DNA from: Maritimibacter alkaliphilus | GTDB taxonomy: Bacteria > Pseudomonadota > Alphaproteobacteria > Rhodobacterales > Rhodobacteraceae | DNA length: 64,000 bases | Assembly (NCBI RefSeq): GCF_019801605.1 | Contig: NZ_JAHVIT010000001.1 | Location: 1,488,001-1,552,000 of the forward strand | Direction: 5' to 3' | Part shown: in pieces, positions 1-64,000 of the stretch | Position numbering within the stretch: the stretch's first letter is position 1 | Layout of the letters: each line of letters begins with the position of its first letter | Program-made: the position numbers and the translations under genes | Notes under the pieces: generated by a model | What the model was told of the DNA's origin: nothing | Databases searched by the model: none | Seen by the model: the letters and a program-made list of their open reading frames with translations, nothing else

Positions 1-1
1 C

Positions 2-583
2 CTCGCCGATCCCAAGTGGGAAGGCCGCATCTGCACCCGTTCGGGCATGCACCCCTACAACGTCGCGCTGACCGCCGCCTACCTGCACCACCACGGTGAA
101 GAGGCCACGCTGGAGTGGCTCAAGGGCCTGAAGGCGAACCTCGCGCGCAAGCCGCAGGGCAACGACCGCGCGCAGGTCAAGGCGATCTGGGCCGGCGAAT
201 GCGACATCTCGCTGGGCAACACCTACTACATGGGCGAGATGCTGGAAGACCCCGAGCAGGTCGAATGGGCGAACTCGGTCAACATCGTCTTCCCGGTCTT
301 CGAAGGCGGCGGCACCCATGTGAACATCTCGGGCATCGCCATGACCAAGGCGGCCCCGAACAAGGAGAACGCGCTGAAGCTGATGGAATTCCTCGTCTCC
401 CCCGAGGCGCAGGAAATCTACGCCGAGGCCAACCACGAGTACCCGATCGCACCGGGCTCCGAGCCGTCCGATCTGGTGAAGGGCTGGGGCAGCTTCGACG
501 CGGACGAGGTCAACCTGATGGAACTCGCCAAGCTGCGTCCCGACGCGCTGCGCCTGATGGAGACGGTGGATTTCGACGGCTGA
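2..583 (+). CDS. Fe(3+) ABC transporter substrate-binding protein, C-terminal part
   Basis: This is the C-terminal 193 residues of a periplasmic binding protein whose start lies before the window. The frame is open from base 2 to the TGA at 581-583. The pattern resembles FbpA/AfuA/FutA-type ferric iron binding proteins: an RSGMHPYN segment, a GNTYYMGEM segment with the paired tyrosines that bind Fe3+ in this family, and a C-terminal part with a VSPEAQ motif typical of the second lobe. The protein would hand periplasmic ferric iron to a membrane permease and ATPase, which are not seen downstream, so they may lie upstream or elsewhere. A terminator hairpin follows within 100 bases. The iron assignment rests on the YY pair and overall resemblance; a related anion-binding protein is less likely. 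Confidence 0.85.
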   Translation, partial: LADPKWEGRICTRSGMHPYNVALTAAYLHHHGEEATLEWLKGLKANLARKPQGNDRAQVKAIWAGECDISLGNTYYMGEMLEDPEQVEWANSVNIVFPVFEGGGTHVNISGIAMTKAAPNKENALKLMEFLVSPEAQEIYAEANHEYPIAPGSEPSDLVKGWGSFDADEVNLMELAKLRPDALRLMETVDFDG

Positions 584-640
584 GCCTGTCGGACGACCGG
601 CCCGACGGGTCGGAGAGACATGGACACATTGAAATGGAAG

Positions 641-666
641 CGGCGGTCCCGAGGGGCCGCCGTTTT
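641..666 (+). terminator. Rho-independent terminator after the iron-binding protein gene
   Basis: A GC-rich hairpin (CGGCGGTC paired with GGCCGCCG, with a G-U pair) is followed directly by TTTT. It lies 58 bases after the stop codon and is placed to end the upstream transcript before the convergent gene. Confidence 0.7.
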
Positions 667-745
667 CGTGTGGGGGATCAGGGGGCGGCGTGTCGTCCGG
701 ACCGGGGCGGTGATATCAGGGGGGCGGACGGCGGGCCGCGGCGCG

Positions 746-1648
746 CTACCGCAAGAGGGTCACCCCGGCCATCCGCGCCAGCCGCTCCATGTCCGCCTCG
801 TAGCGCCCGCGCAGCACGGCCGCCTCCTCCGCCGGGAAGGCGGCGAAGCCACGCGGCGCACGATCCTCGGCATGTTCCGCGATCACCGCCTTCCACGCCG
901 CCCGCTCCAGCGTCCCGCCCGAGGCATAGACCGCCTGCAACGCCTCCAGCGCCGCATCGGTGGCCGAGAGGTTCACCACCTCTTCCGGCTCCTCCAGCCC
1001 GGCGGGCCCGCCCTCCAGCAGGTGCGCCAGCAGAGCGGCACTCGTCCCGCGCGCGGCGTAGTCCACGACGGTCACCCGCGCGGGCGTCAGCCGCTCCACG
1101 AGGGTCTCCACCATGTCCACCCAGCCCCGGTCCATGGCCATCAGCCGCGGGCGGATCGCGGCGAAGGGCTCCACCGGGCGATCTTCCGCCCGCTTGCGGT
1201 AGGCCGAGACATAGAGCGTGTCATAGGGCCGGATCACGTAGACCAGATGCGCCACCGGCCCCGGCAGCGCCGCCTTCAGCGCCCGGAGCCGCGCCGCCGC
1301 CGCCGGGTAGAACCGGCCCTGGTAGAAATGCAGCATCCGCCCGGGGATGTTCTCCTCCGACAGGATCAGCGGACGCCCCTCGCCGCCCTGCAGCCCCGCC
1401 AGATGCGCCCGCGCCGCCTCGCCCAGACGGCGGATCTTCTTGGGCCCGTGGCGGGGCGCAGGCAGCCGCAACTGCAGATCGCCGCCCGGAATGCCGTCGC
1501 GCCCGGGATAGGCGAGGTCATAACCCGCCGCCCGCAACCGCCCGGCATTCACCGACAGGCACATCTGGAACGAGGAAGTGCCGGTACGATGGGCGCCCGC
1601 GTGCAGGTAGACCGGCGCCGCATGGGCAAGGGGAGAGCTGTCGGACAT
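746..1648 (-). CDS. sulfotransferase-like protein
   Basis: A 300-residue protein with an N-terminal YLHAGAHRTGTSSFQ segment (residues 14-28). This matches the phosphate-binding 5'-PSB loop (hxGxxKTGTTSxQ type) of PAPS-dependent sulfotransferases and related P-loop proteins of alphaproteobacteria. Later segments (LSEENIPGRM near residue 80, a VIRPYDTLYVSAYRKR stretch near 135-150) fit the 3'-PSB region where an arginine and a serine contact the nucleotide. The likely role is sulfation of a surface polysaccharide or another acceptor, which cannot be named. The start is the ATG at 1648, just before the P-loop; a longer frame upstream has no homology-like content. It is convergent with the iron-transport gene and divergent from the nucleoside hydrolase. 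Confidence 0.65.
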   Translation of the reverse strand: MSDSSPLAHAAPVYLHAGAHRTGTSSFQMCLSVNAGRLRAAGYDLAYPGRDGIPGGDLQLRLPAPRHGPKKIRRLGEAARAHLAGLQGGEGRPLILSEENIPGRMLHFYQGRFYPAAAARLRALKAALPGPVAHLVYVIRPYDTLYVSAYRKRAEDRPVEPFAAIRPRLMAMDRGWVDMVETLVERLTPARVTVVDYAARGTSAALLAHLLEGGPAGLEEPEEVVNLSATDAALEALQAVYASGGTLERAAWKAVIAEHAEDRAPRGFAAFPAEEAAVLRGRYEADMERLARMAGVTLLR

Positions 1649-1763
1649 GGCCGCAGACTGCGGCGATCGGCGGGGCTCCGCAATGGAAATCCGCCTGCCC
1701 TTGCACCAGCGATGGACATGAGGCACGGCCCACGCCAAGGTCGGCACCAAAGACGAGGGGACC

Positions 1764-2705
1764 ATGACTGCCAGAAAGATCATCATCGACACCGATCCCG
1801 GACAGGACGATGCCATTGCCATCCTGCTGGCCCTTGCCAGCCCGGCGGAAATCGAGGTCCTCGGCCTCACCTGCGTGGCGGGCAACGTGCCGCTGGCGCT
1901 GACCGCGAAAAATGCGCGCATCGTCTGCGAGTTGGCGGGCCGACCCGAGGTGAAGGTCTTTGCCGGGGCCGACCATCCCCTCGTGCGCAACCTGCGGACC
2001 GCCGAGCATGTCCATGGCGCAACCGGGCTCAACGGGCCGAAACTGCCCGACCCCGCGATGCCGCTGCAGGACCAGCACGCGGTGGATTTCATCATCGAGA
2101 CCCTGCGCCGCGAACCGGCGGGGACGGTCACGCTCTGCCCGCTGGGGCCGCTGACGAACATCGCCATGGCCTTCCGCAAGGCGCCCGACATCATCGAGCG
2201 CGTGCAGGAGATCGTCCTCATGGGCGGGGCCTACTTCGAGGTCGGCAACATCACGCCCGCGGCGGAGTTCAACATCTACGTCGATCCCCATGCGGCGGAC
2301 GTGGTCTTCCGGGCCGGCGTGCCGCTCGTGGTCATGTCGCTGGACGTGACCCACAAGGCGATGGTCACGCCCGCGCGCAACGAGGCCTTCCGCGCACTCG
2401 GCAACCGGGTCGGCGTCGCCGTGGCCGAGATGACGGATTTCTTCCAGCATTTCGACCTCGAGAAATACGGCTCCGCCGGGGCGCCGCTGCACGATCCCTG
2501 CGTCACGGCCTACCTGATCCGGCCCGATCTCTTCACCGGGCGCCACATCAACGTCGAGATCGAGATCACCTCGGAACTCACCATGGGCATGACCGTGGCC
2601 GACTGGTGGGGTGTCTCGGGGCGCGCGCCCAATGCGCTCTTCATGGGCACCATCGATGACGAGGGCTATTTCGCCCTGCTGCGCGAAAGGCTGGCCCTGC
2701 TGTGA
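1764..2705 (+). CDS. inosine-uridine preferring nucleoside hydrolase
   Basis: A 313-residue cytosolic enzyme that cleaves the N-glycosidic bond of ribonucleosides to release base and ribose. The signature IIDTDPGQDDA (residues 7-17) holds the aspartates that bind Ca2+ and the ribose hydroxyls. VLMGG, a PAAEFNIYVDPHAA segment and a late LHDPCVTAYL segment, with the conserved His-Asp, complete the IUNH fold. The length is normal for the family. It forms a two-gene unit with the acetyltransferase: the TGA stop overlaps the GTG start of the next gene (GTGA). The base preference cannot be read from the sequence. Confidence 0.93.
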   Translation: MTARKIIIDTDPGQDDAIAILLALASPAEIEVLGLTCVAGNVPLALTAKNARIVCELAGRPEVKVFAGADHPLVRNLRTAEHVHGATGLNGPKLPDPAMPLQDQHAVDFIIETLRREPAGTVTLCPLGPLTNIAMAFRKAPDIIERVQEIVLMGGAYFEVGNITPAAEFNIYVDPHAADVVFRAGVPLVVMSLDVTHKAMVTPARNEAFRALGNRVGVAVAEMTDFFQHFDLEKYGSAGAPLHDPCVTAYLIRPDLFTGRHINVEIEITSELTMGMTVADWWGVSGRAPNALFMGTIDDEGYFALLRERLALL

Positions 2706-3148
2706 CCTCGGTTCACCTCTGTTCCCCGGACGATCTGACCCGCCTGATGCCCATGGTGTCGGCCTTCCACGAGGAGATGGGCATCACCCAGACCGACGAG
2801 GCCCGCGAGGCGGCGCTGATGCCGCTGCTGGAGGGCTCGCCGCACGGCGTGGCCTATCTCATCGGGCCCGCGCGGGCGCCCATCGGCTATATCGTGATCA
2901 CCTTCGGCTGGTCGCTGGAACTGGGCGGTATGGAGGGCTTCGTGGACGAGTTCTACATCCGCGCCGGTGTGCGCGGACGCGGCATCGGGGCGGAGGTGCT
3001 CCACTCCCTGCCCACTGCGCTCTCCAAGGCCGGGCTCAAGGCGCTGCACCTCGAGGTGCGCAAGAGCGATGCGCGGGTGGTGGCCTTCTACAAGCGGCAG
3101 AAGTTCGCGCTGCGCGATGACTACGTGCTGATGACGCGCCGGTTCTGA
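2702..3148 (+). CDS. GNAT family N-acetyltransferase
   Basis: A 148-residue acetyl-CoA dependent acetyltransferase. The central strand-loop-helix EFYIRAGVRGRGIGAEVL (about residues 80-97) contains the RGxGxG/A motif that binds the CoA pyrophosphate. The C-terminal LEVRKSDARVVAFYKRQKF segment is the usual last part of the fold. The start is a GTG overlapping the TGA of the nucleoside hydrolase by 4 bases, which implies translational coupling. The acceptor substrate is unknown, and the pairing with a nucleoside hydrolase does not settle it. Confidence 0.88.
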   Translation: MTSVHLCSPDDLTRLMPMVSAFHEEMGITQTDEAREAALMPLLEGSPHGVAYLIGPARAPIGYIVITFGWSLELGGMEGFVDEFYIRAGVRGRGIGAEVLHSLPTALSKAGLKALHLEVRKSDARVVAFYKRQKFALRDDYVLMTRRF

Positions 3149-3463
3149 GGCGGCTGGTCCGATCCGGGCACCTGACACGCATCCCGAGGGGACGGCGCAT
3201 CAAGGGACCCGCATCGGGCAACGCCCGCTCGGGGAGACGCAGATGCGCCTTCCGGTGAGCATGCAGGCCCCTCACAGCCGCGTGGCACATGACGGCAGGG
3301 CCTGGCCCCGCCACAGCCCCGTCAGGCGCCCCATTCGCCCGACAGTCTCCGCCTCGCTCACAACCGCCCGCCCGGAGCCTCCCCACGCGACGCACCCCCA
3401 CCGCCGCGCCCCTTCCATGCCACCCAGATTGGCAAACCGCCTTACCGGACATATCTTATCCCC
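3149..3463. other. intergenic region without a recognised gene
   Basis: About 315 bases between the acetyltransferase and selO. Open frames on both strands run into the neighbours and have no family-like content. I see no clear terminator or operator. The selO promoter must lie here; the short A/T-containing stretch just before the start (3445-3462) is the only compositional change. Confidence 0.5.
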
Positions 3464-4894
3464 ATGACCCTGCAGATCCCCTTCGACAACAGCTACGCCG
3501 CCCTGCCGCCCGCCTTCTACAGCCGGCAGGTGCCCGTCCCCGTGGCCGCCCCGCGGCTCCTCGCCTTCAACCGACCGCTGGCCGATCTGCTGGGCCTGGG
3601 CGACCTGCCCGACGACGAGACGCTGGCCCGCCTCTTCTCCGGCAACGAGGTTCCCTCCGGCGCCACGCCCCTGGCGCAGGTCTATGCCGGCCACCAGTTC
3701 GGCGGCTTCTCGCCCCGGCTCGGCGATGGCCGCGCGCTGCTGCTCGGTGAAACCCTCGGCACCGACGGGCTGCGCCGGGACATCGCGCTCAAGGGCTCCG
3801 GCCCGACGCCCTATTCCCGCCGGGGCGATGGCCGCGCCTGGCTCGGTCCGGTCCTGCGCGAATACGTGGTTTGCGAGGCGATGCATGCCCTCGGCATCCC
3901 CACCACCCGGGCCTTGGCCGCCGTCGCCACCGGCGAGACGATCTACCGCGAAACCGCCCTCCCAGGCGCGATCCTGACCCGCGTGGCCCAAAGCCACATC
4001 CGCGTCGGCACCTTCGAATATTTCGCCGCCCGCGGGGACCGCGACGGGCTGCAACAGCTCTACGAGCATACCCGCGCGCGGCACTACCCCGAGGCCGGAA
4101 CCCCGCTGGAACTGCTCCAGGCCGTCATCGCCCGGCAGGCCAGCCTGATCGCGCAGTGGATGGCCGTGGGCTTCATCCATGGCGTCATGAACACCGACAA
4201 CTGCCAGGTCGCAGGCGAGACGATCGACTACGGCCCCTGCGCCTTCATGGATACCTGGCACCCGGACACGGTCTATTCCTCGATCGACCAGCAGGGCCGC
4301 TACGCCTATTCCAACCAGCCCCACGCGGCGACCTGGAACCTGGCCAAGCTCGCCTCGGCCCTCGTCTCGCTGGAGGCCGATCCGCAAGCCGCCGTCCCGC
4401 CCTACCAGCAGGCCATCGAGGCGATGCCCGGCCAGATCACCGCGCAGTGGCTCACCCGCTTCCGCGCCAAGATCGGCCTGACCGACCGTCCGGGGGCCGA
4501 AACCGGGGACGCAGAGCTCATCGCCGACCTGCTCGACCTGATGCAGGCCCAGAAGCTCGACTTCACCAACACCTTCCGCGCCCTCTCCGGCGCCGCGCCC
4601 CGCGATGCCTTCCTCGACCGCACCGCCTTCGACGACTGGCACGCCCGCTGGCAGGCGCGCCTCGACGGAGAGACCGCCGCCCAGTCCCGCATGGAGGCCG
4701 CCAACCCCTGGGTCATTCCCCGCAATCACCGCATGGAAGAGATGATCTCCGCCGCTGTCGCAGGCGACATGGCGCCCTTCCACCGGCTGATGGAGGTCCT
4801 CTCCACCCCCTACAGGGCGCAACCGGCCCAAACCTCCCTGACCCTGCCCCCGACCGAGGACCAGATCGTCCCCGCAACCTATTGCGGCACCTGA
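3464..4894 (+). CDS. selO: protein adenylyltransferase SelO
   Basis: A 476-residue pseudokinase-fold enzyme of the SelO/YdiU family, which transfers AMP from ATP to Ser/Thr/Tyr of target proteins and has been linked to redox stress. Visible landmarks are GHQFGGFSPRLGDGRA (76-91), LKGSGPTPYSRRGDGRA (109-125) with Lys110, Glu133 in the next helix, Arg173 in LTRVA, and the active-site stretch NTDN...TIDYGP with Asn246 and Asp255. These fall at the spacing expected for the nucleotide and metal ligands of characterised SelO proteins. The C-terminus is YCGT, with Cys three residues from the end where eukaryotic SelO carries selenocysteine. Length is normal. It is followed by eda after 88 bases, and the eda operator suggests separate control. 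Confidence 0.95.
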   Translation: MTLQIPFDNSYAALPPAFYSRQVPVPVAAPRLLAFNRPLADLLGLGDLPDDETLARLFSGNEVPSGATPLAQVYAGHQFGGFSPRLGDGRALLLGETLGTDGLRRDIALKGSGPTPYSRRGDGRAWLGPVLREYVVCEAMHALGIPTTRALAAVATGETIYRETALPGAILTRVAQSHIRVGTFEYFAARGDRDGLQQLYEHTRARHYPEAGTPLELLQAVIARQASLIAQWMAVGFIHGVMNTDNCQVAGETIDYGPCAFMDTWHPDTVYSSIDQQGRYAYSNQPHAATWNLAKLASALVSLEADPQAAVPPYQQAIEAMPGQITAQWLTRFRAKIGLTDRPGAETGDAELIADLLDLMQAQKLDFTNTFRALSGAAPRDAFLDRTAFDDWHARWQARLDGETAAQSRMEAANPWVIPRNHRMEEMISAAVAGDMAPFHRLMEVLSTPYRAQPAQTSLTLPPTEDQIVPATYCGT

Positions 4895-4947
4895 CCGGCG
4901 ACGCTTGGGGCTTCGCACCCGCCCGACGACATGCTAGGGAAGACCCA

Positions 4948-4961
4948 TGTTAGGGCTAACA
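4948..4961. promoter_or_regulatory. candidate LacI-family operator at eda (TGTTAGGGCTAACA)
   Basis: A 14-base inverted repeat with perfect half-sites TGTTAG and CTAACA lies 22 bases before the eda start. The only close match seen in the window is at edd (47119-47132), the other Entner-Doudoroff gene. Short palindromes centred on CG or GG are typical of LacI-type repressors, and a similar TGTTAGCGCT-type operator is known for sugar control in Caulobacter. The position suggests it blocks early transcription. The regulator itself is not in the window. Confidence 0.65.
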
Positions 4962-4982
4962 CGTGACCGCGAGGAGAGTGAC

Positions 4983-5624
4983 ATGACCCCCGAAGCCGCC
5001 AGCCAGCAGACCGAGGCGCTCTGCCGCCTCGCCCCGGTGATCCCGGTTCTGACCGTGAAGGACGCCGCCAAGGCCGCGAAGCTGGCCGAGGCCCTCGTCA
5101 AGGGCGGCCTGCCCGTGTTGGAGGTGACCCTGCGCACTCCCGCAGCCCTCGATGCGATCCGAGAGATGGCGCAGGTCGAAGGCGGGCGCGTCGGCGCCGG
5201 CTCGATCCTGACCCCCGAACACGTGGCGCAGGTGCTGGAAGCCGGGGCCACCTTCGGCGTCTCCCCCGGCTCCACGCCGAAGCTCCTCGATGCGGCGGAA
5301 ACAGCGGGCCTGCCCATGCTGCCCGGCGCCGCCACCGCCTCCGAGGCCATGGCCCTGCTGGAGCGCGGCTACCGGGTGCAGAAATTCTTCCCGGCAGAAC
5401 AATCCGGCGGTGCCGCCGCGATCAAGTCGATCGGCGCCCCCGTCCCGCAGATCCTCTTCTGCCCGACCGGCGGCGTGACACCCGCAAACGCCCCGACTTA
5501 CCTCTCGCTTGCCAATATCGCCTGCGTCGGCGGCAGCTGGGTCGCCCCCGAAGCCCTGATCGAGGCCGGAGACTGGGCCGCCATCGAAGAGCTCGCCCGC
5601 ACCGCCTCCCAGCTCGCAGGCTGA
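4983..5624 (+). CDS. eda: 2-dehydro-3-deoxy-6-phosphogluconate (KDPG) aldolase
   Basis: A 213-residue class I aldolase that splits KDPG into pyruvate and glyceraldehyde 3-phosphate, the last step of the Entner-Doudoroff pathway. Glu47 in LEVTLRT and the Schiff-base Lys134 in YRVQKFFPAEQSGG match the catalytic pair of E. coli Eda (E45, K133). GAGSILTP and a late FCPTGGV phosphate-binding segment are also present. The start at 4983 is chosen because GAGGAGAG sits just upstream; a longer frame from 4947 would run through the operator. The partner dehydratase gene edd is 42 kb away (47183) but carries the same operator, whereas the two are adjacent in many bacteria. Confidence 0.95.
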   Translation: MTPEAASQQTEALCRLAPVIPVLTVKDAAKAAKLAEALVKGGLPVLEVTLRTPAALDAIREMAQVEGGRVGAGSILTPEHVAQVLEAGATFGVSPGSTPKLLDAAETAGLPMLPGAATASEAMALLERGYRVQKFFPAEQSGGAAAIKSIGAPVPQILFCPTGGVTPANAPTYLSLANIACVGGSWVAPEALIEAGDWAAIEELARTASQLAG

Positions 5625-5654
5625 CATCCACTGTCCCCAATATCCACTGTTCCG

Positions 5655-5920
5655 AAATATCCTCGGGGGTGAATTGCGGGCCCCGCCCGCAAGAGGGGGC
5701 AGACAGCCCCCTCCCACGCCCTCCCGGCACGGACCAGGGGTCCACGGCGTGCCCCCGCGCGCGCCGCGTGCCCAAAATTCTTCCAAGAATTTTGCCAAGA
5801 ATTTTCCAAAATTCTTGACCCCACGGCGCCGTCACGCGCCCCCCCCTCCCCGCGTGATGCGCTCCCGGCCGTGCCCGTTTTCTGCAAAGAAAACGGACCG
5901 GAAAATGCGCATTTTCCGGG
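5655..5920 (+). repeat. intergenic 3' element, copy A (hairpins plus AT palindromes)
   Basis: Copy A of a family seen six times in this window. It starts 30 bases after the eda stop with a CGAAATATCC block. Hairpin 1 is TTGCGGGC/GCCCGCAA (5674-5681 with 5685-5692). Hairpin 2 is GAGGGGGC/GCCCCCTC (5693-5700 with 5706-5713). Then come nested AT palindromes built from AAAATTCTT and AAGAATTTT (5774-5816), a CCGTTTTCT/AGAAAACGG pair (5875-5896) and a perfect 22-base palindrome with half-site CCGGAAAATGC (5898-5919). It fills the gap between two convergent genes and probably includes the terminator for eda. Confidence 0.75.
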
Positions 5921-5991
5921 CAGCCCCGACCTGTCCGCGAACGGCTCCAACCAAGCCTCGCGCCCTCCAGACCGCGCTCAGACCGTTCCGC

Positions 5992-6258
5992 CTAGGTCCG
6001 GCGTCCGCGCCAGCCGCCGCGCCGACGGCCCGCGACCGGGGCGCCCTGCGCCTCGCGCAGGATCACCGTCATCGGATGGTCCGGTGCCACGGGCCCATGC
6101 CGCGCCACCAGATCGGTGAGGGCAGCCTGCACATCCGCGCCCTCGGGCAGCGACAGCGCCCAGTCCATGAAGACCGTTCGGCATTCCTCCGTGTTGATCC
6201 CCTCGATCCGGTAGGCCTCGCGGATCAGGGCCTTGGGGTCCTGTGCATCGCCTTTCAT
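5992..6258 (-). CDS. small conserved-type hypothetical protein coupled to glnE
   Basis: An 88-residue protein starting at the ATG 6256-6258 (or one codon earlier at a GTG, giving 89). The N-terminal two thirds look like a real small domain: AYRIEGINTEECRTVFMDWA followed by LSLPEGADVQAALTDLVARH. The C-terminus is a short Arg/Gly-rich tail. The start codon shares its A with the glnE stop (TGATG), so it is almost certainly translated from the glnE mRNA by re-initiation. I do not recognise a function. It may be a Rhodobacterales-specific protein and could be linked to nitrogen control only by position. Confidence 0.7.
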   Translation of the reverse strand: MKGDAQDPKALIREAYRIEGINTEECRTVFMDWALSLPEGADVQAALTDLVARHGPVAPDHPMTVILREAQGAPVAGRRRGGWRGRRT

Positions 6259-9158
6259 CACGCCTCCGTCCCGTCCGTTTCAGCAGGGCCCGCCTGAGTC
6301 CGGCCCATCTCAGTCCCGCCCGTCTCAGCCCCGCCCATCTGCGTGCCATCAACCTCGGTTTCGAGCGCCGCCGGGTCCAGCGCCAGCGCTGCCCCGATCC
6401 GCGCCGCTGCGGCGGCACAGGTCGCCTCCAGCTGCGTCTCCAATCCGGCGATGTCCTCCGCCCCGGTCTCACGCAACAGGAAGGCCCGCCCGCCCTCGCC
6501 GATCGCCTCCGGGTCGAGCGGCTTGTCACTCAGCAGCTTTGCCACCTGCCCGACCCGCCAGCAGAGCCGGTAGGCCGCGCGCAGGTCGGCGCCCGCCTCG
6601 GCCGGCAGCCAGCCGATCCGCTCCGCCGCGGCCAGGCCCGCCTCGAAGCTGCCGGAGATCTCGCGCCCCATCAGCGCGGCCGCCTGCACCGTCAGTTCGA
6701 TGTCCTGGTTGTGGCCAGGCCCGACCTTCACGTCCCAGGGCCCCGCCGGCGCCTTTGCCCGGGCGATCCGCTCCCGCATCTCGGACAGCGCGGGCATCAC
6801 CTCCTCCGCCGGGCGGCCCTGCCCCAGCACCTCGGCCCGGAGCGCGGTCACCTCCTCGGCCAGCCCGGCGTCTCCGCACATGACGCGCGCGCGGGTCAGC
6901 GCCATGTGTTCCCAGACCCAGGCCTCGCCGCGCTGATACTCGGTGAAGGCGGTCAGCGAGGTCGCCACCGGGCCCTGGTTGCCCGAGGGCCGCAGCCGCA
7001 TGTCGACCTCGTAGAGCCGCCCCTCCGCCATCTGCGCCGAGAGCCCGGTGACAAGCGCCTGCGTCAGCCGGGCATAGTAGGTCCGCGCCGCCAGCGGTCG
7101 CTTGCCCTCGGAGGTTTCCACCCCGGCCGCGTCGTAGATCACGATCAGGTCGAGGTCGGAGCGGGCGTTCAGCCGCCCCGCCCCCAGCGAGCCCATGCCC
7201 ACCACGACGGCCCCGCGTCCCGGCGGCGGCCCGTGGCGGCGCGAGAAATCGGCGACCACCACGGGCCAGAGCCCGCGCAGCACCGCCTCGGCGATGTCTG
7301 CGTAGTGCATCCCCGCTTCCTCGGCCTCGATCAACCCGCGCAGGTGGTGCACGCCGACACGGAAGTGCCATTCCTTCAGCCAGCGACGGGCGGCATCAAG
7401 CCGGGTCTCGTAGTCGTCCTCGTTCTGCAAAACCGCCGTCAGCTCTTTGCAAAGGGCCTCCAGCCCCGGCCAGGGCGCAAAGAACCGTCCCCCGATTACC
7501 GCGTCGAAGACAGAGGCATTGCGCGACAGGTAGCGCGCCAGATCGGGCGCGGTGCCGACGATATCGCCCAGCAGGTCGATCAGCTGCGGGTTGGCCTCGA
7601 AGAGCGAGAAGACCTGCACCCCCGCGGGCAGCCCGGCCAGGAACCCGTCGAGCGCCAGCAGCGCCTCGTGCGGATGGGCGGCGCGGGCCAGGCGGGTCAG
7701 GATCTCGGGCTTGAGACGCTCGAAGATCTCCTGCGCGCGGGAGGAGCGCAGCGCCGGATAGCCGCGCCACCGGGCGATCACCTCGGCGTCGTAGTCAGGC
7801 ATCTCGCAGGGCTCGGCCGGGGCGGCCCGACCACCGCCGTTCTCCTCGCGGGCAAAGAAATGCTCGACGATCTCGTGCACCTCGGTCAGCCGGGCACGGA
7901 TGTCTTGCGCCAGATCCGCCTCCTCGCGGCCCATGAGCGCGGCGATCCGGGTCAGCCCCTCACCGCCCGAGGGCAGCGCGTGGGTCTGGGCGTCGTTCAC
8001 CATCTGGAGCCTGTGCTCCACCTCGCGGTGCGCGCGGTAATGGCCGGTCAGCGCCTCGGCCACCTCGCCGGGCACCCAGCCCTTGTCGGCCAGGGCCGCG
8101 AGGGCGGGTACGGTGCCCCGGATGCGCAGCTCCGGATCCCGGCCCCCTGCGATGATCTGGTGGAACTGGGTGAAGAACTCGACCTCGCGGATGCCGCCGC
8201 GCCCCAGCTTCATGTTGTGGCCGTCCAGCGTGATCGGCCCGTGCAGCCCCTTGTGATCGCGGATCGCGCGGCGCATGTCGTGGGCGTCGCGGATCGCGGC
8301 GAAATCCAGATGCCGCCGCCAGACGAAGGGCCGCAGGTCGTCGAGGAACCGCTGCCCCGCCGCAAGGTCGCCCGCACAGGGCCGCGCCTTGATATAGGCC
8401 GCCCGCTCCCACGTCCGCCCGAGGCTTTCGTAGTAGCGCTCCGCCGCCTCCATCCCGACGCAGACCGGCGTGACGGAGGGATCGGGCCGCAGCCGCAGAT
8501 CGGTGCGGAAGACATAGCCCTCCGCGGTGATCTCGCTCAGCGTGGCGGCCATGCGCCGGGTCGCGCGGATATAGGCAGGCCGGGCCTCGAGGAAGGCATC
8601 GGCGTCAAACCGCGCCTCGTCGTAGAGCACGATCAGGTCGATGTCGGAGGAATAGTTCAGTTCCCGCGCGCCGCCCTTGCCCATGGCCAGCACGACCATG
8701 CCTGCGCCGTCCTCAAGCGCCGCCTCGTCCATGCCGGGCAGCTTGCCACGCTTCACTTCCCGCGCGAGCGCCGCCTTCAGCGCCACGTCGGTGGCCAGAT
8801 CGGCAAAGCCGCTCAGCCGGCCCGTCACCTCCTCCAGCGCCCAGACCCCGCCGAGATCCGCAAGCGCGGTCAGCAGCGCCACCCGGCGTTTGCCCTGCCG
8901 CAGGGCGCTCTCGACGTTGTCCTGCCCCGGCAGGTCGGCGTGCAGCCCGTCCAGAGCCGCCTCGGGATCGTCGAAGGCGGCCCGCAGCCAATCGGCTTCG
9001 CGGTGCATGAGGCCGAGGAGATAGGGGCTACACCCGCCCGTCCCCTCGATCAGCTCGAGCAGTTCCGGGGCGAGATCGGGCAGCAGCGCCCGCGCCTCCG
9101 CGCCCCTCTCGGGGTCGAAAGGCCGGGGGCAGCGGGTCATGCGGGCAGCGAATGTCAT
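6258..9158 (-). CDS. glnE: bifunctional glutamine synthetase adenylyltransferase/adenylyl-removing enzyme
   Basis: A 966-residue enzyme that adds AMP to and removes AMP from glutamine synthetase GlnA under control of PII. Two nucleotidyltransferase domains are visible: the N-terminal one with VVLAMGKGGARELNYSSDID (about 155-174) and the C-terminal one with GMGSLGAGRLNARSDLDL (about 652-669). Both carry the SDxD metal pair. Around the second domain, YEVDMRLRPSGNQGPVATS is also diagnostic. The second motif has GMGS instead of the usual GxGK, which may be a lineage trait. The start is the ATG at 9158; an in-frame ATG at 9140 is possible. The upstream extension of the open frame is not protein-like. 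The gene is followed without a gap by a small coupled gene. Confidence 0.95.
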   Translation of the reverse strand: MTFAARMTRCPRPFDPERGAEARALLPDLAPELLELIEGTGGCSPYLLGLMHREADWLRAAFDDPEAALDGLHADLPGQDNVESALRQGKRRVALLTALADLGGVWALEEVTGRLSGFADLATDVALKAALAREVKRGKLPGMDEAALEDGAGMVVLAMGKGGARELNYSSDIDLIVLYDEARFDADAFLEARPAYIRATRRMAATLSEITAEGYVFRTDLRLRPDPSVTPVCVGMEAAERYYESLGRTWERAAYIKARPCAGDLAAGQRFLDDLRPFVWRRHLDFAAIRDAHDMRRAIRDHKGLHGPITLDGHNMKLGRGGIREVEFFTQFHQIIAGGRDPELRIRGTVPALAALADKGWVPGEVAEALTGHYRAHREVEHRLQMVNDAQTHALPSGGEGLTRIAALMGREEADLAQDIRARLTEVHEIVEHFFAREENGGGRAAPAEPCEMPDYDAEVIARWRGYPALRSSRAQEIFERLKPEILTRLARAAHPHEALLALDGFLAGLPAGVQVFSLFEANPQLIDLLGDIVGTAPDLARYLSRNASVFDAVIGGRFFAPWPGLEALCKELTAVLQNEDDYETRLDAARRWLKEWHFRVGVHHLRGLIEAEEAGMHYADIAEAVLRGLWPVVVADFSRRHGPPPGRGAVVVGMGSLGAGRLNARSDLDLIVIYDAAGVETSEGKRPLAARTYYARLTQALVTGLSAQMAEGRLYEVDMRLRPSGNQGPVATSLTAFTEYQRGEAWVWEHMALTRARVMCGDAGLAEEVTALRAEVLGQGRPAEEVMPALSEMRERIARAKAPAGPWDVKVGPGHNQDIELTVQAAALMGREISGSFEAGLAAAERIGWLPAEAGADLRAAYRLCWRVGQVAKLLSDKPLDPEAIGEGGRAFLLRETGAEDIAGLETQLEATCAAAAARIGAALALDPAALETEVDGTQMGGAETGGTEMGRTQAGPAETDGTEA

Positions 9159-9310
9159 GGCCGGAAGATGCGCCGGGCGGCAGGGCTGGTCAACAGCGGC
9201 GCGACGCGGAATAACGGGCGCGACCGAGGGGCGCAGCGCCCCCACGGGACAGGCAACGGGACAAGGGTGCCCCCGCGCCTCTATCCTGCCCGACACTGAA
9301 GGAGACGCAG

Positions 9311-9778
9311 ATGAGCAAGAGCAAGGCCCGCGTGGCCCGCGCATTGGAGGAGGCCGGTATCGCGACCGAGATCGCGGACGTGGGCAAGGCGCGCACCGCG
9401 CAGGAGGCCGCCGACTCGGTCGGCTGCGAGATCGACCAGATCGCCAAGTCGATCATCTTCCGCGGCGAGGCCTCGGGCGAGGCGATCCTCTTCCTCACCG
9501 CGGGCGGCAACCGGGTGGACGGCGCCAAGGCCTCGGAGCTGGCGGGCGAAGAGCTGGGCAAGGCAGACGCGGCGCTGATCCGGGCGCAGACCGGCTTTGC
9601 CATCGGCGGCGTGGCCCCCGTCGGCCACCTGAACCCGATCCGCGCCTTCCTCGACCCGCGCCTGCTGGAGTTCGAGACGATCTGGGCCGCCGCGGGCACG
9701 CCGACCCATGTCTTCCCGATGAAATCCGCCGACATGGCCCAGCTGACCGGCGCTCAAGTCTCTGATTTCACGTCGTGA
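9311..9778 (+). CDS. YbaK/ProX-type aminoacyl-tRNA deacylase
   Basis: A 155-residue single-domain protein of the YbaK/EbsC/ProX editing family, which hydrolyses mischarged tRNA (for example Ala- or Cys-tRNAPro) in trans. Diagnostic parts are EIDQIAKSIIFRG with the conserved Lys, FLTAGGNRVD, ADAALIRAQTGFAIGGVAPVGH with the GxxPxGH substrate loop, and a late PTHVFPMKSADM segment. Length and layout fit a free-standing editing protein. The start ATG at 9311 follows a GGAG. It is divergent from glnE. Which aminoacyl group it removes cannot be read from the sequence. Confidence 0.9.
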   Translation: MSKSKARVARALEEAGIATEIADVGKARTAQEAADSVGCEIDQIAKSIIFRGEASGEAILFLTAGGNRVDGAKASELAGEELGKADAALIRAQTGFAIGGVAPVGHLNPIRAFLDPRLLEFETIWAAAGTPTHVFPMKSADMAQLTGAQVSDFTS

Positions 9779-9786
9779 TCCGGCAT

Positions 9787-9805
9787 ATGTAAAAAACATT
9801 TACTT
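9787..9805. promoter_or_regulatory. operator-like inverted repeat, upstream copy
   Basis: ATGTAAA-AAACA-TTTACTT is an inverted repeat with 7-base arms (6 of 7 paired) and a 5-base spacer. It is almost the same as the second copy at 9845-9863. The two copies flank a promoter-like pair (TTGCAA, 17 bases, GATCTA), as expected for a repressor that loops or blocks at two sites. Confidence 0.5.
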
Positions 9806-9811
9806 CGACCC

Positions 9812-9840
9812 TTGCAATGCGGGGACACCATCCCGATCTA
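9812..9840 (+). promoter_or_regulatory. candidate promoter of the DUF2852 gene
   Basis: TTGCAA at 9812-9817 and GATCTA at 9835-9840 are spaced by 17 bases. The pair lies between two inverted repeats and 45 bases before the start codon. The -10 is only a fair match to the sigma-70 consensus. Confidence 0.4.
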
Positions 9841-9844
9841 GGAG

Positions 9845-9863
9845 ATGTGAAAGACATTCACAT
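9845..9863. promoter_or_regulatory. operator-like inverted repeat, downstream copy
   Basis: ATGTGAA-AGACA-TTCACAT is a perfect inverted repeat with 7-base arms and a 5-base spacer, starting 4 bases after the candidate -10. It pairs with the copy at 9787-9805. The binding protein is unknown. Confidence 0.55.
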
Positions 9864-9884
9864 CAACCAACGGAGAGAACCGAG

Positions 9885-10334
9885 ATGACCCCCGCAACTG
9901 CCCCTGCCTATGCAACCCAGCCCATGGGCTGGCTCGGCAAGGCCGAAGCATGGCTCGACAGCAAGGGTAAGGGAGCCTGGATCGCCGCAATGGTGCTTGG
10001 CTTCATCCTCTTCTGGCCTGTCGGCCTCGCCCTTCTCGCCTACATGATCTGGAGCAAGAAAATGTTCAGCAAGTCCTGCCGCCGTTCGTCCTCCTCCGAC
10101 ATGCGTCGCAGCGCCTATACGGCGATGCGCTCCAGCGGGAACAACGCCTTCGACGCCTACAAGGCCGACATGCTGCGCCGGCTCGAAGACGAGCAGAAGA
10201 GCTTCGAGGACTTCCTCGAGCGGCTGCGCGACGCCAAGGACAAGGCCGAGTTCGACCAGTTCATGGACGAACGCGCCAAGAAGGCCGCAGCCGAGCGTGA
10301 CGCCGCCCCGATCCGCGACGAGGAAACCGCCTGA
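9885..10334 (+). CDS. DUF2852 domain-containing membrane protein
   Basis: A 149-residue protein of the DUF2852 family, frequent in Rhodobacterales and of unknown function. Residues 1-30 are soluble. One strong membrane segment follows (WIAAMVLGFILFWPVGLALLAYMIW, about 31-56). A basic SKKMF stretch, a serine-rich linker and a long charged C-terminal helix (about 85-140, rich in Glu, Lys and Asp) look like a coiled coil facing the cytosol. The start ATG at 9885 follows GGAGAG. Two matching inverted repeats flank the promoter, so the gene is likely under tight specific control. Confidence 0.85.
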   Translation: MTPATAPAYATQPMGWLGKAEAWLDSKGKGAWIAAMVLGFILFWPVGLALLAYMIWSKKMFSKSCRRSSSSDMRRSAYTAMRSSGNNAFDAYKADMLRRLEDEQKSFEDFLERLRDAKDKAEFDQFMDERAKKAAAERDAAPIRDEETA

Positions 10335-10478
10335 GGCCCTGCCCTCCACGCATTGGCCCCCCGATCTCAGCGGGGGCCACGGCCACCGCGCGCGCACCGG
10401 CGCGCCCAGACCTGAAACGGCACCACCGGCCGGCCCCCTTTCGGGGCCGGCGCGGCCCCTGACCTCCCTTCCTGCCCA

Positions 10479-10952
10479 ATGATGACGAAAGGCACGTTGA
10501 CCCCGATGTACCCCAGCTGGACCCTGCCCGATCCCGACACACAGCCGGATTTCTATTCCGACACGCCGGTCAAGCGGCTGATCGCATGGCTGGTGGATAC
10601 GGTGCTGATCGCCCTGATCTGCGTGCTGATCCTGCCCTTCACCGCCTTCACGGGGCTGTTTTTCTTCCCCTTCCTGATGCTGGTGGTCGGCTTCTTCTAC
10701 CGCTGGTTCACCATCGCCTCGCGCTCCTCGACCTGGGGGATGCGGCTGATGGCGGTGGAATTCCGGCGCGGCGACGGCCAGCTCTTCGATGCGGGCACCG
10801 CCTTCCTGCACACGCTGGGGCTGACCATCTCCTTCGCGCTGCCGGTGTTGCAGCTGATCTCGGTGGCGATGATGCTCTTCTCGCCGCGCCGGCAGGGCCT
10901 GACGGACCACATGCTGGGCACCGTCGCCGTGAACCGCCGCGCCGTCAGCTGA
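10479..10952 (+). CDS. RDD family integral membrane protein
   Basis: A 157-residue membrane protein with the RDD domain: a VKRLIAWLVDTVLIAL segment holding the Arg and Asp of the name, then hydrophobic segments at about residues 40-58, 62-75 and 110-130, and a STWGMRLMAVEF segment typical of the family. RDD proteins are small inner-membrane proteins, some proposed to act in ion or osmolyte transport; no substrate can be assigned here. The ATG at 10479 is used; an in-frame ATG at 10506 (MYPSW) is an equally possible start. It stands alone, followed by a strong terminator. Confidence 0.85.
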   Translation: MMTKGTLTPMYPSWTLPDPDTQPDFYSDTPVKRLIAWLVDTVLIALICVLILPFTAFTGLFFFPFLMLVVGFFYRWFTIASRSSTWGMRLMAVEFRRGDGQLFDAGTAFLHTLGLTISFALPVLQLISVAMMLFSPRRQGLTDHMLGTVAVNRRAVS

Positions 10953-10975
10953 CACAGCCGCGCCATGAGACAAGC

Positions 10976-11003
10976 AAAGCCGCTCCCCCGGGGGCGGCTT
11001 TTT
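10976..11003 (+). terminator. strong intrinsic terminator after the RDD gene
   Basis: AAAGCCGC and GCGGCTTT arms enclose CCCCC/GGGGG, followed by TTTTTC. It starts 24 bases after the stop codon. Confidence 0.85.
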
Positions 11004-11529
11004 CGTTGCAACTCAGCCGCCTCTGACGGTCCCGGCCCCCACCACGCAGGCCCTGCCGCTCTCCACCCCAGCCGCTTCCGAACATCCCCGCGCGGGACAA
11101 GGCCGCAGGCCGCCGCGCATCGCCGACGCGCCCCCACGCGGCGGCGATTTGGTGACGATGGGCGGTCCCTTGAGGGGAAACGGCGAGCTTGGCTGCCATA
11201 AAGTGGTGGCCAGAGAGGTCTGGATCGCCTCCGCGCGCGTCGTCGATGCGCGGCTTCGTGGTGGTGGTGGGCGTACCGTATCAAACCGACAAGCCGGCGG
11301 GTTTCCGCAGCGTTCCTTCGGTCACAGCCGCACAAGCCGATCACATCCGCCGTGAGGCCCTTTACTCCCCCAGCCCCGCACATAGGTCGAGCAAAAGGCC
11401 CGGCCGCCGCCGCGCCGCTTTCCCGAGCGCCTTTCCGCAAGGTCCGTCCGCTGGCACAAATCCGCCGGTTAACCATCTTGGCGGATCGGAATGGCGCTGT
11501 TATCGTTTTGTCGTAAACCGGTAGATGAG
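11004..11529. other. intergenic region upstream of bpt, no recognised gene
   Basis: About 525 bases between the RDD terminator and bpt. The open frames here, including a long one on the minus strand ending inside the RDD gene, are rich in Arg, Gly and Pro and have no family-like content. The segment 11150-11350 is less biased than its surroundings. I found no tRNA fold or repeat. It must contain the bpt promoter and could hold a small RNA. Confidence 0.4.
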
Positions 11530-12348
11530 ATGCGCCACACTCTTCCCCTCGCCCCTCAGTTCTACGTGACCGCGCCCCAGCCGTGCCCCTACCTCGAGGG
11601 CCGGATGGAACGGAAGCTGTTCACCGCCCTGCAGGGCGAGAATGCCGCGCGCCTGAACGACTGCCTGTCGAAACAGGGCTTCCGCCGCTCACAGAACGTG
11701 CTCTACCGGCCCTCCTGCGCCGATTGCACCGCCTGTCTGTCCGCGCGGGTCAACGTGGCCGAGTTCACCGCCTCCAAGAGCCAGCGGCGCGCGGTGAAGC
11801 GCAACGCCCGGCTTGAGCGGCGCGCCAGTTCCCCCTGGGCCACCGAGGATCAATACGCGCTCTTCCGGGAATACCTCGACGCGCGCCATGCGGACGGCGG
11901 CATGGCCGACATGGATATCTTCGAGTTCGCCGCGATGATCGAGGAGACGCCGATCCGCACCCGCGTGGTGGAATACCACGATGGCGAGACCGGGGCCCTG
12001 ACCGCCGTGAGCCTGACCGACGTGCTCGATGACGGGCTCTCGATGGTCTATTCCTTCTATGATCCGACGCGCCCCGGCGACAGCCTCGGCACCTACCTGA
12101 TCCTCGACCACATCGAGATCGCCCGCGAGGCGGGGCTGCCCTATGTCTACCTCGGCTACTGGGTGCCGGGCTCGCCCAAGATGGGCTACAAGGCCAAGTT
12201 CAAGGGGCTGGAGCTCTATGTACAGGGCCGCTGGGAGAAGATGCAGGATCCGTCGCGCTATTCCTCCGAAACCCATCCGCTGAAGGTCGACCCGATCGCG
12301 GAGCAGGTGGCGAACATCTCGCTGCCGGACATGCGGACCAGACCCTGA
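11530..12348 (+). CDS. bpt: aspartate/glutamate leucyltransferase (Bpt)
   Basis: A 272-residue N-end-rule enzyme that transfers leucine from Leu-tRNA to proteins with N-terminal Asp or Glu, marking them for ClpAP. It is homologous to eukaryotic arginyltransferase ATE. Diagnostic parts are [14 protein letters not shown] near the N-terminus, [20 protein letters not shown] with the Cys-rich site, and [20 protein letters not shown] followed by [20 protein letters not shown]. The ATG at 11530 ([14 protein letters not shown]) is chosen from the usual N-terminus of the family; the frame opens 13 codons earlier. A cupin gene starts 3 bases after its stop. Confidence 0.93.
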
Positions 12349-12351
12349 CGC

Positions 12352-12696
12352 ATGGCGCCGCGGGTGAATCGGGAAACCGCTGAACACTACGTCTGGGGCG
12401 GGCTCTGCGACGGCTGGCGCCTGTTGGACCAGCCGGGGCTTCAGGTGATCGAGGAACGCATTCCCCCCGGCGGGTCGGAACACCGGCACCGGCATGGCGT
12501 GGCGCGGCAGATGTTCTACGTGCTCGACGGGATGCTGTCCCTCGAGATGGAGGGCACGCTGCACGAACTGGTCACCGGCGACGCGCTGGAGGTCCCGCCG
12601 GGCGCCGCGCACCGGGCCTTCAACGAGAGCACCGAGGCGGTGCGGTTCCTCGTGATCTCCTCCCCCTGGACCCGCGAGGATCGGGAGCCGGCCTGA
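12352..12696 (+). CDS. cupin domain-containing protein
   Basis: A 114-residue single-domain cupin. The first motif is seen in GGSEHRHRHGVARQMFYVLDG, with three possible metal-binding histidines and a Gln where Glu is common. The second is VPPGAAHRAFN. The small beta-barrel would bind a metal and a small ligand; the reaction is unknown. It begins 3 bases after bpt and is probably co-transcribed. The GATGMLSLEME-like stretch after motif 1 is normal for the family. Confidence 0.85.
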   Translation: MAPRVNRETAEHYVWGGLCDGWRLLDQPGLQVIEERIPPGGSEHRHRHGVARQMFYVLDGMLSLEMEGTLHELVTGDALEVPPGAAHRAFNESTEAVRFLVISSPWTREDREPA

Positions 12697-13060
12697 GCAT
12701 GGGCGGCGGGGGTCTCGTGCGCGGCTTGAACCTTCGCCCCACGACCCATGGCATGTGAGCGCTCGGTCAAATGCCTATCGGGTAACACCAAGGCAGTTCA
12801 GAGGGGCTTCGGCACCCTGCGGTGAACGCGCCCTGCATCGGCGCCCGCCCTATGTCTCGGGACCGGAAGCCATCGCCCATCACGTCACCGAACTGCCCTC
12901 TCTGCCTGTCCCCGCGCCCGTCCCGTGGGGTGGGCGCGGCCCAAACGAAGCTTGGGCAAGGGTGAGGCGTTGAAGCATGTGCTGCGTATCGAAATGGCCG
13001 GCGGCGACCTCTCGCGGTTGGATGGACAGTCGCGCCGCAAAACTGCCCCCTCCTCCAAAC
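12697..13060. other. intergenic region between the cupin gene and the TRAP operon terminator
   Basis: About 360 bases between convergent genes. No open frame looks like a protein and no repeat of the intergenic family is present. I see nothing here that I can name. Confidence 0.4.
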
Positions 13061-13092
13061 GAAAAGGGCCGCGGCATCTCTGCCGCGGCCCC
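13061..13092 (-). terminator. terminator of the TRAP transporter operon
   Basis: On the minus strand, GGGCCGCGGCA pairs perfectly with TGCCGCGGCCC over 11 base pairs with a 4-base loop and is followed by TTTTC. It lies 18 bases after the dctM stop. Confidence 0.85.
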
Positions 13093-13109
13093 TGTCCCGT
13101 CAGGTCCGA

Positions 13110-15464
13110 TCAGTTTCCGATCAGGTCCGGCACGATCGTCACGATCCCCGGCACGAACCACAGCAGCGCCAGCCCCAGCACCTGGATCAGCACGAAGGGC
13201 ACGATCCCGCGGTAGATATGGCCGGTCGTCACGCTCGCCGGGGCGACACCGCGCAGGTAGAACAGCGCGAAGCCGAAGGGCGGCGTCAGGAACGAGGTCT
13301 GCAGGTTCACCGCGATCATGATCGTCACCCACTTCGGATCGAAGGTGCCGCCGTAGATCACCGGCCCCACGATCGGGATCACGATGTAGATGATCTCGAG
13401 GAAGTCGAGCACGAAGCCGAGGATGAAGAGCACCAGCATCACGATCAGGAAGACCGTGAACTCGTTGTCGAAGCTCTTCAGGAACTGCTGGATGTAGTGT
13501 TCGCCGCCGAAGGAGATCACCACGAGGTTCAGCAGCTGCGAGCCGATCAGGATGGTGAAGACCATCGAGGTCACCTTGGCCGTCTCACGCACCACCGGTT
13601 TCAGCACCGCCGTGCTCCAGAGCACCCAGCAGGAGTAGAAGAGACCGAAGGCCGCGTAGAGGAAGGCCGCATAGGCCACCACGAATGCGATCCAGCTCTC
13701 GGCGCTGACGCTCTCCTGCGTGATCCGCAGGTCGAAGTTCACGCCCACGAGGATCATCACGATCACCGCCAAGGTGGCGTTGATGATGACCTTGCCGCTT
13801 TGGCCTAACTCGCGCTTCTTGCGATAGGCCGCCAGCATCAGCGCACCGGCCGCGCCGAGCGCCGCTGCCGGCGTCGGGTTGGTGATGCCGCCGAGGATCG
13901 ACCCCAGCACCGCGACGATCAGGATCAGCGGCGGGAAGACCACGCGGATCAGCTCGTTCTCGGCCAGGCGCGCCGCGGCATGCTTGCAGCCCCAGAGCGC
14001 CACTGCGACCGGGATCGCGAGGATGGCCACCGTGGCCCCCGAGGACATGTCGGGCGAGATGAAGAGCACGTCGAGCAGCGCCGCAACCAGCACCCCGCCG
14101 AGGCCGATGGCCAGCGGCTTGGGATCGGCCAGCGGATCGGCACCACGGGCGGTGGTCAGGATCAGCGCCAGCGTCAGCAGCAGCACGGCCACACCGGTGC
14201 CGATCGGGGCGGCGGCGGCCATCTTGGCACTGCGCGCGGCCTCGATCTCTTCCGGGGTCAGGCGATGCGCCTCCTGCACCCCGCCCGAGGCGGCGATGGC
14301 TTCGGCTTCCTGCACGGCGACGTTCCAGGCATCCTGACCGTGCAGCGCGATCATCGCTTCGCGGCAGCTGTCAGAGACGTTGGTGCGCAGCGAGGCGACC
14401 TGCCCGGCCTCCGAGAAGGTGTCCACCGCGAGGCTCTGGGAGCCGACGATGCCCACCTGCCCCAGCAGCACCACCAGCACGACCAGCGCCGCCGGCACGA
14501 AGAGGAACCAGGTCAGGCCTTCGCTGCGGGTGATGGTCTTGCCGCCCGAGGCCTCGATCTGCACCGCAGGCGCCTTGGACGGGTTGAAGAGCGCATAGCC
14601 GAAGGCATAGGCCGCATAGAGCACCGCCAGCAGGATGCCCGGCAGCATGGCCGACTGGAACAGCGTGCCGACCGAGACCACCGCGGGCTTGCCGAGGTAG
14701 GTCAGCGCGTCGCTGCACCCGACGGTCTGGGCGCGGGCTTCCTGTGCCTGGCTGTAGAGGTCACCCGCCAGCGTGCCCAAAAGGACGATCACGATGGAGG
14801 GCGGAATGATCTGCCCCAGCGTCCCCGAGGCCGCGATGACCCCGGTGGACAGCTCAGGCGAGTAGTTGTTGCGCAGCATGGTGGGCAGCGAGAGCAGGCC
14901 CATGGTCACCACGGTGGCCCCCACGATGCCGGTGGAGGCGGCGAGGAAGGCACCCACGACGACGACCGACACGGCCAGACCGCCGGGCAGCGGGCCGAAG
15001 ACGCGCGCCATGGTGGTCAGCAGGTCGTTCGCGATCTTGGAGCGTTCCAGCGTGATGCCCATCATGACGAACATCAGCACCGCCAGCAGCGTCTCGATTG
15101 ACTGACCGGCGAGCACGCGCTCGTTGATCCGGTTCACGATGAAGCTGACGTTGCGGTCCAGCGCCACGTCCCAGCCGCGGTCAAAGACCGGCTGCGCGAT
15201 CCTTGGCAGGTCAGGATATCGGAAGATCGAAATCGCATCCGGGTGGATGCCGCTGTCCGTCAGCGTGCGATACATGTCCGAGGACGTGTCGATCGCCTGG
15301 TGGATCAGCAGGCCCGAACTGTCGAGCACCGCGATGATCCCGAAGGAAATGGCCCCCGCACCACCGATGGCAAAGGCCACCGGGAAGCCGGAGAGGATCC
15401 CGCCGAAAAGGCACAGGAAGACGATAATCAGGCCGATCTCGACCCCATCAAGTCCGAAAAGCAT
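13110..15464 (-). CDS. TRAP transporter large permease (DctM family), extended
   Basis: A 784-residue inner-membrane protein forming the Na+-coupled transport channel of a TRAP uptake system. The N-terminal GFPVAFAIGGAG, SNDLLTTMARVFGPLPGGLAVS-like and ASGTLGQIIPPSIVIVLLG segments, and the C-terminal LQTSFLTPPFGFALFYLRG segment, are classical DctM landmarks. Typical DctM proteins are near 430 residues. Here a central block of about 300 residues (roughly 240-560), containing a soluble charged loop near 340-400 and extra membrane segments, separates the two conserved halves. Long forms occur in alphaproteobacteria. It begins 13 bases after dctQ and ends the operon. Confidence 0.92.
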   Translation of the reverse strand: MLFGLDGVEIGLIIVFLCLFGGILSGFPVAFAIGGAGAISFGIIAVLDSSGLLIHQAIDTSSDMYRTLTDSGIHPDAISIFRYPDLPRIAQPVFDRGWDVALDRNVSFIVNRINERVLAGQSIETLLAVLMFVMMGITLERSKIANDLLTTMARVFGPLPGGLAVSVVVVGAFLAASTGIVGATVVTMGLLSLPTMLRNNYSPELSTGVIAASGTLGQIIPPSIVIVLLGTLAGDLYSQAQEARAQTVGCSDALTYLGKPAVVSVGTLFQSAMLPGILLAVLYAAYAFGYALFNPSKAPAVQIEASGGKTITRSEGLTWFLFVPAALVVLVVLLGQVGIVGSQSLAVDTFSEAGQVASLRTNVSDSCREAMIALHGQDAWNVAVQEAEAIAASGGVQEAHRLTPEEIEAARSAKMAAAAPIGTGVAVLLLTLALILTTARGADPLADPKPLAIGLGGVLVAALLDVLFISPDMSSGATVAILAIPVAVALWGCKHAAARLAENELIRVVFPPLILIVAVLGSILGGITNPTPAAALGAAGALMLAAYRKKRELGQSGKVIINATLAVIVMILVGVNFDLRITQESVSAESWIAFVVAYAAFLYAAFGLFYSCWVLWSTAVLKPVVRETAKVTSMVFTILIGSQLLNLVVISFGGEHYIQQFLKSFDNEFTVFLIVMLVLFILGFVLDFLEIIYIVIPIVGPVIYGGTFDPKWVTIMIAVNLQTSFLTPPFGFALFYLRGVAPASVTTGHIYRGIVPFVLIQVLGLALLWFVPGIVTIVPDLIGN

Positions 15465-15477
15465 GTCTCAGGTCCCC

Positions 15478-16404
15478 TCAGTGCGTGCCTTCGTAGGCTT
15501 CTTCGCCCTCGCCCAGCGTGTCGCGGTCGAGGTACTTGTTCTCGCTTCCCTGCCCTTCGACGAATTCGCAGAAGGAGCGGTAGAAGAAGGCGATGGCGTG
15601 GATAAAGACCATGGCTGCAAAGGCGCAGAGCAGGATCTTGAACAGGAAGTAGGCCGAGAAACCGTTCGGGCTGAAGCCGATGGTCTCGACGTTCCAGCGC
15701 AGGGCGCGGGCCTTGGCCAGCAGACGATCCAGCTGATCGGAGGCCGAGGGTTTCGGCACGATCAGGTGGCGCCACAGGAAGAACCAGCCATACATCCAGG
15801 TGATCACGGCCACGGGCATCATGAAGATCAGCGAGCCGATCATGTCCACCACCCGCTTGCCGCGGAAGGACAGGCCCGAATAGACGAGGTCGACCCGCAC
15901 GTGGGAGCCCTGCACGAAGGCGTAGGACACGCAGAGCGCCACGACCATCGCGTTGTAGAGCTTCAGCTCTTCCGACCACCAGCTCATGTCGAAGCCGATC
16001 GGCACGCCGAGGCCGAAGACCAGATCGGGCCGCGCGAAGATGCGCTGCACGAAGACGATCAGCACCTGCTGGATCACCATGATCAGGCCGGCCCATGCCA
16101 TGAAGCGCCCCACCGTGTTGGCAAAGCCTTCCAGCACCCGGACCATGCCCCACATGAAGGGACGGTGCACGATGCCCGCGATCGTCAGGATCAGGATGGC
16201 TGTGAAGACGACAAAGAAGAACTCCACCGATCCGCCGTAGTAGACGAAGCGCATGATCGCCTGATTGTCCGACCAGTTCAGCCACAACTGCGGATGTGTG
16301 ACCGCGTAGCCGAAATTGTAGAACGCCATGCCGATGTTCTGGATGAGCCACCAGATGCCGCCCGCGATGGCGCCGATGACGCCCGTGCCGCCCGTTTCTT
16401 CCAT
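15478..16404 (-). CDS. TRAP transporter small permease (DctQ family), extended
   Basis: A 308-residue inner-membrane protein that couples the binding protein to the large permease. Standard DctQ proteins have about 160-200 residues and four membrane helices. Here there is an N-terminal extension with at least three additional hydrophobic segments (about 8-30, 58-80 and 100-115) before the core, where GSHVRVDLVYSGLSFRGKRV is the conserved HVRVD motif of the family. The C-terminus is acidic. It lies between the binding protein gene (116 bases away, with a hairpin) and dctM (13 bases). The parallel enlargement of both permeases suggests they co-evolved as one subtype. Confidence 0.9.
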   Translation of the reverse strand: MEETGGTGVIGAIAGGIWWLIQNIGMAFYNFGYAVTHPQLWLNWSDNQAIMRFVYYGGSVEFFFVVFTAILILTIAGIVHRPFMWGMVRVLEGFANTVGRFMAWAGLIMVIQQVLIVFVQRIFARPDLVFGLGVPIGFDMSWWSEELKLYNAMVVALCVSYAFVQGSHVRVDLVYSGLSFRGKRVVDMIGSLIFMMPVAVITWMYGWFFLWRHLIVPKPSASDQLDRLLAKARALRWNVETIGFSPNGFSAYFLFKILLCAFAAMVFIHAIAFFYRSFCEFVEGQGSENKYLDRDTLGEGEEAYEGTH

Positions 16405-16470
16405 CGTCCCCGCCTTCCCTGACGTGTCAGTCGTGTTGACGCAGCGTCGGGTCCGAGTGCGCCAATTGAA

Positions 16471-16496
16471 GAAGGCCCCGTCACGCCGGGGCCTTC
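16471..16496 (-). terminator. intercistronic hairpin between TRAP binding protein and permease genes
   Basis: GAAGGCCCC and GGGGCCTTC form a 9-base-pair stem with an 8-base loop, followed on the minus strand by TTC. It lies between the dctP stop and dctQ. Such a partial terminator or mRNA-stabilising hairpin would give more binding protein than permease. Confidence 0.65.
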
Positions 16497-16520
16497 GCTG
16501 ATCTCAAGCCTTTCGGCGGA

Positions 16521-17606
16521 TCAAATCCCCAGAACGCGGTTCCGCTGCTTGGCGTAGGCGCCTTCCGAGGTCGAAATCCACGCGGCCGAGGCCTTCAGCC
16601 ACTGCATGTAGCTGTCGTAGCATTCGGCGTAGAGCGGATCGTCCATGGGCTCCTGCACCACTTCGGCCGAAGCCGAACCGAAGGCATCCCAGACGCTGTC
16701 GGGGAATTCCAGAACCTTCACGCCGCCGGACTGCAGGCGCTGCAGGGCCGAACCGTTGTTCGCCATGAAGAGCGACATGGTCCAGTTGTTGCCGGCACGC
16801 GCTGCCTGCTCGACGATCTGCTTCTGGGCTTCGGGCAGGTCCTCGAAGAGGTCGCGGTTGAGCGCCAGCGAGAGGCCGGGGCCGGACTCGTGGAAGCCTG
16901 CGGTGTAGTAGGTCTTGGTGATCTCCTGGAAGCCGGCCTTCTCGTCCGCCCAGGGGCCGATCCACTCGGTCCCGTCGATCGCACCCGAAGACAGCGCCTG
17001 GTAGACTTCGCCGCCGGGCAGATTCTGCACCGATGCGCCGAGTTTGCCCAGCACCTGGCCGCCCTGGCCCGGCATCCGGAACTTCAGGCCCTGGAAGTCT
17101 TCCGGACCCTTGATTTCCTTGTTGAACCAGCCGCCCGACTGCGGGCCGGTGTTGCCGGCCATGAAGGTCTTGAGGCCGAAGATCTCGGAGACCTGGTCCT
17201 GCAGTTCCTGACCGCCGCCATGGTAATACCAGTTGTTCAGTTCCTGGTAGGTCATGCCGAAGGGAATGTTCGAGAAGAACGACAGCGCCGGATGCTGGCC
17301 GAGGAAGTAGTAATCCACGGCGTGGTACATGTCGGCCTGGCCCGAGGACACGGCGTCGAACACCTCGAAGGCGCCCACGAGTTCGCCCGCGGCCTTCAGT
17401 TCGACGGTCAGCTGGCCGTCGGTCATGGCGGTGATGGCGTCGGCGCAGTATTGCGCGCTGTCATGCACCCCGGCGAGGCCACGGCCCCAGGTGGTGACCA
17501 TGGTCAGGGTGCGCTTGCCCTGTGCGTAGGCCGGTGCGGCCAGAGTCGAGGCTGCAGCTGCGCCGCCGCCCAAAGCGGACGTTCTCAGAAAGGAACGACG
17601 ATCCAT
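16521..17606 (-). CDS. TRAP transporter substrate-binding protein (DctP/TakP type)
   Basis: A 361-residue periplasmic solute receptor. The N-terminus MDRRSFLRTSALGGG followed by an Ala-rich stretch and AYAQG is a twin-arginine signal with a cleavage site near residue 29. The mature part (TMVTTWGRGLAGVHDSAQYC onward) resembles the TRAP receptors of the mannitol/2-oxoacid group (TakP-like). The family Arg that binds the substrate carboxylate is likely in GLKFRMPGQGG, and SSGAIDGTEWIGPWADEK forms the dimer/ligand region. The start at 17606 is fixed by the Tat signal and by GGGAGGAG just upstream. The ligand is probably an organic acid but cannot be named. Confidence 0.9.
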   Translation of the reverse strand: MDRRSFLRTSALGGGAAAASTLAAPAYAQGKRTLTMVTTWGRGLAGVHDSAQYCADAITAMTDGQLTVELKAAGELVGAFEVFDAVSSGQADMYHAVDYYFLGQHPALSFFSNIPFGMTYQELNNWYYHGGGQELQDQVSEIFGLKTFMAGNTGPQSGGWFNKEIKGPEDFQGLKFRMPGQGGQVLGKLGASVQNLPGGEVYQALSSGAIDGTEWIGPWADEKAGFQEITKTYYTAGFHESGPGLSLALNRDLFEDLPEAQKQIVEQAARAGNNWTMSLFMANNGSALQRLQSGGVKVLEFPDSVWDAFGSASAEVVQEPMDDPLYAECYDSYMQWLKASAAWISTSEGAYAKQRNRVLGI

Positions 17607-17700
17607 AATTTCTCCTCCCGGTAGGTATTGCCCCCGCTGTGGCGGGTGCGGATCGGTTCGATAGTGGGAGGACACTAGCGAGACATTTGGCACCGGAAAA

Positions 17701-17716
17701 TACCTAGTACTACGTA
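17701..17716. promoter_or_regulatory. candidate response-regulator binding palindrome (TACCTAGTACTACGTA)
   Basis: A 16-base near-perfect palindrome (7 of 8 positions paired) sits in the 222-base gap between the divergent TRAP operon and the two-component genes, 95 bases before dctP and 113 before the kinase. NarL/LuxR-type regulators bind short palindromes of this size. Inference: it is the site of the adjacent regulator. Confidence 0.5.
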
Positions 17717-17828
17717 GCGGCGAAACTTTCGGGCAGTTTCCCTTGCGAAAGGGATCGCTTTCTTGCCGGCGAAGAGCCGCCTATACACTGGCTTCGCGGC
17801 TTGGGCTAAGCTGCCCGTCGAATCACTC

Positions 17829-19259
17829 ATGGCGCGCTTCTTCACCCTCCGACGGCTCAGCTATGGCCAGAAACTCTTCCTTCTGGCGACGCTTCCGCTG
17901 ATCCTTGCCGTCTCGGCCATTGCGCTGATGGTGGCCCAGCAGTCGCGCGCGCTTGCCGAACGCGAGATCGCCACGCTGGAACAGCGCCTGCTGGACGCCA
18001 AGAAGCAGGAACTGCGCAACTACGTCACCCAGGCGCGCAACGGCTTCTACGCCACCTACAATTCCGCGCCCTACAATTCCGAGGAGGCGCAGACCAAGGT
18101 GCTGCAGATCCTCGCCGCCATGATCTACGGCGACGAGGGGTTCTTCTTCGTCTACACCTTCGACGGCACCAACCTCGTCTCGCCGCGCCAGACCGACATG
18201 ATCAACCAGACCTGGTGGGACCTGACCGACAGCGAGGGCACCCCGGTGGTGCAGGAGTTCATCGAGACCGCGCGTCAGGGTGGTGGCTGGGTCGAGCACC
18301 TCTGGCCCAAGCCCTCCACCGGCGAGGAGGAGCGGATGCTGACCTACGTGACCTCCCTGCCCCAGTGGCAATGGGCGATCGGCACCGGGGTCTTCATCGA
18401 CGACGTGCTCGACACCGTCGCCGCCTCGCAGACCGAGATGCGCCAGCGGGTGCGGCGCACCTTCCTCTACATCGGGGCGATCACGCTGATCGCGCTGATG
18501 GGGGTCTTTGCCTCGGGCATGGTGATCAACATCCGCGAGCGGCGTCTGGCGGATGCCAAGCTCAAGCGCCTCACCCAGCGGGTCTTCGACGCGCAGGAGG
18601 AGGAGCGCGGCCGCGTGGCGCGCGAATTGCACGACGGGATCAGCCAGCTGCTGGTGGGCGTGCGCTATGCCCTCGACGCGGCCAAACGCCGGATGGCGGC
18701 GGGCGATCCCCGCGCGGGTGAGACGCTGGACAAGGGCATGCAGAGCCTCGGCGATGCCATCCAGGAGGTCCGCCGGATCAGCCGCGACCTGCGACCGGGC
18801 GCGCTCGACGATCTGGGCCTCGGGCCCGCGATCAAGACGCTGGTCGAGGATTTCGGCAGCAGAACCGGGATCCAGACGGCCTTTTCCACCGTGGTCTTCC
18901 GCAATCGTCTGGACAAGGACAGCAAGATCGCGCTCTACCGCATCGCGCAGGAGGCGCTCACCAATATCGAGCGCCATTCGGGCGCGACGAAGATCGAGGT
19001 GGACGTGCGCGGCACCCGCACCGGGGCACGGCTGCACATCGCGGACAACGGCCACGGCCTGTCCGCCGAGGTGCGCGAGGGACGGTCCACCGGGCTTGGC
19101 CTGCGCAACATGCAGGAACGGGTGGAGCAGCTCGACGGGACGCTCGACATCCGCTCCGGCCCGAAGGGCACCGAGATCACGGCCTTCGTGCCACTCTCGC
19201 ACCTGCTGGAGCCGAACCGCGACGAAGCGCGGCAGGACAAGGGGAAGGACAGCACATGA
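17829..19259 (+). CDS. NarL-type sensor histidine kinase with periplasmic Cache domain
   Basis: A 476-residue membrane sensor. TM1 is about 17-36. The periplasmic part (about 37-210) is Cache-like, with GDEGFFFVYTFDGTNLVSPR near 101-120 and a WAIGTGVFIDDV ending near 193. TM2 is about 212-232. The cytosolic part has a HisKA_3 helix with the phospho-accepting His268 in RVARELHDG, and an HATPase with ALYRIAQEALTNIERHSGA, ADNGHG and GLGLRNM. Cache domains often bind small carboxylates, so it may sense the solute of the divergent TRAP system. The start chosen is the ATG at 17829; a TTG at 17763 in the same frame is an alternative. The stop overlaps the regulator gene by 4 bases. Confidence 0.9.
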   Translation: MARFFTLRRLSYGQKLFLLATLPLILAVSAIALMVAQQSRALAEREIATLEQRLLDAKKQELRNYVTQARNGFYATYNSAPYNSEEAQTKVLQILAAMIYGDEGFFFVYTFDGTNLVSPRQTDMINQTWWDLTDSEGTPVVQEFIETARQGGGWVEHLWPKPSTGEEERMLTYVTSLPQWQWAIGTGVFIDDVLDTVAASQTEMRQRVRRTFLYIGAITLIALMGVFASGMVINIRERRLADAKLKRLTQRVFDAQEEERGRVARELHDGISQLLVGVRYALDAAKRRMAAGDPRAGETLDKGMQSLGDAIQEVRRISRDLRPGALDDLGLGPAIKTLVEDFGSRTGIQTAFSTVVFRNRLDKDSKIALYRIAQEALTNIERHSGATKIEVDVRGTRTGARLHIADNGHGLSAEVREGRSTGLGLRNMQERVEQLDGTLDIRSGPKGTEITAFVPLSHLLEPNRDEARQDKGKDST

Positions 19260-19900
19260 CCCAGAGCAAGACCCGCGTCGTCATCGTCGACGATCACCCG
19301 CTGGTGGCCGAGGGCATCGTCTCGATCCTCGAAAGCTACGATGACATCGAGGTGGTGGCCGCGCTCTCAAGCGGGCGGCAGATCGTCGACCAGGTGGAGG
19401 ACCTGGCCCCCGACGTGGTGCTGCTCGATCTCAACATGCCCGAGGTCTCGGGGCTGAACGCCTGCGAGATCGTCCTCGAGAAGCGCCCCGAGACGAAGGT
19501 CCTCGTGCTCTCCATGCACGACAGCCCGGAGTATATCACCTCCGCGCTCGAACATGGCGCGGCGGGCTACGTGCTGAAGGACGTGCCCACCGAGGAGATC
19601 AAGCAGGCCATCGACGCGGTGATGCGCGGCGAGCGCTACCTCTGCACCGGCGCCAAGGTCGGGCTGGCGCCGAAGGAGGGCACGCGCGAGCAGCTCACCA
19701 ACCGCGAGCAGTCGATCCTGCTGCTGCTGGCACAGGGCCAGTCCAACAAGGAGGTGGCCCTCGCGCTCGACATTTCGGTCCGCACGGTCGAGACGCACCG
19801 CAAGAACATCAAGCGCAAGCTCGGCATCTCCTCCACCGCCGGGCTGACCCGCTACGCGCTGGAACACGGGGTATTGCAGGGCACCGGCCGCGTCTTCTGA
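19256..19900 (+). CDS. NarL/FixJ family response regulator
   Basis: A 214-residue transcription regulator. The receiver domain (1-120) has the acidic pair Asp12/Asp13, the phospho-accepting Asp58 in VVLLDLNMPEVSG, and Lys109 in VLKD. The C-terminal LuxR-type helix-turn-helix (about 145-205) reads LTNREQSILLLLAQGQSNKE and then SVRTVETHRKNIKRKLG. It overlaps the kinase gene by ATGA, so the two are co-translated partners. The target is probably the divergent TRAP promoter with its palindrome at 17701. Confidence 0.93.
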   Translation: MTQSKTRVVIVDDHPLVAEGIVSILESYDDIEVVAALSSGRQIVDQVEDLAPDVVLLDLNMPEVSGLNACEIVLEKRPETKVLVLSMHDSPEYITSALEHGAAGYVLKDVPTEEIKQAIDAVMRGERYLCTGAKVGLAPKEGTREQLTNREQSILLLLAQGQSNKEVALALDISVRTVETHRKNIKRKLGISSTAGLTRYALEHGVLQGTGRVF

Positions 19901-20137
19901 GGCGCCCCGCCCCGGCCACTCCGCCCCGGCCAACCTGGCCGCCCGACCGGGTCCACCCGCCCGGGACCGCCTGCGAAACGCCCGCCACCGGTCCCGGTTG
20001 CCCACCGGGCGCCCGCTGTGCGCCGCGCCGCCATGCTCTGCGCGCCACAGGCGGAATTTTCTCGCTCATTCACGTATTTGCCATTCGCCCGGCCCCGCCC
20101 GATCCCCTACCGAGTCAGGGAACAGCAGGAGGGCCCG

Positions 20138-20944
20138 ATGCCGAATCGCGACCGCAAGACCTACACCGACGCGAACCGCGCCGCCTGGGAGGCCTCGGCG
20201 CACCTGCATGGCGCCGGCGAGGAGTGGGAAGCCCTGCTCGCCTCCGCCAGCCTGCCCGGCTTCTCCACCTTCGATCCCTGCCTGACCGCGACGCTCCAGC
20301 AGATCGGCCTCTCGGGCAAGAGCGCCGTGCAGATCGGCTGCAACAACGCCCGCGAACTGCTCTCGCTGGCGGCCTTCGGGGCGGAGCCCGCGCTCGGCAT
20401 CGACCAGTCCGCCGCCTTCCTCGCACAGGGCGCACAGCTTGCCGCCGCCGCCGGCCTCGCGCCGCTGCTGCTCGAGGCCGACATCTACACCCTGCCCGAG
20501 GGAGACCTCGGCCAGCATGACCTCGCCCTGATCACCATCGGCGTGCTGAACTGGATGCCCGACCTGCCCGGTTTCTTCGCTGCCGTGGCGGGCCTCATGG
20601 CCCCCGGCGCCCATCTCGTGATCTACGAGACCCATCCCTTCCTCGAGTTGTTCGATCCCGCCAGCGAGACGCCGCACACCCCGGCCTTCAACTACTTCAC
20701 CTCCGCCCCCCAGAAGGTGACCGACGCCATCGCCTACGACGGGCAGGACCACGGCACCGGCGAGACCGGCTACTGGTTCCTCCACACGATGGGCGCGATC
20801 CTCACCGCCATGGCCGGCGCGGGCCTGCGCCTCGAAACCCTGACGGAACATCCCCATTCCAACCGCGAGCCGGCGTATGACCTCTACGAGGGCCGCGCCG
20901 CGCAGATCCCGATGAGCTACACCCTCGTCGCCCGCAAGGGCTGA
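20138..20944 (+). CDS. class I SAM-dependent methyltransferase
   Basis: A 268-residue protein with a Rossmann-type SAM-binding fold. SAVQIGCNNARELLSLAAFG replaces the usual hxhGxGxG loop with IGCNNA, a variant seen in a subgroup of small-molecule methyltransferases. ALGIDQSAAFL follows with the acidic ribose contact, then LLEADIYTLP and ALITIGVLNWMPDLPGFF. The start ATG at 20138 is chosen for its good AGGAGG site. A 40-codon longer frame has no plausible sequence. The acceptor is unknown. It is not clearly linked to its neighbours. Confidence 0.85.
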   Translation: MPNRDRKTYTDANRAAWEASAHLHGAGEEWEALLASASLPGFSTFDPCLTATLQQIGLSGKSAVQIGCNNARELLSLAAFGAEPALGIDQSAAFLAQGAQLAAAAGLAPLLLEADIYTLPEGDLGQHDLALITIGVLNWMPDLPGFFAAVAGLMAPGAHLVIYETHPFLELFDPASETPHTPAFNYFTSAPQKVTDAIAYDGQDHGTGETGYWFLHTMGAILTAMAGAGLRLETLTEHPHSNREPAYDLYEGRAAQIPMSYTLVARKG

Positions 20945-20948
20945 CCCG

Positions 20949-21150
20949 CTTCATCTTTCCCCAAATACCTCCGGGGGGAATTGCGCGGCGCAGCCGCGCA
21001 AGGGGGGCAGCGCCCCCACGGAATTTTCAAAAATTCCGGTCCGGAAAATTCGAATTTTCCGGAACTCCCGCTCTCTCGGCCCCCGACCCCTCTGCCCCGC
21101 GCCGAAAATTCTTCGAAGAATTTTCCCAAGAATTTTCGAAAATTCTTGGC
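20949..21150 (+). repeat. intergenic 3' element, copy B
   Basis: It begins 5 bases after the methyltransferase stop with CTTCATCTTTCC and AAATACCTCC. Hairpin 1 is TTGCGCGGC/GCCGCGCAA with loop GCA (20981-21001). Hairpin 2 is GGGGGC/GCCCCC (21003-21017). AT palindromes follow: GGAATTTT/AAAATTCC (21020-21037), a perfect 22-base palindrome with half-site CCGGAAAATTC (21041-21062), and nested AAAATTCTT/AAGAATTTT units to 21147. Same orientation as the upstream gene. Confidence 0.75.
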
Positions 21151-21263
21151 CACCCACCGGAAAACACCCCGAGTTTTTCCGAAAACGTCGACGAACCACG
21201 GATCAACGCAACTTTCGCAAAGAATTTTTTCGCCGCAGGACAGAAATTTCCACCCAAAGGCGG

Positions 21264-21292
21264 TTGACGCCCCGTTCGCCCGCTTCTAATGT
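21264..21292 (+). promoter_or_regulatory. promoter of the ilvB leader transcript
   Basis: TTGACG (21264-21269), a 17-base spacer and TAATGT (21287-21292) form a strong sigma-70-type promoter. Transcription would begin near 21299, about 18 bases before the leader peptide start. Confidence 0.7.
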
Positions 21293-21316
21293 CCGCCCCG
21301 AATGAGGAGTCCCCCA

Positions 21317-21364
21317 ATGACCGCACTAGTCATTATCGTAGGAGTTTGGCGCATGGGCCGGTAA
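21317..21364 (+). CDS. ilvB leader peptide (attenuator)
   Basis: A 15-residue peptide, MTALVIIVGVWRMGR, preceded by GAGGAG. Six of residues 4-10 are Leu, Val or Ile, the end products of the pathway that starts at ilvB. Ribosome stalling on these codons when charged tRNAs are scarce would leave GGCGCATGGG (21348-21357) free to pair with CCCATGCGCC (21387-21396). That pairing overlaps the first bases of the terminator hairpin at 21394 and so permits read-through. Translation to the TAA covers the first arm and lets the terminator form. This is the classical design of amino-acid attenuation. Confidence 0.9.
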   Translation: MTALVIIVGVWRMGR

Positions 21365-21396
21365 GACCGGTTGTCCCATTTGGTACCCCATGCGCC
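21348..21396 (+). promoter_or_regulatory. anti-terminator stem of the ilvB attenuator
   Basis: GGCGCATGGG (21348-21357) and CCCATGCGCC (21387-21396) form a perfect 10-base-pair stem that cannot coexist with the terminator at 21394-21421. The first arm lies in the last codons of the leader peptide. A small internal hairpin (CCGGT/ACCGG) sits in the loop. Confidence 0.75.
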
Positions 21397-21421
21397 CCCG
21401 GATCACCTCCGGGGGCTTTTT
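21394..21421 (+). terminator. attenuator terminator before ilvB
   Basis: GCCCCCGG and CCGGGGGC arms with a short loop, followed by TTTTTC, 30 bases after the leader peptide stop and 63 before ilvB. Confidence 0.88.
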
Positions 21422-21483
21422 CATTCCCGAAACAGAAGTTCACGAGAAGCGCCCGACACGGGGCAGTGAGACGGAGAGAAGCG

Positions 21484-23238
21484 ATGACACGGCAGATGAC
21501 CGGCGCGAAAATGGTGGTTCAGGCCCTCAAGGATCAGGGCGTGGACACGGTATTCGGCTATCCCGGCGGCGCCGTCCTGCCGATCTATGACGAGATCTTC
21601 CAGCAGAACGGCATCAAGCACATCCTCGTCCGCCACGAGCAGGGCGCGGTCCATGCCGCCGAAGGCTATGCCCGCTCCACCGGCAAGCCGGGCGTCGTGC
21701 TCGTCACCTCGGGCCCGGGCGCGACCAACGCGGTCACCGGCCTGGCCGACGCGCTGCTCGACTCGATCCCGATCGTCGTCATGAGCGGCCAGGTCCCCAC
21801 CTTCCTGATCGGTTCGGACGCGTTCCAGGAGGCCGATACCGTCGGCATCACCCGCCCCTGCACCAAGCACAACTGGCTGGTGAAGGAGACGGACGACCTG
21901 CCGCGGATCATGCACCATGCCTTCCATGTCGCCACCACCGGCCGCCCCGGCCCGGTGCTCATCGACATCCCCAAGGACGTGCAGTTCGCCACCGGCGACT
22001 ACGTCGCGCCGCCGAAACCCTCCACCTATCGCTACAACCCGCAGGTCAAGGGCGACATGGAGGAGATCACGGAACTGGTGGCCGCGCTCGAAGTGGCCAA
22101 GAAGCCGATCTTCTACACCGGCGGCGGCGTCATCAACTCCGGCCCCGCGGCCAGCCAGCTGCTGCGCGAACTGGTCGACGCCACCGGCGCGCCGATCACC
22201 TCGACGCTCATGGGCCTTGGCGCCTACCCCGCCTCGGGCAAGTCGTGGCTGGGGATGCTCGGCATGCACGGTCTCTACGAGGCCAACATGGCGATGCATG
22301 ACTGCGACCTGATGATCTGCGTCGGCGCCCGCTTCGACGACCGGATCACCGGCCGCATCGACGCCTTCAGCCCGAACTCGCTGAAGGCGCATATCGACAT
22401 CGATCCCTCGTCGATCAACAAGGTGATCCACGTCGACATGCCGATCGTCGGCGACGTGGCCCATGTGCTCGAGGATATCCTCAAGGTCTGGAAGGCCCGC
22501 GGCCGCAAGACCAACCGCGAGGCGCTCGCCAAGTGGTGGAAGAAGATCGACGAGTGGAAGGCCGTCGAGTGCCTGAACTTCAAGAACTCCGACACCGTCA
22601 TCAAACCGCAGTACGCGCTGCAGCGGCTCGAGGCGCTCACCAAGGGCCATGACCGCTACTTCACCACCGAGGTCGGCCAGCACCAGATGTGGGCCGCGCA
22701 GTACCTCACCTTCGAGGAGCCGAACCGCTGGATGACCTCCGGGGGCCTCGGCACCATGGGCTATGGCGTTCCGGCCTCGGTCGGCGTGCAGCAGGCGCAT
22801 CCCGAAAGCCTCGTGATCAACGTGGCGGGCGAAGCCTCGTGGCTGATGAACATGCAGGAGATGGGCACCGCGGTGCAGTTCCGCCTGCCGGTGAAGCAGT
22901 TCATCCTGAACAACGAACGTCTGGGCATGGTGCGCCAGTGGCAGCAGCTGCTGCATGGCGAGCGCTACAGCCAGTCCTGGTCCGAGGCGCTGCCCGATTT
23001 CGTGAAGCTCGCCGAGGCCTTCGGCGCCAAGGGGATCATGGTCTCCGATCCCAAGGACCTCGACGATGCGATCATGGAGATGATCAACTACGACGGTCCG
23101 GTGATCTTCGACTGCCTCGTCGAGAAGCACGAGAACTGCTTCCCGATGATCCCCAGCGGCAAGGCCCACAACGAGATGCTCATGGGCGATGCGGCGGCCA
23201 CCAATGCCATCACCGGCGGCGGGGCAGCGCTCGTCTGA
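21484..23238 (+). CDS. ilvB: acetolactate synthase large (catalytic) subunit
   Basis: A 584-residue ThDP enzyme that joins two pyruvates to acetolactate, or pyruvate and 2-oxobutyrate to acetohydroxybutyrate, the first committed step to Val, Leu and Ile. The N-terminal domain has GYPGGAVLPIYDEI and the catalytic Glu52 in RHEQGAVHAAEGYAR. The FAD domain has VGARFDDRITG. The C-terminal ThDP site has AGEASWLMNMQE (about 448-459) ending at an ILNN stretch. The usual metal-binding GDGS is GEAS here, so the metal ligand Asp is Glu. The start is the ATG at 21484 after GGAGAGAAGCG. Expression is controlled by the attenuator. The regulatory subunit ilvN is not adjacent: an opposite-strand gene intervenes. 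Confidence 0.96.
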   Translation: MTRQMTGAKMVVQALKDQGVDTVFGYPGGAVLPIYDEIFQQNGIKHILVRHEQGAVHAAEGYARSTGKPGVVLVTSGPGATNAVTGLADALLDSIPIVVMSGQVPTFLIGSDAFQEADTVGITRPCTKHNWLVKETDDLPRIMHHAFHVATTGRPGPVLIDIPKDVQFATGDYVAPPKPSTYRYNPQVKGDMEEITELVAALEVAKKPIFYTGGGVINSGPAASQLLRELVDATGAPITSTLMGLGAYPASGKSWLGMLGMHGLYEANMAMHDCDLMICVGARFDDRITGRIDAFSPNSLKAHIDIDPSSINKVIHVDMPIVGDVAHVLEDILKVWKARGRKTNREALAKWWKKIDEWKAVECLNFKNSDTVIKPQYALQRLEALTKGHDRYFTTEVGQHQMWAAQYLTFEEPNRWMTSGGLGTMGYGVPASVGVQQAHPESLVINVAGEASWLMNMQEMGTAVQFRLPVKQFILNNERLGMVRQWQQLLHGERYSQSWSEALPDFVKLAEAFGAKGIMVSDPKDLDDAIMEMINYDGPVIFDCLVEKHENCFPMIPSGKAHNEMLMGDAAATNAITGGGAALV

Positions 23239-23304
23239 TCAGGTCTGACCGAGGCCGGGCGGCCCCTGCCGCCGCCCGCCCCCGGCTGGAGGATGTGACC
23301 CGTG

Positions 23305-24090
23305 TCAGGACTTCGGGAAGATCAGCGTCAGCACCGCGCGGAAGGTCACGCCTTCGGCGCCGCTGTCCGGGCCCTCGGCAATATAGCCGATGCCGCCACC
23401 GATGCTCATCGGCTGGTTGCCCGCCATGAAGACCTTGCTGACCACACCGTTGATCGGCACGGTCCACTGCTCGTTGGTCCAGTCATAGGTCGTCTCGGTG
23501 TTCAGCGTCACGCTCAGGCCGCCGTCGAAGGCATAGCTCAGGAAGGGCTGCAGGTAGGTCTGGTTGATGTCCACCGGTCCGTCGCCCACGCGCCAGACAT
23601 GGGACGCAAGCCCGCCCACGGTCCACGGCCCCGACTGGCGCAGGGCCACACCGGTCACACCCGCGGCAAAGGTATCGGCCGAGATGCCGTCGCGCCCGGT
23701 GGGCAGCACGAAGGCCGGGCCGACGCCCCAAGTCAGCCCGTTGCGCGCCTCCTTGGGCGAGAAGAAGAACGACTGGGTGATGTCGCCAAGGCCGATATCG
23801 TCATTGCCGGGCAGATCGTTGAAGACCAGCGGTACGATGGTGCGGGACACAATGTTCCAGCCGTTGCCAAGGTCGAAGGGGATCACCGGCTGGACGTTGA
23901 GCGTCATCCGCTCGCCATCGTCGTTGGGGCCGATGTTCTGGTTCCAGTTGAACTGGAACGGCACGCTCACGAGGTCCGCGACCGGGTTCGCGAGCTGCTT
24001 GGCGAGGTCGGTTTCCGCCGCCGCAACGGGGGTTGCGACACCAAGGCAGGCGACCGTCGCGAGAAGCGCCGATTTGAAAACTGGGGTCAT
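23305..24090 (-). CDS. outer-membrane beta-barrel protein of unknown function
   Basis: A 261-residue protein with a Sec signal (MTPVFKSALLATVACLGVAT, cleavage near AAAE at 24-25). The rest alternates hydrophobic and polar residues in strands ending in aromatic residues. It has blocks such as TLNVQPVIPFDLGNGWN and GVGPAFVLPTGRD, and a C-terminal TFRAVLTLIFPK strand. This resembles the neutral outer-membrane transporter-like family with similarity to MetA-type phenol degradation proteins. No substrate can be assigned. It lies between ilvB and ilvN on the opposite strand, convergent with ilvB and divergent from ilvN, which is unusual. Confidence 0.7.
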   Translation of the reverse strand: MTPVFKSALLATVACLGVATPVAAAETDLAKQLANPVADLVSVPFQFNWNQNIGPNDDGERMTLNVQPVIPFDLGNGWNIVSRTIVPLVFNDLPGNDDIGLGDITQSFFFSPKEARNGLTWGVGPAFVLPTGRDGISADTFAAGVTGVALRQSGPWTVGGLASHVWRVGDGPVDINQTYLQPFLSYAFDGGLSVTLNTETTYDWTNEQWTVPINGVVSKVFMAGNQPMSIGGGIGYIAEGPDSGAEGVTFRAVLTLIFPKS

Positions 24091-24254
24091 GGCAAGTCCT
24101 TGAACTCGGAAAAGAAACTTTCAGGCACGGGGCGCTGGAGACATCGCCCTGTGGCACGGGGAAAACCGGATGCAACCCTAGCGTGCTTCCAACTTGCCCC
24201 AAAGGCAACCGATACCTTCCACCGGAAGACAACCCTGAAGACAAGGAGCCACCC

Positions 24255-24818
24255 ATGTCGGCACTCAAACTGAAAAAAGGGTCGACCAAGCATTCGGCCT
24301 ACAACCTGCGCCCGACCTTCTCCGACGTGATCGAGACGCATACGCTGGCCGTGCTGGTGGACAACGAGGCGGGCGTTCTCGCCCGCGTGATCGGCCTCTT
24401 CTCCGGCCGGGGCTACAACATCGAAAGCCTCACCGTGGCCGAGGTCGACCACACCGGCAAACGCTCGCGGATCACGATCGTGACCAAGGGCACGCCGCAG
24501 GTGATCGAGCAGATCAAGGCGCAACTCGGCCGCATCGTGCCCGTCCACGAGGTCCACGACCTGACCGTCGAAGGCCCCTCGGTCGAGCGCGAGCTGGCGC
24601 TGATCAAGGTGGCCAACGAGGGCGAGAAGCGGGTCGAGGCGCTGCGCCTGGCGGACATCTTCCGTGCCAACGTGGTGGATTCGACACTGACCAGCTTCGT
24701 CTTCGAACTGACCGGCACGCCCGACAAGATCGACGCCTTCGCCGAGCTGATGCGCCCTCTGGGCCTCGTCGAACTGGCGCGCACCGGCGTTGCCGCCCTC
24801 GCCCGCGGCGCGAACTGA
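24255..24818 (+). CDS. ilvN: acetolactate synthase small (regulatory) subunit
   Basis: A 187-residue regulatory subunit (IlvH/IlvN type) that activates the catalytic subunit and gives valine feedback inhibition. The N-terminal ACT domain reads HTLAVLVDNEAGVLARVIGL then FSGRGYNIESLTVAEVDHT (about 29-67). The C-terminal half has LALIKVANEGEKRVEALRLA and ends with LVELARTGVAALARG, as usual. The start ATG at 24255 has AAGGAG upstream. It has its own promoter region (24091-24254), shared divergently with the barrel gene, so its expression is separated from the ilvB attenuator. Confidence 0.95.
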   Translation: MSALKLKKGSTKHSAYNLRPTFSDVIETHTLAVLVDNEAGVLARVIGLFSGRGYNIESLTVAEVDHTGKRSRITIVTKGTPQVIEQIKAQLGRIVPVHEVHDLTVEGPSVERELALIKVANEGEKRVEALRLADIFRANVVDSTLTSFVFELTGTPDKIDAFAELMRPLGLVELARTGVAALARGAN

Positions 24819-24916
24819 TCACAGAGGTCCCCGGGCCCGGGGCAGCCCCCCGGCCCGGGGTGCCGATCCCCTGACTGGCGCGATAATTGGCCCGATCCCG
24901 CCGTCTCTGAAAAAGC

Positions 24917-24950
24917 AAAAGCCCGTCCGCGTCACTGCGGGCGGGCTTTC
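24917..24950. terminator. bidirectional terminator between ilvN and the convergent hypothetical gene
   Basis: AAAGCCCGTCCGC pairs with GCGGGCGGGCTTT (one G-U pair) around a 6-base loop, with A-rich and T-rich flanks that could serve both strands. Confidence 0.75.
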
Positions 24951-24997
24951 CCATGTTCGTCGCAGACCGTCCGGGACGCCCCCCCGGAGGACCGCCT

Positions 24998-25441
24998 TTA
25001 CAGCTTGCCGCCGATCTCGCAGGCTTGCGCGGCCCGGGCCTTGTCCTGCGCCCGGCCATGGGCCTTGCGGCGCGGCGTGAACGGCAGGACGATCGCACTG
25101 CCCTCCTCGCCCTCCGGGCGACTGACGGGGGGAATGTTGACCTTCTCGGAGGCCATGCAATTGGCCTCCTGCAGACGCGTCGCCAGCGAGGGATATTGCT
25201 CCTCCGCAACGATCCGGGGGTTCTGCGCCCGTCGCATCACACGGTCTTCGGCAAGGTCGAATTGCACCAGATCTCCCGCGTCGAGGGCGATTCCGTCACA
25301 GAATTCTCCCTCCGCGGCGCTGAAGTAGGCCAGATCGCCATGATCTTCGCACCAGATCACCGCTTTCCGATCCGAACTGTCGCTCCACAGGACTACACCA
25401 AACATCTCAACCCTCTGCAGATGCATCACTTTCCCCCACAT
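24998..25441 (-). CDS. hypothetical protein, divergent from an XRE regulator
   Basis: A 147-residue protein without a signal peptide or membrane segment. The N-terminal half has a compact beta-rich look (EMFGVVLWSDSSDRKAVIWC, then EDHGDLAYF and a LDAGDLVQFDL strand), which could be a small OB- or cold-shock-like barrel. The C-terminal half is charged. I do not recognise a family. The ATG at 25441 gives the longest form. The ATG at 25426 is the better start by its GGGGGAAAG site, and one at 25405 also exists. It shares an upstream region with the XRE gene, including the inverted repeat at 25468. Confidence 0.65.
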   Translation of the reverse strand: MWGKVMHLQRVEMFGVVLWSDSSDRKAVIWCEDHGDLAYFSAAEGEFCDGIALDAGDLVQFDLAEDRVMRRAQNPRIVAEEQYPSLATRLQEANCMASEKVNIPPVSRPEGEEGSAIVLPFTPRRKAHGRAQDKARAAQACEIGGKL

Positions 25442-25467
25442 GGTTACTTTCTGTGAAAGATCTTCTT

Positions 25468-25493
25468 TCCGACATTCCCCAATCAGTGTCGGA
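25468..25493. promoter_or_regulatory. inverted repeat between divergent genes (candidate operator)
   Basis: TCCGACA and TGTCGGA are perfect 7-base arms with a 12-base spacer, in the AT-richer gap between the hypothetical gene and the XRE regulator. Autoregulation by the XRE protein is a plausible inference. Confidence 0.4.
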
Positions 25494-25638
25494 GAGATTG
25501 ATTTTGTGACGGGTTTGATAAATACTGGCGCTATACAACATCACCCGTGACGCCACATAGCATCAAGAAGTCTCCTCAACAGTGCTACACACACCCAAAA
25601 TACACGCTGAACGTGAATCACACAGGGAAAAACGGCCC

Positions 25639-26463
25639 GTGAAGAAGCCTACCTCGAGCCATGGGTCGGAATCCGCCGTCGATCCGGTGGAAATCCGTGG
25701 AATATTTGGCGCGAACCTGCGTCTTCTCTCCGGTCAATACCCCTCGATTGCCGGTCTGTGCCGCGAACTCGGCATCAACCGCACGCAGTACAACCGCTAC
25801 CTCTCGGGCGAGAGCTTCCCGCGGCCGGACGTGCTGCATCGCATCTGCGAATTCTTCAACACGGACGCTCGCATCCTGCTGGAGCCGGTCGAGGCGCTGA
25901 CGCCGATCTCCGCGGACCTGCTCAACCATCCCGAGATCTCGGAGTACCTCGGCCGGACCTCGACCGAGGTCGGCCAGGATCTGCTCCCCGACGGGTTCTA
26001 CCGGTTCTCGCGGCGCTCCTTCGTCGACGAGACCATGGCCGCGCTCGGCCTAGTGTACGTCTTCCGCAACGACGGCTACACCTTCGTGCGCGGATACGAG
26101 GCCAAGGAAGCCATGGCGCAGCAGGGCCTGCCGGTGGATGCCGCCACGCGCGAGTTCCGCGGCATCTTCCTGCGTCAGGAAGAGGGCGTGGCCGCGCTGA
26201 TCGCGCGCAAGGGCGCGATCACCTGCTCGTTCAACTTCCTCTGCAAGGTCCCGACTTTCGAGAACAACTTCTGGGAAGGCTACGTGACCCGCACGGTGCG
26301 GGAGAGCCTGACCAGCCAGCGGGCCACCCGCATGGTCTATGAACACCTTGGGACCAACATGCGTTCGATCATGACCACGGCGCGGGGCACCGGCCTCGTC
26401 CCGCAGGAACAACTGCCCCAGTTCCACCGCCGCCTGCTGCGGCTGGACCAGGCCTTCCGTTGA
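25639..26463 (+). CDS. XRE-family helix-turn-helix transcriptional regulator
   Basis: A 274-residue regulator. The N-terminal helix-turn-helix (about 19-75) reads FGANLRLLSGQYPSIAGLCR then ELGINRTQYNRYLSGESFPR, with the YLSGE type recognition helix end and a conserved FFNTD tail. The C-terminal 180 residues form a separate domain with LPDGFYRFSRRSF and EGVAALIARKGAITCSF that may sense a ligand; I cannot name it. The GTG at 25639 is chosen because AGGGA lies 10 bases upstream; the frame opens at a GTG at 25582 with poor context. It faces the hypothetical gene divergently and ends in a terminator. Confidence 0.85.
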   Translation: MKKPTSSHGSESAVDPVEIRGIFGANLRLLSGQYPSIAGLCRELGINRTQYNRYLSGESFPRPDVLHRICEFFNTDARILLEPVEALTPISADLLNHPEISEYLGRTSTEVGQDLLPDGFYRFSRRSFVDETMAALGLVYVFRNDGYTFVRGYEAKEAMAQQGLPVDAATREFRGIFLRQEEGVAALIARKGAITCSFNFLCKVPTFENNFWEGYVTRTVRESLTSQRATRMVYEHLGTNMRSIMTTARGTGLVPQEQLPQFHRRLLRLDQAFR

Positions 26464-26531
26464 GCTGACGCCGTCCCGGCCTGCGGTCCGACGTGGCGTC
26501 ACGAACCGGTGCGGACCGATCCGGAACGAAC

Positions 26532-26559
26532 AAAGCCGCCCCCTCGGGGGCGGCTTTCG
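26532..26559 (+). terminator. terminator after the XRE regulator gene
   Basis: AAAGCCGCCCC and GGGGCGGCTTT arms with a 4-base loop, 69 bases after the stop; A- and T-flanks could also stop the convergent aminotransferase transcript. Confidence 0.8.
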
Positions 26560-26611
26560 CATGTCCGGCCCCTGCGGGCGGTCCGGTGGCAGCCGTCCGG
26601 TCGCCCTGCCC

Positions 26612-27772
26612 TTACGCCGGCACCGCACCCTTCAGCGCCATGAACCTGCCGAGCCGTTCCAGCCCTTCGAGCATGTCCTCGGTCGTCGAGGCATAGGAGA
26701 AGCGCAGCGTATGCGCCCCCCGGTCCGGATCGAAGTCGAGCCCCGGCGTCACCGCGACGCGGGCCTCGTGCAGGATCTCGCGGGCAAGGGCGAGGCTGTT
26801 GTTGGTCAGGCCGGAGACATCCGCGTAGATGTAGAAGCCCCCGTCCGGCGGCGCGATCCGGTCGAAGCCGATCCTGGGCAGCCCCTCCAGCAGCAGCGCG
26901 CGGTTGCGGGCATAGGTGGCGCGGTGGGCGTCCAGTTCCTCGGTGGCATCGAGCGCGGCGAGGGCCGCCACCTGGCTGGCATGGGTGGCGCAGATGAACA
27001 TGTGCTGCGAAAGCTTCTCGACCCGGTGGAAATGCGCCTCGGGCAGGACCATCCAGCCGATCCGCCAGCCGGTCATCGAGAAATACTTCGAGAAGGAATT
27101 GATGACATAGACGTCGTCACCGAATTCCAGCGCACTCACGGCCCGGTTCTCGTAATGCAGCCCATGATAGATTTCGTCCGAGATGAAGCCGATGCCCGCC
27201 TCCTGCGCGGCCTGCATCAGCCCCTGCATCGCCGGACCGTCCAGCATCGTACCGGCGGGGTTCGCCGGCGAGGCCACCAGCAGACCGTCAAGGCGATGCG
27301 CCGCGATGTCGGAGGGCACCGGCTGGTAGCGGTGCTCTTCCTTGGTTTCGATCAGCACCGGATCGAGGTCCAGCGCCTTGAGGATCTGCCGGTAGGAGGG
27401 ATAGCCCGGCGAGCCGATGCCGACCCGCGCACCCGGGTCGAAGAGCGAGGTGAAGGCCAGCGAAAAGGCCCCGGAGGAGCCCGGCGTGACCAGCACGCGA
27501 TCGGGGTTCAGGTCCACGTCGTACCATTCGCCATAGAGCTGCGCGATGCGTGCGCGCAGCTCGGGCAGGCCCGGCGTGACGGTGTAGCCCATGGGCGCGC
27601 CGTCCTCCATCGCCTGCGCCACGGCGCGGCGGGCGGCCTCGGGCGCGGGCGTGCCCGGCTGGCCGATTTCCATGTGGACGATGTCGATGCCCGAGGCCTC
27701 CATCTCGGCGGCCTCCTTGGCGATTTCCATCACAATAAAGGGATCGACCGTGCCCCGGCTTGAAACCCGCAT
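26612..27772 (-). CDS. pyridoxal-phosphate dependent aminotransferase, class I fold
   Basis: A 386-residue aspartate-aminotransferase-like enzyme. Visible parts are MEIGQPGTPAPEAARRAV, GYTVTPGLPELR, the SPGYPSY segment, ASPANPAGT with the PLP Asn, SDEIYHGLHY, the Schiff-base Lys in NSFSKYFSMTGWRIGW, and a C-terminal LRFSYA with the substrate-carboxylate Arg. The start is set by GGAGGAG just before the ATG at 27772; a GTG five codons upstream would place the start inside the ribosome site. Donor and acceptor cannot be deduced from the sequence; roles in amino-acid catabolism or biosynthesis are both possible. Confidence 0.92.
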   Translation of the reverse strand: MRVSSRGTVDPFIVMEIAKEAAEMEASGIDIVHMEIGQPGTPAPEAARRAVAQAMEDGAPMGYTVTPGLPELRARIAQLYGEWYDVDLNPDRVLVTPGSSGAFSLAFTSLFDPGARVGIGSPGYPSYRQILKALDLDPVLIETKEEHRYQPVPSDIAAHRLDGLLVASPANPAGTMLDGPAMQGLMQAAQEAGIGFISDEIYHGLHYENRAVSALEFGDDVYVINSFSKYFSMTGWRIGWMVLPEAHFHRVEKLSQHMFICATHASQVAALAALDATEELDAHRATYARNRALLLEGLPRIGFDRIAPPDGGFYIYADVSGLTNNSLALAREILHEARVAVTPGLDFDPDRGAHTLRFSYASTTEDMLEGLERLGRFMALKGAVPA

Positions 27773-28051
27773 GTACTCCTCCGACACTTGCTTTCGGTGG
27801 ACAGCTTCCCGCGTTTCACAGGATTATCGAAAAATGCCGTCGGCCCATGCCGAACATCTGAGCCATTTTCCCGCGCCTCTTGAGGGGCGCCGCCGTCTTG
27901 CCTCTCTCTTCTGCCCTCTGCATCGGCAAAGGGCAACCGGGTCACCGATATGTCACGGTGGGTTCGGTTGGCATCGCCGCCCCGATATGCTTTCTGCACA
28001 ATAACGCGCCTGATTGCGGGCCTGAATTTCGACTGAGACCGGAGTTATTTG

Positions 28052-28945
28052 ATGACGAGTTCCAAAACCGCCTATGTCCTGACCGCCGCCGCCGTGGCGC
28101 TTGGTGTCTTTGCCTACGGCGCCGACAAGGTGCGCGGCCCCGTCGCGGCCCCCGCCGCGATGGCAGAGGCGATGCCCGCCGCGACCGGCCATTCGGAGAA
28201 ACCGACCGCAGAGCACGGCGCGGCCCCCGCCGCGACCTCTGCCGGCGGGTCGGAACTGGCCGATCTCAGCGGGATGCAGCGCGATGCCCTGCGGCGCGAG
28301 ATCCAGTCCTACCTCATGGACCACCCCGAGGTGATCTTCGAGGCGGTCGAGGCCTATCGCGCCCGCGAGGCCGAGGTGCAGCAGCAGGCCCAGACCGACA
28401 TGCTGAAGTCCGAGCCCGAGGCGATCTACGATGACGGCTTCTCGTGGATCGGTGGCAACCCCGAGGGCGACATCGTCATGATCGAGTTCATGGACTACCG
28501 CTGCGGCTACTGCCGCCGGGCCTTCGAGGACGTGAAATCGCTGGTCGAGGACGATGGCAACATCAAGTTCATCGTCAAGGAATACCCGGTGCTCGGCGAC
28601 GACTCGGTGACCGCCTCGCGCTTTGCCATCGCCACCCTGCAGGTCGCGGGCGACGAGGCCTACGAGCAGGTCCACAACGCCATGATGACGATGCGCGGCA
28701 ACCCCGGTGACAAGGTCGCCCTGACCCGTCTGGGCGAGAGCCTCGGCCTCGACACCGACGCGATCTTTGCGCGCATGGACGACGAGGCCGTGACCGAGGT
28801 GATCGGCACCAACCGCGCCCTTGGCGATGCGCTCGGCATCAGCGGCACGCCGACCTTCCTCTTCGATCACCAGCTGGTCGTGGGCGCGGTCCCGCGCAGC
28901 CAGATGGAAGAGATCATCGAGGACCTGCGCGAAGCAGCCGAATGA
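28052..28945 (+). CDS. DsbA/ScsC-like thiol:disulfide protein
   Basis: A 297-residue exported protein. Residues 1-25 form a signal or anchor, followed by an Ala/Pro-rich linker to about 68. A helical segment LRREIQSYLMDHPEVIFEAV (80-99) matches the N-terminal oligomerisation helix of ScsC-type proteins. The thioredoxin-like part has Cys151-Gly-Tyr-Cys154 in MDYRCGYCRRAF and the cis-Pro loop in SGTPTFLF. It would shuffle or introduce disulfides in the periplasm. The start is the ATG at 28052 with GGAG upstream. The next gene overlaps its end (ATGA) and encodes a second, smaller protein of the same layout. Confidence 0.88.
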   Translation: MTSSKTAYVLTAAAVALGVFAYGADKVRGPVAAPAAMAEAMPAATGHSEKPTAEHGAAPAATSAGGSELADLSGMQRDALRREIQSYLMDHPEVIFEAVEAYRAREAEVQQQAQTDMLKSEPEAIYDDGFSWIGGNPEGDIVMIEFMDYRCGYCRRAFEDVKSLVEDDGNIKFIVKEYPVLGDDSVTASRFAIATLQVAGDEAYEQVHNAMMTMRGNPGDKVALTRLGESLGLDTDAIFARMDDEAVTEVIGTNRALGDALGISGTPTFLFDHQLVVGAVPRSQMEEIIEDLREAAE

Positions 28946-29682
28946 TCCGAGCGGCGCTTCTGCCGCTCCTGCTGCTGTCCTCGCCCCTTGCCGCGCAGGA
29001 CAGCAGCGCGCCCCTGTCCGCCGCCTCAGGCGGCATGGCTACGGCGACGGCCACGAGCGACGGCGGCAGCGTCCTTTCGCCCGAGGCCCGCAAGCTTCTG
29101 GGGGCCGAAATCCGCGCAGTGCTGATGGCCCACCCCGAGCTCGTGGCAGGCCTCGCCGACGGCGCCATGGCCCCCACCGACGCGCCGCTCGACCTCTACA
29201 AGGACGACCGGGAGCAGGACTTGAGCGTCCTCGACCGGGCCCGCGCCGCCCTGACCGCGATCACGCCGGAGGGCTTCGGCGCGCGCAGGCCGCGCCAGAC
29301 GATCACCCTCTTCGTCACCTATCCCTGCCCCGACTGCGCCATGGCCGAACGCGGGCTCCGGACCCTCGTGGCCGAGGTGCCGGGCCTCCGGGTCGAGATC
29401 CGCGCCGCCGAGAACACCCCCGCCGCCCGCAGCCTGCGCGCCCTTGCCCGCGAAATGACGCCCGAAGCGTTCGCCGCCCTGCGGATGTCCTTCTACACTG
29501 ACGCGCCGGAGGAGGAGACCGATGACAAGGCCGAGGACATCGGCGTGCTGGCCTCGGTGCAGGAGGATGCCGTGCTGTTCCACAAGCTCGGGCTCGACCT
29601 CGCGCCCTCCTACGTGCTGCCCGGGATGATGCTGCGCGGCGAGATGCCCACCATCGTGCTGCGGCGCTACCTCGACAAGTGA
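28942..29682 (+). CDS. second DsbA/ScsC-like periplasmic protein with CPDC motif
   Basis: A 246-residue exported protein with a clear signal peptide (cleavage near LAAQD, residue 19). It repeats the layout of the gene before it: a helix LLGAEIRAVLMAHPELVAGL (52-71), then a thioredoxin-like segment ITLFVTYPCPDCAMAERGL with Cys129-Pro-Asp-Cys132. A late LAPSYVLPGMMLRG segment sits where the cis-Pro loop would be, but the usual TxP is SYVLP. It overlaps the upstream gene by 4 bases. A likely role is as partner or electron donor of the first protein, as in Scs/Dsb pairs. Family assignment is by pattern only. Confidence 0.7.
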   Translation: MIRAALLPLLLLSSPLAAQDSSAPLSAASGGMATATATSDGGSVLSPEARKLLGAEIRAVLMAHPELVAGLADGAMAPTDAPLDLYKDDREQDLSVLDRARAALTAITPEGFGARRPRQTITLFVTYPCPDCAMAERGLRTLVAEVPGLRVEIRAAENTPAARSLRALAREMTPEAFAALRMSFYTDAPEEETDDKAEDIGVLASVQEDAVLFHKLGLDLAPSYVLPGMMLRGEMPTIVLRRYLDK

Positions 29683-29705
29683 TCGCTTTGGGCGAGCCGA
29701 CACAC

Positions 29706-29741
29706 AAAAAGACGGGGCCCCGCCTGGAGCCCCGTCTTTTT
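29706..29741. terminator. strong bidirectional terminator
   Basis: AAAAAGACGGGGC and GCCCCGTCTTTTT form a perfect 13-base-pair stem with T-runs on both strands, between the thiol protein gene and convergent ispG. Confidence 0.9.
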
Positions 29742-29825
29742 CTTTAGCCGGAAAGGGCGGGTCGACGCCTCTGCCCCACAGCTGCCTGCCCCCGGGGGGA
29801 CGCGCCGCAGCACCTCAGCGCCGGA

Positions 29826-30962
29826 TCACTCCGCTGCCTGCGCCGCCTCCGCGGCCTCGCGGGCCTCGATCTCGGCGGCCTTCTTCTCGACCTGCTCCAC
29901 GATGTGATCCACCATCTGCTCGTTCGACATCTTGTGGGACTGCTTGCCCGCCAGATAGACCATGCCGTTGCCCGCACCGCCGCCGGTGAAGCCCACGTCG
30001 GTCATCAGCGCCTCGCCCGGGCCGTTCACCACGCAGCCGATGATCGACAGCGACATCGGCGTCTTGATGTGCTCCAGCCGCTGCTCCAGCAGTTCGACAG
30101 TCTTGATCACGTCAAAGCCCTGACGCGCGCAGGACGGGCAGGAGATGATGTTCACGCCCCGGTGGCGCAGGCCGAGCCCCTTGAGGATCTCGTAGCCCAC
30201 CTTGACCTCCTCCACCGGATCGGCGGAGAGCGAGACGCGCAGCGTGTCCCCGATGCCCATCCACAGCAGGTTGCCGAGGCCGATCGCGCTCTTGATCGTG
30301 CCGGTCATCAGTCCGCCCGCCTCGGTGATGCCGAGGTGGATCGGCGCGTCCGTGGCCTCCGCGATGCCCTGGTAGGCGGCGGCGGCAAGGAAGACGTCCG
30401 AGGCCTTCACGCTGATCTTGTACTCGCGGAAGTCGTTGTCTTCGAGGATGCGGATGTGGTCCATGCCGCTCTCGACCATCGCCTCGGGACAGGGCTCGCC
30501 GTATTTCTCCAGCAGGTGCTTTTCGAGCGAGCCAGCGTTGACCCCGATGCGGATCGAGCAGCCGTGGTCCTTGGCGGCCTTGATGACCTCCTTCACGCGC
30601 TTCTCGTCGCCGATGTTGCCGGGGTTGATCCGCAGGCAGGCGGCGCCTGCCTCGGCAGCCTCGATGGCCCGGCGGTAGTGGAAATGGATGTCGGCCACGA
30701 TCGGGACCGGGCTCTCCTTCACGATCTCCTTCAGCGCGCGGGTCGAGGACTCGTCCGGCGTCGAGATGCGGACGATATCGGCGCCGGCCTCGGCGGCGGC
30801 GATGACCTGCCCCAGCGTGGCCTTCACGTCGGAACTGTCGGTATTGGTCATGGTCTGGACGCTGATCGGGGCGTCCCCGCCGACGGGAACGTTGCCGACC
30901 ATGATCTGCCGGCTCTTGCGCCGGTCGATATTGCGCCAGGGTCGGATGGGATTGTGCGACAT
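29826..30962 (-). CDS. ispG: 4-hydroxy-3-methylbut-2-enyl diphosphate synthase (flavodoxin)
   Basis: A 378-residue iron-sulfur enzyme of the MEP isoprenoid pathway; it reduces the cyclic diphosphate MEcPP to HMBPP. The N-terminal TIM barrel has [19 protein letters not shown] and [12 protein letters not shown]. The C-terminal Fe-S domain has Cys275 and Cys278 in ISCPSCARQ, Cys310 in [12 protein letters not shown] and the fourth ligand Glu317. An Ala/Glu-rich tail ends the protein. The start at 30962 is by family N-terminus ([12 protein letters not shown]); the longer frame upstream is not protein-like. It follows the RodZ-like gene on the same strand after 575 bases, with a terminator between them, so it has its own promoter. 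Confidence 0.95.
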
Positions 30963-31537
30963 GCGGGGCCTCCAGCCGTCTTTGGGGTACCAGATAGCGC
31001 GGAGAGGCCGGGGGTTCAATTGCCCCGTGCCGCGCAAGGGCTGTGCAGCACGGATTGGGCTGTGGCGAGCCGAGGGGATCGAAGATGCCCGGCCTGCCGG
31101 CCAAGGGAGCGACGCCACAGGAAAGGCCGTACCGCTTTCGAGCTGGTCAGCAGAGATTGCCGATTGCGAGGAGATGATGTCACTCGCATGCCACTCAGCA
31201 CCACCGGAGAACTATCACGAAGGGCAGCGCCGTCCCGCGGGGTAGCGCAATAACGCCGGTCGCCGTTGGTGCGCCATTGGTCCGAGCCCCAATGGCGACG
31301 GGGGGCGGGAAGGCGCTGCCCCGCCTGACGGCCGGGAGGGTGGTGGATGGAAGGGCCTGTCCGTTCGGGTAAAGGAGTGCGCCGTCGCGGCTTGTGAGCG
31401 GCAGAACAGACTTCGTGGCCGAAGCGCCGATGCCTCTGTTGATCAGGCTCGGCTTCAACTCCCATCCGCAAACGCAAAAGGCGGCCCCCAGGACCGCCCT
31501 CACACAGACCGGCGACAGCCGATCCAATCGCGTCGCC
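30963..31537. other. intergenic region between the RodZ-like gene and ispG
   Basis: About 575 bases. A terminator for the RodZ-like gene lies at 31475-31500. The ispG promoter must lie in the rest. A minus-strand frame around 31195-31527 has no family-like content and its start would sit inside the terminator region, so I do not call it. Two GC-rich imperfect inverted repeats around 31215-31310 (for example GGCGCTGCC/GGCAGCGCC) might form an RNA structure. Confidence 0.4.
31475..31500 (-). terminator. terminator after the RodZ-like gene
   Basis: On the minus strand, GGGCGGTCC and GGGCCGCC form a stem followed by TTTTG, 38 bases after the stop codon. Confidence 0.7.
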
Positions 31538-32797
31538 CTATTCCGCGACCGGCGTCTGCACGGCCTGTTCGGCCTGCGCCACCGCGAAGACCCGCGCGGC
31601 CTCCGGATCGGCCGAGAGATCGGCCACCGCGTAATTCTGCGTCAGGTCCTCGACCGAGAGCGCGACATTCCGGATCGTGCCGGTGCCCTGCCCCGCCGGG
31701 CCGAAGATCTCGCCGTTGACCTTGAAGTAGAGCGAGCCGGACATGCCTGCGCGCAGCACCGGGGCTTCCTCGGTCTGGGGCAGGTCGTAGGTCTCGCCCG
31801 CGTCGAGGATCTTCTCGAAGATGACCGAGCCGTCGGCGGCGCGCACGCGCACCCAGGCCGGACGCACGGCAAAGATGGCGACACCCGGCTCCGGCGTTTC
31901 CACGACCTGCGGCTGGGTCATCCCCTGCCCGTCGCCAGAACCAGAGCCAGCACCGTTGCCAAGCGCCATGGCGAGCGCGCGGTCCACCACGTTCTCGTTC
32001 GGTGCGGGGCTGTCATCCACCTGCGGCTGCATCTGTGCAAAGCTGCCGATGGCATTGGGATCGAGCGTCGAGATCGGCGCGTCGCGGGCCACCAGCACGG
32101 GCACGTCGAGCGCCTGCGGACGGTAAAGACGATCCAGCCCCTCACCCGGAGGCGAGAACGGGCCGGCACCGGTCTCGGCCGAGGCGTCGGAGGCCAGCGG
32201 GTTGAGATCGGTCAGCACGTCCGGGGTGTTTTCCACCGGCGCCATCTGCACGCGCTGCACCTCGTTCAGGACGGTCCAGCCGCCGAAGCCGATCGCCCCG
32301 ATCAGCGCCAGCAGCACGAGGGCAGAGCCCACGGCGCCGGGCTCGATCCGGGCGAAGAAGCCCTCGCCCGCGGGGACGAAGGGCGTGTTCGGCGTAATGA
32401 AGGGATCCTTCGCGCGGGTGTCCTTGGACTGCTTCGGCATCTCCTGCGGCTTGCGCCGGGTCGAAGCCTCGGCCGACATGCCGTGCGCGGTGGCAAAGCC
32501 GCTCTCGGCGCAGAAGGCCGCGAAGGTCTGGTCCGGGTCCATGTTCAGGTAGCGCGCATAGGAGCGCACGTAGCCAGCAATGAAACCGGGGGTGTCGAAG
32601 GCGTTGGGGTCGCAGTTCTCGATCGCGGCGATATAGGAGGCCTTGATGCGCAGCTCGCGCTGCACATCGAGCAGGGATTTGCCCATCGTCGCGCGTTCTC
32701 CGCGCATGATGTCGCCGAGTCTCAGATCGAAATCGTCGAAGCCTCTAGGCTGCTGCTCCGGCGGCTCCGCCGCCAGTGTGCCCTTGCGCCGTATCAT
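31538..32797 (-). CDS. RodZ-like helix-turn-helix protein with DUF4115 domain
   Basis: A 419-residue bitopic membrane protein. The cytosolic N-terminus has an HTH_25-type domain (about 22-92: DLRLGDIMRGERATMGKSLL, then SYIAAIENCD and GYVRSYARYL), as in RodZ, which ties MreB to the elongasome. A linker leads to one membrane helix (about 156-176). The periplasmic part ends with a DUF4115 beta domain (about 320-395: RPAWVRVRAADGSVIFEKIL and GMSGSLYFKVNGE). The ATG at 32797 is taken; a GTG two codons earlier is also possible. RodZ genes often precede ispG in alphaproteobacteria, which agrees with this order. Confidence 0.85.
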   Translation of the reverse strand: MIRRKGTLAAEPPEQQPRGFDDFDLRLGDIMRGERATMGKSLLDVQRELRIKASYIAAIENCDPNAFDTPGFIAGYVRSYARYLNMDPDQTFAAFCAESGFATAHGMSAEASTRRKPQEMPKQSKDTRAKDPFITPNTPFVPAGEGFFARIEPGAVGSALVLLALIGAIGFGGWTVLNEVQRVQMAPVENTPDVLTDLNPLASDASAETGAGPFSPPGEGLDRLYRPQALDVPVLVARDAPISTLDPNAIGSFAQMQPQVDDSPAPNENVVDRALAMALGNGAGSGSGDGQGMTQPQVVETPEPGVAIFAVRPAWVRVRAADGSVIFEKILDAGETYDLPQTEEAPVLRAGMSGSLYFKVNGEIFGPAGQGTGTIRNVALSVEDLTQNYAVADLSADPEAARVFAVAQAEQAVQTPVAE

Positions 32798-32905
32798 CTT
32801 CACTGCCCCGTGTGCTGTAGACCTCGAACCATCCCCCGATTCGAGTCCTGCCCTTTATTACTTACAGCCTAACACGATTCCAGATCGATAACAGGTTGTA
32901 GGGGG

Positions 32906-34129
32906 TCAGCCCGCCAATTCGGCACGATTTAGCGCACAGTGCGACCAGAGGCGGTCCATCGCGGTCACGAGTTGGTCAATCTCACGGGGGCCGTGAACCG
33001 GCGAGGGCGTGAAGCGCAGCCGTTCCGTGCCACGGGGCACGGTGGGGAAATTGATCGGCTGAACATAGATGCCGTAATCGTCAAGCAACATGTCCGAGAG
33101 CTTCTTCGTGTGCACGGGGTTGCCCACGATGACGGGCACGATGTGGCTGCCGTGGTCGATCAGCGGCAGGCCGAGGCCCTTGAGACGCATCTTGAGGATC
33201 TTCGCCTGCATCTGGTGCTGGTCACGCAGGGTCTGGTCGGTCTTCAGGTGGGCAACCGAGGCCGCCGCCCCTGCCGCCACGGCAGGCGGCATCGAGGAGG
33301 TGAAGATGAAGCCCGGCGCATAGGAGCGGATCGCGTCGACCATCTTGGGCGTGGCCGCGATATAGCCGCCAAAGACGCCGAAGGCCTTGGCCAGCGTGCC
33401 GTTGATGATGTCGATCCGGTGCGCGAGGTTGTCGCGTTCCGAGACACCGCCGCCCCGGGGGCCGTACATGCCGACCGCGTGCACCTCGTCGAGGTAGGTC
33501 AGCGCGCCGAATTCATCCGCCAGGTCGCAGATCGCCTCGATCGGGCCGAAATCGCCGTCCATGGAGTAGACCGACTCGAAGGCGATCAGCTTGGGCGCCG
33601 CGGGATCGTCCGCCGCCATCAGCTCGCGCAGGTGGTCCACGTCGTTGTGCTTGAAGATCCGCTTGGCCCCGCCGTTGCGGCGCACGCCCTCGATCATCGA
33701 GGCGTGGTTGAGCTCGTCGGAATAGATGATCAGCCCGGGGAAGAGCTTGGGCAGGGTCGAGAGCGTCGCGTCATTCGCCACGTAGGCCGAGGTGAAGAGC
33801 AGTGCCGCTTCCTTGCCGTGCAGGTCGGCCAGTTCGGCCTCCAGCCGCTTGTGGTAGAGCGTGGTGCCCGAGATGTTCCGGGTGCCGCCCGAGCCCGCGC
33901 CGGTGGCATCCACCGCCTCGTGCATCGCGTTCAGGACAACCGGGTGCTGCCCCATCCCGAGGTAATCGTTGCCGCACCACACGGTGACCGGCTTCTCGGT
34001 CCCGTCGGGCTTGCGCCACGTGGCATGGGGAAACTGGCCCTTGTGGCGCACGATATCGATGAACGTGCGGTAGCGCCCTTCCTGGTGCAGATTTTCGATG
34101 GCCCGGTCCAGCTCGGCTTCGTAGTTCAC
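32906..34129 (-). CDS. hemA: 5-aminolevulinate synthase
   Basis: A 407-residue PLP enzyme that condenses glycine and succinyl-CoA to 5-aminolevulinate, the first step of tetrapyrrole synthesis by the Shemin route, a hallmark of alphaproteobacteria. The pattern is complete: [49 protein letters not shown] and the Schiff-base Lys248 in NGTLAKAFG, the same position as in characterised Rhodobacter enzymes of the same length. The start is the GTG at 34129, after GGAGGGG. An upstream extension of the frame is not conserved in type. An FNR-like box lies 167 bases upstream. Siroheme for the sulfite reductase in this window depends on this pathway. Confidence 0.96.
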
Positions 34130-34238
34130 CGGAACCCCTCCTTCACTTAGGTCGGCCCGTCGCGCAGAGGTCCATGCGGAGTGGCATACATCCTGGCGGT
34201 GGGAGGCGACTTCATATCGCCTGTTTTGAATTAGTATG

Positions 34239-34244
34239 GTTATA
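34239..34244 (-). promoter_or_regulatory. candidate -10 element of hemA
   Basis: TATAAC on the minus strand, 110 bases before the hemA start. Initiation near 34232 would place the FNR-type box centre near -71, a usual class I activator position. No good -35 is present, as expected for an activator-dependent promoter. Confidence 0.35.
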
Positions 34245-34295
34245 GGCCGTGGCCCATCCGTGCAACAGGCTACATTTTGCCGCCCCTGCCCGGCC

Positions 34296-34309
34296 TTGAT
34301 CCAAGTCAA
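34296..34309. promoter_or_regulatory. FNR/FnrL-type binding site upstream of hemA
   Basis: TTGATCCAAGTCAA matches the FNR consensus TTGAT-N4-ATCAA at 9 of 10 positions. Oxygen control of hemA by FnrL is known in Rhodobacter, so the location supports the assignment. Confidence 0.7.
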
Positions 34310-34608
34310 GCGGAATGGACCTGCCGGGCAGAATGTTCAACCGGCAAAATCCTGCAAACATAGGACTTTCGTCCTAGGGAGGCATGGTATTCCGGACTTT
34401 ACCAATCCCGCTGGATGCATACCATTGTCCCGGGAATTTTACTCAACCCCATTTGACAGACCCAGAAGATAGCCCGGCGGCACATCATTTTTTTTCGCCG
34501 CCTCCAGATTGAAGCAAGAAAGATTCGTTCGCGGCCGCTGCCGATCCGGCAGCCCTGTCCTCTTTTCTCTCGGGACAGTGACGGACCGCCCCCATATGGA
34601 ACACTCCC

Positions 34609-34941
34609 ATGCAGACGACCCTGACCCAGGGCCATATCCTCGCCCTGATCTTCCTGACCGCCATCGGCTATGCCCTCGCCACCGCCGGGATCAAGCTGAC
34701 CTCCGACGGGGCCACCGGCCCCGCGCCCCTTCTCGCCATCGCGGCCGGTTTCCTCATTGCCACCGTGGCCGAGGTGATCCTGCTGCGCAGCGCGGACCTC
34801 TCTACGACCTATCTGCTTATCGTCGCGGCGGAGACGCTGCTGGTGCTCGCCTTCGCGCTCTCCCTCGGCGACACGCTGGGACTGCGCCAGATGCTGGGCG
34901 GCATGGCGGTGATCGCCGGCATGGTCCTGCTGACCCACTGA
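34609..34941 (+). CDS. small multi-spanning membrane protein, DMT/SMR-like
   Basis: A 110-residue hydrophobic protein with four membrane segments (about 9-27, 38-58, 66-85 and 92-108), the size of an SMR pump. The first helix (ALIFLTAIGYALATAGIKL) lacks the membrane-embedded Glu that EmrE-type pumps need; acidic residues are in helix 2 (VAEVILL) and helix 3 (AAETLLV). It is therefore more likely a small member of the drug/metabolite transporter superfamily of unknown function than a drug pump. Start ATG at 34609. It is divergent from hemA. Confidence 0.65.
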   Translation: MQTTLTQGHILALIFLTAIGYALATAGIKLTSDGATGPAPLLAIAAGFLIATVAEVILLRSADLSTTYLLIVAAETLLVLAFALSLGDTLGLRQMLGGMAVIAGMVLLTH

Positions 34942-35259
34942 GGTCTGGACCACTGAGGTCTGGACCCACGAGGTGAGGCGCAGCGGCGTCTGGCCAAGGG
35001 CGTTTGGCCAACGGCGCCCTCGCCCGCCGAGGCCCGGCGCACTCTCTCCCGGCGCCCCCTGCGCCGGGCCCAGTTCCCGCGCGGTGTCTGCCCCCACACC
35101 GTGACGCGCGGGGCCGGTGGTCCGCCTGCCTCCCCGGGCGGGCCACCGCTGCCGCCCTGCGCCTGAAGCGCCCCGGCCCTGCGTGCTCGGCAGGGCCGCT
35201 CTCTGGACATGGGCCGCCGGGGTGCTACGGTCGCGCGCGAAGCAATATCAGGAGCCCTC

Positions 35260-36645
35260 ATGTCCCTCGACGCCGTCCTCTCCCGTATCGACACCGATCT
35301 GAATGCCGCCACCGAGCGGCTGATGGACCTGCTGCGCATCCGCTCCATCTCCACCGATCCCGACTACAAGGCCGAGTGCGACAAAGCCGCCGACTGGCTG
35401 GTGGCCGATCTCGCCTCCTTCGGCGTCAAGGCCGAGAAGCGCGCCACCCCCGGTCACCCGATGGTCTATGGCACCTTCGGACCCGAGGGCGCGGATGTGC
35501 CCCATGTCCTCTTCTACGGCCACTACGACGTGCAGCCGGTGGACCCGATCGAACTCTGGACCCGCGATCCCTTCGACCCCGCCATCGAGGAGACCGAGAA
35601 CGGCCCGGTGATCCGCGGCCGCGGCACCTCGGACGACAAGGGCCAGCTGATGACCTTCGTCGAGGCCTGCCGGGCCTGGGCCGCCGAAACCGGCACCCTG
35701 CCCTGCCGGGTGACCTTCTTCTTCGAGGGCGAGGAAGAGAGCGGCTCGCCCTCGCTGATCCCCTACATGAAGGCACACGCCGAGGAGCTGAAAGCCGACC
35801 TCGCGCTGATCTGCGACACCGGCCTCTTCAACCCGACCACGCCGGGCATCATCACCATGCTGCGCGGCAACGTCGGCGAGGAACTGACCGTGACTGCCGC
35901 CTCCAAGGACCTGCATTCCGGCATGTTCGGCGGCGTGGCGATGAACCCGATCCGCGTGCTGTCCAAGATCCTCGCCGGGCTCCATGACGAGACCGGTCGC
36001 GTCACCGTGCCCGATTTCTACGACGGCGTGCCCGACCTGCCCGAGGAACTGGCCAAGCAGTGGGAGGGCCTCGGCTTCTCCGCAGAGGAGTTCCTCGGCG
36101 GCGTCGGTCTCTCCGATCCGGCCGGCGAACAGGCCTTCACCCCGCTCGAGATGATCTGGTCCCGGCCCACCTGCGACGTGAACGGCATCTGGGGCGGCTA
36201 CACCGGCGCGGGCTTCAAGACGGTGATCCCCTCGCAGGCCCATGCCAAGCTCTCCTTCCGCCTCGTGGGCCAGCAGGATCCGATCGCGATCCGCGAGAAT
36301 TTCCGCAAGTGGGTCGAGGCGCAGCTGCCCGCCGACTGCACGGTGGAGTTCAAGGGCTACTCCAACTCGCCGGCCAGCCAGATAGACATCTCCGGCACCG
36401 CCTTCGAGGCTGCCCGTCAGGCGCTCTCCGACGAATGGCCCAACGAGGCTGCCTTCATCGGCTGCGGCGGCTCGATCCCGATCGCGGGCTACTTCAAGTC
36501 GATCCTCGGCATGAACGCCATGCTGATCGGCTACGGCAACGACGACGACCAGATCCACTCGCCGAACGAGAAGTACAACGTCTTCTCCTTCCAGCATGGC
36601 ATCCGGTCCTGGGCCCGCGTCCTCGACGCGCTCGCCAAGGCGTAA
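35260..36645 (+). CDS. M20 family metallopeptidase (dipeptidase type)
   Basis: A 461-residue di-zinc peptidase of the M20/ArgE/DapE/CPG2 superfamily. Metal ligands and catalytic residues are visible: His in YGHYDVQP, bridging Asp in GRGTSDDKGQ, catalytic and metal Glu in FFEGEEESGS, Asp in ICDTGLF, and the last His in IHSPNEKYN. The lid domain lies between about residues 215 and 335. The length fits cytosolic dipeptidases of the M20A/F type. The start ATG at 35260 follows GGAG; the longer frame from 35209 is not needed. The next gene starts 4 bases after its stop. Confidence 0.93.
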   Translation: MSLDAVLSRIDTDLNAATERLMDLLRIRSISTDPDYKAECDKAADWLVADLASFGVKAEKRATPGHPMVYGTFGPEGADVPHVLFYGHYDVQPVDPIELWTRDPFDPAIEETENGPVIRGRGTSDDKGQLMTFVEACRAWAAETGTLPCRVTFFFEGEEESGSPSLIPYMKAHAEELKADLALICDTGLFNPTTPGIITMLRGNVGEELTVTAASKDLHSGMFGGVAMNPIRVLSKILAGLHDETGRVTVPDFYDGVPDLPEELAKQWEGLGFSAEEFLGGVGLSDPAGEQAFTPLEMIWSRPTCDVNGIWGGYTGAGFKTVIPSQAHAKLSFRLVGQQDPIAIRENFRKWVEAQLPADCTVEFKGYSNSPASQIDISGTAFEAARQALSDEWPNEAAFIGCGGSIPIAGYFKSILGMNAMLIGYGNDDDQIHSPNEKYNVFSFQHGIRSWARVLDALAKA

Positions 36646-36649
36646 GCGG

Positions 36650-37528
36650 ATGGCGGCGATCCCCGGCTTCACCGACGCCACGGCCGAGGTCAACGGCCAG
36701 CGGATCGCCTATTCCCGCGGGGGCAGCGGTGCGCCGCTGCTCCTCCTGCACGGGTTCCCCCAGACCCGCGCCCTCTGGGCCCGGATCGCGCCCCTGTTGG
36801 CCCGGACCCACGAGGTGATCTGCGCCGACCTGCGCGGCTACGGCGCCTCCTCCAAGCCCGCGGGCACCGCCGCCTATTCCTTCCGCGAGATGGCCGCCGA
36901 CCAGCTCGCCCTGATGCGCCACCTCGGCCACGAGACCTTCCACCTCGCCGGCCATGACCGGGGCGCGCGCACGGCCCATCGCCTTGCCCTCGACGCGCCC
37001 GGGGCCCTGCGCAGCCTGCAGCTGATGGACATCGTGCCGACCCAGCTCCTGCTCGACGATCTGCGCGAGGACGTGGCCCGCGCCTATTACCACTGGTTCT
37101 TCCTCGCCCAGCCTGCGCCCTTCCCCGAGCGCCTCATCGGCGCCGACCCTGACTACTACTTCGAGAGCTGCCTGCTCGGCTGGGGCGCCTCGCGAATCGA
37201 GGATTTCGCCTCCGACCAGCTGGCCGCCTACCGCGCCGCCTGGCGCGATCCCGAGACGATCCGCGGCATGTGCGAGGACTACCGCGCCACCCCGCGCCTC
37301 GACCTCGGGCTCGACCGCGCCGACCTGGACCGCCGGATCACCACGCCCACCCATATCCTCTACGGCGCCGACGGGGCCATGGCGCGCGCCTACGACATCC
37401 CCGCCACATGGGCCCCGCGCTGCTCCGACATGCAGGTCACCCCGGTGCCCGGCGGCCACTTCTTCCCCGACACCGCCCCCGAGGCCACGGCCACGGCCCT
37501 GCACCGCTTCCTCGCCAGCCACGGCTGA
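36650..37528 (+). CDS. alpha/beta hydrolase, haloacetate dehalogenase/epoxide hydrolase type
   Basis: A 292-residue alpha/beta hydrolase. LLLHGFPQTRALW carries the oxyanion HGFP motif. The nucleophile elbow GHDRGARTAH has Asp rather than Ser, as in fluoroacetate dehalogenases and epoxide hydrolases that form an alkyl-enzyme ester. RGYGASSKP and LMDIVPT are typical of the DehH1 group, and the base His lies in GGHFFPDTAPE. The enzyme could dehalogenate a small haloacid or open an epoxide; the substrate is not determined. It starts 4 bases after the peptidase gene and is probably co-transcribed. A short copy of the intergenic 3' element follows. Confidence 0.88.
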   Translation: MAAIPGFTDATAEVNGQRIAYSRGGSGAPLLLLHGFPQTRALWARIAPLLARTHEVICADLRGYGASSKPAGTAAYSFREMAADQLALMRHLGHETFHLAGHDRGARTAHRLALDAPGALRSLQLMDIVPTQLLLDDLREDVARAYYHWFFLAQPAPFPERLIGADPDYYFESCLLGWGASRIEDFASDQLAAYRAAWRDPETIRGMCEDYRATPRLDLGLDRADLDRRITTPTHILYGADGAMARAYDIPATWAPRCSDMQVTPVPGGHFFPDTAPEATATALHRFLASHG

Positions 37529-37546
37529 CGCGGGCCGCCCACGCCC

Positions 37547-37610
37547 CTCATCTTTCGCTCGGAAATATCCCCGCCGGAGGCCCCGTCCGCAGGACGGGCT
37601 CTGCCTCAGA
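37547..37610 (+). repeat. intergenic 3' element, copy C (short form)
   Basis: A CTCATCTTTCG block 18 bases after the hydrolase stop, then GGAAATATCCCCGCCGGAGG and one hairpin CCCGTCC/GGACGGG with loop GCA. The AT palindromes of other copies are absent. It sits between convergent genes and is read in the sense of the upstream gene. Confidence 0.65.
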
Positions 37611-38484
37611 TCGTGCCCGTGAACCGCTCCGGCAGGGTGAAGATCCGCCCGTCCTCGGGCCGGTCGAACTGCCAGAACCCGGTGTCGCCGCGCGGGGTCC
37701 AGCTGCGCTGCATCGCCTTGCGCACGGGCCGCATGTCGAAGCCCTCCGCCTCCTCCAGCGCCTCGAAGGCCGTAAAGACCGCCCGGTCCTCGCCCCGCGC
37801 CTCGGCGAACCAGTGCCGCCCGATGGAGGCCTCCCTGGGCGTCTCCACCCCGACCGCCTGCGTCACCGCGTTGCGCCGGTCCATGGCCGCGCAATAGGCG
37901 TCGAAATCGCAGAACTTCAGGTGGAAGAGGTAGAGCGCATCGGGCGTATGCAGCTTGTCGTACTGGGTGAAATGCCCGCCGCGCGCGATCTTGGTCCCGG
38001 CGGAGATCACGCAGGGCTTGGAATAATGCGGCGCCAGCCGCACATGCCGGCGCGGTCCCAGCACGCGATCCGTCACCGGCTCCGGCTCACGGTCCAGCCG
38101 GTGGATCACCTCCAGCCCCAGCGGCGTCAGCACCCGGCGCGTCCGCGCCTCCCGAAGAAACCCCAGCAGGTCCTGCCCCGTCTCGGGATCGACCACCACC
38201 AGCTCGTCCACGTCCCCCACGATGACATGGTCGTAGTAGGCGTGCAGCCCCATGACGAGGTTGTTCAGCAGCCGCCACCGCTTCATGTCGAAGTTCTTGT
38301 GATGCGCGCCCGGGATGCCGATGATGTTGCAGCCTTCGGCGATCTCGGCCACCTGCGGGTCGCGGCCATGGGCCACGATATAGCAGTTCTCCCGACCCAG
38401 CTGCGCGCCGTAATGGGCCAGCCAGATCCGCAGGAAGAAGAAATCGTCGCGCAGCATGGTGACGGCGGCGGCGGTGGAGTGCAT
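37606..38484 (-). CDS. glycosyltransferase family 2-like protein
   Basis: A 292-residue protein of the Glyco_tranf_2_4 type. The N-terminus reads TAAAVTMLRDDFFFLRIWLAH, a nucleotide-binding start typical of the group. HVIVGDVDELVVVDPE (about 86-101) holds the DxD-like metal motif. Further blocks LYLFHLKFCDFDAY and a late GRHWF fit the family. Such proteins add sugars to surface polysaccharides or glycoconjugates in Rhodobacterales and often sit near sulfotransferase-like genes, as here. Acceptor and sugar are unknown. Its start is separated by 85 bases from the divergent P-loop protein gene. Confidence 0.8.
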   Translation of the reverse strand: MHSTAAAVTMLRDDFFFLRIWLAHYGAQLGRENCYIVAHGRDPQVAEIAEGCNIIGIPGAHHKNFDMKRWRLLNNLVMGLHAYYDHVIVGDVDELVVVDPETGQDLLGFLREARTRRVLTPLGLEVIHRLDREPEPVTDRVLGPRRHVRLAPHYSKPCVISAGTKIARGGHFTQYDKLHTPDALYLFHLKFCDFDAYCAAMDRRNAVTQAVGVETPREASIGRHWFAEARGEDRAVFTAFEALEEAEGFDMRPVRKAMQRSWTPRGDTGFWQFDRPEDGRIFTLPERFTGTI

Positions 38485-38569
38485 CGGGAAGTCCTGTCAG
38501 GGGCCCTTGGGGGCGGTTTGCTCTGCTGCTCGTGGACAAGAGTAACCCGGCCGGTGCTATAAGAGAATC

Positions 38570-39340
38570 GTGAATTTCGCCGCCCCCTCCCCGGCCGCCG
38601 CGCCGCGCCTGCCCGACAGCTTCGCCGACAGCGGGGTGTACCTGCGTGCAGGGCGCCTGCCGCCCACCCGGGTGCAGGTCATGGGCGAACGCTCCTCGGG
38701 CACGAACTTCGTGAAACGGCTGATCGGACGGAACACGCCGCTCTCGCCCACGGAGGCGCTCGGCTGGAAACACGGCGCGCCGGCGATGATCGCGATTCCC
38801 GCCGACCTGCTGGTGGTCGTCGCCGTCCGCAATGCCGCCGACTGGGCCCGCTCCATGCATGCCAAGCCCTGGCACGCCAGCCCGGCGCTGCAGGCGCTCG
38901 ATTTCTCCGCCTTCCTGCGCGCCGAATGGGACACGATCGCCGACCGGCCGCGCTACTTCGAAGACCTGCCGGAGAGCGCCATCGGCCAGCCCCTGCAGCC
39001 CGACCGCGATCCGCTGACCGGCGCACGCCATGCGGACCTCTTCGCCCTGCGCCGCGCCAAGCTCACCGCCCACCTCAGCCTGCTGAACCGGGACTGCACC
39101 CTCGCCATCCTGCGCATGGAAACGGCCACGGCGGAGCCCGAGGCCGTGCTCGCGCAGTTCCGCGCAACCTACGCCCTGCCGGACGCCCCCTACCGCCCCG
39201 TGGTGAAACGCCTCGGCGCCAAGTTCAAACCCGCGATCCCGGACCGTCCCGCCACGCCGGAGTGGTCAGGGCCAGACCTTGCCCACCTGCGCGCCCGCGT
39301 CGACACCGGCCAGGAAGCCATGCTCGGCTACAGCTACTGA
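38570..39340 (+). CDS. P-loop sulfotransferase-like protein
   Basis: A 256-residue protein beginning at a GTG. TRVQVMGERSSGTNFVKRLI (residues 33-52) resembles a nucleotide-binding P-loop: GERSSGTNF has the placement of the PAPS 5'-phosphosulfate loop of sulfotransferases that modify surface glycans. DLLVVVAVRNAADWARSMHA (79-98) fits the 3'-phosphate Arg/Ser motif. The rest is not diagnostic. It faces away from the glycosyltransferase gene, so both may serve cell-surface modification. The alternative start is an internal ATG at the P-loop, which would truncate the domain, so the GTG is preferred. Confidence 0.6.
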   Translation: MNFAAPSPAAAPRLPDSFADSGVYLRAGRLPPTRVQVMGERSSGTNFVKRLIGRNTPLSPTEALGWKHGAPAMIAIPADLLVVVAVRNAADWARSMHAKPWHASPALQALDFSAFLRAEWDTIADRPRYFEDLPESAIGQPLQPDRDPLTGARHADLFALRRAKLTAHLSLLNRDCTLAILRMETATAEPEAVLAQFRATYALPDAPYRPVVKRLGAKFKPAIPDRPATPEWSGPDLAHLRARVDTGQEAMLGYSY

Positions 39341-39353
39341 GCCCACCGTCCGG

Positions 39354-39616
39354 CATCATCTTTCCGAAAATACTCCGGGGGAATTGGCCCCGGCACGGGG
39401 CCAAGGGGGCAGAGCCCCTGCACCCTTCCCCCGGACGGACCGAGAACGCCCAAGCCCCCCCCCGGCCCGGAACAGAGATTGCGCCGCGGCGTGCCCGCCA
39501 TCGCGGCACCGACTGTCTGGACAGGATCGTAGCGCCCGACGCAAAGCACCCAAAATTCTTCGAAGAATTTTGCAAAGAATTCTCGAAAATTCTTTGTGGT
39601 GCCCCGAGGGGCTTTT
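39354..39616 (+). repeat. intergenic 3' element, copy D
   Basis: It begins 14 bases after the stop with CATCTTTCCGAAAATACTCC. Hairpin 1 is TTGGCCCCG/CGGGGCCAA with loop GCA (39384-39404). Hairpin 2 is GGGGC/GCCCC around AGA (39406-39418). AT palindromes follow at 39553-39595 (AAAATTCTTCGAAGAATTTT, then a degenerate copy). The end, TGCCCCGAGGGGCTTTTCT, is a good intrinsic terminator in the same direction. It separates a plus-strand gene from the minus-strand tRNA genes. Confidence 0.75.
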
Positions 39617-39638
39617 CTCTGCATTTTCAAGGAGAAAG

Positions 39639-39715
39639 TGGCGCGGTTGACGGGGCTCGAACCCGCGACCCCCGGCGTGACAGGCCGGTACTCTAACCAA
39701 CTGAGCTACAACCGC
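39639..39715 (-). tRNA. tRNA-Asp (GTC), downstream copy
   Basis: A 77-base tRNA with acceptor GCGGTTG/CAACCGC, discriminator G and encoded CCA. The D loop has AGCTCAGTTGGTTAGAG, the anticodon loop CTGTCAC gives GTC, and the T arm is CGGGTTCGAGCCCCG. It is the second of two copies in the transcript. Confidence 0.96.
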
Positions 39716-39746
39716 GCATCGCGCAGAACATTCAGACAAGGTAGCG

Positions 39747-39823
39747 TGGCGCGGTTGACGGGGCTCGAACCCGCGACCCCCGGCGTGACAGGCCGGTACT
39801 CTAACCAACTGAGCTACAACCGC
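39747..39823 (-). tRNA. tRNA-Asp (GTC), upstream copy
   Basis: Identical in sequence to the copy at 39639-39715, including the encoded CCA, and separated from it by 31 bases. It is the promoter-proximal copy of a two-gene tRNA transcript. Confidence 0.96.
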
Positions 39824-39859
39824 TCGCTACCCGTCCGGTGTGTCCCGAACGTGAGGGGC

Positions 39860-39888
39860 GTTCTAGGGATAACCCCGGACACCGTCAA
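39860..39888 (-). promoter_or_regulatory. promoter of the tandem tRNA-Asp genes
   Basis: On the minus strand TTGACG (39883-39888), a 17-base spacer and TAGAAC (39860-39865) lie 37 bases before the first tRNA. A GC-rich discriminator region follows, as expected for a stable-RNA promoter. Confidence 0.7.
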
Positions 39889-40018
39889 GCGCGAAGTATC
39901 AACTTTATGACCCCGTTTCGCACTTTCTTTGCCCCCGCTCGTCAGGCCCTTACGTCACCCTGTGACACCGCCCGCGATGCCCCTGCGGCACCCCCGTGCA
40001 GAGGCCCGTCCCCCGCCC

Positions 40019-40969
40019 TCACGCGGGGCGCTTCGGCTCCGGCAGGGGGACGAATTCGGCGTCGTCACCGGGCGGCAGGCGGAAGCGGCCATGGGCCCAG
40101 TCCCCGGCGCGCCAGGCTTCCTTGGCGGCCTCGATCTTCTCCTTCGAGGAGGAGACGAAGTTCCACCAGATATAGCGATGCCCCTCCAGCACGTCGCCGC
40201 CCAGCAGAAGCAGCCGCGCGCCCTGCGCCCCGGCCTGCAGCGTCAGCCGGTCACCGGGACGGAAGACCACCATCCGGCCCGCCTCGAAGCTGTCGCGCCC
40301 GATGGTGAGCGATCCCTCCAGCACGTAGGCCGCGCCGTCCTCCTGCTCCTCCGGGGTGGGAATCGCCGCGCCGGGGGCCAGTTGCGCCTCGGCAAAGAAG
40401 GCGTTCACCGGCAGCGCCACCGGCGAGGCCGCGCCCCATGCCGCGCCGAGCACCACCCGGACCTGCTTGCCTTCGCCCTCCAGCACCGGCAGCGCGTCCC
40501 GCCCGGCATGGAGGAAACGGGCCGGATCATCTTCCTGCGCCTCCGGCAGGCCCAGCCACGTCTGTACGCCGAACAGCGGGTTGGGCTGCTGGCGCATTGT
40601 CCCGTCCATCCGTTCGGAGTGGGTGATTCCATTGCCCGCCAGCATCCAGTTCACCGCCCCCGGCTCGATCCACTGGTCCGTACCGAGGGAATCGCGGTGA
40701 TGCAGCCTCCCCTGCAGCAGGTAGGTCACGGTGCCGAGGCCGATGTGCGGATGCGGCCGCACGTCGATCCCCTGCCCGGTCAGGAATTCGACCGGGCCCA
40801 TCTGGTCGAAGAAGATGAAGGGGCCGACCATGCGCCGATGCGCCACCGGCAGGGCGCGCCGCACCTCGAAGCCGCCGATGTCCCGCGCCCGGGGCACGAT
40901 GACGGTTTCGATACTGTCCACGGCATCGCCGATGGGAATGCTCGGGTCGAGAATCGGGTTCCAGCTCAT
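40019..40969 (-). CDS. pirin family protein
   Basis: A 316-residue bicupin. The N-terminal cupin has RRMVGPFIFFDQMGP, HPHIGLGTVTYLLQG with metal-binding histidines, and GNGITHSER. The C-terminal cupin is less conserved (YVLEGSLTIG, FRPGDRLTL). Bacterial pirins have been reported as quercetin dioxygenase-like enzymes or metabolic modulators; a specific function cannot be given. Length and motif order are standard. Upstream, 128 bases before the start, is a 13-copy heptanucleotide repeat that could influence its expression. Confidence 0.92.
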   Translation of the reverse strand: MSWNPILDPSIPIGDAVDSIETVIVPRARDIGGFEVRRALPVAHRRMVGPFIFFDQMGPVEFLTGQGIDVRPHPHIGLGTVTYLLQGRLHHRDSLGTDQWIEPGAVNWMLAGNGITHSERMDGTMRQQPNPLFGVQTWLGLPEAQEDDPARFLHAGRDALPVLEGEGKQVRVVLGAAWGAASPVALPVNAFFAEAQLAPGAAIPTPEEQEDGAAYVLEGSLTIGRDSFEAGRMVVFRPGDRLTLQAGAQGARLLLLGGDVLEGHRYIWWNFVSSSKEKIEAAKEAWRAGDWAHGRFRLPPGDDAEFVPLPEPKRPA

Positions 40970-41096
40970 GAGGGCCTCCTCTGCCGCCCGGCGGGTCTGT
41001 CCGGGTCAGGTCAAAGGTAGCATCCGCGCTGCCCGCGCCAATTGCGCAACCGCGCAGGGCGCTCTGCCACGTGGCGCACGAAGGCCCTGCAGCGCG

Positions 41097-41188
41097 GAGC
41101 CGAGAGCCGAGAGCCGAGAGCCGAGAGCCGAGAGCCGAGAGCCGAGAGCCGAGAGCCGAGAGCCGAGAGCCGAGAGCCGAGAGCCGAG
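41097..41188. repeat. heptanucleotide tandem repeat (GAGCCGA)n
   Basis: About 13 uninterrupted copies of the 7-base unit GAGCCGA (92 bases) lie between the divergently usable start of pirin and the end of the SMR gene. A 7-base unit is not a multiple of three, and long perfect arrays of this kind are prone to slipped-strand change. It is outside any accepted gene. Confidence 0.9.
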
Positions 41189-41256
41189 GCAACCTCGGAC
41201 GCCCGTTCGCCGCAAGGGTCAGCGGCCAACCGTCGCGTCGCTCCGACGCCGCCGCC

Positions 41257-41601
41257 TCAATGCGTCGTCGCGTTGGAGAAGAGGTTCACCACGAGGATGC
41301 CTGCCACGATCAGCATCAGACCGATCACCGCCGGCAGGTCGAGCTTCTGGCCGAAGACCACAAGCCCGATGGCCGAGACCATGAGGATCCCCAGCCCGCT
41401 CCAGATCGCATAGGCCACGCCCACCGGCATGGTCTTGAGGACCTGCGCGAGGAAGTAGAAGGCCGCGGCATAGCACACGGCGACCATGATCGTCGGCACC
41501 AGCCGGGTAAACTGTTGCGAGGCCTGCAGGAATGTCGTGCCCACGACTTCGAAGGCCACGGCAATGGCGAGGGTCAGGTAGGTGCCGAGGGTCGCACTCA
41601 T
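41257..41601 (-). CDS. small multidrug resistance (SMR) family transporter
   Basis: A 114-residue four-helix transporter. The first helix contains the essential embedded Glu18 in LAIAVAFEVVGTTFLQAS. A PVGVAYAIWSGLG segment (helix 3 start) is the SMR signature, and LPAVIGLMLIVAGILVVNL is the last helix. It works as a dimer and exchanges protons for cationic compounds or guanidinium-type substrates; the substrate cannot be assigned. The start at 41601 is followed by the normal short N-terminus. Distinct from the SMR-sized protein at 34609, which lacks the Glu in helix 1. Confidence 0.92.
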   Translation of the reverse strand: MSATLGTYLTLAIAVAFEVVGTTFLQASQQFTRLVPTIMVAVCYAAAFYFLAQVLKTMPVGVAYAIWSGLGILMVSAIGLVVFGQKLDLPAVIGLMLIVAGILVVNLFSNATTH

Positions 41602-41921
41602 GGGCTCGTGTCTCCATCTGGAAAGGAAAGGGCGCGCCCGTCGCGCGCCCCGGCCGACGCTAGACGGTAATTTTCACGGAGTCGATTCCCGCCAGCTCCC
41701 CGCAGGCACCTCCCTGCAAAAGCGTCGCGACGCTCCGGGCCAGAGATCGCCGCAGTGTGCCTCCCCCCAACGCCCCCGAACCATGCTCCTGCGTCCGTCG
41801 CCCCACCACCCACAGCTGGCCTCCACGCCCCGTCTCCACGGGCCGCGCGACGCGCCCTCCTCTGGCCATCGGCCGCCGCGCCCGCCATGATGTCCCCGAC
41901 ATCCCTTCATCGGAGCCGCCG
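41602..41921. other. divergent intergenic region
   Basis: About 320 bases between the SMR gene and the small membrane protein gene. Open frames here are Pro/Arg-rich shadows. I see no clear promoter match, repeat or RNA fold. Confidence 0.4.
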
Positions 41922-42275
41922 ATGCCTGCGCACTTCCGCCTGTTCCGCCGCCTCTGGCGTCACCACCCGATGGCGCTCGGCGTCTTCCTCGCGGCCTTCG
42001 TTCTGGTGCTCTTCTTCGCGCTGCGCATGACGGTCTTCGCCCTGCACTGGTCCGATCCGGCGCAGCGCGCGGTCCAGCCACAGCCCTGGATGACGCCGGG
42101 CTATGTCGCGCATTCCTGGCACTTGCCGAAGGAGGAGGTCTTCACGCTCCTCGCCCTCGACCCGCCTCCCGACCGGCGGATGACGCTGGAAGAGATCGCC
42201 CGTACCAAGGGCGTGCCGCTGCATCAACTCCTCGACGATCTGAACGTCGCCCTGCAGGCCCGCGCACCGCGATGA
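41922..42275 (+). CDS. small membrane protein upstream of dedA
   Basis: A 117-residue protein with one membrane helix (about 18-38, MALGVFLAAFVLVLFFALRM) and a C-terminal soluble part. The end, DRRMTLEEIARTKGVPLHQLLDDL (read as about 85-108), looks like a small helix-turn-helix-like or SAM-like fold. A central HWSDPAQRAVQPQPWMTPGY stretch may form a periplasmic loop. I do not recognise the family. The start ATG at 41922 is chosen by the hydrophobic pattern; the longer frame upstream is Pro-rich. It overlaps dedA by ATGA, so the two proteins are probably made together. Confidence 0.7.
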   Translation: MPAHFRLFRRLWRHHPMALGVFLAAFVLVLFFALRMTVFALHWSDPAQRAVQPQPWMTPGYVAHSWHLPKEEVFTLLALDPPPDRRMTLEEIARTKGVPLHQLLDDLNVALQARAPR

Positions 42276-42940
42276 CCGAGTGGCTGCTGCAACTCCTCGT
42301 GGCCAACGGCCTGCCGCTGATCGCCCTGGTGACCTTCTTCAGCTGCCTTGCGGTGCCCGTGCCTTCCTCGCTCGCCATGCTGACCGCCGGGGCGATTTCC
42401 GCCTCCGGAGATCTGCCGGTGGCGGGCGCGGTGCTCGCAGCCCTCGGCGGGGCGATCGCGGGGGATCAGGCGGGCTACCAGATCGGCCGCGCGGGCGGGG
42501 CCTGGATCGAAGGCCAGCTCCGGGGGCGCCCGAAACGCGCCGCGCTTTACGAACGGGCACAGGAGATGACCCGCTCTTCCGGCAGCGCGGGGGTGTTCTT
42601 CAGCCGCTGGCTCGTCTCCCCGCTGGGGCCCTACGTGAACTTCGCCGCCGGCGCGGCGCGGCTGCACCGGATGCCCTTCAGCCTCTGGGCCGCCGCGGGT
42701 GAGGTCGTCTGGGTCACGCTCTACGTCGGGCTCGGCTTCGGCTTCGCGGCCCATATCGACACGATCGCCCAGATCGCACAGGACCTTTCGGGGCTTATGG
42801 CCGGGCTCGTGGTGATGGCCATCAGCGCGCTCTGGATCCGGCGCGGGCTGCGCCGCCGCCGACAGCGCAAGCTGTCCGGCCAAGCATCAGGCGACGCTGA
42901 GGATACCCTGAACGAGGCCCCCCAGCCCGAAGGCAACTGA
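42272..42940 (+). CDS. DedA/VTT-domain membrane protein
   Basis: A 222-residue polytopic protein of the DedA (SNARE-associated/VTT) family. Hallmarks are the reentrant segment AVPVPSSLAMLTAGAIS, GAIAGDQAGYQIGRAGG, the catalytic-type FFSRWLVSPLGPYVNFAAG (with the Arg of the F-x-R-x3-P/S motif) and the late GEVVWVTLYVGLGFGF. Members flip undecaprenyl phosphate or phospholipids across the inner membrane. The start is coupled to the small membrane protein gene by a 4-base overlap. The C-terminal tail is basic then acidic. Confidence 0.9.
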   Translation: MTEWLLQLLVANGLPLIALVTFFSCLAVPVPSSLAMLTAGAISASGDLPVAGAVLAALGGAIAGDQAGYQIGRAGGAWIEGQLRGRPKRAALYERAQEMTRSSGSAGVFFSRWLVSPLGPYVNFAAGAARLHRMPFSLWAAAGEVVWVTLYVGLGFGFAAHIDTIAQIAQDLSGLMAGLVVMAISALWIRRGLRRRRQRKLSGQASGDAEDTLNEAPQPEGN

Positions 42941-43050
42941 CCCGCCGCTCCCTGAGGGACGCGCCGCCCCCTCTAGTGTCGGCCTCATTGTGTGTGCCCC
43001 ATCGTGCCTGCCCCATTGTACCGCGGCACGCCCGGGTCCATATCTTGTGC

Positions 43051-43746
43051 ATGCTGCGCGTCACCCCGATCCTTCTGGCGGTTCTCTACGCCCTCGCGAT
43101 GTACCGGTTCTCGGTCTGGCGCACCAAGCGCGAGCTCGACAACCGCTCCACCCGTCTGGCCGATCCGCAGTTGCTGGCGGTGACCGATCGGCTGGCCCGG
43201 GCACTCGACGTGCAGCAGGTGCCGGTGCATATCTACGAGATCGACCCGGTGAACGGCCTCGCTGCACCGGACGGTCGGATCTTCATCACCCGCGGCTTCT
43301 ACCGAAAGTTCCGCGCGGGCGAAGTGACGGCCGAGGAACTCGCCTCCGTCATCGCGCACGAGTTGGGCCACGTGGCCCTTGGCCACTCCCGCCGCCGGAT
43401 GATCGACTTCTCGGGCCAGAACGCGCTGCGCACCACGCTCGGCATGGTGCTGTCGCGCATCCTGCCCGGCATCGGCCCGATGATCGCGGGCGGGCTGACG
43501 ACGCTGCTCGCCGCCTCGCTCTCGCGCAGCGATGAATACGAGGCCGACGCCTATGCCGCGGCCCTGCTCACCAAGGCGGGTTTCGGCACCGCGCCACAGG
43601 TCTCGCTCTTCGAGAAACTCGACGCGCTGACCAAGGGCCGCGCCGGCGCCGCCCCCGCGTGGCTCCTCAGCCACCCCAAGACCACGGACCGCATCCGCGC
43701 GATCCGTGCCCTCGACGCCCGCTGGACCCAGCCGGGCGACAGCTAA
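43051..43746 (+). CDS. M48 family zinc metallopeptidase
   Basis: A 231-residue membrane-anchored protease. One N-terminal hydrophobic helix (about 4-19) is followed by the catalytic domain: DPVNGLAAPDGRIFITRGF, then the zinc site VIAHELGHVALGH (His103, Glu104, His107), and the third ligand Glu in SRSDEYEADAYAAALL. The C-terminus has LSHPKTTDRIRAI, which matches the HPxxxxRI motif of M48 proteins. Related to HtpX/LoiP-type quality-control proteases but with fewer membrane helices than HtpX. The start at 43051 is chosen at the hydrophobic segment. It stands alone. Confidence 0.92.
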   Translation: MLRVTPILLAVLYALAMYRFSVWRTKRELDNRSTRLADPQLLAVTDRLARALDVQQVPVHIYEIDPVNGLAAPDGRIFITRGFYRKFRAGEVTAEELASVIAHELGHVALGHSRRRMIDFSGQNALRTTLGMVLSRILPGIGPMIAGGLTTLLAASLSRSDEYEADAYAAALLTKAGFGTAPQVSLFEKLDALTKGRAGAAPAWLLSHPKTTDRIRAIRALDARWTQPGDS

Positions 43747-43830
43747 CCTCACCGCCCCGCCGGGGCAGCTCCGGGCCTCCCCCCGCCACACCCCGATGGC
43801 GCGCCCGACACGACACCGACAGGACCCCTC

Positions 43831-44832
43831 ATGCGTTATTCCCTCCTCGACCTTGCCCCGATTCCCGAAGGCGCCGACGCCGCCCAGTCGATCCGCAACT
43901 CCGTGGCCCTCGCGCAGGCCGCCGAGGGCTGGGGCTATCACCGCTACTGGCTGGCGGAACACCACAACATGCCCGGCATCGCCTCCTCCGCCACCGCGGT
44001 GATGATCGGCCATATCGCGTCGGCGACGCGGACGATCCGCGTCGGCTCGGGCGGGATCATGCTGCCCAACCACTCGCCCCTCGTGATCGCCGAACAATTC
44101 GGCACGCTGGCCACGATCCACGGCGACCGGATCGACCTCGGCCTCGGGCGCGCACCCGGCACCGATGGGGCCACGGCGCAGGCCCTGCGCCGCAACATGT
44201 CTCAGCAGGACACCTTCCCGCGCGACGTGCTGGAACTCATGGCCTACCTCGGTGATCCCGAACCGGGGCAGAGCCTGCATGCGATCCCCGGCGAAGGCAC
44301 CAAGGTGCCGGTCTGGATCCTCGGCTCCTCGCTCTACGGTGCGCAACTGGCGGCACATCTCGGCCTGCCCTATGCCTTCGCCTCGCATTTCGCCCCCGAG
44401 GCCCTGTCGCAGGCGGTCGAGGTCTACCGCCGCGGGTTCCAGCCCTCGGAATACCTCGCGCAGCCGCATTTCATGATGGCGATGAACATCTTCGCCGCCG
44501 ACACCGAGGACGAGGCCACCCGGCTCAAGACCTCGATGCAGCAGGCCTTCATCCGCCTGCGCAGCGGCCAGCCCAGCAAGCTGCCCCGCCCCGTGGACCG
44601 GATCGAGGACGTGGCCGATCCCGCGTGGATCCGGGCGGTGAACCAGTCGCTTTCGGTCAGCGCCACCGGCACACGCGACACGATCCGCCCGCAGATCGCC
44701 CAGCTGATCGAGGCCTACCGCCCGGACGAGATCATGGTCGCGGGCCAGATCCATGACCCCGCCGCGCGCCAGCACTCCTTCGAGATCGCGGCAGAGGTCC
44801 TCGCCAGCTTCACACCGGCGGAAGTCGCCTGA
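43831..44832 (+). CDS. LLM class flavin-dependent oxidoreductase
   Basis: A 333-residue luciferase-like monooxygenase with a single TIM barrel that uses reduced flavin. Diagnostic blocks are [53 protein letters not shown] and [20 protein letters not shown]. It belongs to the single-component group that often has no assigned substrate. The start ATG at 43831 is preceded by a weak site (GACAGGACC). A copy of the intergenic 3' element follows its stop. Confidence 0.92.
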
Positions 44833-44859
44833 CGGATCCAGACGGCCCCCCTCCGGGCC

Positions 44860-45082
44860 TTCATCTTTCCAAAAATACTCACTGCGCGCCCCTCACCGGG
44901 CCCGCAGCCCCACCGCACCGCCACCCAAGAATGTTCGAAAATTCTTGGGAAAATTCTCCGAAGAATTTTGGGCGCGCGTCTGAACGCCTGCGCCCGGGTC
45001 AACCGCCCCGCCCGCGGCAGGCCCCCCGGAATTTTCGAAAATTCAGGTCCGTTTTCTTCGAAGAAAACGGGGAGCGCCGCAC
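44860..45082 (+). repeat. intergenic 3' element, copy E
   Basis: TTCATCTTTCCAAAAATACTC starts the element 28 bases after the stop (written here from 44860). The two GC hairpins are not preserved. AT palindromes are abundant: CAAGAATgTTCgAAAATTCTTG (imperfect, 44926-44947), AAAATTCTCC/AAGAATTTT, GAATTTTCGAAAATTC (45031-45046) and CCGTTTTCTTCGAAGAAAACGG arms (45049-45070). It lies between convergent genes in the sense of the upstream one. Confidence 0.7.
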
Positions 45083-45089
45083 CGATGGT

Positions 45090-45632
45090 CTACCGTGTCA
45101 GCGCCTTGCCAAGCCTCGGCAGCCGCGCCTTCTTCATCAGCGCCCGCATCTCCCAGTCCTCACCGGAGAGGCGCCGCGCCTCGGCCAGAACCGCCGCGCC
45201 CACTTCCGCGACGGCCTCGGGCTGCGCCTCGCAGACCCTCAGCAGGAAGCCGTCGGGATCGGCCCGCGACAGCCCCTCCTCGGCGAGGATGTCGCGCGGG
45301 AAATCCTTGGCGTTCATGGTCACGATCACGTCGGCCGAGCCCGCCACGGCGGCAGCCAGCACATGCACATCCGCCGGATCAGGCAGCCAGAGACGTGCCT
45401 CCAGCCCCGGCGCCACGGGCACCTCGGCCCGCGGCCAGCGGGCGGAGACGAGGGCGATCTCCCCCCGCGCCTGTGCCTCGCCCCCCGGGCCCAGCTTGCG
45501 CGCGGCAAGCGCCCATTCCTCGAGGATGCGGGCGGACCAGAGCGGCTGATAGGCCCCCGTGGCCGCCACGCCGAGCAGCATCTCCCGCATCACCGTGGGA
45601 TAGAGCACGCAGGCGTCGAGCAGGACCTTCAT
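45090..45632 (-). CDS. PIN domain protein coupled to an rRNA methyltransferase gene
   Basis: A 180-residue PIN-domain protein, a fold of Mg2+-dependent ribonucleases. Acidic active-site positions are likely Asp6 (VLLDACVLYP), Glu39 region (ARILEEWA), Asp86-Asp89 region (PDPADVHVLAAA) and Asp102/109 (ADVIVTMNAKDF). No antitoxin gene is present. Its ATG overlaps the stop of the methyltransferase gene (ATGA), so it is made from the same mRNA. This matches a PIN family known in Rhodobacterales rather than a VapBC toxin. Inference: a housekeeping RNA-processing role. Confidence 0.8.
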   Translation of the reverse strand: MKVLLDACVLYPTVMREMLLGVAATGAYQPLWSARILEEWALAARKLGPGGEAQARGEIALVSARWPRAEVPVAPGLEARLWLPDPADVHVLAAAVAGSADVIVTMNAKDFPRDILAEEGLSRADPDGFLLRVCEAQPEAVAEVGAAVLAEARRLSGEDWEMRALMKKARLPRLGKALTR

Positions 45633-46828
45633 AGGCGGAAGAAGAGCGCCTTGAGATAGCCGCTCTCGGCCAGTTGCGGGTGCATCGGGTGGTCCGGCCC
45701 GGCATAACCGGTGTGGATCAGAGCGCCTGCCCGGCCCGCCTTGCCGATGCCCCGGATCGAGGCCTGCCGGAACTTCGAGAGGTCCGCCGCATGGGAGCAG
45801 GAGCAGAGCCCGAGATAGCCCCCCTCGGCCACCAGCGGCGCGGCCAGCTTGGCGATCCGCTCGTAGGCGCGCAGACCGGCCTCCAGCGCGGGTTTCGACG
45901 GCGCAAAGGCCGGCGGGTCGCAGATCACCACGTCGAACCGCGCGCCCTCCTGCCCGAGGGCCGTCAGCACGTCGAAGGCATCGCCCTTGCGGGTCGCGAA
46001 TTTCTCCGCCACGCCCATGGCCGCCGCCCCCTGCGTGGCAAGGTCGAGCGCCGGTTGCGAGCCGTCCACGGCCAGTGCGCTCTCTGCCCCGCCCGCTAGC
46101 GCCGCGAGGCCGAAGCCGCCCACGTGCGAGAAGACGTCGAGCACCCGCGCGCCCTTGGCCAGACGCGCGCCGAAGGCATGGTTCGGGCGCTGGTCGAAGA
46201 AGAGGCCGGTCTTCTGACCGCCCGCCACGTCCGCCATGTAGATCGCGCCGTTCATCGGCACTTCGATCGGGCCCGCGGGCATGTCCCCCGCAAGCACTGC
46301 GTCACGGTCGTCGAGCCCTTCCAGCAGCCGGGCCCGGCCCGAGGCGCTCTTGATCACATTGGCGACGCCCGTCACCTCGATCAGCGCGGCGCAGAGGTCT
46401 TCGAGGTGCACTTCCGACCAGGCGGCGTTGGGCTGCACCACGGCGGTGTCCCCGAACCGGTCGATGATCACCCCGGGCAGCCCGTCGGCCTCAGCATGGA
46501 CCAGCCGGTAGAAGGGCGCCTCGTAAAGCCGTGCGCGCATCTCCAGCGCGCGGCTCAGCCGGGTGCGGAACCAGTCACGCCCCAGCCCCGCGACCTCGGC
46601 GCTGTCCAGCACCCGGGCGATGATCTTGGAGGCCGGGTTCACCGCCACCAGCGCCAACGGTCGCCGGTCGCCATCTTCCAGCAGCGCAAGCGCGCCGGGC
46701 TCCAGCGCCTTGGTGCGGCGGTCGGTGACCACCTCGTTGTCATAGACCCAGGGGAACCCGAACCGGATGCGGCGCGGATCGGACTTGGGTTTCAACCGAA
46801 TTACGGGGAGGGTCTGGGATGTCGTCAT
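45629..46828 (-). CDS. RlmI-type class I SAM-dependent rRNA methyltransferase
   Basis: A 399-residue protein with an N-terminal PUA-like domain (VIRLKPKSDPRRIRFGFPWV, about 9-28) and a central EEHEA-like domain. The C-terminal Rossmann methyltransferase has the family mark GGQKTGLFFDQRPN, the SAM motif VLDVFSHVGGFGLAAL, and CDPPAFAPSK with the catalytic-type CDPP followed by a late LGLCSCSHA cysteine. This fits RlmI, which makes m5C in 23S rRNA. The start ATG at 46828 is by family N-terminus. The target base is inferred from the family only. The coupled PIN gene follows. Confidence 0.88.
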   Translation of the reverse strand: MTTSQTLPVIRLKPKSDPRRIRFGFPWVYDNEVVTDRRTKALEPGALALLEDGDRRPLALVAVNPASKIIARVLDSAEVAGLGRDWFRTRLSRALEMRARLYEAPFYRLVHAEADGLPGVIIDRFGDTAVVQPNAAWSEVHLEDLCAALIEVTGVANVIKSASGRARLLEGLDDRDAVLAGDMPAGPIEVPMNGAIYMADVAGGQKTGLFFDQRPNHAFGARLAKGARVLDVFSHVGGFGLAALAGGAESALAVDGSQPALDLATQGAAAMGVAEKFATRKGDAFDVLTALGQEGARFDVVICDPPAFAPSKPALEAGLRAYERIAKLAAPLVAEGGYLGLCSCSHAADLSKFRQASIRGIGKAGRAGALIHTGYAGPDHPMHPQLAESGYLKALFFRL

Positions 46829-47117
46829 GATCCATGCTCTACTGCCTTCCGAGGCGTCGCGAAAGAGGCCACGAGACGCAATGACCGGTGGACATAGGTC
46901 GGGAGAGAGCCGCACGACGAGGACCAGCGGTCGATCCGGGGGGCCGGTCCGGGGTCACACCCGGCAAAAGCCCCGCAGGAAGGCCCACAGACGGGTCCGC
47001 AGAGGGACCGACTGACGGCCGCGCAGAGGAACATCCCGGCACGGCCACCGTTAACCAAATGACACATGCCGCCGCGCGGTCCGCACGCCGCCCTGCGGAC
47101 CGGCCCGGGCAGAGCGC

Positions 47118-47146
47118 TTGTTAGCGCTAACCAGCCCTGATAAAAT
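47118..47146 (+). promoter_or_regulatory. edd promoter overlapping an operator
   Basis: TTGTTA (47118-47123), a 17-base spacer and TAAAAT (47141-47146) make a good sigma-70-type promoter. The operator TGTTAGCGCTAACC covers the -35 and part of the spacer, so binding would block RNA polymerase. Confidence 0.7.
47119..47132. promoter_or_regulatory. candidate LacI-family operator at edd (TGTTAGCGCTAACC)
   Basis: A palindrome GTTAGCGCTAAC with one outer mismatch, matching the operator in front of eda (4948-4961) at 12 of 14 positions. Both known Entner-Doudoroff genes of the window carry it and no other copy was noticed. Confidence 0.7.
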
Positions 47147-47182
47147 GCGGCCAGCCACAGCCTGAGCGAAGGGAAGAGAGAG

Positions 47183-48988
47183 ATGAGCCTGAATGCCACC
47201 ATCGCAGAGGTGACCGAGAGAATCGTCGAGCGCTCCGCGCCGCTCCGCCGCCCCTACCTCGACCGCATGGCCGCCGCTGCCGACGCCGGGCCCGCGCGGG
47301 CCCACCTGACCTGCGGCAACCAGGCCCATGCCTATGCCGGCGTGGTGCCGGACCAAGAGGCGCTCGCCAAGGGGCGCGCCCCCAATATCGGGATCGTGAC
47401 GGCCTACAACGACATGCTCTCGGCACACCAGCCCTTCGAACGCTTCCCGCAGCTGATCCGCGACACCGCGCGTGCGCAGGGGGCCACCGCTCAGGTGGCC
47501 GGTGGCGTGCCCGCCATGTGCGATGGCGTCACCCAGGGCCAGCCGGGGATGGAGCTCTCGCTCTTCTCGCGCGACGTGATCGCCCTCGCGGCCGGCGTGG
47601 CCCTGTCGCACAACTGCTTCGACGCGGCGCTCTACCTCGGGGTCTGCGACAAGATCGTGCCGGGGCTGATCATCGCCGCGGCGACCTTCGGTCATATCCC
47701 CGCCCTCTTCCTGCCTGCGGGGCCCATGCCCTCGGGCCTGCCCAACGACGAGAAGGCCAAGGTGCGCCAGCTCTTCGCCACCGGCGAGGTGGGCCGCGAC
47801 AGGCTGATGGAGGCCGAGATGGCCTCCTACCATTCGCCGGGCACCTGCACCTTCTACGGCACCGCGAATTCCAACCAGATGCTGATGGAATTCATGGGGC
47901 TGCACCTGCCCGGTAGCTCCTTCGTGAACCCGAACACGCCGCTGCGCGATGCGCTGACCGTCGCGGGCGTGGAACGGGCGTTGGAGATCACCGCGCTTGG
48001 CAACGACTATCGCCCCGCCTCGCAGGTGCTGGACGAGAAGGCCTTCGTGAACGGGATCGTCGGGCTGATGGCCACGGGCGGTTCCACCAACCTCGTGCTG
48101 CACCTGCCCGCCATGGCGCGCGCCGCGGGCGTGGTGCTGGAGCTGGAGGATTTCGACGCGATCTCCTCGGTCACGCCGCTGATGGCCAAGGTCTATCCCA
48201 ACGGGCTGGCGGACGTGAACCACTTCCACGCGGCAGGCGGGCTAGGCTACCTGATCGGCGAGCTGCTGGAGGACGGGCTGCTGCACCCCGACACGACCAC
48301 CGTGGCGGGCGACGGGCTGGCGGCCTATGCGCAGGAGCCCAAGCTGACCGGCGACCGCGTCCACTGGGAGCCCGGCCCGCGCGAGAGCCTGAACGACAAG
48401 ATCGTGCGCCCGGCCTCGGACCCGTTCCAGAAGACCGGCGGGCTGAAGCAGCTGTCCGGCAACCTCGGCCACGGGATCATGAAGGTCTCGGCCGTGGCGC
48501 CGGAGCGGCATGTGATCGAGGCGCCCGCGCGCATCTTCCATGATCAGGAAGCCGTGAAGGCGGCCTTCAAGGCGGGCGAGTTCACCTCGGACACCGTGGT
48601 CGTGGTGCGGTTCCAGGGGCCGCGGGCAAACGGGATGCCGGAACTGCACTCCCTGACGCCGACGCTGTCGGTGCTGCAGGACCGCGGGTTGAAGGTGGCG
48701 CTGCTGACCGACGGTCGGATGTCCGGGGCCTCGGGCAAGGTGCCCTCCGCGATCCACGTCTCGCCCGAGGCCGCCGTGGGCGGACCGCTGGCCCGGCTGC
48801 GGGAGGGCGATATCGTGCGGGTCGATGCAGTGGCCGGCACGATCGAAGCCGTGGGCGTCGATCTCTCCACCCGCGAGCCCGTGGTGGCCGATCTCTCGGG
48901 CAATGCCCACGGGATCGGGCGCGAGCTTTTCGAAGCCTTCCGGGCCCATGCGGGAACCGCCGATACCGGGGCCGCGAACGTGGTCTGA
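47183..48988 (+). CDS. edd: 6-phosphogluconate dehydratase
   Basis: A 601-residue [4Fe-4S] dehydratase of the IlvD/Edd family; it converts 6-phosphogluconate to KDPG, the substrate of Eda. Landmarks are [40 protein letters not shown] and [20 protein letters not shown], which hold the cysteine ligands, [13 protein letters not shown], and a late [20 protein letters not shown]. Full length compared with the family (about 600). The ATG at 47183 follows GAAGGGAAGAGAGAG. It is monocistronic here: no zwf, pgl or eda is near, and control appears to be shared with eda through the operator. Confidence 0.96.
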
Positions 48989-49447
48989 CGGAATGCCCAT
49001 TCTGTCTGGCGTCAATTGACGACTGGAACGCCAGACAGAAACCTTCCGATCAAGATGCCCCCGCTGGAGGCAGAGGCTTACTTTCGCAATGCGGCCACGG
49101 CCCGGTGCCGAATTGCCGAAGCCGCGGAATGCACGACCCTCTTTTCAACGCTCCCGTTGAGATAAGGCTGCTGTTCGAGGGATCTTGACGGCCCTTGTCT
49201 GGCACACCTTCCAAGCCGCGGCACAACCAGAGATTTAGCCAGTCAGCCCCGCCTTGACAGGCTTTTGCGCGCCGGGTGAAAGCGCGCCCTTCGACGGCCG
49301 CGCCTGAAATCCGCGCTGTTGCGCGCGGTCACGCCTGCGGACGTGCATCGCATTCCTCCGCTCTGCCTTCTGGGTCCATCACATGCTTGACCTGCATTCT
49401 CCGAACTCGGATCGTCACCTCAATATATTTATATTTTGGAGATTCGA
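48989..49447. other. intergenic region between edd and the RTX gene
   Basis: About 460 bases, less GC-rich than the flanking genes, especially 49400-49440. It contains the edd 3' hairpin (49000-49040). A short open frame at 49276-49458 has no family-like content. The AT-rich stretch CAATATATTTATATTTT just before the RTX gene probably holds its promoter. Confidence 0.45.
49000..49040 (+). terminator. long perfect hairpin after edd
   Basis: TTCTGTCTGGCGT and ACGCCAGACAGAA are 13-base perfect arms with a 15-base loop, 11 bases after the edd stop. There is no T-run, so it may be an RNA 3'-end stabiliser or Rho-dependent structure rather than a standard terminator. Confidence 0.5.
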
Positions 49448-51577
49448 ATGCAGATTGATGGAACCAACGGGAACGACAGCCTTCTCGGAACAGATCAGGA
49501 TGACGTCATCCGTCCGGGTGCGAATTTCGGTGAAGATTATATCCGAGGCTCTCTCGGCAATGACACGATCGACTTCACCGGCGCCAATTCAAACAGCTAT
49601 TATCGTATCTCCTACACGCACGTGAATTTCGAATTGACGGTCACGCTCGATGGCGTCACCGACACCGGAACGGTGGCCTTCGGGGGCTATGTCGACACAT
49701 ACCTGAATGTCAGTGAGGCCCTGAACGGCGATGGGCTCTACATCGTCGGCAACGACTTGGACGGCAACTACACGGTCCGGCCGGGGGAAGACGGCTGGTT
49801 CAACATCATGGGGGGAGAAGGTGTCGACACCTACCACCTGACGATGGATGGCGACGGGCGCCTGACCTTCACCTTCGGAGATCAAGGCGACCCGACGCAG
49901 CCTCTCGTGATCAACCTCGCCACCGGCATCGTGTCCAACGACGGGTTCGGGAACACCGAGCATATCTACCTGACGGATCAGGGCGGGCGCCTCGAAATCC
50001 GCGCGACCAACTTCTCCGACCAGATCATCGGCAGCGATGCCCGCGAGAGCTTCATCCTCGAACAGGGCAACGACACCGTGGACGGCGGCGGTGGGATCGA
50101 CCGTCTGCGCTATGATCGAAATGGTGCCGGCGCGGTGCGTGTCGACGTGGCTGCCGGCACGGTGACGGGCACGTGGGACAACATCACCTTCACCCATACC
50201 TTCAGCAATATCGAGTATTTCAGCGGGTCCTACTTCGACGACACGATGATCGGCGGCAGCGGGGATGACAGCCTCTTCGGGTCCAGCGGGAATGACCTGA
50301 TCGTCGGCGGCACAGGTGAGAACGTCCTCTACGGCGGCTATGGTGACGACACGCTGGATGGCTCGCAGGGGGATGATCCCAGCGGCGACAACATCTTCCC
50401 CTTCTACGGAGCGGATGTGATCATAGGGAGTGAAACGCTCTGGAACGCGGGCAATGGCATTGACCTGAGCTATTACAACACCTCAGGGGATGGCGGCCTG
50501 ACCATCACGCGCGGCGAAAACGGATCGGGAACCGTCACCAGCGGCACGGCAGGCGCGATCGACGACACATTCACCTTCGTTCAGGTTATCCAGGGGTCTG
50601 CGGACGGAGACCTGATGATCGGCAGTTCCGTGGATGACGGCCAAATCGCTGTCTGGCGCGGGTACACGGGCAATGACACGATCCAGGGCGGCGTCGGAGA
50701 CGACCTGATCGCCTACAACAACCGCGACTCGTCACAAGGGGTGGTCGTGACCTTCACGTCGGCCGGCAGCGGCACGGCCGTCGCCTACCCGGGGGAAACC
50801 GACACGTTCACGGGGATCGAAGCCGTTTTCGGCTCCGACTTCGATGACACGTTCCAGGGCTCGGCCGGAGCAGAATGGTTCAACGGCCTCGGCGGCGATG
50901 ACATGATCACGGGCGGCGCCGGGAACGACACCCTCGAAGGTGGCAGCGGTGTCGATACCCTGATCGGAGGCGATGGCGACGACGTGATCAACGGGTTCCT
51001 CACCCCGACGGCCTCCCTCGAGGTCGCCGACGAAAACGAGACCGACCTGCGGGACGTTATCTATGGCGGGAACGGGAACGACAGTATCGACGGCGGAGAC
51101 GGCAACGACGAATTGCGCGGCGATGCCGGCAACGACACCATCCTCGGGGGGTACGGCGCCGACACGGTCATCGGCGGGGACGGCAATGACGCCCTGACCG
51201 GGCAGACCTGGTCCGATGCGATCTTCGGCGGCGCGGGCAGCGATTTCATCAACGGCGGTTTCGGCCATGACCGGGTGAACGGCGGCACCGGAGCCGACCG
51301 GTTCTATCACCTGGGCGTCGAAGGACACGGGTCCGACTGGATCCAGGATTTCTCCTCTGCCGAGGGTGACGTGCTCGCCTATGGCGGCGCCGTGGTCGAC
51401 CCGAGCGAGTTCCAGGTCAACTTTACCGAGACGGCCTCGGCCGGGGCGGCTGGTGTCGAGGAGGCCTTCGTCATCTATCGCCCGACAGGCCAGATCCTCT
51501 GGGCGCTCGTGGATGGCGCGGCGCAGGACCAGATCATGGTCGACATCGGGGGCACCCAATACGATCTGCTCGCCTGA
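49448..51577 (+). CDS. RTX (hemolysin-type calcium-binding repeat) protein
   Basis: A 709-residue acidic protein with no Sec signal. It contains blocks of the nonapeptide GGxGxDxhx that form Ca2+-binding beta-rolls: one N-terminal pair (IDGTNGNDSLLGTDQDDV), a block near 270-305 (GGSGDDSLFGSSGNDLIVGG), one near 485-515 and a longer one near 535-625 (GGNGNDSIDGGDGNDELRG, GGDGNDALTG). Between them are beta-rich linkers. The C-terminal region after the last roll (ADRFYHLGVEGHGSDWIQDF to QYDLLA) is the type used as a type I secretion signal. No catalytic domain is recognised, so it may be a surface or matrix protein. The ATG at 49448 follows GGAG. No exporter genes are nearby. Confidence 0.88.
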   Translation: MQIDGTNGNDSLLGTDQDDVIRPGANFGEDYIRGSLGNDTIDFTGANSNSYYRISYTHVNFELTVTLDGVTDTGTVAFGGYVDTYLNVSEALNGDGLYIVGNDLDGNYTVRPGEDGWFNIMGGEGVDTYHLTMDGDGRLTFTFGDQGDPTQPLVINLATGIVSNDGFGNTEHIYLTDQGGRLEIRATNFSDQIIGSDARESFILEQGNDTVDGGGGIDRLRYDRNGAGAVRVDVAAGTVTGTWDNITFTHTFSNIEYFSGSYFDDTMIGGSGDDSLFGSSGNDLIVGGTGENVLYGGYGDDTLDGSQGDDPSGDNIFPFYGADVIIGSETLWNAGNGIDLSYYNTSGDGGLTITRGENGSGTVTSGTAGAIDDTFTFVQVIQGSADGDLMIGSSVDDGQIAVWRGYTGNDTIQGGVGDDLIAYNNRDSSQGVVVTFTSAGSGTAVAYPGETDTFTGIEAVFGSDFDDTFQGSAGAEWFNGLGGDDMITGGAGNDTLEGGSGVDTLIGGDGDDVINGFLTPTASLEVADENETDLRDVIYGGNGNDSIDGGDGNDELRGDAGNDTILGGYGADTVIGGDGNDALTGQTWSDAIFGGAGSDFINGGFGHDRVNGGTGADRFYHLGVEGHGSDWIQDFSSAEGDVLAYGGAVVDPSEFQVNFTETASAGAAGVEEAFVIYRPTGQILWALVDGAAQDQIMVDIGGTQYDLLA

Positions 51578-51624
51578 CCCGGCAGGCACGGGACGCAATT
51601 CCATGCTGGAGAGGAAAAGAACGG

Positions 51625-51645
51625 GGGCCGCCTCTGGGGCGGCCC
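51625..51645 (+). terminator. hairpin after the RTX gene
   Basis: GGGCCGCC and GGCGGCCC arms with loop TCTG, 47 bases after the stop, followed by CTATCG rather than a T-run. A weak intrinsic terminator. Confidence 0.5.
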
Positions 51646-51759
51646 TATCGTGTCTCACCCGCAGGCGCCCTCCCGATCAGGGATGCGAGGGGCCTGCGGC
51701 GACCGGAGGCCCCCAAGCGCCCTGGGACGGAGGAGCCGCGGCAGACGCAACGCCACCGC

Positions 51760-52221
51760 TCAGAGCGGCAACGCGGTCGTAGCCTTGATCTCTTCCATGG
51801 AGAGCAGCGCGGTGACGTTGTGCACCTTCACCTCGGAAATCAGCGCCTGGTAGAAGGCATCATAGGCGCGGGCGTTCTTCACCCGGACCTTCAGGATGTA
51901 GTCGATGTCGCCCGCCAGCCGGTGGGCCTCCTGCACCTCGGGGCGCTCCTTCAGGGCCTTGAGGAACTTGGCCTGCCAGTCTGCCTCGTGCTCGGAGGTG
52001 CGGATCAGGACAAAGAAACAGGCCTCGAACCCAAGGGCCTCGGCATCCAGCAGGACGGTCTGCTGTCCGATGATCCCGGCCTCGCGCATCTTCTTGATCC
52101 GGTTCCACACCGGGGTCTTGGACGAGCCCACCTGGCGCGCTATCTCGTCCAGCGACTGCCCCGCATCTCGCTGCAGCTGCAAAAGGATTTTCCGATCGGT
52201 CTCGTCCAGCCGGAATGACAT
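51760..52221 (-). CDS. Lrp/AsnC family transcriptional regulator
   Basis: A 153-residue regulator with an N-terminal winged helix (LDETDRKILLQLQRDAGQSL, then VGSSKTPVWNRIKKMREAGI, residues 5-50) and a C-terminal RAM/ACT-like effector domain (EVQEAHRLAGDIDYILKVRV, about 94-113) that binds amino acids and builds octamers. It is divergent from cysG, 167 bases away. The position suggests that it controls the sulfite-assimilation operon, perhaps in response to a sulfur amino acid; this is inference. Confidence 0.92.
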   Translation of the reverse strand: MSFRLDETDRKILLQLQRDAGQSLDEIARQVGSSKTPVWNRIKKMREAGIIGQQTVLLDAEALGFEACFFVLIRTSEHEADWQAKFLKALKERPEVQEAHRLAGDIDYILKVRVKNARAYDAFYQALISEVKVHNVTALLSMEEIKATTALPL

Positions 52222-52314
52222 TTTCCCGTATACTCCTGTATTGGAACGACCGCCTGCGAGGCCGTCGCTGCCGGGAGAGCGTTCTTATTTCCACGCCCTC
52301 CTAGCGTCTGGAGG

Positions 52315-52325
52315 GGAATATTTCC
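52315..52325. promoter_or_regulatory. AT-centred near-palindrome in the lrp-cysG gap
   Basis: GGAATATTTCC, near-symmetric, lies 64 bases before cysG and 94 before the divergent regulator. Lrp-type proteins prefer such AT-centred sites, so it is a weak candidate for the regulator's target. Confidence 0.3.
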
Positions 52326-52388
52326 TACATTGAGGGGCAAGTCAACGCGACCCCACGGGGTTGCCCGAGCCATGCGGAGGGGTTCAGA

Positions 52389-53393
52389 ATGCGTCATTTC
52401 CCGATCTTCCTGAACCTTTCGGGGCAACGGATCGCCCTGTCCGGTGGTGGTGATGCTGCACTTGCCAAGTTGCGGCTGCTGCTGAAGACCGAAGGCCGCA
52501 TCCACGTCTACGCCGACGCGCCCGATCCGCAGATCCTCGACTGGGCCGCGGCGGGCCGCCTGACCCTGCACCGCCGGGCGCTGCTGCCTTCGGACTTGGC
52601 ACAGGCGCTGCTGGTCTATGCCGCCGACGAAGAGCCCCTGCGCGACGCCGAGATCGCCGCCATGGGCCGCGACGCGGGCGTGCTGGTGAACATCGTCGAC
52701 AACCTCGAGGGCAGTGCCTTCATCACGCCCGCCATGGTGGACCGCGATCCCGTGACCGTCGCCATCGGCACCGAGGGCGCCGCCCCGGTGCTGGCGCGCC
52801 GGATCAAGGCCGGGCTGGAAGAGCGCCTGCCCGCCTCCACCGGCGTGCTGACCCGTGCGGCGCAGGCCTTCCGCGGTGCGGCCGAGGTCCTGCCCATGGG
52901 CCGTGCGCGCCGGGATTTCTGGGGCGAGTATTTCGACACCGTCGGCCCTGCGGCCCATGACGCGGGCGGGGCCGAGGCGCTGCGCCCGGCGCTGGACAGG
53001 CTGCTGGCGGACCACCTTTCGGGTGATCGGGCAAAGACGGGGCGCATCACGCTGGCCTGGACCGGCTGGGACGACCCCGAGATGCTGGTGATGAAGACCC
53101 GACGCGCGCTCGATGCGGCCGACGTGGTCGTTCATGACGCCGATCTGGCGCCGGCCGTGCTGGAACTCGCCCGCCGCGAGGCCGACCTCGTCGCGCTGCA
53201 ACCCGACGCCGAGGTGCCCCCGCTGGCCGCCCACCTGCTGCACCACGCGCAGGCCGGGCTGCATGTCCTCTATCTCTCGACGCGGCCCCTGCCCCATGAC
53301 CTTGCCCTGCACTGTCGCAGCGGCGGCGTCGATCCCGTAGACATCCCCGGCCTTCCCGGCCCCGAGCAGAAAAACATGAAGGAAAGTGCCTGA
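52389..53393 (+). CDS. cysG: CysG-type siroheme synthase with degenerate methyltransferase domain
   Basis: A 334-residue protein. Residues 1-210 match the CysGB part that oxidises precorrin-2 to sirohydrochlorin and inserts iron: IALSGGGDAALAKLRLLLK as NAD-binding loop, VNIVDN with Asp104 at the catalytic position known in E. coli CysG, and APVLARRIK. Residues 217-270 resemble the start of the uroporphyrinogen methyltransferase CysGA, but the SAM-binding GxGPGDPELLT is TGWDDPEMLV and the rest is only about 65 residues, so the methyltransferase is vestigial. A separate SUMT must supply precorrin-2. It begins the sulfite operon; its TGA overlaps the next ATG by one base. Confidence 0.88.
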   Translation: MRHFPIFLNLSGQRIALSGGGDAALAKLRLLLKTEGRIHVYADAPDPQILDWAAAGRLTLHRRALLPSDLAQALLVYAADEEPLRDAEIAAMGRDAGVLVNIVDNLEGSAFITPAMVDRDPVTVAIGTEGAAPVLARRIKAGLEERLPASTGVLTRAAQAFRGAAEVLPMGRARRDFWGEYFDTVGPAAHDAGGAEALRPALDRLLADHLSGDRAKTGRITLAWTGWDDPEMLVMKTRRALDAADVVVHDADLAPAVLELARREADLVALQPDAEVPPLAAHLLHHAQAGLHVLYLSTRPLPHDLALHCRSGGVDPVDIPGLPGPEQKNMKESA

Positions 53394-53692
53394 TGCCCCG
53401 CGCCTTCACCCCCAAAGTCGTCACCGCCAATGCCCTGCTGGAGGGCGATGTCGTCTACCTGACCGAAGACGGCCAGTGGACCCGCAACCTCCGCGAGGCG
53501 GAGCTGCTGACCGACGAGGCCCATGCCCAGATCCGTCTGCTGGAGGCCGAGAGCCGCCCGGGCGAGATCGTCGGCGCCTATCTCGCCGACATGAAGGCGG
53601 GCGGCACCGGGCCCGAACCGACCCACTTCCGCGAGGATTTCCGGCGCACCGGCCCCTCGAACTACCACCACGGCAAGCAGGCAGAGGCGTAA
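53393..53692 (+). CDS. DUF2849 domain-containing protein
   Basis: A 99-residue protein of the DUF2849 family, found in alphaproteobacterial sulfite/nitrite reductase operons between cysG and cysI. FTPKVVTANALLEGDVVYLT opens a small beta domain, and the C-terminus has the conserved-type FREDFRRTGPSNYHHG stretch. Its function is unknown; the constant gene position suggests a role in assembly or activity of the sulfite reductase. The start shares a base with the cysG stop (TGATG), and cysI starts 3 bases after its end. Confidence 0.9.
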   Translation: MPRAFTPKVVTANALLEGDVVYLTEDGQWTRNLREAELLTDEAHAQIRLLEAESRPGEIVGAYLADMKAGGTGPEPTHFREDFRRTGPSNYHHGKQAEA

Positions 53693-53695
53693 GTC

Positions 53696-55366
53696 ATGTA
53701 TACCTATAACGAATTCGACACCGCCTTCCTTGCCGAGCGCAACCGCCAGTTCCGCGCCCAGGTCGAGCGCCGCATCGACGGCTCGCTGACCGAGGACGAG
53801 TTCAAGCCGCTGCGCCTGATGAACGGTCTCTACCTGCAGCTGCACGCCTACATGCTGCGCGTGGCCATTCCCTATGGCACGCTCTCGGGCGCTCAGATGC
53901 GCCAGCTGGCCCTGATCGCGGATCGCTGGGACAAGGGCTATGGCCATTTCACCACGCGCCAGAACATCCAGTACAACTGGCCCAAGCTGCCGGATGTGCC
54001 GGACATGCTGGACGCGCTGGCCGAGGTGCAGCTGCATGCGATCCAGACCTCGGGCAACACGATCCGCAACGTGACCGCCGATCACTTCGCCGGGGCTGCC
54101 GCGGACGAGATCGCCGATCCCCGCCCCGTGGCCGAGCTGATCCGCCAGTGGTCCACCGACCATCCGGAATTCCAGTTCCTGCCGCGCAAGTTCAAGGTCG
54201 CCGTCACCGGCAGCCCGAACGACCGCGCCGTGACCCGCGCCCATGACATCGGCCTGCGCATGGTGCGGAACGACAAGGGCGAACCGGGCTACGAGGTGCT
54301 GGTGGGCGGCGGTCTGGGCCGCACGCCGATGATCGGCAAGGTGATCAAGGACTTCCTGCCGCAGGAAGACCTGCTGCCCTATCTGGAAGCCATCGTCAGC
54401 GTCTACAACCTGCTGGGCCGTCGCGACAACAAGTACAAGGCGCGGATCAAGATCACCGTGCACGAGAACGGGCTGGAGACGATCCGCGAGAAGGTGGATG
54501 CGCGCTTCGCCGAGCTGAAGCCGCTCTTCGGCGGCATCGACCAAGCGATGCTGGCGGATCTGGAGGCGCAGTTCGCGCCGCCTGCCTTCCGCAATGCGCC
54601 GGCCGAGGCCTTCGACGCCGCCTATGCCGCCGATCCCGTGTTCCGCGCCTGGAGCGACACGAACCTGACCAAGCACAAGGCCGAAGGCTATGCCATCGTC
54701 TCGGTCAGCCTGAAGAAACCGGGCGAGACGCCGGGCGATGCGACCTCGGACCAGATGCGCGTTCTGGCGGATCTGGCCGAACGCTATGGCCACAACGAGC
54801 TGCGCATCAGCCACGAGCAGAACGTGATCCTGCCCCATGTGCACCGCTCGGACCTGCCCGCGCTGCACGCGGCGCTGAAAGAGGCCGATCTGGCCACCGC
54901 GAACATCGGTCTGGTCAGCGACATCATCGCCTGCCCCGGCATGGACTACTGCGCCCTTGCCACCGCCCGGTCGATCCCGGTCGCGCAGGAGATCGCGCAG
55001 CGCTTCGAGGAGCTGAAGCTGGCCCATGAGATCGGCCCGCTGAAGATCAAGATCTCGGGCTGCATCAACGCCTGCGGCCACCACCACGTGGGTCACATCG
55101 GGATTCTCGGTCTGGACCGCGCGGGGGTGGAGAACTACCAGATCACCCTCGGCGGTGACGGTACCGAGGACGCGGCCATCGGCCAGCGGACCGGCCCCGG
55201 CTTCGCCTATGACGAGATCACCGATGCGATCGAGCGGATCCTGCTGACCTACCTGGAAATCCGCGAAGACGAGGACGAAACCTTCCTGCAAACCTATCGC
55301 CGCGTGGGGGCCGCCCCGTTCAAGGCCGCGCTCTACCCGGCAGAGGCCAAGGCAAATGCAGCCTGA
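53696..55366 (+). CDS. cysI: assimilatory sulfite (nitrite/sulfite) reductase hemoprotein
   Basis: A 556-residue siroheme and [4Fe-4S] enzyme that reduces sulfite to sulfide. The substrate-binding part shows YGHFTTRQNIQYNWPKL with the siroheme-contacting Arg, and the cluster cysteines are in IACPGMDYCALA and ISGCINACGHHHVGH. The two-fold repeat of the family is present. Electrons probably come from ferredoxin through the reductase at 56602, since no CysJ flavoprotein is nearby. A nitrite-reducing role is less likely given the flanking cysG and cysH. It is in the middle of the cys operon. Confidence 0.94.
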   Translation: MYTYNEFDTAFLAERNRQFRAQVERRIDGSLTEDEFKPLRLMNGLYLQLHAYMLRVAIPYGTLSGAQMRQLALIADRWDKGYGHFTTRQNIQYNWPKLPDVPDMLDALAEVQLHAIQTSGNTIRNVTADHFAGAAADEIADPRPVAELIRQWSTDHPEFQFLPRKFKVAVTGSPNDRAVTRAHDIGLRMVRNDKGEPGYEVLVGGGLGRTPMIGKVIKDFLPQEDLLPYLEAIVSVYNLLGRRDNKYKARIKITVHENGLETIREKVDARFAELKPLFGGIDQAMLADLEAQFAPPAFRNAPAEAFDAAYAADPVFRAWSDTNLTKHKAEGYAIVSVSLKKPGETPGDATSDQMRVLADLAERYGHNELRISHEQNVILPHVHRSDLPALHAALKEADLATANIGLVSDIIACPGMDYCALATARSIPVAQEIAQRFEELKLAHEIGPLKIKISGCINACGHHHVGHIGILGLDRAGVENYQITLGGDGTEDAAIGQRTGPGFAYDEITDAIERILLTYLEIREDEDETFLQTYRRVGAAPFKAALYPAEAKANAA

Positions 55367-55376
55367 GGGGATCACG

Positions 55377-56159
55377 ATGCCACCACTGGACAAGCCACTC
55401 GAGGTGCCGGACGATCCGGCCCTCGCCGCCAAGTTGCGTGAACAGCAGGCGAAGGTGGATGCGCTGAACCTGCGCTACAAGCACCACGGCGCGACCGCGG
55501 TCATCGACAAGGCACTGCAGGACACGGACGCGGGCGATCTCGCCCTCGTCTCCTCCTTCGGGGCCGAGTCGGTCGTGCTGCTGCACCTCGTTTCCGTCGT
55601 GGATCGCAGCACGCCGGTGATCTTCATCGACACCGAGATGCTGTTCACCGAGACCCTGGTCTACCAGTCCGAGATCGCGGAGCGTCTGGGGCTGCAGGAC
55701 ATGCGCATCATCCGCGCCGCCGAGGCCGAGATCGCCGCCGGCGACCCGGACGGCACGCTGCACCAGCGCGACACCGATGCCTGCTGCGCCCTGCGCAAGA
55801 CCGCGCCGCTGCAGAAGGCGCTGCAGGGTTTCGACGGCTGGTTCACCGGCCGCAAGCGGTTCCAGGGCGCGACCCGGGAGACGCTGGACTTCTTCGAGGT
55901 CGACGGGCCGGACCGGATCAAGGTCAACCCGCTGGCCCACTGGGCGCCGGAGGACATCCGCGCCTACATGGACGAGAACCGCCTGCCGCGCCATCCGCTG
56001 GTCGCCAAGGGCTATCCCTCGATCGGTTGCGCGCCCTGCACCTCGCCTGTGAAAGAAGGTGAAGATCAGCGTGCAGGCCGTTGGAGAGGCACACAAAAAG
56101 AGGAATGCGGCATCCATTTCGTGAATGGCCGCATGGTACGGATCGGAGCCGGACAATGA
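55377..56159 (+). CDS. cysH: assimilatory adenylyl-sulfate (APS) reductase
   Basis: A 260-residue thioredoxin-dependent reductase that converts activated sulfate to sulfite. SSFGAESVVLLHLVS (59-73) is the nucleotide loop, TGRKRFQGATR (157-167) binds the phosphosulfate, and ECGIH carries the catalytic Cys244. The paired cysteines Cys136-Cys137 and Cys218/Cys221 bind a [4Fe-4S] cluster; this marks the APS-using form rather than the PAPS-using enteric form. The start ATG at 55377 is chosen for its GAGGGG site; an ATG at 55356 inside cysI is the alternative. The last bases overlap the DUF934 gene. Confidence 0.94.
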   Translation: MPPLDKPLEVPDDPALAAKLREQQAKVDALNLRYKHHGATAVIDKALQDTDAGDLALVSSFGAESVVLLHLVSVVDRSTPVIFIDTEMLFTETLVYQSEIAERLGLQDMRIIRAAEAEIAAGDPDGTLHQRDTDACCALRKTAPLQKALQGFDGWFTGRKRFQGATRETLDFFEVDGPDRIKVNPLAHWAPEDIRAYMDENRLPRHPLVAKGYPSIGCAPCTSPVKEGEDQRAGRWRGTQKEECGIHFVNGRMVRIGAGQ

Positions 56160-56542
56160 GCGTGATCGTGACCGACAAGGGCTTTGCCCCCGAGGACTGG
56201 ACCGAAGGGTTCGAGGCGGAAGGCGTGCTGGATCTGCCTTCCGATACCGACCCGCAGGCGGTAGACTTCGACGCGGCCACCCGGCTGATCCGCGTGGCCT
56301 TCCCCTCCTCGGCCGATGGCCGGGGCTTCACCATCGCCCGCCAGCTGCGCCTGCGGGGCTACACCGGCCGCCTGCGGGCCGCCGGCCACGTCATCGCCGA
56401 CCAATACGCCATGGCCCGCCGCGCGGGCTTCGACGAGGTCGAGATCGACGAGAGCCTCGCCGCGCGCCAGCCCGAATCCCAGTGGATCTTCCGTGCCGAC
56501 TGGCGCGCCCATGACTATCAGTCGCGGCTGCGCGCCGGCTGA
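56156..56542 (+). CDS. DUF934 domain-containing protein
   Basis: A 128-residue protein of the DUF934 family, commonly found at the end of alphaproteobacterial cys operons. RLIRVAFPSSADGRGFTIAR then QLRLRGYTGRLRAAGHVIAD is the conserved core, with the GRGFTIAR-type motif. The reaction is unknown; it may aid sulfite reduction. It overlaps cysH by ATGA, which suggests coupled translation. Start ATG at 56156. Confidence 0.9.
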   Translation: MSVIVTDKGFAPEDWTEGFEAEGVLDLPSDTDPQAVDFDAATRLIRVAFPSSADGRGFTIARQLRLRGYTGRLRAAGHVIADQYAMARRAGFDEVEIDESLAARQPESQWIFRADWRAHDYQSRLRAG

Positions 56543-56601
56543 GCCACTGGATTATTTGAACACGAACGAGTAAGGACGGGATACTCCTCCCGCAATTTGC
56601 C

Positions 56602-57435
56602 ATGACCGAGACCGCCGTGACCGAACAGCAGACCAATGTCCCCAAGGTGCCGACCCTGCCGAATGCAGAGACGATCACCGAAGTGAAGCACTGGACCGAC
56701 CGGCTCTTCTCCTTCCGGGTCACCCGGCCCGCCAGCCTGCGCTTCCGCTCGGGCGAATTCGTGATGATCGGGCTCATGGGCGACAACGGCAAGCCGCTGC
56801 TGCGTGCCTATTCCATCGCCTCGCCCAGCTGGGACGAAGAGCTCGAGTTCTACTCGATCAAGGTTCAGGACGGCCCGCTGACCTCCAAGCTTCAGCACAT
56901 CGAGGTGGGCGACCAGATCATCCTGCGCCCCAAGCCCGTGGGCACGCTGGTGCATGACGCGCTGCTGCCGGGCAAGCGGCTGTGGTTCTTCGCCACCGGC
57001 ACCGGCTTTGCGCCCTTCGCCTCCCTGCTGCGCGAGCCGCAGACCTACGAGGATTACGACGAGGTGGTGATCACCCACACCTGCCGCGAAGTGGGTGAGC
57101 TGGCCTATGGCGCGCAGCTGATCGAGGACATCAAGAACGACGAGTTGCTGCACGAGCTGATGGGCCCGGATTTCCACAAGAAAATCCGCTACTATCCGAC
57201 CACGACCCGCGAAGAGAGCCCCAAGATGGGCCGCATCACCGACCTGATGCGCTCGGGCGAGGTCTTTGCCGATCTCGGCATCGACCCGATCAACCCCGAC
57301 ACCGACCGCGCCATGGTCTGCGGCAACCTCGCCTTCAACCTCGAGATCAAGGAGCTTCTCGAAGGCTACGGTCTGGAGGAAGGCGCGAATTCCGCGCCCA
57401 AGCAATACGTGGTCGAGAAGGCCTTCGTCGACTGA
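56602..57435 (+). CDS. ferredoxin-NADP(+) reductase
   Basis: A 277-residue flavoenzyme of the bacterial FPR type. RAYSIASPSWDEELEFYSIK is the FAD-binding block with the RxYS motif; GPLTSKLQHIEVGD follows; FFATGTGFAPFASLLREP is the NADP-binding start; and AMVCGNLAFN contains the CG of the active site. It moves electrons between NADPH and ferredoxin or flavodoxin and could feed the sulfite reductase just upstream (59 bases). A terminator follows, so it may be the last gene of that transcript or have its own promoter. Confidence 0.94.
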   Translation: MTETAVTEQQTNVPKVPTLPNAETITEVKHWTDRLFSFRVTRPASLRFRSGEFVMIGLMGDNGKPLLRAYSIASPSWDEELEFYSIKVQDGPLTSKLQHIEVGDQIILRPKPVGTLVHDALLPGKRLWFFATGTGFAPFASLLREPQTYEDYDEVVITHTCREVGELAYGAQLIEDIKNDELLHELMGPDFHKKIRYYPTTTREESPKMGRITDLMRSGEVFADLGIDPINPDTDRAMVCGNLAFNLEIKELLEGYGLEEGANSAPKQYVVEKAFVD

Positions 57436-57475
57436 GCCGATCGGGCAAAGCGTCTGAAAGCATACAAGAAAACGG

Positions 57476-57503
57476 AGCCGTTCCCGCCCCGGGGGCGGCT
57501 TTC
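57476..57503 (+). terminator. terminator after the ferredoxin reductase gene
   Basis: AGCCG...CGGCT outer arms around a CCGCCCC/GGGGCGG core, followed by TTTC, 40 bases after the stop. Confidence 0.65.
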
Positions 57504-57568
57504 TCCTGCCCGGCACCGGCCGCGTGGCGTCGCGGCCCATCGAATTCCCGCGGAACCGTCTTTCCAGC

Positions 57569-57597
57569 TTGAAAGTTTAGCCGGTGGAGACTACCTT
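57569..57597 (+). promoter_or_regulatory. candidate infC promoter
   Basis: TTGAAA (57569-57574), a 17-base spacer and TACCTT (57592-57597) lie 38 bases before the start codon. The -35 is good and the -10 weak. Confidence 0.4.
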
Positions 57598-57635
57598 CTC
57601 GCCTCAATTCCATTCACCATCGAAGGACGAATAAA

Positions 57636-58181
57636 ATAGCTCGCAGACCTCATAATGCGCCCCCGACGCGCGACAATGGCCCCCGTGTTAACGACCGTAT
57701 CCGTGCGCCCGAAATTCGGCTGATTGGCGCGGAAGGCGAAAACGTCGGCGTGGTTCCCCCGGCACGTGCCCTCGCCATGGCGGAAGAAGCTGGCCTCGAT
57801 CTGGTCGAGATCTCCCCCAATGCGACCCCGCCGGTCTGCAAGATCATGGATTTCGGCAAGTTCAAGTACGAACAGCAGAAGCGCGAGTCCGAAGCCCGCA
57901 AGAAGCAGAAGACGATCGAGGTGAAGGAGGTGAAGTTCCGCCCCGGCACCGATGTGCACGACTACCAGGTCAAGATGCGCAACGTCCTCAAGTTCCTTGA
58001 AGGCGGCGACAAGGTGAAGATCACCCTGCGCTTCCGCGGCCGCGAGATGGCGCACCAGAACCTCGGACGTGAGCTTCTGGAACGCGTCGCCGAGGACGTG
58101 AAGGAACTCGGCAAGGTCGAGAACATGCCCAAGATGGAAGGCCGCCAGATGGTCATGATGATTGGGCCGGTCGCCAAGTAA
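57636..58181 (+). CDS. infC: translation initiation factor IF-3, starting at AUA
   Basis: A 181-residue initiation factor that holds 30S subunits apart from 50S and checks start codons. The N-domain reads [20 protein letters not shown] (18-37), the linker is [15 protein letters not shown], and the C-domain has [20 protein letters not shown]. No ATG, GTG or TTG lies in frame before 57750, where the protein would lose 38 conserved residues. AAGGA at 57623-57627 is 8 bases before ATA at 57636, which starts a typical N-terminus ([10 protein letters not shown]). IF-3 genes often use rare start codons (AUU in E. coli) so that IF-3 limits its own synthesis. A terminator follows, so rpmI/rplT are not co-transcribed. 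Confidence 0.9.
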
Positions 58182-58203
58182 GCGCCGCCCGCCATCTCCA
58201 AGC

Positions 58204-58230
58204 AAGGCCCGGCATCGTCCGGGCCTTTTG
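58204..58230 (+). terminator. terminator after infC
   Basis: AAGGCCCGG and CCGGGCCTT form a 9-base-pair stem with a 6-base loop, followed by TTG, 22 bases after the stop. Confidence 0.85.
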
Positions 58231-58257
58231 CATGTCTGGCCTCTGCACGCGCTTCCC

Positions 58258-58470
58258 CGGGGCACCCAAGAATTTTCGAAGAATTTTGGTCGCGCGGCGC
58301 GCGGGATGGACCCGGTTGGCGGAGGGGCACAGCCTCTTCTCTGGCGCTGCCCGGAAAATTCGAATTTTCCGGTTCGGACTTTTCGAAAAGTCCGGGGGGG
58401 GCTCTGCCCCCTTGGCCCCGGTGGGGCCAATTCCCCCGGAGTATTTCCGGAAAGATGAAGGGCGCCGCAG
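58258..58470 (-). repeat. intergenic 3' element, copy F (inverted orientation)
   Basis: Read on the minus strand, it starts near 58460 with TTCATCTTTCCGGAAATACTC, 60 bases after the coxS stop. It continues with hairpin 1 TTGGCCCC/GGGGCCAA (58430-58412), hairpin 2 GGGGGC/GCCCCC (58411-58397), palindromes GGACTTTTCGAAAAGTCC (58376-58393) and CCGGAAAATTC-based (58350-58371), and AAGAATTTT units near 58265-58288. It is the only copy in minus orientation, and the gene just upstream of it (coxS) is also on the minus strand. Confidence 0.75.
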
Positions 58471-58525
58471 CGCCCCTGTGCGTGGGGCCCGCCGGGCCCG
58501 GAGCCAAGCGGGCCTCAGGCGTCGC

Positions 58526-59011
58526 TCAGGCGGGGACCAGGTCTGCCACGTCCTGGCCGGAGGCCGCGTAGATCGCCTTGACGATGTTGTGGTAGCCGGT
58601 GCAACGGCAGATGTTGCCGTGCAGGTGGTGCCGGATCTCGGCCTCGGTGGGCTTGGGGTTGTCCTTCAGCAGCGATTCCGCCGCCATGATCATCCCCGGC
58701 GTGCAGAAGCCGCATTGCAGCCCGTGGTGCTCCTTGAAGGCGGCCTGCACCGCGCTCAGCTCCCCCTCGGGGCTGGCGATGCCCTCGATCGAGGTGACCT
58801 CGGCGCCCGCAGCCTCGACCGCGAACATGGTGCAGCTCTTCACCTGAAGCCCGTCCACATGCACCGTGCAGGCGCCGCATTGCGAGGTGTCGCAGCCCAC
58901 GTGGGTGCCGGTCAGGCCGAGGCTGTCGCGCAGGAACTGCACCAGAAGGGTGCGGTTCTCGACCTCACCCGAAACCTCATTCCCGTTCACATTCATCGAG
59001 ATCGTCGGCAT
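58526..59011 (-). CDS. [2Fe-2S] small subunit of a molybdenum hydroxylase (CoxS/IorA type)
   Basis: A 161-residue protein with two [2Fe-2S] clusters. The plant-ferredoxin-like half has Cys40, Cys45, Cys48 and Cys60 ([13 protein letters not shown]). The helical half has Cys100, Cys103, Cys135 and Cys137 ([20 protein letters not shown]). Such subunits pass electrons in xanthine dehydrogenase-, CO dehydrogenase- or isoquinoline oxidoreductase-type enzymes. No molybdopterin catalytic subunit or FAD subunit is adjacent; the genes on its 5' side are cofactor-maturation types. It lies 113 bases after the molybdopterin-binding gene and is probably in the same transcript. Confidence 0.9.
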
Positions 59012-59124
59012 GGCGTCCTTCCTGATGGTCTTGCTGCGCCTGAGGGGCTCTTTGGCGGCGAGTAAATCACCCCCGCCGGAGAAGGGAAAGGGGGCCGGAC
59101 GAATTCTGTGCCGGTCCCCGGTCG

Positions 59125-60138
59125 TCAGCTGCCCCGGCGCCTTGGATGCGGGCGGGTCGGGATCTCCTTCAGCAGACCGCCCACGCCCATGGCCGCGATC
59201 TCGGCATCCCCCGTGGCGATCCCGCAGGCCAGCCGCGCCAGAACCCAGTCGGCCCCGTTCAGCGCCGGCGAGCGGGCGCAGCCCGGCAGGCCGATCACGT
59301 CCCTGCCCCGCAGCCGTCCCAGCACCAGCAGGTTGCCGGGATCGACGGGCATGCCGAAACGCTCGACCGTACCGCCTGCCTCGCGGATCGCCGCCGGCAC
59401 CACGTCCCCGGGATCGGAGGTGGCGGAGGCGGTGAGCACGAGGATCAGGTCGTAGCGGTCCGCGTCGCGCAGGTCTCCGAGCGCCTGCGCCAGCGGATCG
59501 CGCCGGTGCGCCACGGTTTCCACGTGGTCGAGCGTCATGTCGAGCGCCGCCAGCCGGTCGCGGATCGCGGGCAGCCCGGCCTCGCCCGCGCCGCCGGGGA
59601 TCTCGGTCACCACGAGGGCGGCGGTCTTCAGCACGGGGCGGTGCAGCTGCAGCGTGCGATGGCCCTCCAGCAGCACCTCCGCCGCATCGAGGGAGGCCCC
59701 GGAGACGGCGTAGGGGATGATCTTGATCGTCGCCACCATGCGACCGGCGTCCATCTGTTGATGGCGGGGCACCGTGGCGAGGGTGATCATCGGGTCGATC
59801 CGGTTCAGGGCAGTGAGGCGCGGAGCGTCGAGCTCCACCACGCCGGGACCGGCGGCCAGAAGGTTCACCCGGCCCGTGGTGGCGCGGGTCAGGGTGAGGT
59901 CCGCGGCCTCCGGGTCCGGGACGAGGGCCTGCGCGAGGCGCGTGGCGGCGGCGTCCTCGTGGATCTCGCCCGGCTCGGGGCGGGCGACGATGACCTCTGT
60001 CAGTTCTGCCGCCCGCAGGCAGGCCATTTCCTGCGCGCCGATCCACTGCCCCTTGCGCAGGCGGCCCTGCGGCGTGGCGACGGAATGGGCCAGGATCGCG
60101 CCCTCGGCCTGATCCAGCGGGACCGGGCCGAACTTCAC
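59125..60138 (-). CDS. molybdopterin-binding protein (MoCF-type domain)
   Basis: A 337-residue protein. The N-terminus, [20 protein letters not shown], resembles MoeA-like starts (opening PLDQAEG). The C-terminal part (about 165-335) has a MogA/MoaB-like fold with [20 protein letters not shown] (the TG-G-TS-D type motif is [11 protein letters not shown] here), [19 protein letters not shown] and [20 protein letters not shown]. It probably handles molybdenum cofactor for a molybdenum hydroxylase. It is coupled to xdhC by a 4-base overlap. It differs from standard MoeA in length and lacks its complete domain set. Confidence 0.82.
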
Positions 60139-61103
60139 GCCTGACCCTTGCGCAGCACGGCGATCATCTCGGAGAGGATCGAGACGGCGATTTCCGCCGG
60201 GCCCGCGGCCCCGATGTCGAGGCCGATGGGCCCGTGGATGCGGGCGATCTGCCCCTCGGTGAAGCCGCGTTCGGTCAGCCGCTCCACCCGCTTGGCATGG
60301 GTCCGCTTCGAACCGAGCGCGCCGATGTAATAGACCTCTGCCGCAAGGGCGGCCTCCAGCGCCGGATCGTCGATCTTGGGATCGTGGGTCAGCAGGACGA
60401 GCGCGGTGCGTTGATCGAGGCCGAGGGCCGCGACGGCCTCGTCGGGCCAGTCCTCACGGATGTCCTCGCCCGGGAAGCGGGCGGCGGCGGCGAAGGCCGG
60501 ACGCGGATCGACGAGGACCGGATCAAAGCCCGCGATCCGCGCCATGGGTACGAGCGCCTGCGCGATATGCACCGCGCCCACCACGATCAGCCGCAGCGGC
60601 GGGTTGTGGATCGCGACGAATCGGCCGTCCTCCTCGAAGCCCGACCGATCCATGCGGAAGCGGTCGGCAAAGCCTGCGCCGGTCAGGTCCCGGCTGCCGG
60701 TGGCCGGGTCGATGACATAGGCCCGTGGCTGGCGGGCGGCGCGGGCGGCGACCAGATCGGCCAGCATCGCCTCGGGCAGCGCCTGCCCCACAGGTTCCAC
60801 GAGAATGCGGATCCTGCCGCCGCAGGCAAGGCCCACGGCAAAGGCATCGCCATCGCTGACGCCGTATTCCAGCATCCGGTGGCCACCGTCCTCCAGCGCC
60901 TCCAGCGCCTCTGTCACCACGGCGCCTTCGACACAGCCCCCCGAGACGGAGCCCGCGATTTCACCCTCTCCGCTGACGGCCAGCTGTGCGCCCACCCGGC
61001 GCGGCGCCGAGCCCCAGGTCTCCACCACGGTCGCAAGTGCCGCGCCCTTGCCGGCGCGGTGCCAGTCCAGTGCCTGTTCGGGGATGTTGTCGAAACGGTC
61101 CAT
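60135..61103 (-). CDS. XdhC family protein
   Basis: A 322-residue accessory protein that binds molybdenum cofactor and promotes its sulfuration and insertion into xanthine dehydrogenase-type enzymes. The N-terminal XdhC/CoxI domain has [20 protein letters not shown] and [13 protein letters not shown] with the conserved Cys57. The C-terminal Rossmann domain starts [20 protein letters not shown] (the usual GaGHVA loop is GAVHIA) and has [12 protein letters not shown]. The start ATG at 61103 follows GGAGG. A longer frame upstream is an artefact. The next gene overlaps its stop by 4 bases. Confidence 0.92.
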
Positions 61104-61845
61104 GCGCGCCTCCGGGGGTCGGGAGATTATCGTGGCAGATCTGGCACATGGTCTAACACATAGTGCGGGGATGTCTGCCCCCAAGCGGCGCGGGTCCGAT
61201 CTGCGTTGGCCGGGGAGCAGCACCAGGTCCGGGGTGTGGAAGGCGGTGCGAGCCGGGCACAGGCGATCACGGGTGCGCAGCCCGGGGATGGATCGGAGAC
61301 AGCAACGGGTCACAGGACGGGCCTGCATCATACCACGGCGCCGAAACGCTCGGCCGGCGCTGATCCGGGCCGGAAACGGACAGACCTGGGCATCACGGCG
61401 CGGGGTTAGAACCGAGGCGCCTCCGCTGCGGTTGCGGCGCGGGGGCATTTCCCGGGTCTGGCGAGCGACGGGGTCCGCGACTTTCCTTCGCGCAGGGGCC
61501 CCGGTTTAGGCGCCCCTTCCCTGGGAGCCAGGGAGGCCTTGGGGATGCGGGAAAGGGCGCCGGAGCCCGCCTCGGTTCCTGTTGGATCGACGGGACGAAC
61601 TCCACGAGTGGCGCGCCAGGTCTGGCTCTGCGTGTTGGGTCGCTGACGTCAGGACGCACCACTCGCCCGCCGACGATAACCTGCGCAGGGCGATCCCGAA
61701 AGCGGACACTTGTGTCAGGCAGCAGACGGGGCCGCCCTCTCCGGACGGCCCCAGATGCCTTTTCGCGTCAACCCGGAAGCCCGGGCCTCGATCAATCGGG
61801 CGGACGATAGGGATCGCCCTGCCCGTCACCCTGTCTGTCAGGGGC
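61104..61845. other. long intergenic region upstream of xdhC
   Basis: About 740 bases between two minus-strand genes. Several open frames on both strands are Arg/Pro-rich and have no family-like content. A GC hairpin GGGGCCG/CGGCCCC (61728-61752) without a clear T-run may end the OmpA-family transcript, 94 bases after that stop. The xdhC promoter should lie near 61110-61160, where the sequence is less GC-rich. I see no repeats, tRNA or IS remnants that I can defend. Confidence 0.45.
61728..61752 (-). terminator. hairpin after the OmpA-family gene
   Basis: GGGGCCG and CGGCCCC arms with an 11-base loop. On the minus strand it is followed by TCTGC, so termination may be weak. Confidence 0.4.
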
Positions 61846-63849
61846 TCAGCTACCGTTGGTGCCGTCGAGCAGCGGGGTGATGCGGCGCACGGCGGCGCGG
61901 CGGTTCTCCCGCTCGGCGGTGGCGGTCAGCACCTTCAGGTCCGACTCGCCGTAGCCCTGCACCACCATGTTCTCCGGCGGCACGTCGAAATACTCCGTCA
62001 GCGCAAGGGCCAGCGTCTCGGCCCGGCGGTCCGACAGGGCAAGGTTCATGCTCGCGGCGCCCACGGCGTCGGTATGGCCCTCGATCAGGAAGACCTCGGC
62101 CGGGTTGTCGTCGATGGCATCCCGCATGGCGATGCCCAGATCGGCCAGGCGACGGGCCTGTGCCGGCGGGATCGCGGCCGAGCCGGTGTCAAAGGTGATC
62201 GTGTCCACCTCGATCTCGGGCACGAGGGCCCGCACGGCCGAGATGTCACGCACCTGGCTCAGCGAGAAGCGACGGTTCACGTCGTTCCCAAGTTCCGCCT
62301 CCAGCGCACGGCGCAGGCGCATCTCGTCCGCATCGGCCACGTCGACCTGCTGCGACTGGACCTGCGGCAGGTCACGGACATCGACCGCGGCCACCTGCTG
62401 CGTATCGTCGAAGAGCAGCACCTCGCGCCCGTCGGGCAGGATGCGGGTCCGGCGCAGGACGCGGCCATCGGGGGCGCGCAGCGTCTCGACCTGGGTGCCG
62501 TCCTCGCGCAGGGCCACCGTGCGGGTGGAGCCGTCGTCGAAGGCATAGGTGCGCACGTCGGTGCCCGGCTGGCGCAGCAGGACGTCATCGTCCTTCAGCA
62601 CGCGGTACTGGCCGTCGCGTTCCACCACGACCCGATCGCCGGTGTTGCTGACCACCTCGTCGCCATTGTTCAGCAGGCTGCCAACGGCCACGGCACCGAG
62701 ACCGAAGAGCGCAAGCTTCTCGAAGTTGCTCAGGCCCGAGTCGTCCTCAGCCTCCGCGCGGCGTTCGCCCCGCAGGTTAGTGCGGAAGTCCTCGCGGCTG
62801 GAGCGGAAGTTGTCCTCGGTGATGCGCTGCTCGACCATGCGGCCCTCGTTGCGCGGGTCCGCGGCGGCCAGCGGGCGACGGTTCTCCTCCGCATCGCGGG
62901 CGGCCCGGCGGGCCTGATCCGCGGCGTCAGGGCGGCGCGGCTCTTCCGCGTCGCGGTTCACGACGTCGCGCTCCCCGTCGCGGAGGCGCTCGTCATCCGC
63001 GCGCAGTTCCTCGCGCAGCCGGTCACGCTCGACGGCATTGTCCGCAGCTTCACGGCCACTCTCTGCGGCGCGCTGCTCATTCCAGCGCAGTTCCTCGGCG
63101 GTTTCGGCACGCTGTTCACGCGTCCGGTCGCGCTCCTGTTCCGCCAGTTGCTGACGCTCACGTTCCTGTTCACGCTCTGCCTGCTGCTGGCGCTGACGTT
63201 CCTGCTCGCGCTCAGCCTGCTGCTGGCGTTCGCGTTCCTGCTCCCGCTCCGCCTGCTGCTGGCGCTCACGTTCCTGCTCCCGCTCCGCCTGCTGCTGGCG
63301 CTGACGTTCCTGCTCGCGCTCGGCCTGCTGCTGGCGCTGACGCTCCTGCTCGCGCTCGGCCTGCTGCTGGCGCTGACGCTCCTGCTCGCGCTCGGCCTGC
63401 TGCTGACGCTGACGGTCCTGCTCGCGCTCGGCCTGCTGCTGACGCTGACGGTCCTGCTCACGTTCAGCCTGTTGCTGGCGCTCACGTTCCCGATCGCGCT
63501 CGGCCTGCTGCTGGCGCTGACGCTCCTGCTCCGCCTGCTGCTGGCGTTCCTGGTCCACCTCGCGTTGCAGGCGCGCGCGGTCGTCCGCGGAATTGGCAGC
63601 TTCGCGGCCGCTCTCGGCGGCCTTCTGTTCCATCTGTTGCAGTTCCCTGGCGCGGTCCGAGGCCTGCTCGGGCAGGTCCGGCTCGCGGCCGCCCTGACGC
63701 TGGCGTTCCTGGTCCTTCTTCAGAACCTGCTCCCCCTGCTGCCCGGCGTCCTTGCCTTCGCGGCCGCCGCTTTGCGCGGCAAGCGGGCCGGGCAGGATCA
63801 GGGCGCCCGACAGGATCAGGGCGGTGGTGGATTTCAGAAAGGCTTTCAT
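61846..63849 (-). CDS. OmpA-family protein with long charged repeat rod
   Basis: A 667-residue exported protein. Residues 1-25 are a signal peptide ending in LAAQ. Residues about 103-244 consist of some twelve near-perfect units of the 12-residue repeat QQQAEREQERQR, which predicts a long single alpha-helix or coiled coil rich in Gln, Glu and Arg. This array is flanked by related segments (AAESGREAANSADD at 78 and AAESGREAADNAVE at 261). A short hydrophobic stretch (about 375-390) follows. The C-terminal OmpA-like peptidoglycan-binding domain (about 545-660) has FLIEGHTDAVGAASMNLALS and GYGESDLKVLTATAERENRR. It probably links the envelope to the cell wall. Confidence 0.88.
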   Translation of the reverse strand: MKAFLKSTTALILSGALILPGPLAAQSGGREGKDAGQQGEQVLKKDQERQRQGGREPDLPEQASDRARELQQMEQKAAESGREAANSADDRARLQREVDQERQQQAEQERQRQQQAERDRERERQQQAEREQDRQRQQQAEREQDRQRQQQAEREQERQRQQQAEREQERQRQQQAEREQERQRQQQAEREQERERQQQAEREQERERQQQAEREQERQRQQQAEREQERERQQLAEQERDRTREQRAETAEELRWNEQRAAESGREAADNAVERDRLREELRADDERLRDGERDVVNRDAEEPRRPDAADQARRAARDAEENRRPLAAADPRNEGRMVEQRITEDNFRSSREDFRTNLRGERRAEAEDDSGLSNFEKLALFGLGAVAVGSLLNNGDEVVSNTGDRVVVERDGQYRVLKDDDVLLRQPGTDVRTYAFDDGSTRTVALREDGTQVETLRAPDGRVLRRTRILPDGREVLLFDDTQQVAAVDVRDLPQVQSQQVDVADADEMRLRRALEAELGNDVNRRFSLSQVRDISAVRALVPEIEVDTITFDTGSAAIPPAQARRLADLGIAMRDAIDDNPAEVFLIEGHTDAVGAASMNLALSDRRAETLALALTEYFDVPPENMVVQGYGESDLKVLTATAERENRRAAVRRITPLLDGTNGS
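63118..63543 (-). repeat. 36-base minisatellite coding the 12-residue repeat
   Basis: About twelve tandem 36-base units inside the OmpA-family gene. Units differ mainly at the Asp/Glu and Gln/Glu positions (EQDRQR, EQERQR, EQERER). Because the unit is a multiple of three, gain or loss of copies would keep the frame and change the rod length. Confidence 0.88.
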
Positions 63850-64000
63850 CTTGGGTCCTCCTTCGACACCGGCACCTCCTCAGGGCAGGCCGGCGCATGA
63901 CGTTGGAAGGAGAACACCGATGCGTGGGAAAAGTTGCATCCTACGCAGGGCGCCCCCCGTCAATCGAGGGGGGATCAGCGACTTTCCGCCGGGGGTAACA

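Follow-up and report, generated by a model that had tools for sequence, protein, structure and literature searches.

Structured gene-end elements of Maritimibacter alkaliphilus belong to a larger, modular repeat family

What are the structured sequences that recur at the ends of genes in Maritimibacter alkaliphilus, and do they form one element with one orientation? In a window of 64,000 nucleotides (the whole stretch analysed here, positions 1,488,001 to 1,552,000 of contig NZ_JAHVIT010000001.1), a preliminary description had reported six copies of a single hairpin-bearing element, always in the sense of the preceding gene. The observation proved real and bigger than first reported and is partly confirmed: the orientation rule and the unity of the element were not borne out.

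All six copies were found where they had been placed, and they are members of a larger unannotated repeat family. Its core unit, here called the A element, runs in the order word, free bases, tail, G-run 1, hairpin 1, G-run 2 and hairpin 2. The pattern CATCTTTCNNNAAATA, with at most one mismatch allowed, matches 82 times in the 4.91-Mb genome of the window, and its backward control does not match at all. An 860-kb sample of this genome (18% of it), picked without use of the pattern, holds 44 A elements detected by two regular expressions, none of the 44 inside a called gene. Beyond this sample we took 40 further stretches that cover most, not all, of the 82 matches; since these were picked by the pattern, only the 44 elements of the sample represent an unbiased count. 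A covariance model, the construction of which had been proposed in the preliminary description, recovered copies 1, 2, 4 and 6 at E values of 2e-5 to 6e-12 over the 860 kb, and yielded 37 matches at E ≤2.2e-5 and 40 at E ≤0.022. (A weak match at window positions 45452–45489 on the minus strand, with 16.8 bits and E 0.03, lies inside the called gene 45090–45632 and is probably due to chance.) These family-wide counts support the earlier claim of one repeated family near gene ends.

Four words occur side by side in the M. alkaliphilus genome, each tied to a tail: CTTCATCTTTCC, CATCCACTGTTC, CATCTTTCGCT and one that is rarer. Between word and tail lie two free bases, or three in elements of the CATCTTTCGCT subtype; the tail reads AAATAC(C)TCC or AAATATCC(TC), so that word, free bases and AAATAC(C)TCC or AAATATCC make up a near-fixed stretch of ~22 nt, often followed by two GC hairpins. 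The linker between G-run 1 and hairpin 1 is often AATTG or AGTC; after hairpin 1 come G-run 2, a loop (CAGCG, CAGAG or CAGACAG) and a C-run, which together form hairpin 2, and many copies end after AAATACTC. The type 1 word is paired with the AAATAC tail in 62/62 elements and the other words of this genome with AAATATCC in 24/24, while the hairpin-2 loop mostly tracks the word, being 5 nt long in 27 of the 30 type 1 elements that bear the two-hairpin pattern and 7 nt long in 18 of the 19 others. This linkage of word, tail and loop points to subfamilies copied as wholes. As many as 32 of the 62 type 1 elements lack the two-hairpin pattern yet have the word and the AAATAC tail, and some of these, such as copy 5, bear a hairpin of other sequence.

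The AT palindromes that had been counted as part of the element are of two kinds, named B (AAAATTCTTCGAAGAATTTT...AAGAATTTTCGAAAATTCTT) and C (CCGGAAAATTCGAATTTTCCGG and its relatives). To take the six copies apart we used Pseudooceanicola nanhaiensis DP2Y115-3, the closest named record (98% protein identity for one gene), whose DNA is 87–95% identical over the main aligned stretches, with a median gene identity of 94%. The A element of copy 1 (5640–5712, plus strand, subtype 2) comprises the word ATCCACTGTTC, AAATATCCTC and G-run 1, a hairpin 1 with arms TTGCGGGC/GCCCGCAA and a hairpin 2 with the loop CAGACAG (fold z -4.3); it lies between convergent genes and is also found, with changes, in P. 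nanhaiensis, where the B module (5774–5817, plus) and the C palindromes (5875–5919; CCGTTTTC..GAAAACGG and CCGGAAAATGCGCATTTTCCGG) are missing from the orthologous spacer. Copy 2, the sole tandem-sense copy among the six, has a subtype 1 A element (20949–21017, plus; CTTCATCTTTCC-CC-AAATACCTCC, hairpins 1 and 2, fold z -3.3) that is missing in P. nanhaiensis along with two C palindromes (21019–21062), ~113 bp in all, and a B module (21105–21149, plus) that is unchanged there. Compared with positions 4533–4590 of the P. nanhaiensis locus (L129), this B module is identical within clearly diverged flanks, as if the AT palindromes were conserved, or had recently been homogenised, in their own right.

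The remaining copies vary in their parts. Copy 3 (37549–37598, plus, convergent) belongs to another subtype, subtype 4 (CATCTTTCGCT..CCGCCGGAGGC), and reads CATCTTTCGCT-CGG-AAATATCCCCGCCGGAGGC followed by a single hairpin, CCCGTCC/GGACGGG, with a fold z of -1.0 that is not significant alone. Copy 4 (39354–39418, plus, convergent, subtype 1) has hairpins 1 and 2 (fold z -1.5, not significant alone) and is retained with substitutions in P. nanhaiensis, as is its B module (39552–39594, plus), which is followed by a terminator-like GCCCCGAGGGGC+TTTTCTC. Beyond it, on the minus strand, comes a tandem pair of tRNA genes (39642–39715 and 39750–39823) that score equally in Rfam. The core of copy 5 (44859–44907, plus, convergent, subtype 1, fold z -4.1) reads CTTCATCTTTCC-AA-AAATACTCA without G-runs and is set between a preceding hairpin GGCCC/GGGCC and, right after it, a hairpin of other sequence, CTGCG.GCCC/GGGC.CGCAG; the core and the B module (44926–44971, minus, inverted by eye relative to its A element) are both retained in P. 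nanhaiensis, and C palindromes lie at 45027–45070. Copy 6 (58397–58460, minus, subtype 1), which converges with an IF-3 gene, carries hairpins 1 and 2 (fold z -0.7, not significant alone) and is preceded by a hairpin GGGCGC/GCGCCC, both being retained in P. nanhaiensis; its C palindromes lie at 58351–58394 and its B module (58265–58289, minus) is shortened, the one in P. nanhaiensis being longer. Of the six, copies 1, 2, 4 and 6 have both hairpins, and copies 3 and 5 differ.

Fifty AT-rich palindromes were found in 660 kb of this 67% GC genome, none of them in genes. A full B unit lies within 350 nt of 7 of the 44 A elements, and 4 of the 11 B units in the 860 kb have no A element. Where A and B co-occur, B is downstream of A in 7/7 cases and in the same orientation in 6/7, so that B is not fully independent of A. 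The view of a single element that includes the AT palindromes did not hold, since these are modules of their own, which appear and disappear between close species without A; they are probably other repeats that share the gene-end niche.

A stop codon lies 5 to 66 nt from the start of each of the six copies, and the copy has the direction of the gene that this codon closes, in agreement with the preliminary description. The rule "always in sense" holds for these six and fails for the family. Between convergent genes both orientations count as sense, and since five of the six copies are convergent, agreement is automatic there. Of 86 elements in the M. alkaliphilus genome, 46 are convergent, 16 tandem sense, 20 tandem antisense and 4 divergent; restricting the tandem elements to well-scored neighbours gives 14 sense to 19 antisense (p 0.49). 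In genome G005 the corresponding numbers are 10, 6, 12 and 1 (2 edge elements left out) and in genome G025 they are 13, 9, 7 and 1 (1 edge element left out). The near-equal tandem counts rule out a strict sense rule. All orientation counts come from a gene caller rather than curated annotation; its training set was nine seed ORFs, of which eight match a Pfam family and one (58515–58880) has an ill-fitting base composition, and for G005 and G025 it was retrained on 3-kb loci. What the family does show is a preference for type of spacer: over the 860 kb, 25 of the 44 elements are convergent against 19% expected by length (p 4e-8), and 2 of the 44 are divergent against 24% expected (p 0.001).

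The position within the spacer is also uneven. In convergent spacers the word side is nearer its gene than the other side is to the opposite gene in 30/46 cases (Wilcoxon p 0.003). Among hairpin-bearing copies of M. alkaliphilus, the word lies within 20 nt of the sense stop codon in 14/26 convergent and 8/9 tandem-sense cases; in G005 the hairpin lies within 30 nt of the opposite stop codon in 7/10 convergent and 10/12 tandem-antisense cases. The same distance to the opposite stop is found in 3/14 of the tandem-antisense hairpin copies of M. alkaliphilus, which lie away from it, and the stop-codon rule therefore differs between genomes. G025 has 11 back-to-back pairs less than ~70 nt apart (for instance L289 and L307; a hand count of listed matches), which could form a long stem, and one pair in the opposite arrangement. 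At some tandem-antisense copies (L260, L279 and L283 in G005, L316 in G025), the next gene has its called start codon right at the reverse complement (GGAGTATTT..ATGAA), which might act as a ribosome binding site or start for that gene; as a general role, translation start was rejected, several words having no start codon there.

We then asked how far the hairpins are kept as structures. Folded singly, copies 1, 2 and 5 exceed shuffled sequence in stability, and copies 3, 4 and 6 are no better than shuffles (29, 15 and 41 of 200 equally stable). Hairpin 1 has 73 different arms among 125 elements, a set that needs two G-runs and a C-run and comes partly from loci fetched by such patterns; without any alignment, a stem of at least 5 pairs forms in 97 of the 125, against 21% when arms are swapped between elements. 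In an alignment of 122 distinct sequences fitted to the structure (A3), the covariation score is 0.221 versus 0.069 (sd 0.006) in shuffles, a value that 0/500 of them reach, and sliding the partners brings it to 0.016–0.053; further pair types show a weak excess (24 versus 21.5, reached by 47/500 shuffles). An unfitted alignment (A1) gives a score of 0.187 versus 0.080 (0/500 shuffles), with neither the pairs changed on both sides (6 versus 5.7) nor the further types (12 versus 11.6) above shuffles. Related sequences can exceed shuffles in such a score, and hairpin 2 hardly varies, so it provides scant evidence of covariation. Taken together, the score, the stem counts and the diversity of arms uphold the earlier claim of hairpins with compensatory changes, and hairpin 1 appears to turn over fast yet remain paired. 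It is likely, though not proven, that the co-variation of the arms reflects conserved structure: templated mutation or repair in DNA palindromes can keep arms complementary and so mimic selection.

The G-runs add a further regularity. G-run 1 and G-run 2 are equal in length in 109/125 elements, and the run lengths correlate, both G-runs tracking the C-run (rho 0.86, 0.70 and 0.63), which suggests that the two G-runs may be competitors for the C-run; two alike runs with one partner could make a bistable fold. Some folds pair the word with G-run 1, a pairing that was rejected because the score hardly falls (12.3 versus 11.7, 153 elements) once words are swapped between genomes.

Could the elements simply be terminators? 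A T-run after hairpin 2 is mostly missing, with at least 4 T in the first 8 nt in 24/125 elements, which does not support the element as an ordinary intrinsic terminator. Classical terminators, which the element might replace, are found in the convergent spacers of M. alkaliphilus at 8/36 sense ends, 16/36 opposite ends and 35/144 element-free ends; pooled over three genomes, the convergent sense ends have 9/51 versus 17/51 at opposite ends (p 0.11), and the tandem spacers 5/31 in sense versus 3/36 in antisense (p 0.46). A hairpin before the word has an energy below -12 in 30% of 71 M. alkaliphilus copies versus 14% of shuffled and 15% of shifted controls. That such a hairpin is an intrinsic terminator with the word as its T-tract was discarded as a general rule, as only a subset fits. 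At C1:1668378–1668641, compared with genome G159, a hairpin GGGCAG..CTGCCC is present in both species and is followed by TTCATCTTTCCCCAAATACTC in one and TTTTTCC in the other, so that the element core occupies the position of the relative's terminator T-tract.

How stable are the elements in place? Across 272 orthologous spacers compared between M. alkaliphilus and P. nanhaiensis, 20 A elements of the former could be followed, of which 14 read as common to both species (six of these judged solely by a pattern hit in the same position) and 6 do not. Convergent elements are shared in 10/11 cases versus 4/9 for the others (p 0.05, hand tally). Besides the loci of copies 1 and 2, differences come in units: C1:1698903 differs by the absence of a block of ~330 bp comprising A, C and B; at C1:1637249 the two species differ in word and hairpin 1 together, as one block, and agree in hairpin 2; and in an inverted pair at C1:1579102 the word of both copies is CATCTTTCGCT in one species but CATCCACTGTTC in the other. 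This being an unpolarised comparison of two species, absence in one could be deletion.

Two places are occupied far more widely. Upstream of argF the element lies in sense in 14 of 30 genomes, mostly picked for carrying many copies, and in most of the 14 it stands right after the stop codon of the preceding gene; the spacer lacks the element in 14/30, M. alkaliphilus and P. nanhaiensis included. This tally scores G025 at locus L288, includes G092 (AAAGTACTC) and G104 (AAATACGCTC, with a different upstream gene) and leaves out degenerate remnants in G046 and G086; the gene names argF and argD were confirmed by family search at one locus (L228). The second place is the convergent spacer by the gene at window positions 13110–15464, where 19 of 47 genomes, counting only those in which a neighbouring gene was called no more than 700 nt away, have the element in one direction, some of them in degenerate form. 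The carriers include Leisingera, Ruegeria, Tritonibacter, Tateyamaria, Sulfitobacter, Salipiger and Antarcticimicrobium, among others; hairpin-1 arms are much changed among them, and several copies are followed by a hairpin and T-run (e.g., L132 and L139). In L186 this spacer also holds a second, inverted copy of another type. The same place and direction at two loci across genomes argue for a function at some places.

The explanation that we favour, tentatively and with somewhat less than even confidence, is that of a REP/BIME-like modular repeat that has multiplied by copying and persists at gene ends because its hairpins may act at RNA 3' ends in either direction. The A element would then be the core of a modular intergenic repeat family of Rhodobacteraceae, spreading through the copying of whole units and retained where strong hairpins would form a barrier at RNA 3' ends; such a barrier would block 3'-to-5' exonucleases or set a boundary between transcripts or segments, as between argD and argF. 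The gene-end placement, the covariation, the unit-size differences between species, the linkage of word and tail and the retention in place support it. Against it stand the one fixed direction at both conserved loci, which is needless for a part that works without regard to orientation, together with the absence of Y1_Tnp, the stop-codon rule that differs between genomes, the poor folding of copies 3, 4 and 6 alone and the linkage of A and B. The role at transcript ends or boundaries suggested in the preliminary description thus stays plausible, in view of the conserved sense placement upstream of argF, the 13110–15464 spacer and the depletion from divergent spacers; ordinary intrinsic termination is not supported.

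An explanation that we consider unlikely is that a trans-acting factor specific to the lineage (a protein that binds RNA or DNA, or else a guide RNA) reads the word beside AAATACTCC and directs termination or processing, the hairpins holding the 3' end. In its full form, doubtful on the sequence comparisons made here, this would be an undescribed 3'-end system of Rhodobacteraceae in which the factor reads an 11-nt dialect word two bases before AAATACTCC, past stop codons, the hairpins fix the end, and word and reader co-evolve. Its main support is the word itself, which is largely genome-specific and differs between genera: in 11 genomes not picked by word, word identity is 0.90 within versus 0.61 between genomes (0/300 label shuffles; at most 6 copies per genome within, 4 between), compared with 0.49 and 0.37 for the hairpin-1 region, and it becomes 0.92 and 0.62 with G025, kept out of the 11 because it was fetched by word. 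By eye, the word is nearly constant in G139 (TTCTTTTGGA, 18/18), G110 (TTCATCTTGC, 22/22 among the matches listed, of 62), G027 (TTCTTCYGGC, 12/13), G085 (TTCATCCTTG, 14/18 exact) and G005 (TTCATCTCTT, 27/29 rows), and several words are found in G010 (two, 13 and 6 of 20), G128 (TTCATTATTC in 16/39) and G035 (TTCWTTTGTG in 12/20), as in M. alkaliphilus; for all of these but G005 and M. alkaliphilus, counts are among the matches listed, with a non-G required at -20. The free bases between word and AAATA take 10 of the 16 dinucleotides in M. alkaliphilus type 1 elements, CC and CG being commonest; bases that vary beside a constant word suggest that the copies are not recent and that the word is under selection or repeatedly homogenised. 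The 12-mer CTTCATCTTTCC lies in elements in 21/21 occurrences in the 860-kb sample, and the 32 type 1 elements without the two-hairpin pattern retain word and AAATAC tail. What speaks against a reader is that the genomes with several words, M. alkaliphilus among them, are at odds with it, that the four tail-linked words of M. alkaliphilus are also what descent from founder copies would give, that the word in the argF spacer of G005 and of G027 is not the one common in that genome, that tandem orientation is random, and that no complement of the word was found outside elements in the 860-kb sample, 18% of the genome.

We regard it as improbable, too, that the family is simply a selfish or neutral palindromic repeat whose position reflects insertion sparing genes and promoters and whose arms are kept paired by templated mutation. 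Random tandem orientation, the avoidance of genes and divergent spacers, gain or loss between species and the existence of subfamilies all agree with such a repeat; it does not account for the same place and sense upstream of argF (14/30 genomes) and in one convergent spacer (19/47), for the higher sharing of convergent copies with P. nanhaiensis (10/11 versus 4/9 elsewhere, at p 0.05 by hand tally) or for a word that is constant beside free bases. Most improbable of all is a DNA-level signal between convergent genes (an uptake sequence, a supercoil or gyrase site or a nucleoid-protein site), to which the genome-specific words, the inverted back-to-back pairs of G025, the convergent enrichment and the 50 AT palindromes in 660 kb, none in genes, could be fitted; against it, the copies number tens and not thousands, none lies in a called gene, and a duplex binding site has no need of a paired, highly variable hairpin 1.

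The repeat family extends well beyond one genome. A core pattern, AAATAYTCCNGGGG, occurs in 76 of 148 Rhodobacteraceae genera, with up to 92 copies (backward control, 5 in all), and at least 5 matches were counted by hand in 51 of the 148. A stricter two-hairpin pattern matched 1 of 289 class-wide genomes, namely M. alkaliphilus, three other Rhodobacteraceae in that sample being negative; on this strict pattern, the family is likely restricted to Rhodobacteraceae. At gathering score, an Rfam search of the window matched only the two tRNAs, and below it copy 4 gave matches at chance level only, in keeping with the earlier remark that no named family was known for the element. One copy had no match in 50,697 phage records. 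Among plasmids, copy 4 matched two Paracoccus records, the annotated one in the convergent gap between a DUF4177 gene and slyX, and a 34-nt stretch matched 12 records (Paracoccus 3, Sagittula 3, Sulfitobacter 1, Thalassococcus 1, Prescottella 4), those of Prescottella through bases 8–34 only, the hairpin part. We found no description of the element in openly licensed literature, including the accessible portions of PMC12306157 and PMC1590033, and in the part of PMC7866481 available to us, MEME gave no motif for the 15 nt that precede PNPase-sensitive 3' ends in R. sphaeroides.

A structured gene-end repeat without an Rfam match, with a core pattern in 76 of the 148 genera of a large family, matters in either case. 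If functional, it bears on how mRNAs are ended or protected without T-runs in GC-rich bacteria; if it is mobile and nothing more, a REP-like family without a known mover has been added. Its largely genome-specific word makes the co-evolution of repeat and reader testable, since the word of one genus can be exchanged for that of another.

How does the family compare with known systems? Like intrinsic terminators, it has GC hairpins after stop codons, and a subset of elements directly follows a hairpin; unlike them, it is often antisense or between tandem genes and mostly lacks a T-run. HRC-8-4 and the Rhodobacterales motifs of PMC8632094 are, in the part of that paper available, likewise structured and restricted to Rhodobacterales; going by this description, HRC-8-4 is set apart by lying mainly at one locus and having a U-run. 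The DNA uptake sequence dialects of Neisseriaceae share with the element a genome-specific word round a shared core and inverted pairs in spacers, as far as the available text of PMC3630211 describes them; they have 1543–3770 copies there, unlike the 82 (M. alkaliphilus) and 101 (G025) copies found here, which have none in called genes in the sample and often have hairpins after the word. REP sequences carry a GTAG or CGTC tag at one end, according to the accessible part of PMC3733652. The unit described here is larger than in the REP/RAYT system and has a near-fixed stretch before hairpins whose hairpin-1 arms vary from copy to copy; Y1_Tnp (RAYT, PF01797) has no match in the M. alkaliphilus genome (5 of 14 control genomes matched), which leaves the family without a known mover. 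REP and BIME elements are short intergenic palindromes in many copies, built into multi-module composites, concentrated at gene ends and forming genome-specific families. The element resembles them in being short, palindromic, intergenic, present in many copies (44 in 860 kb, none in genes), modular and placed at the ends of genes.
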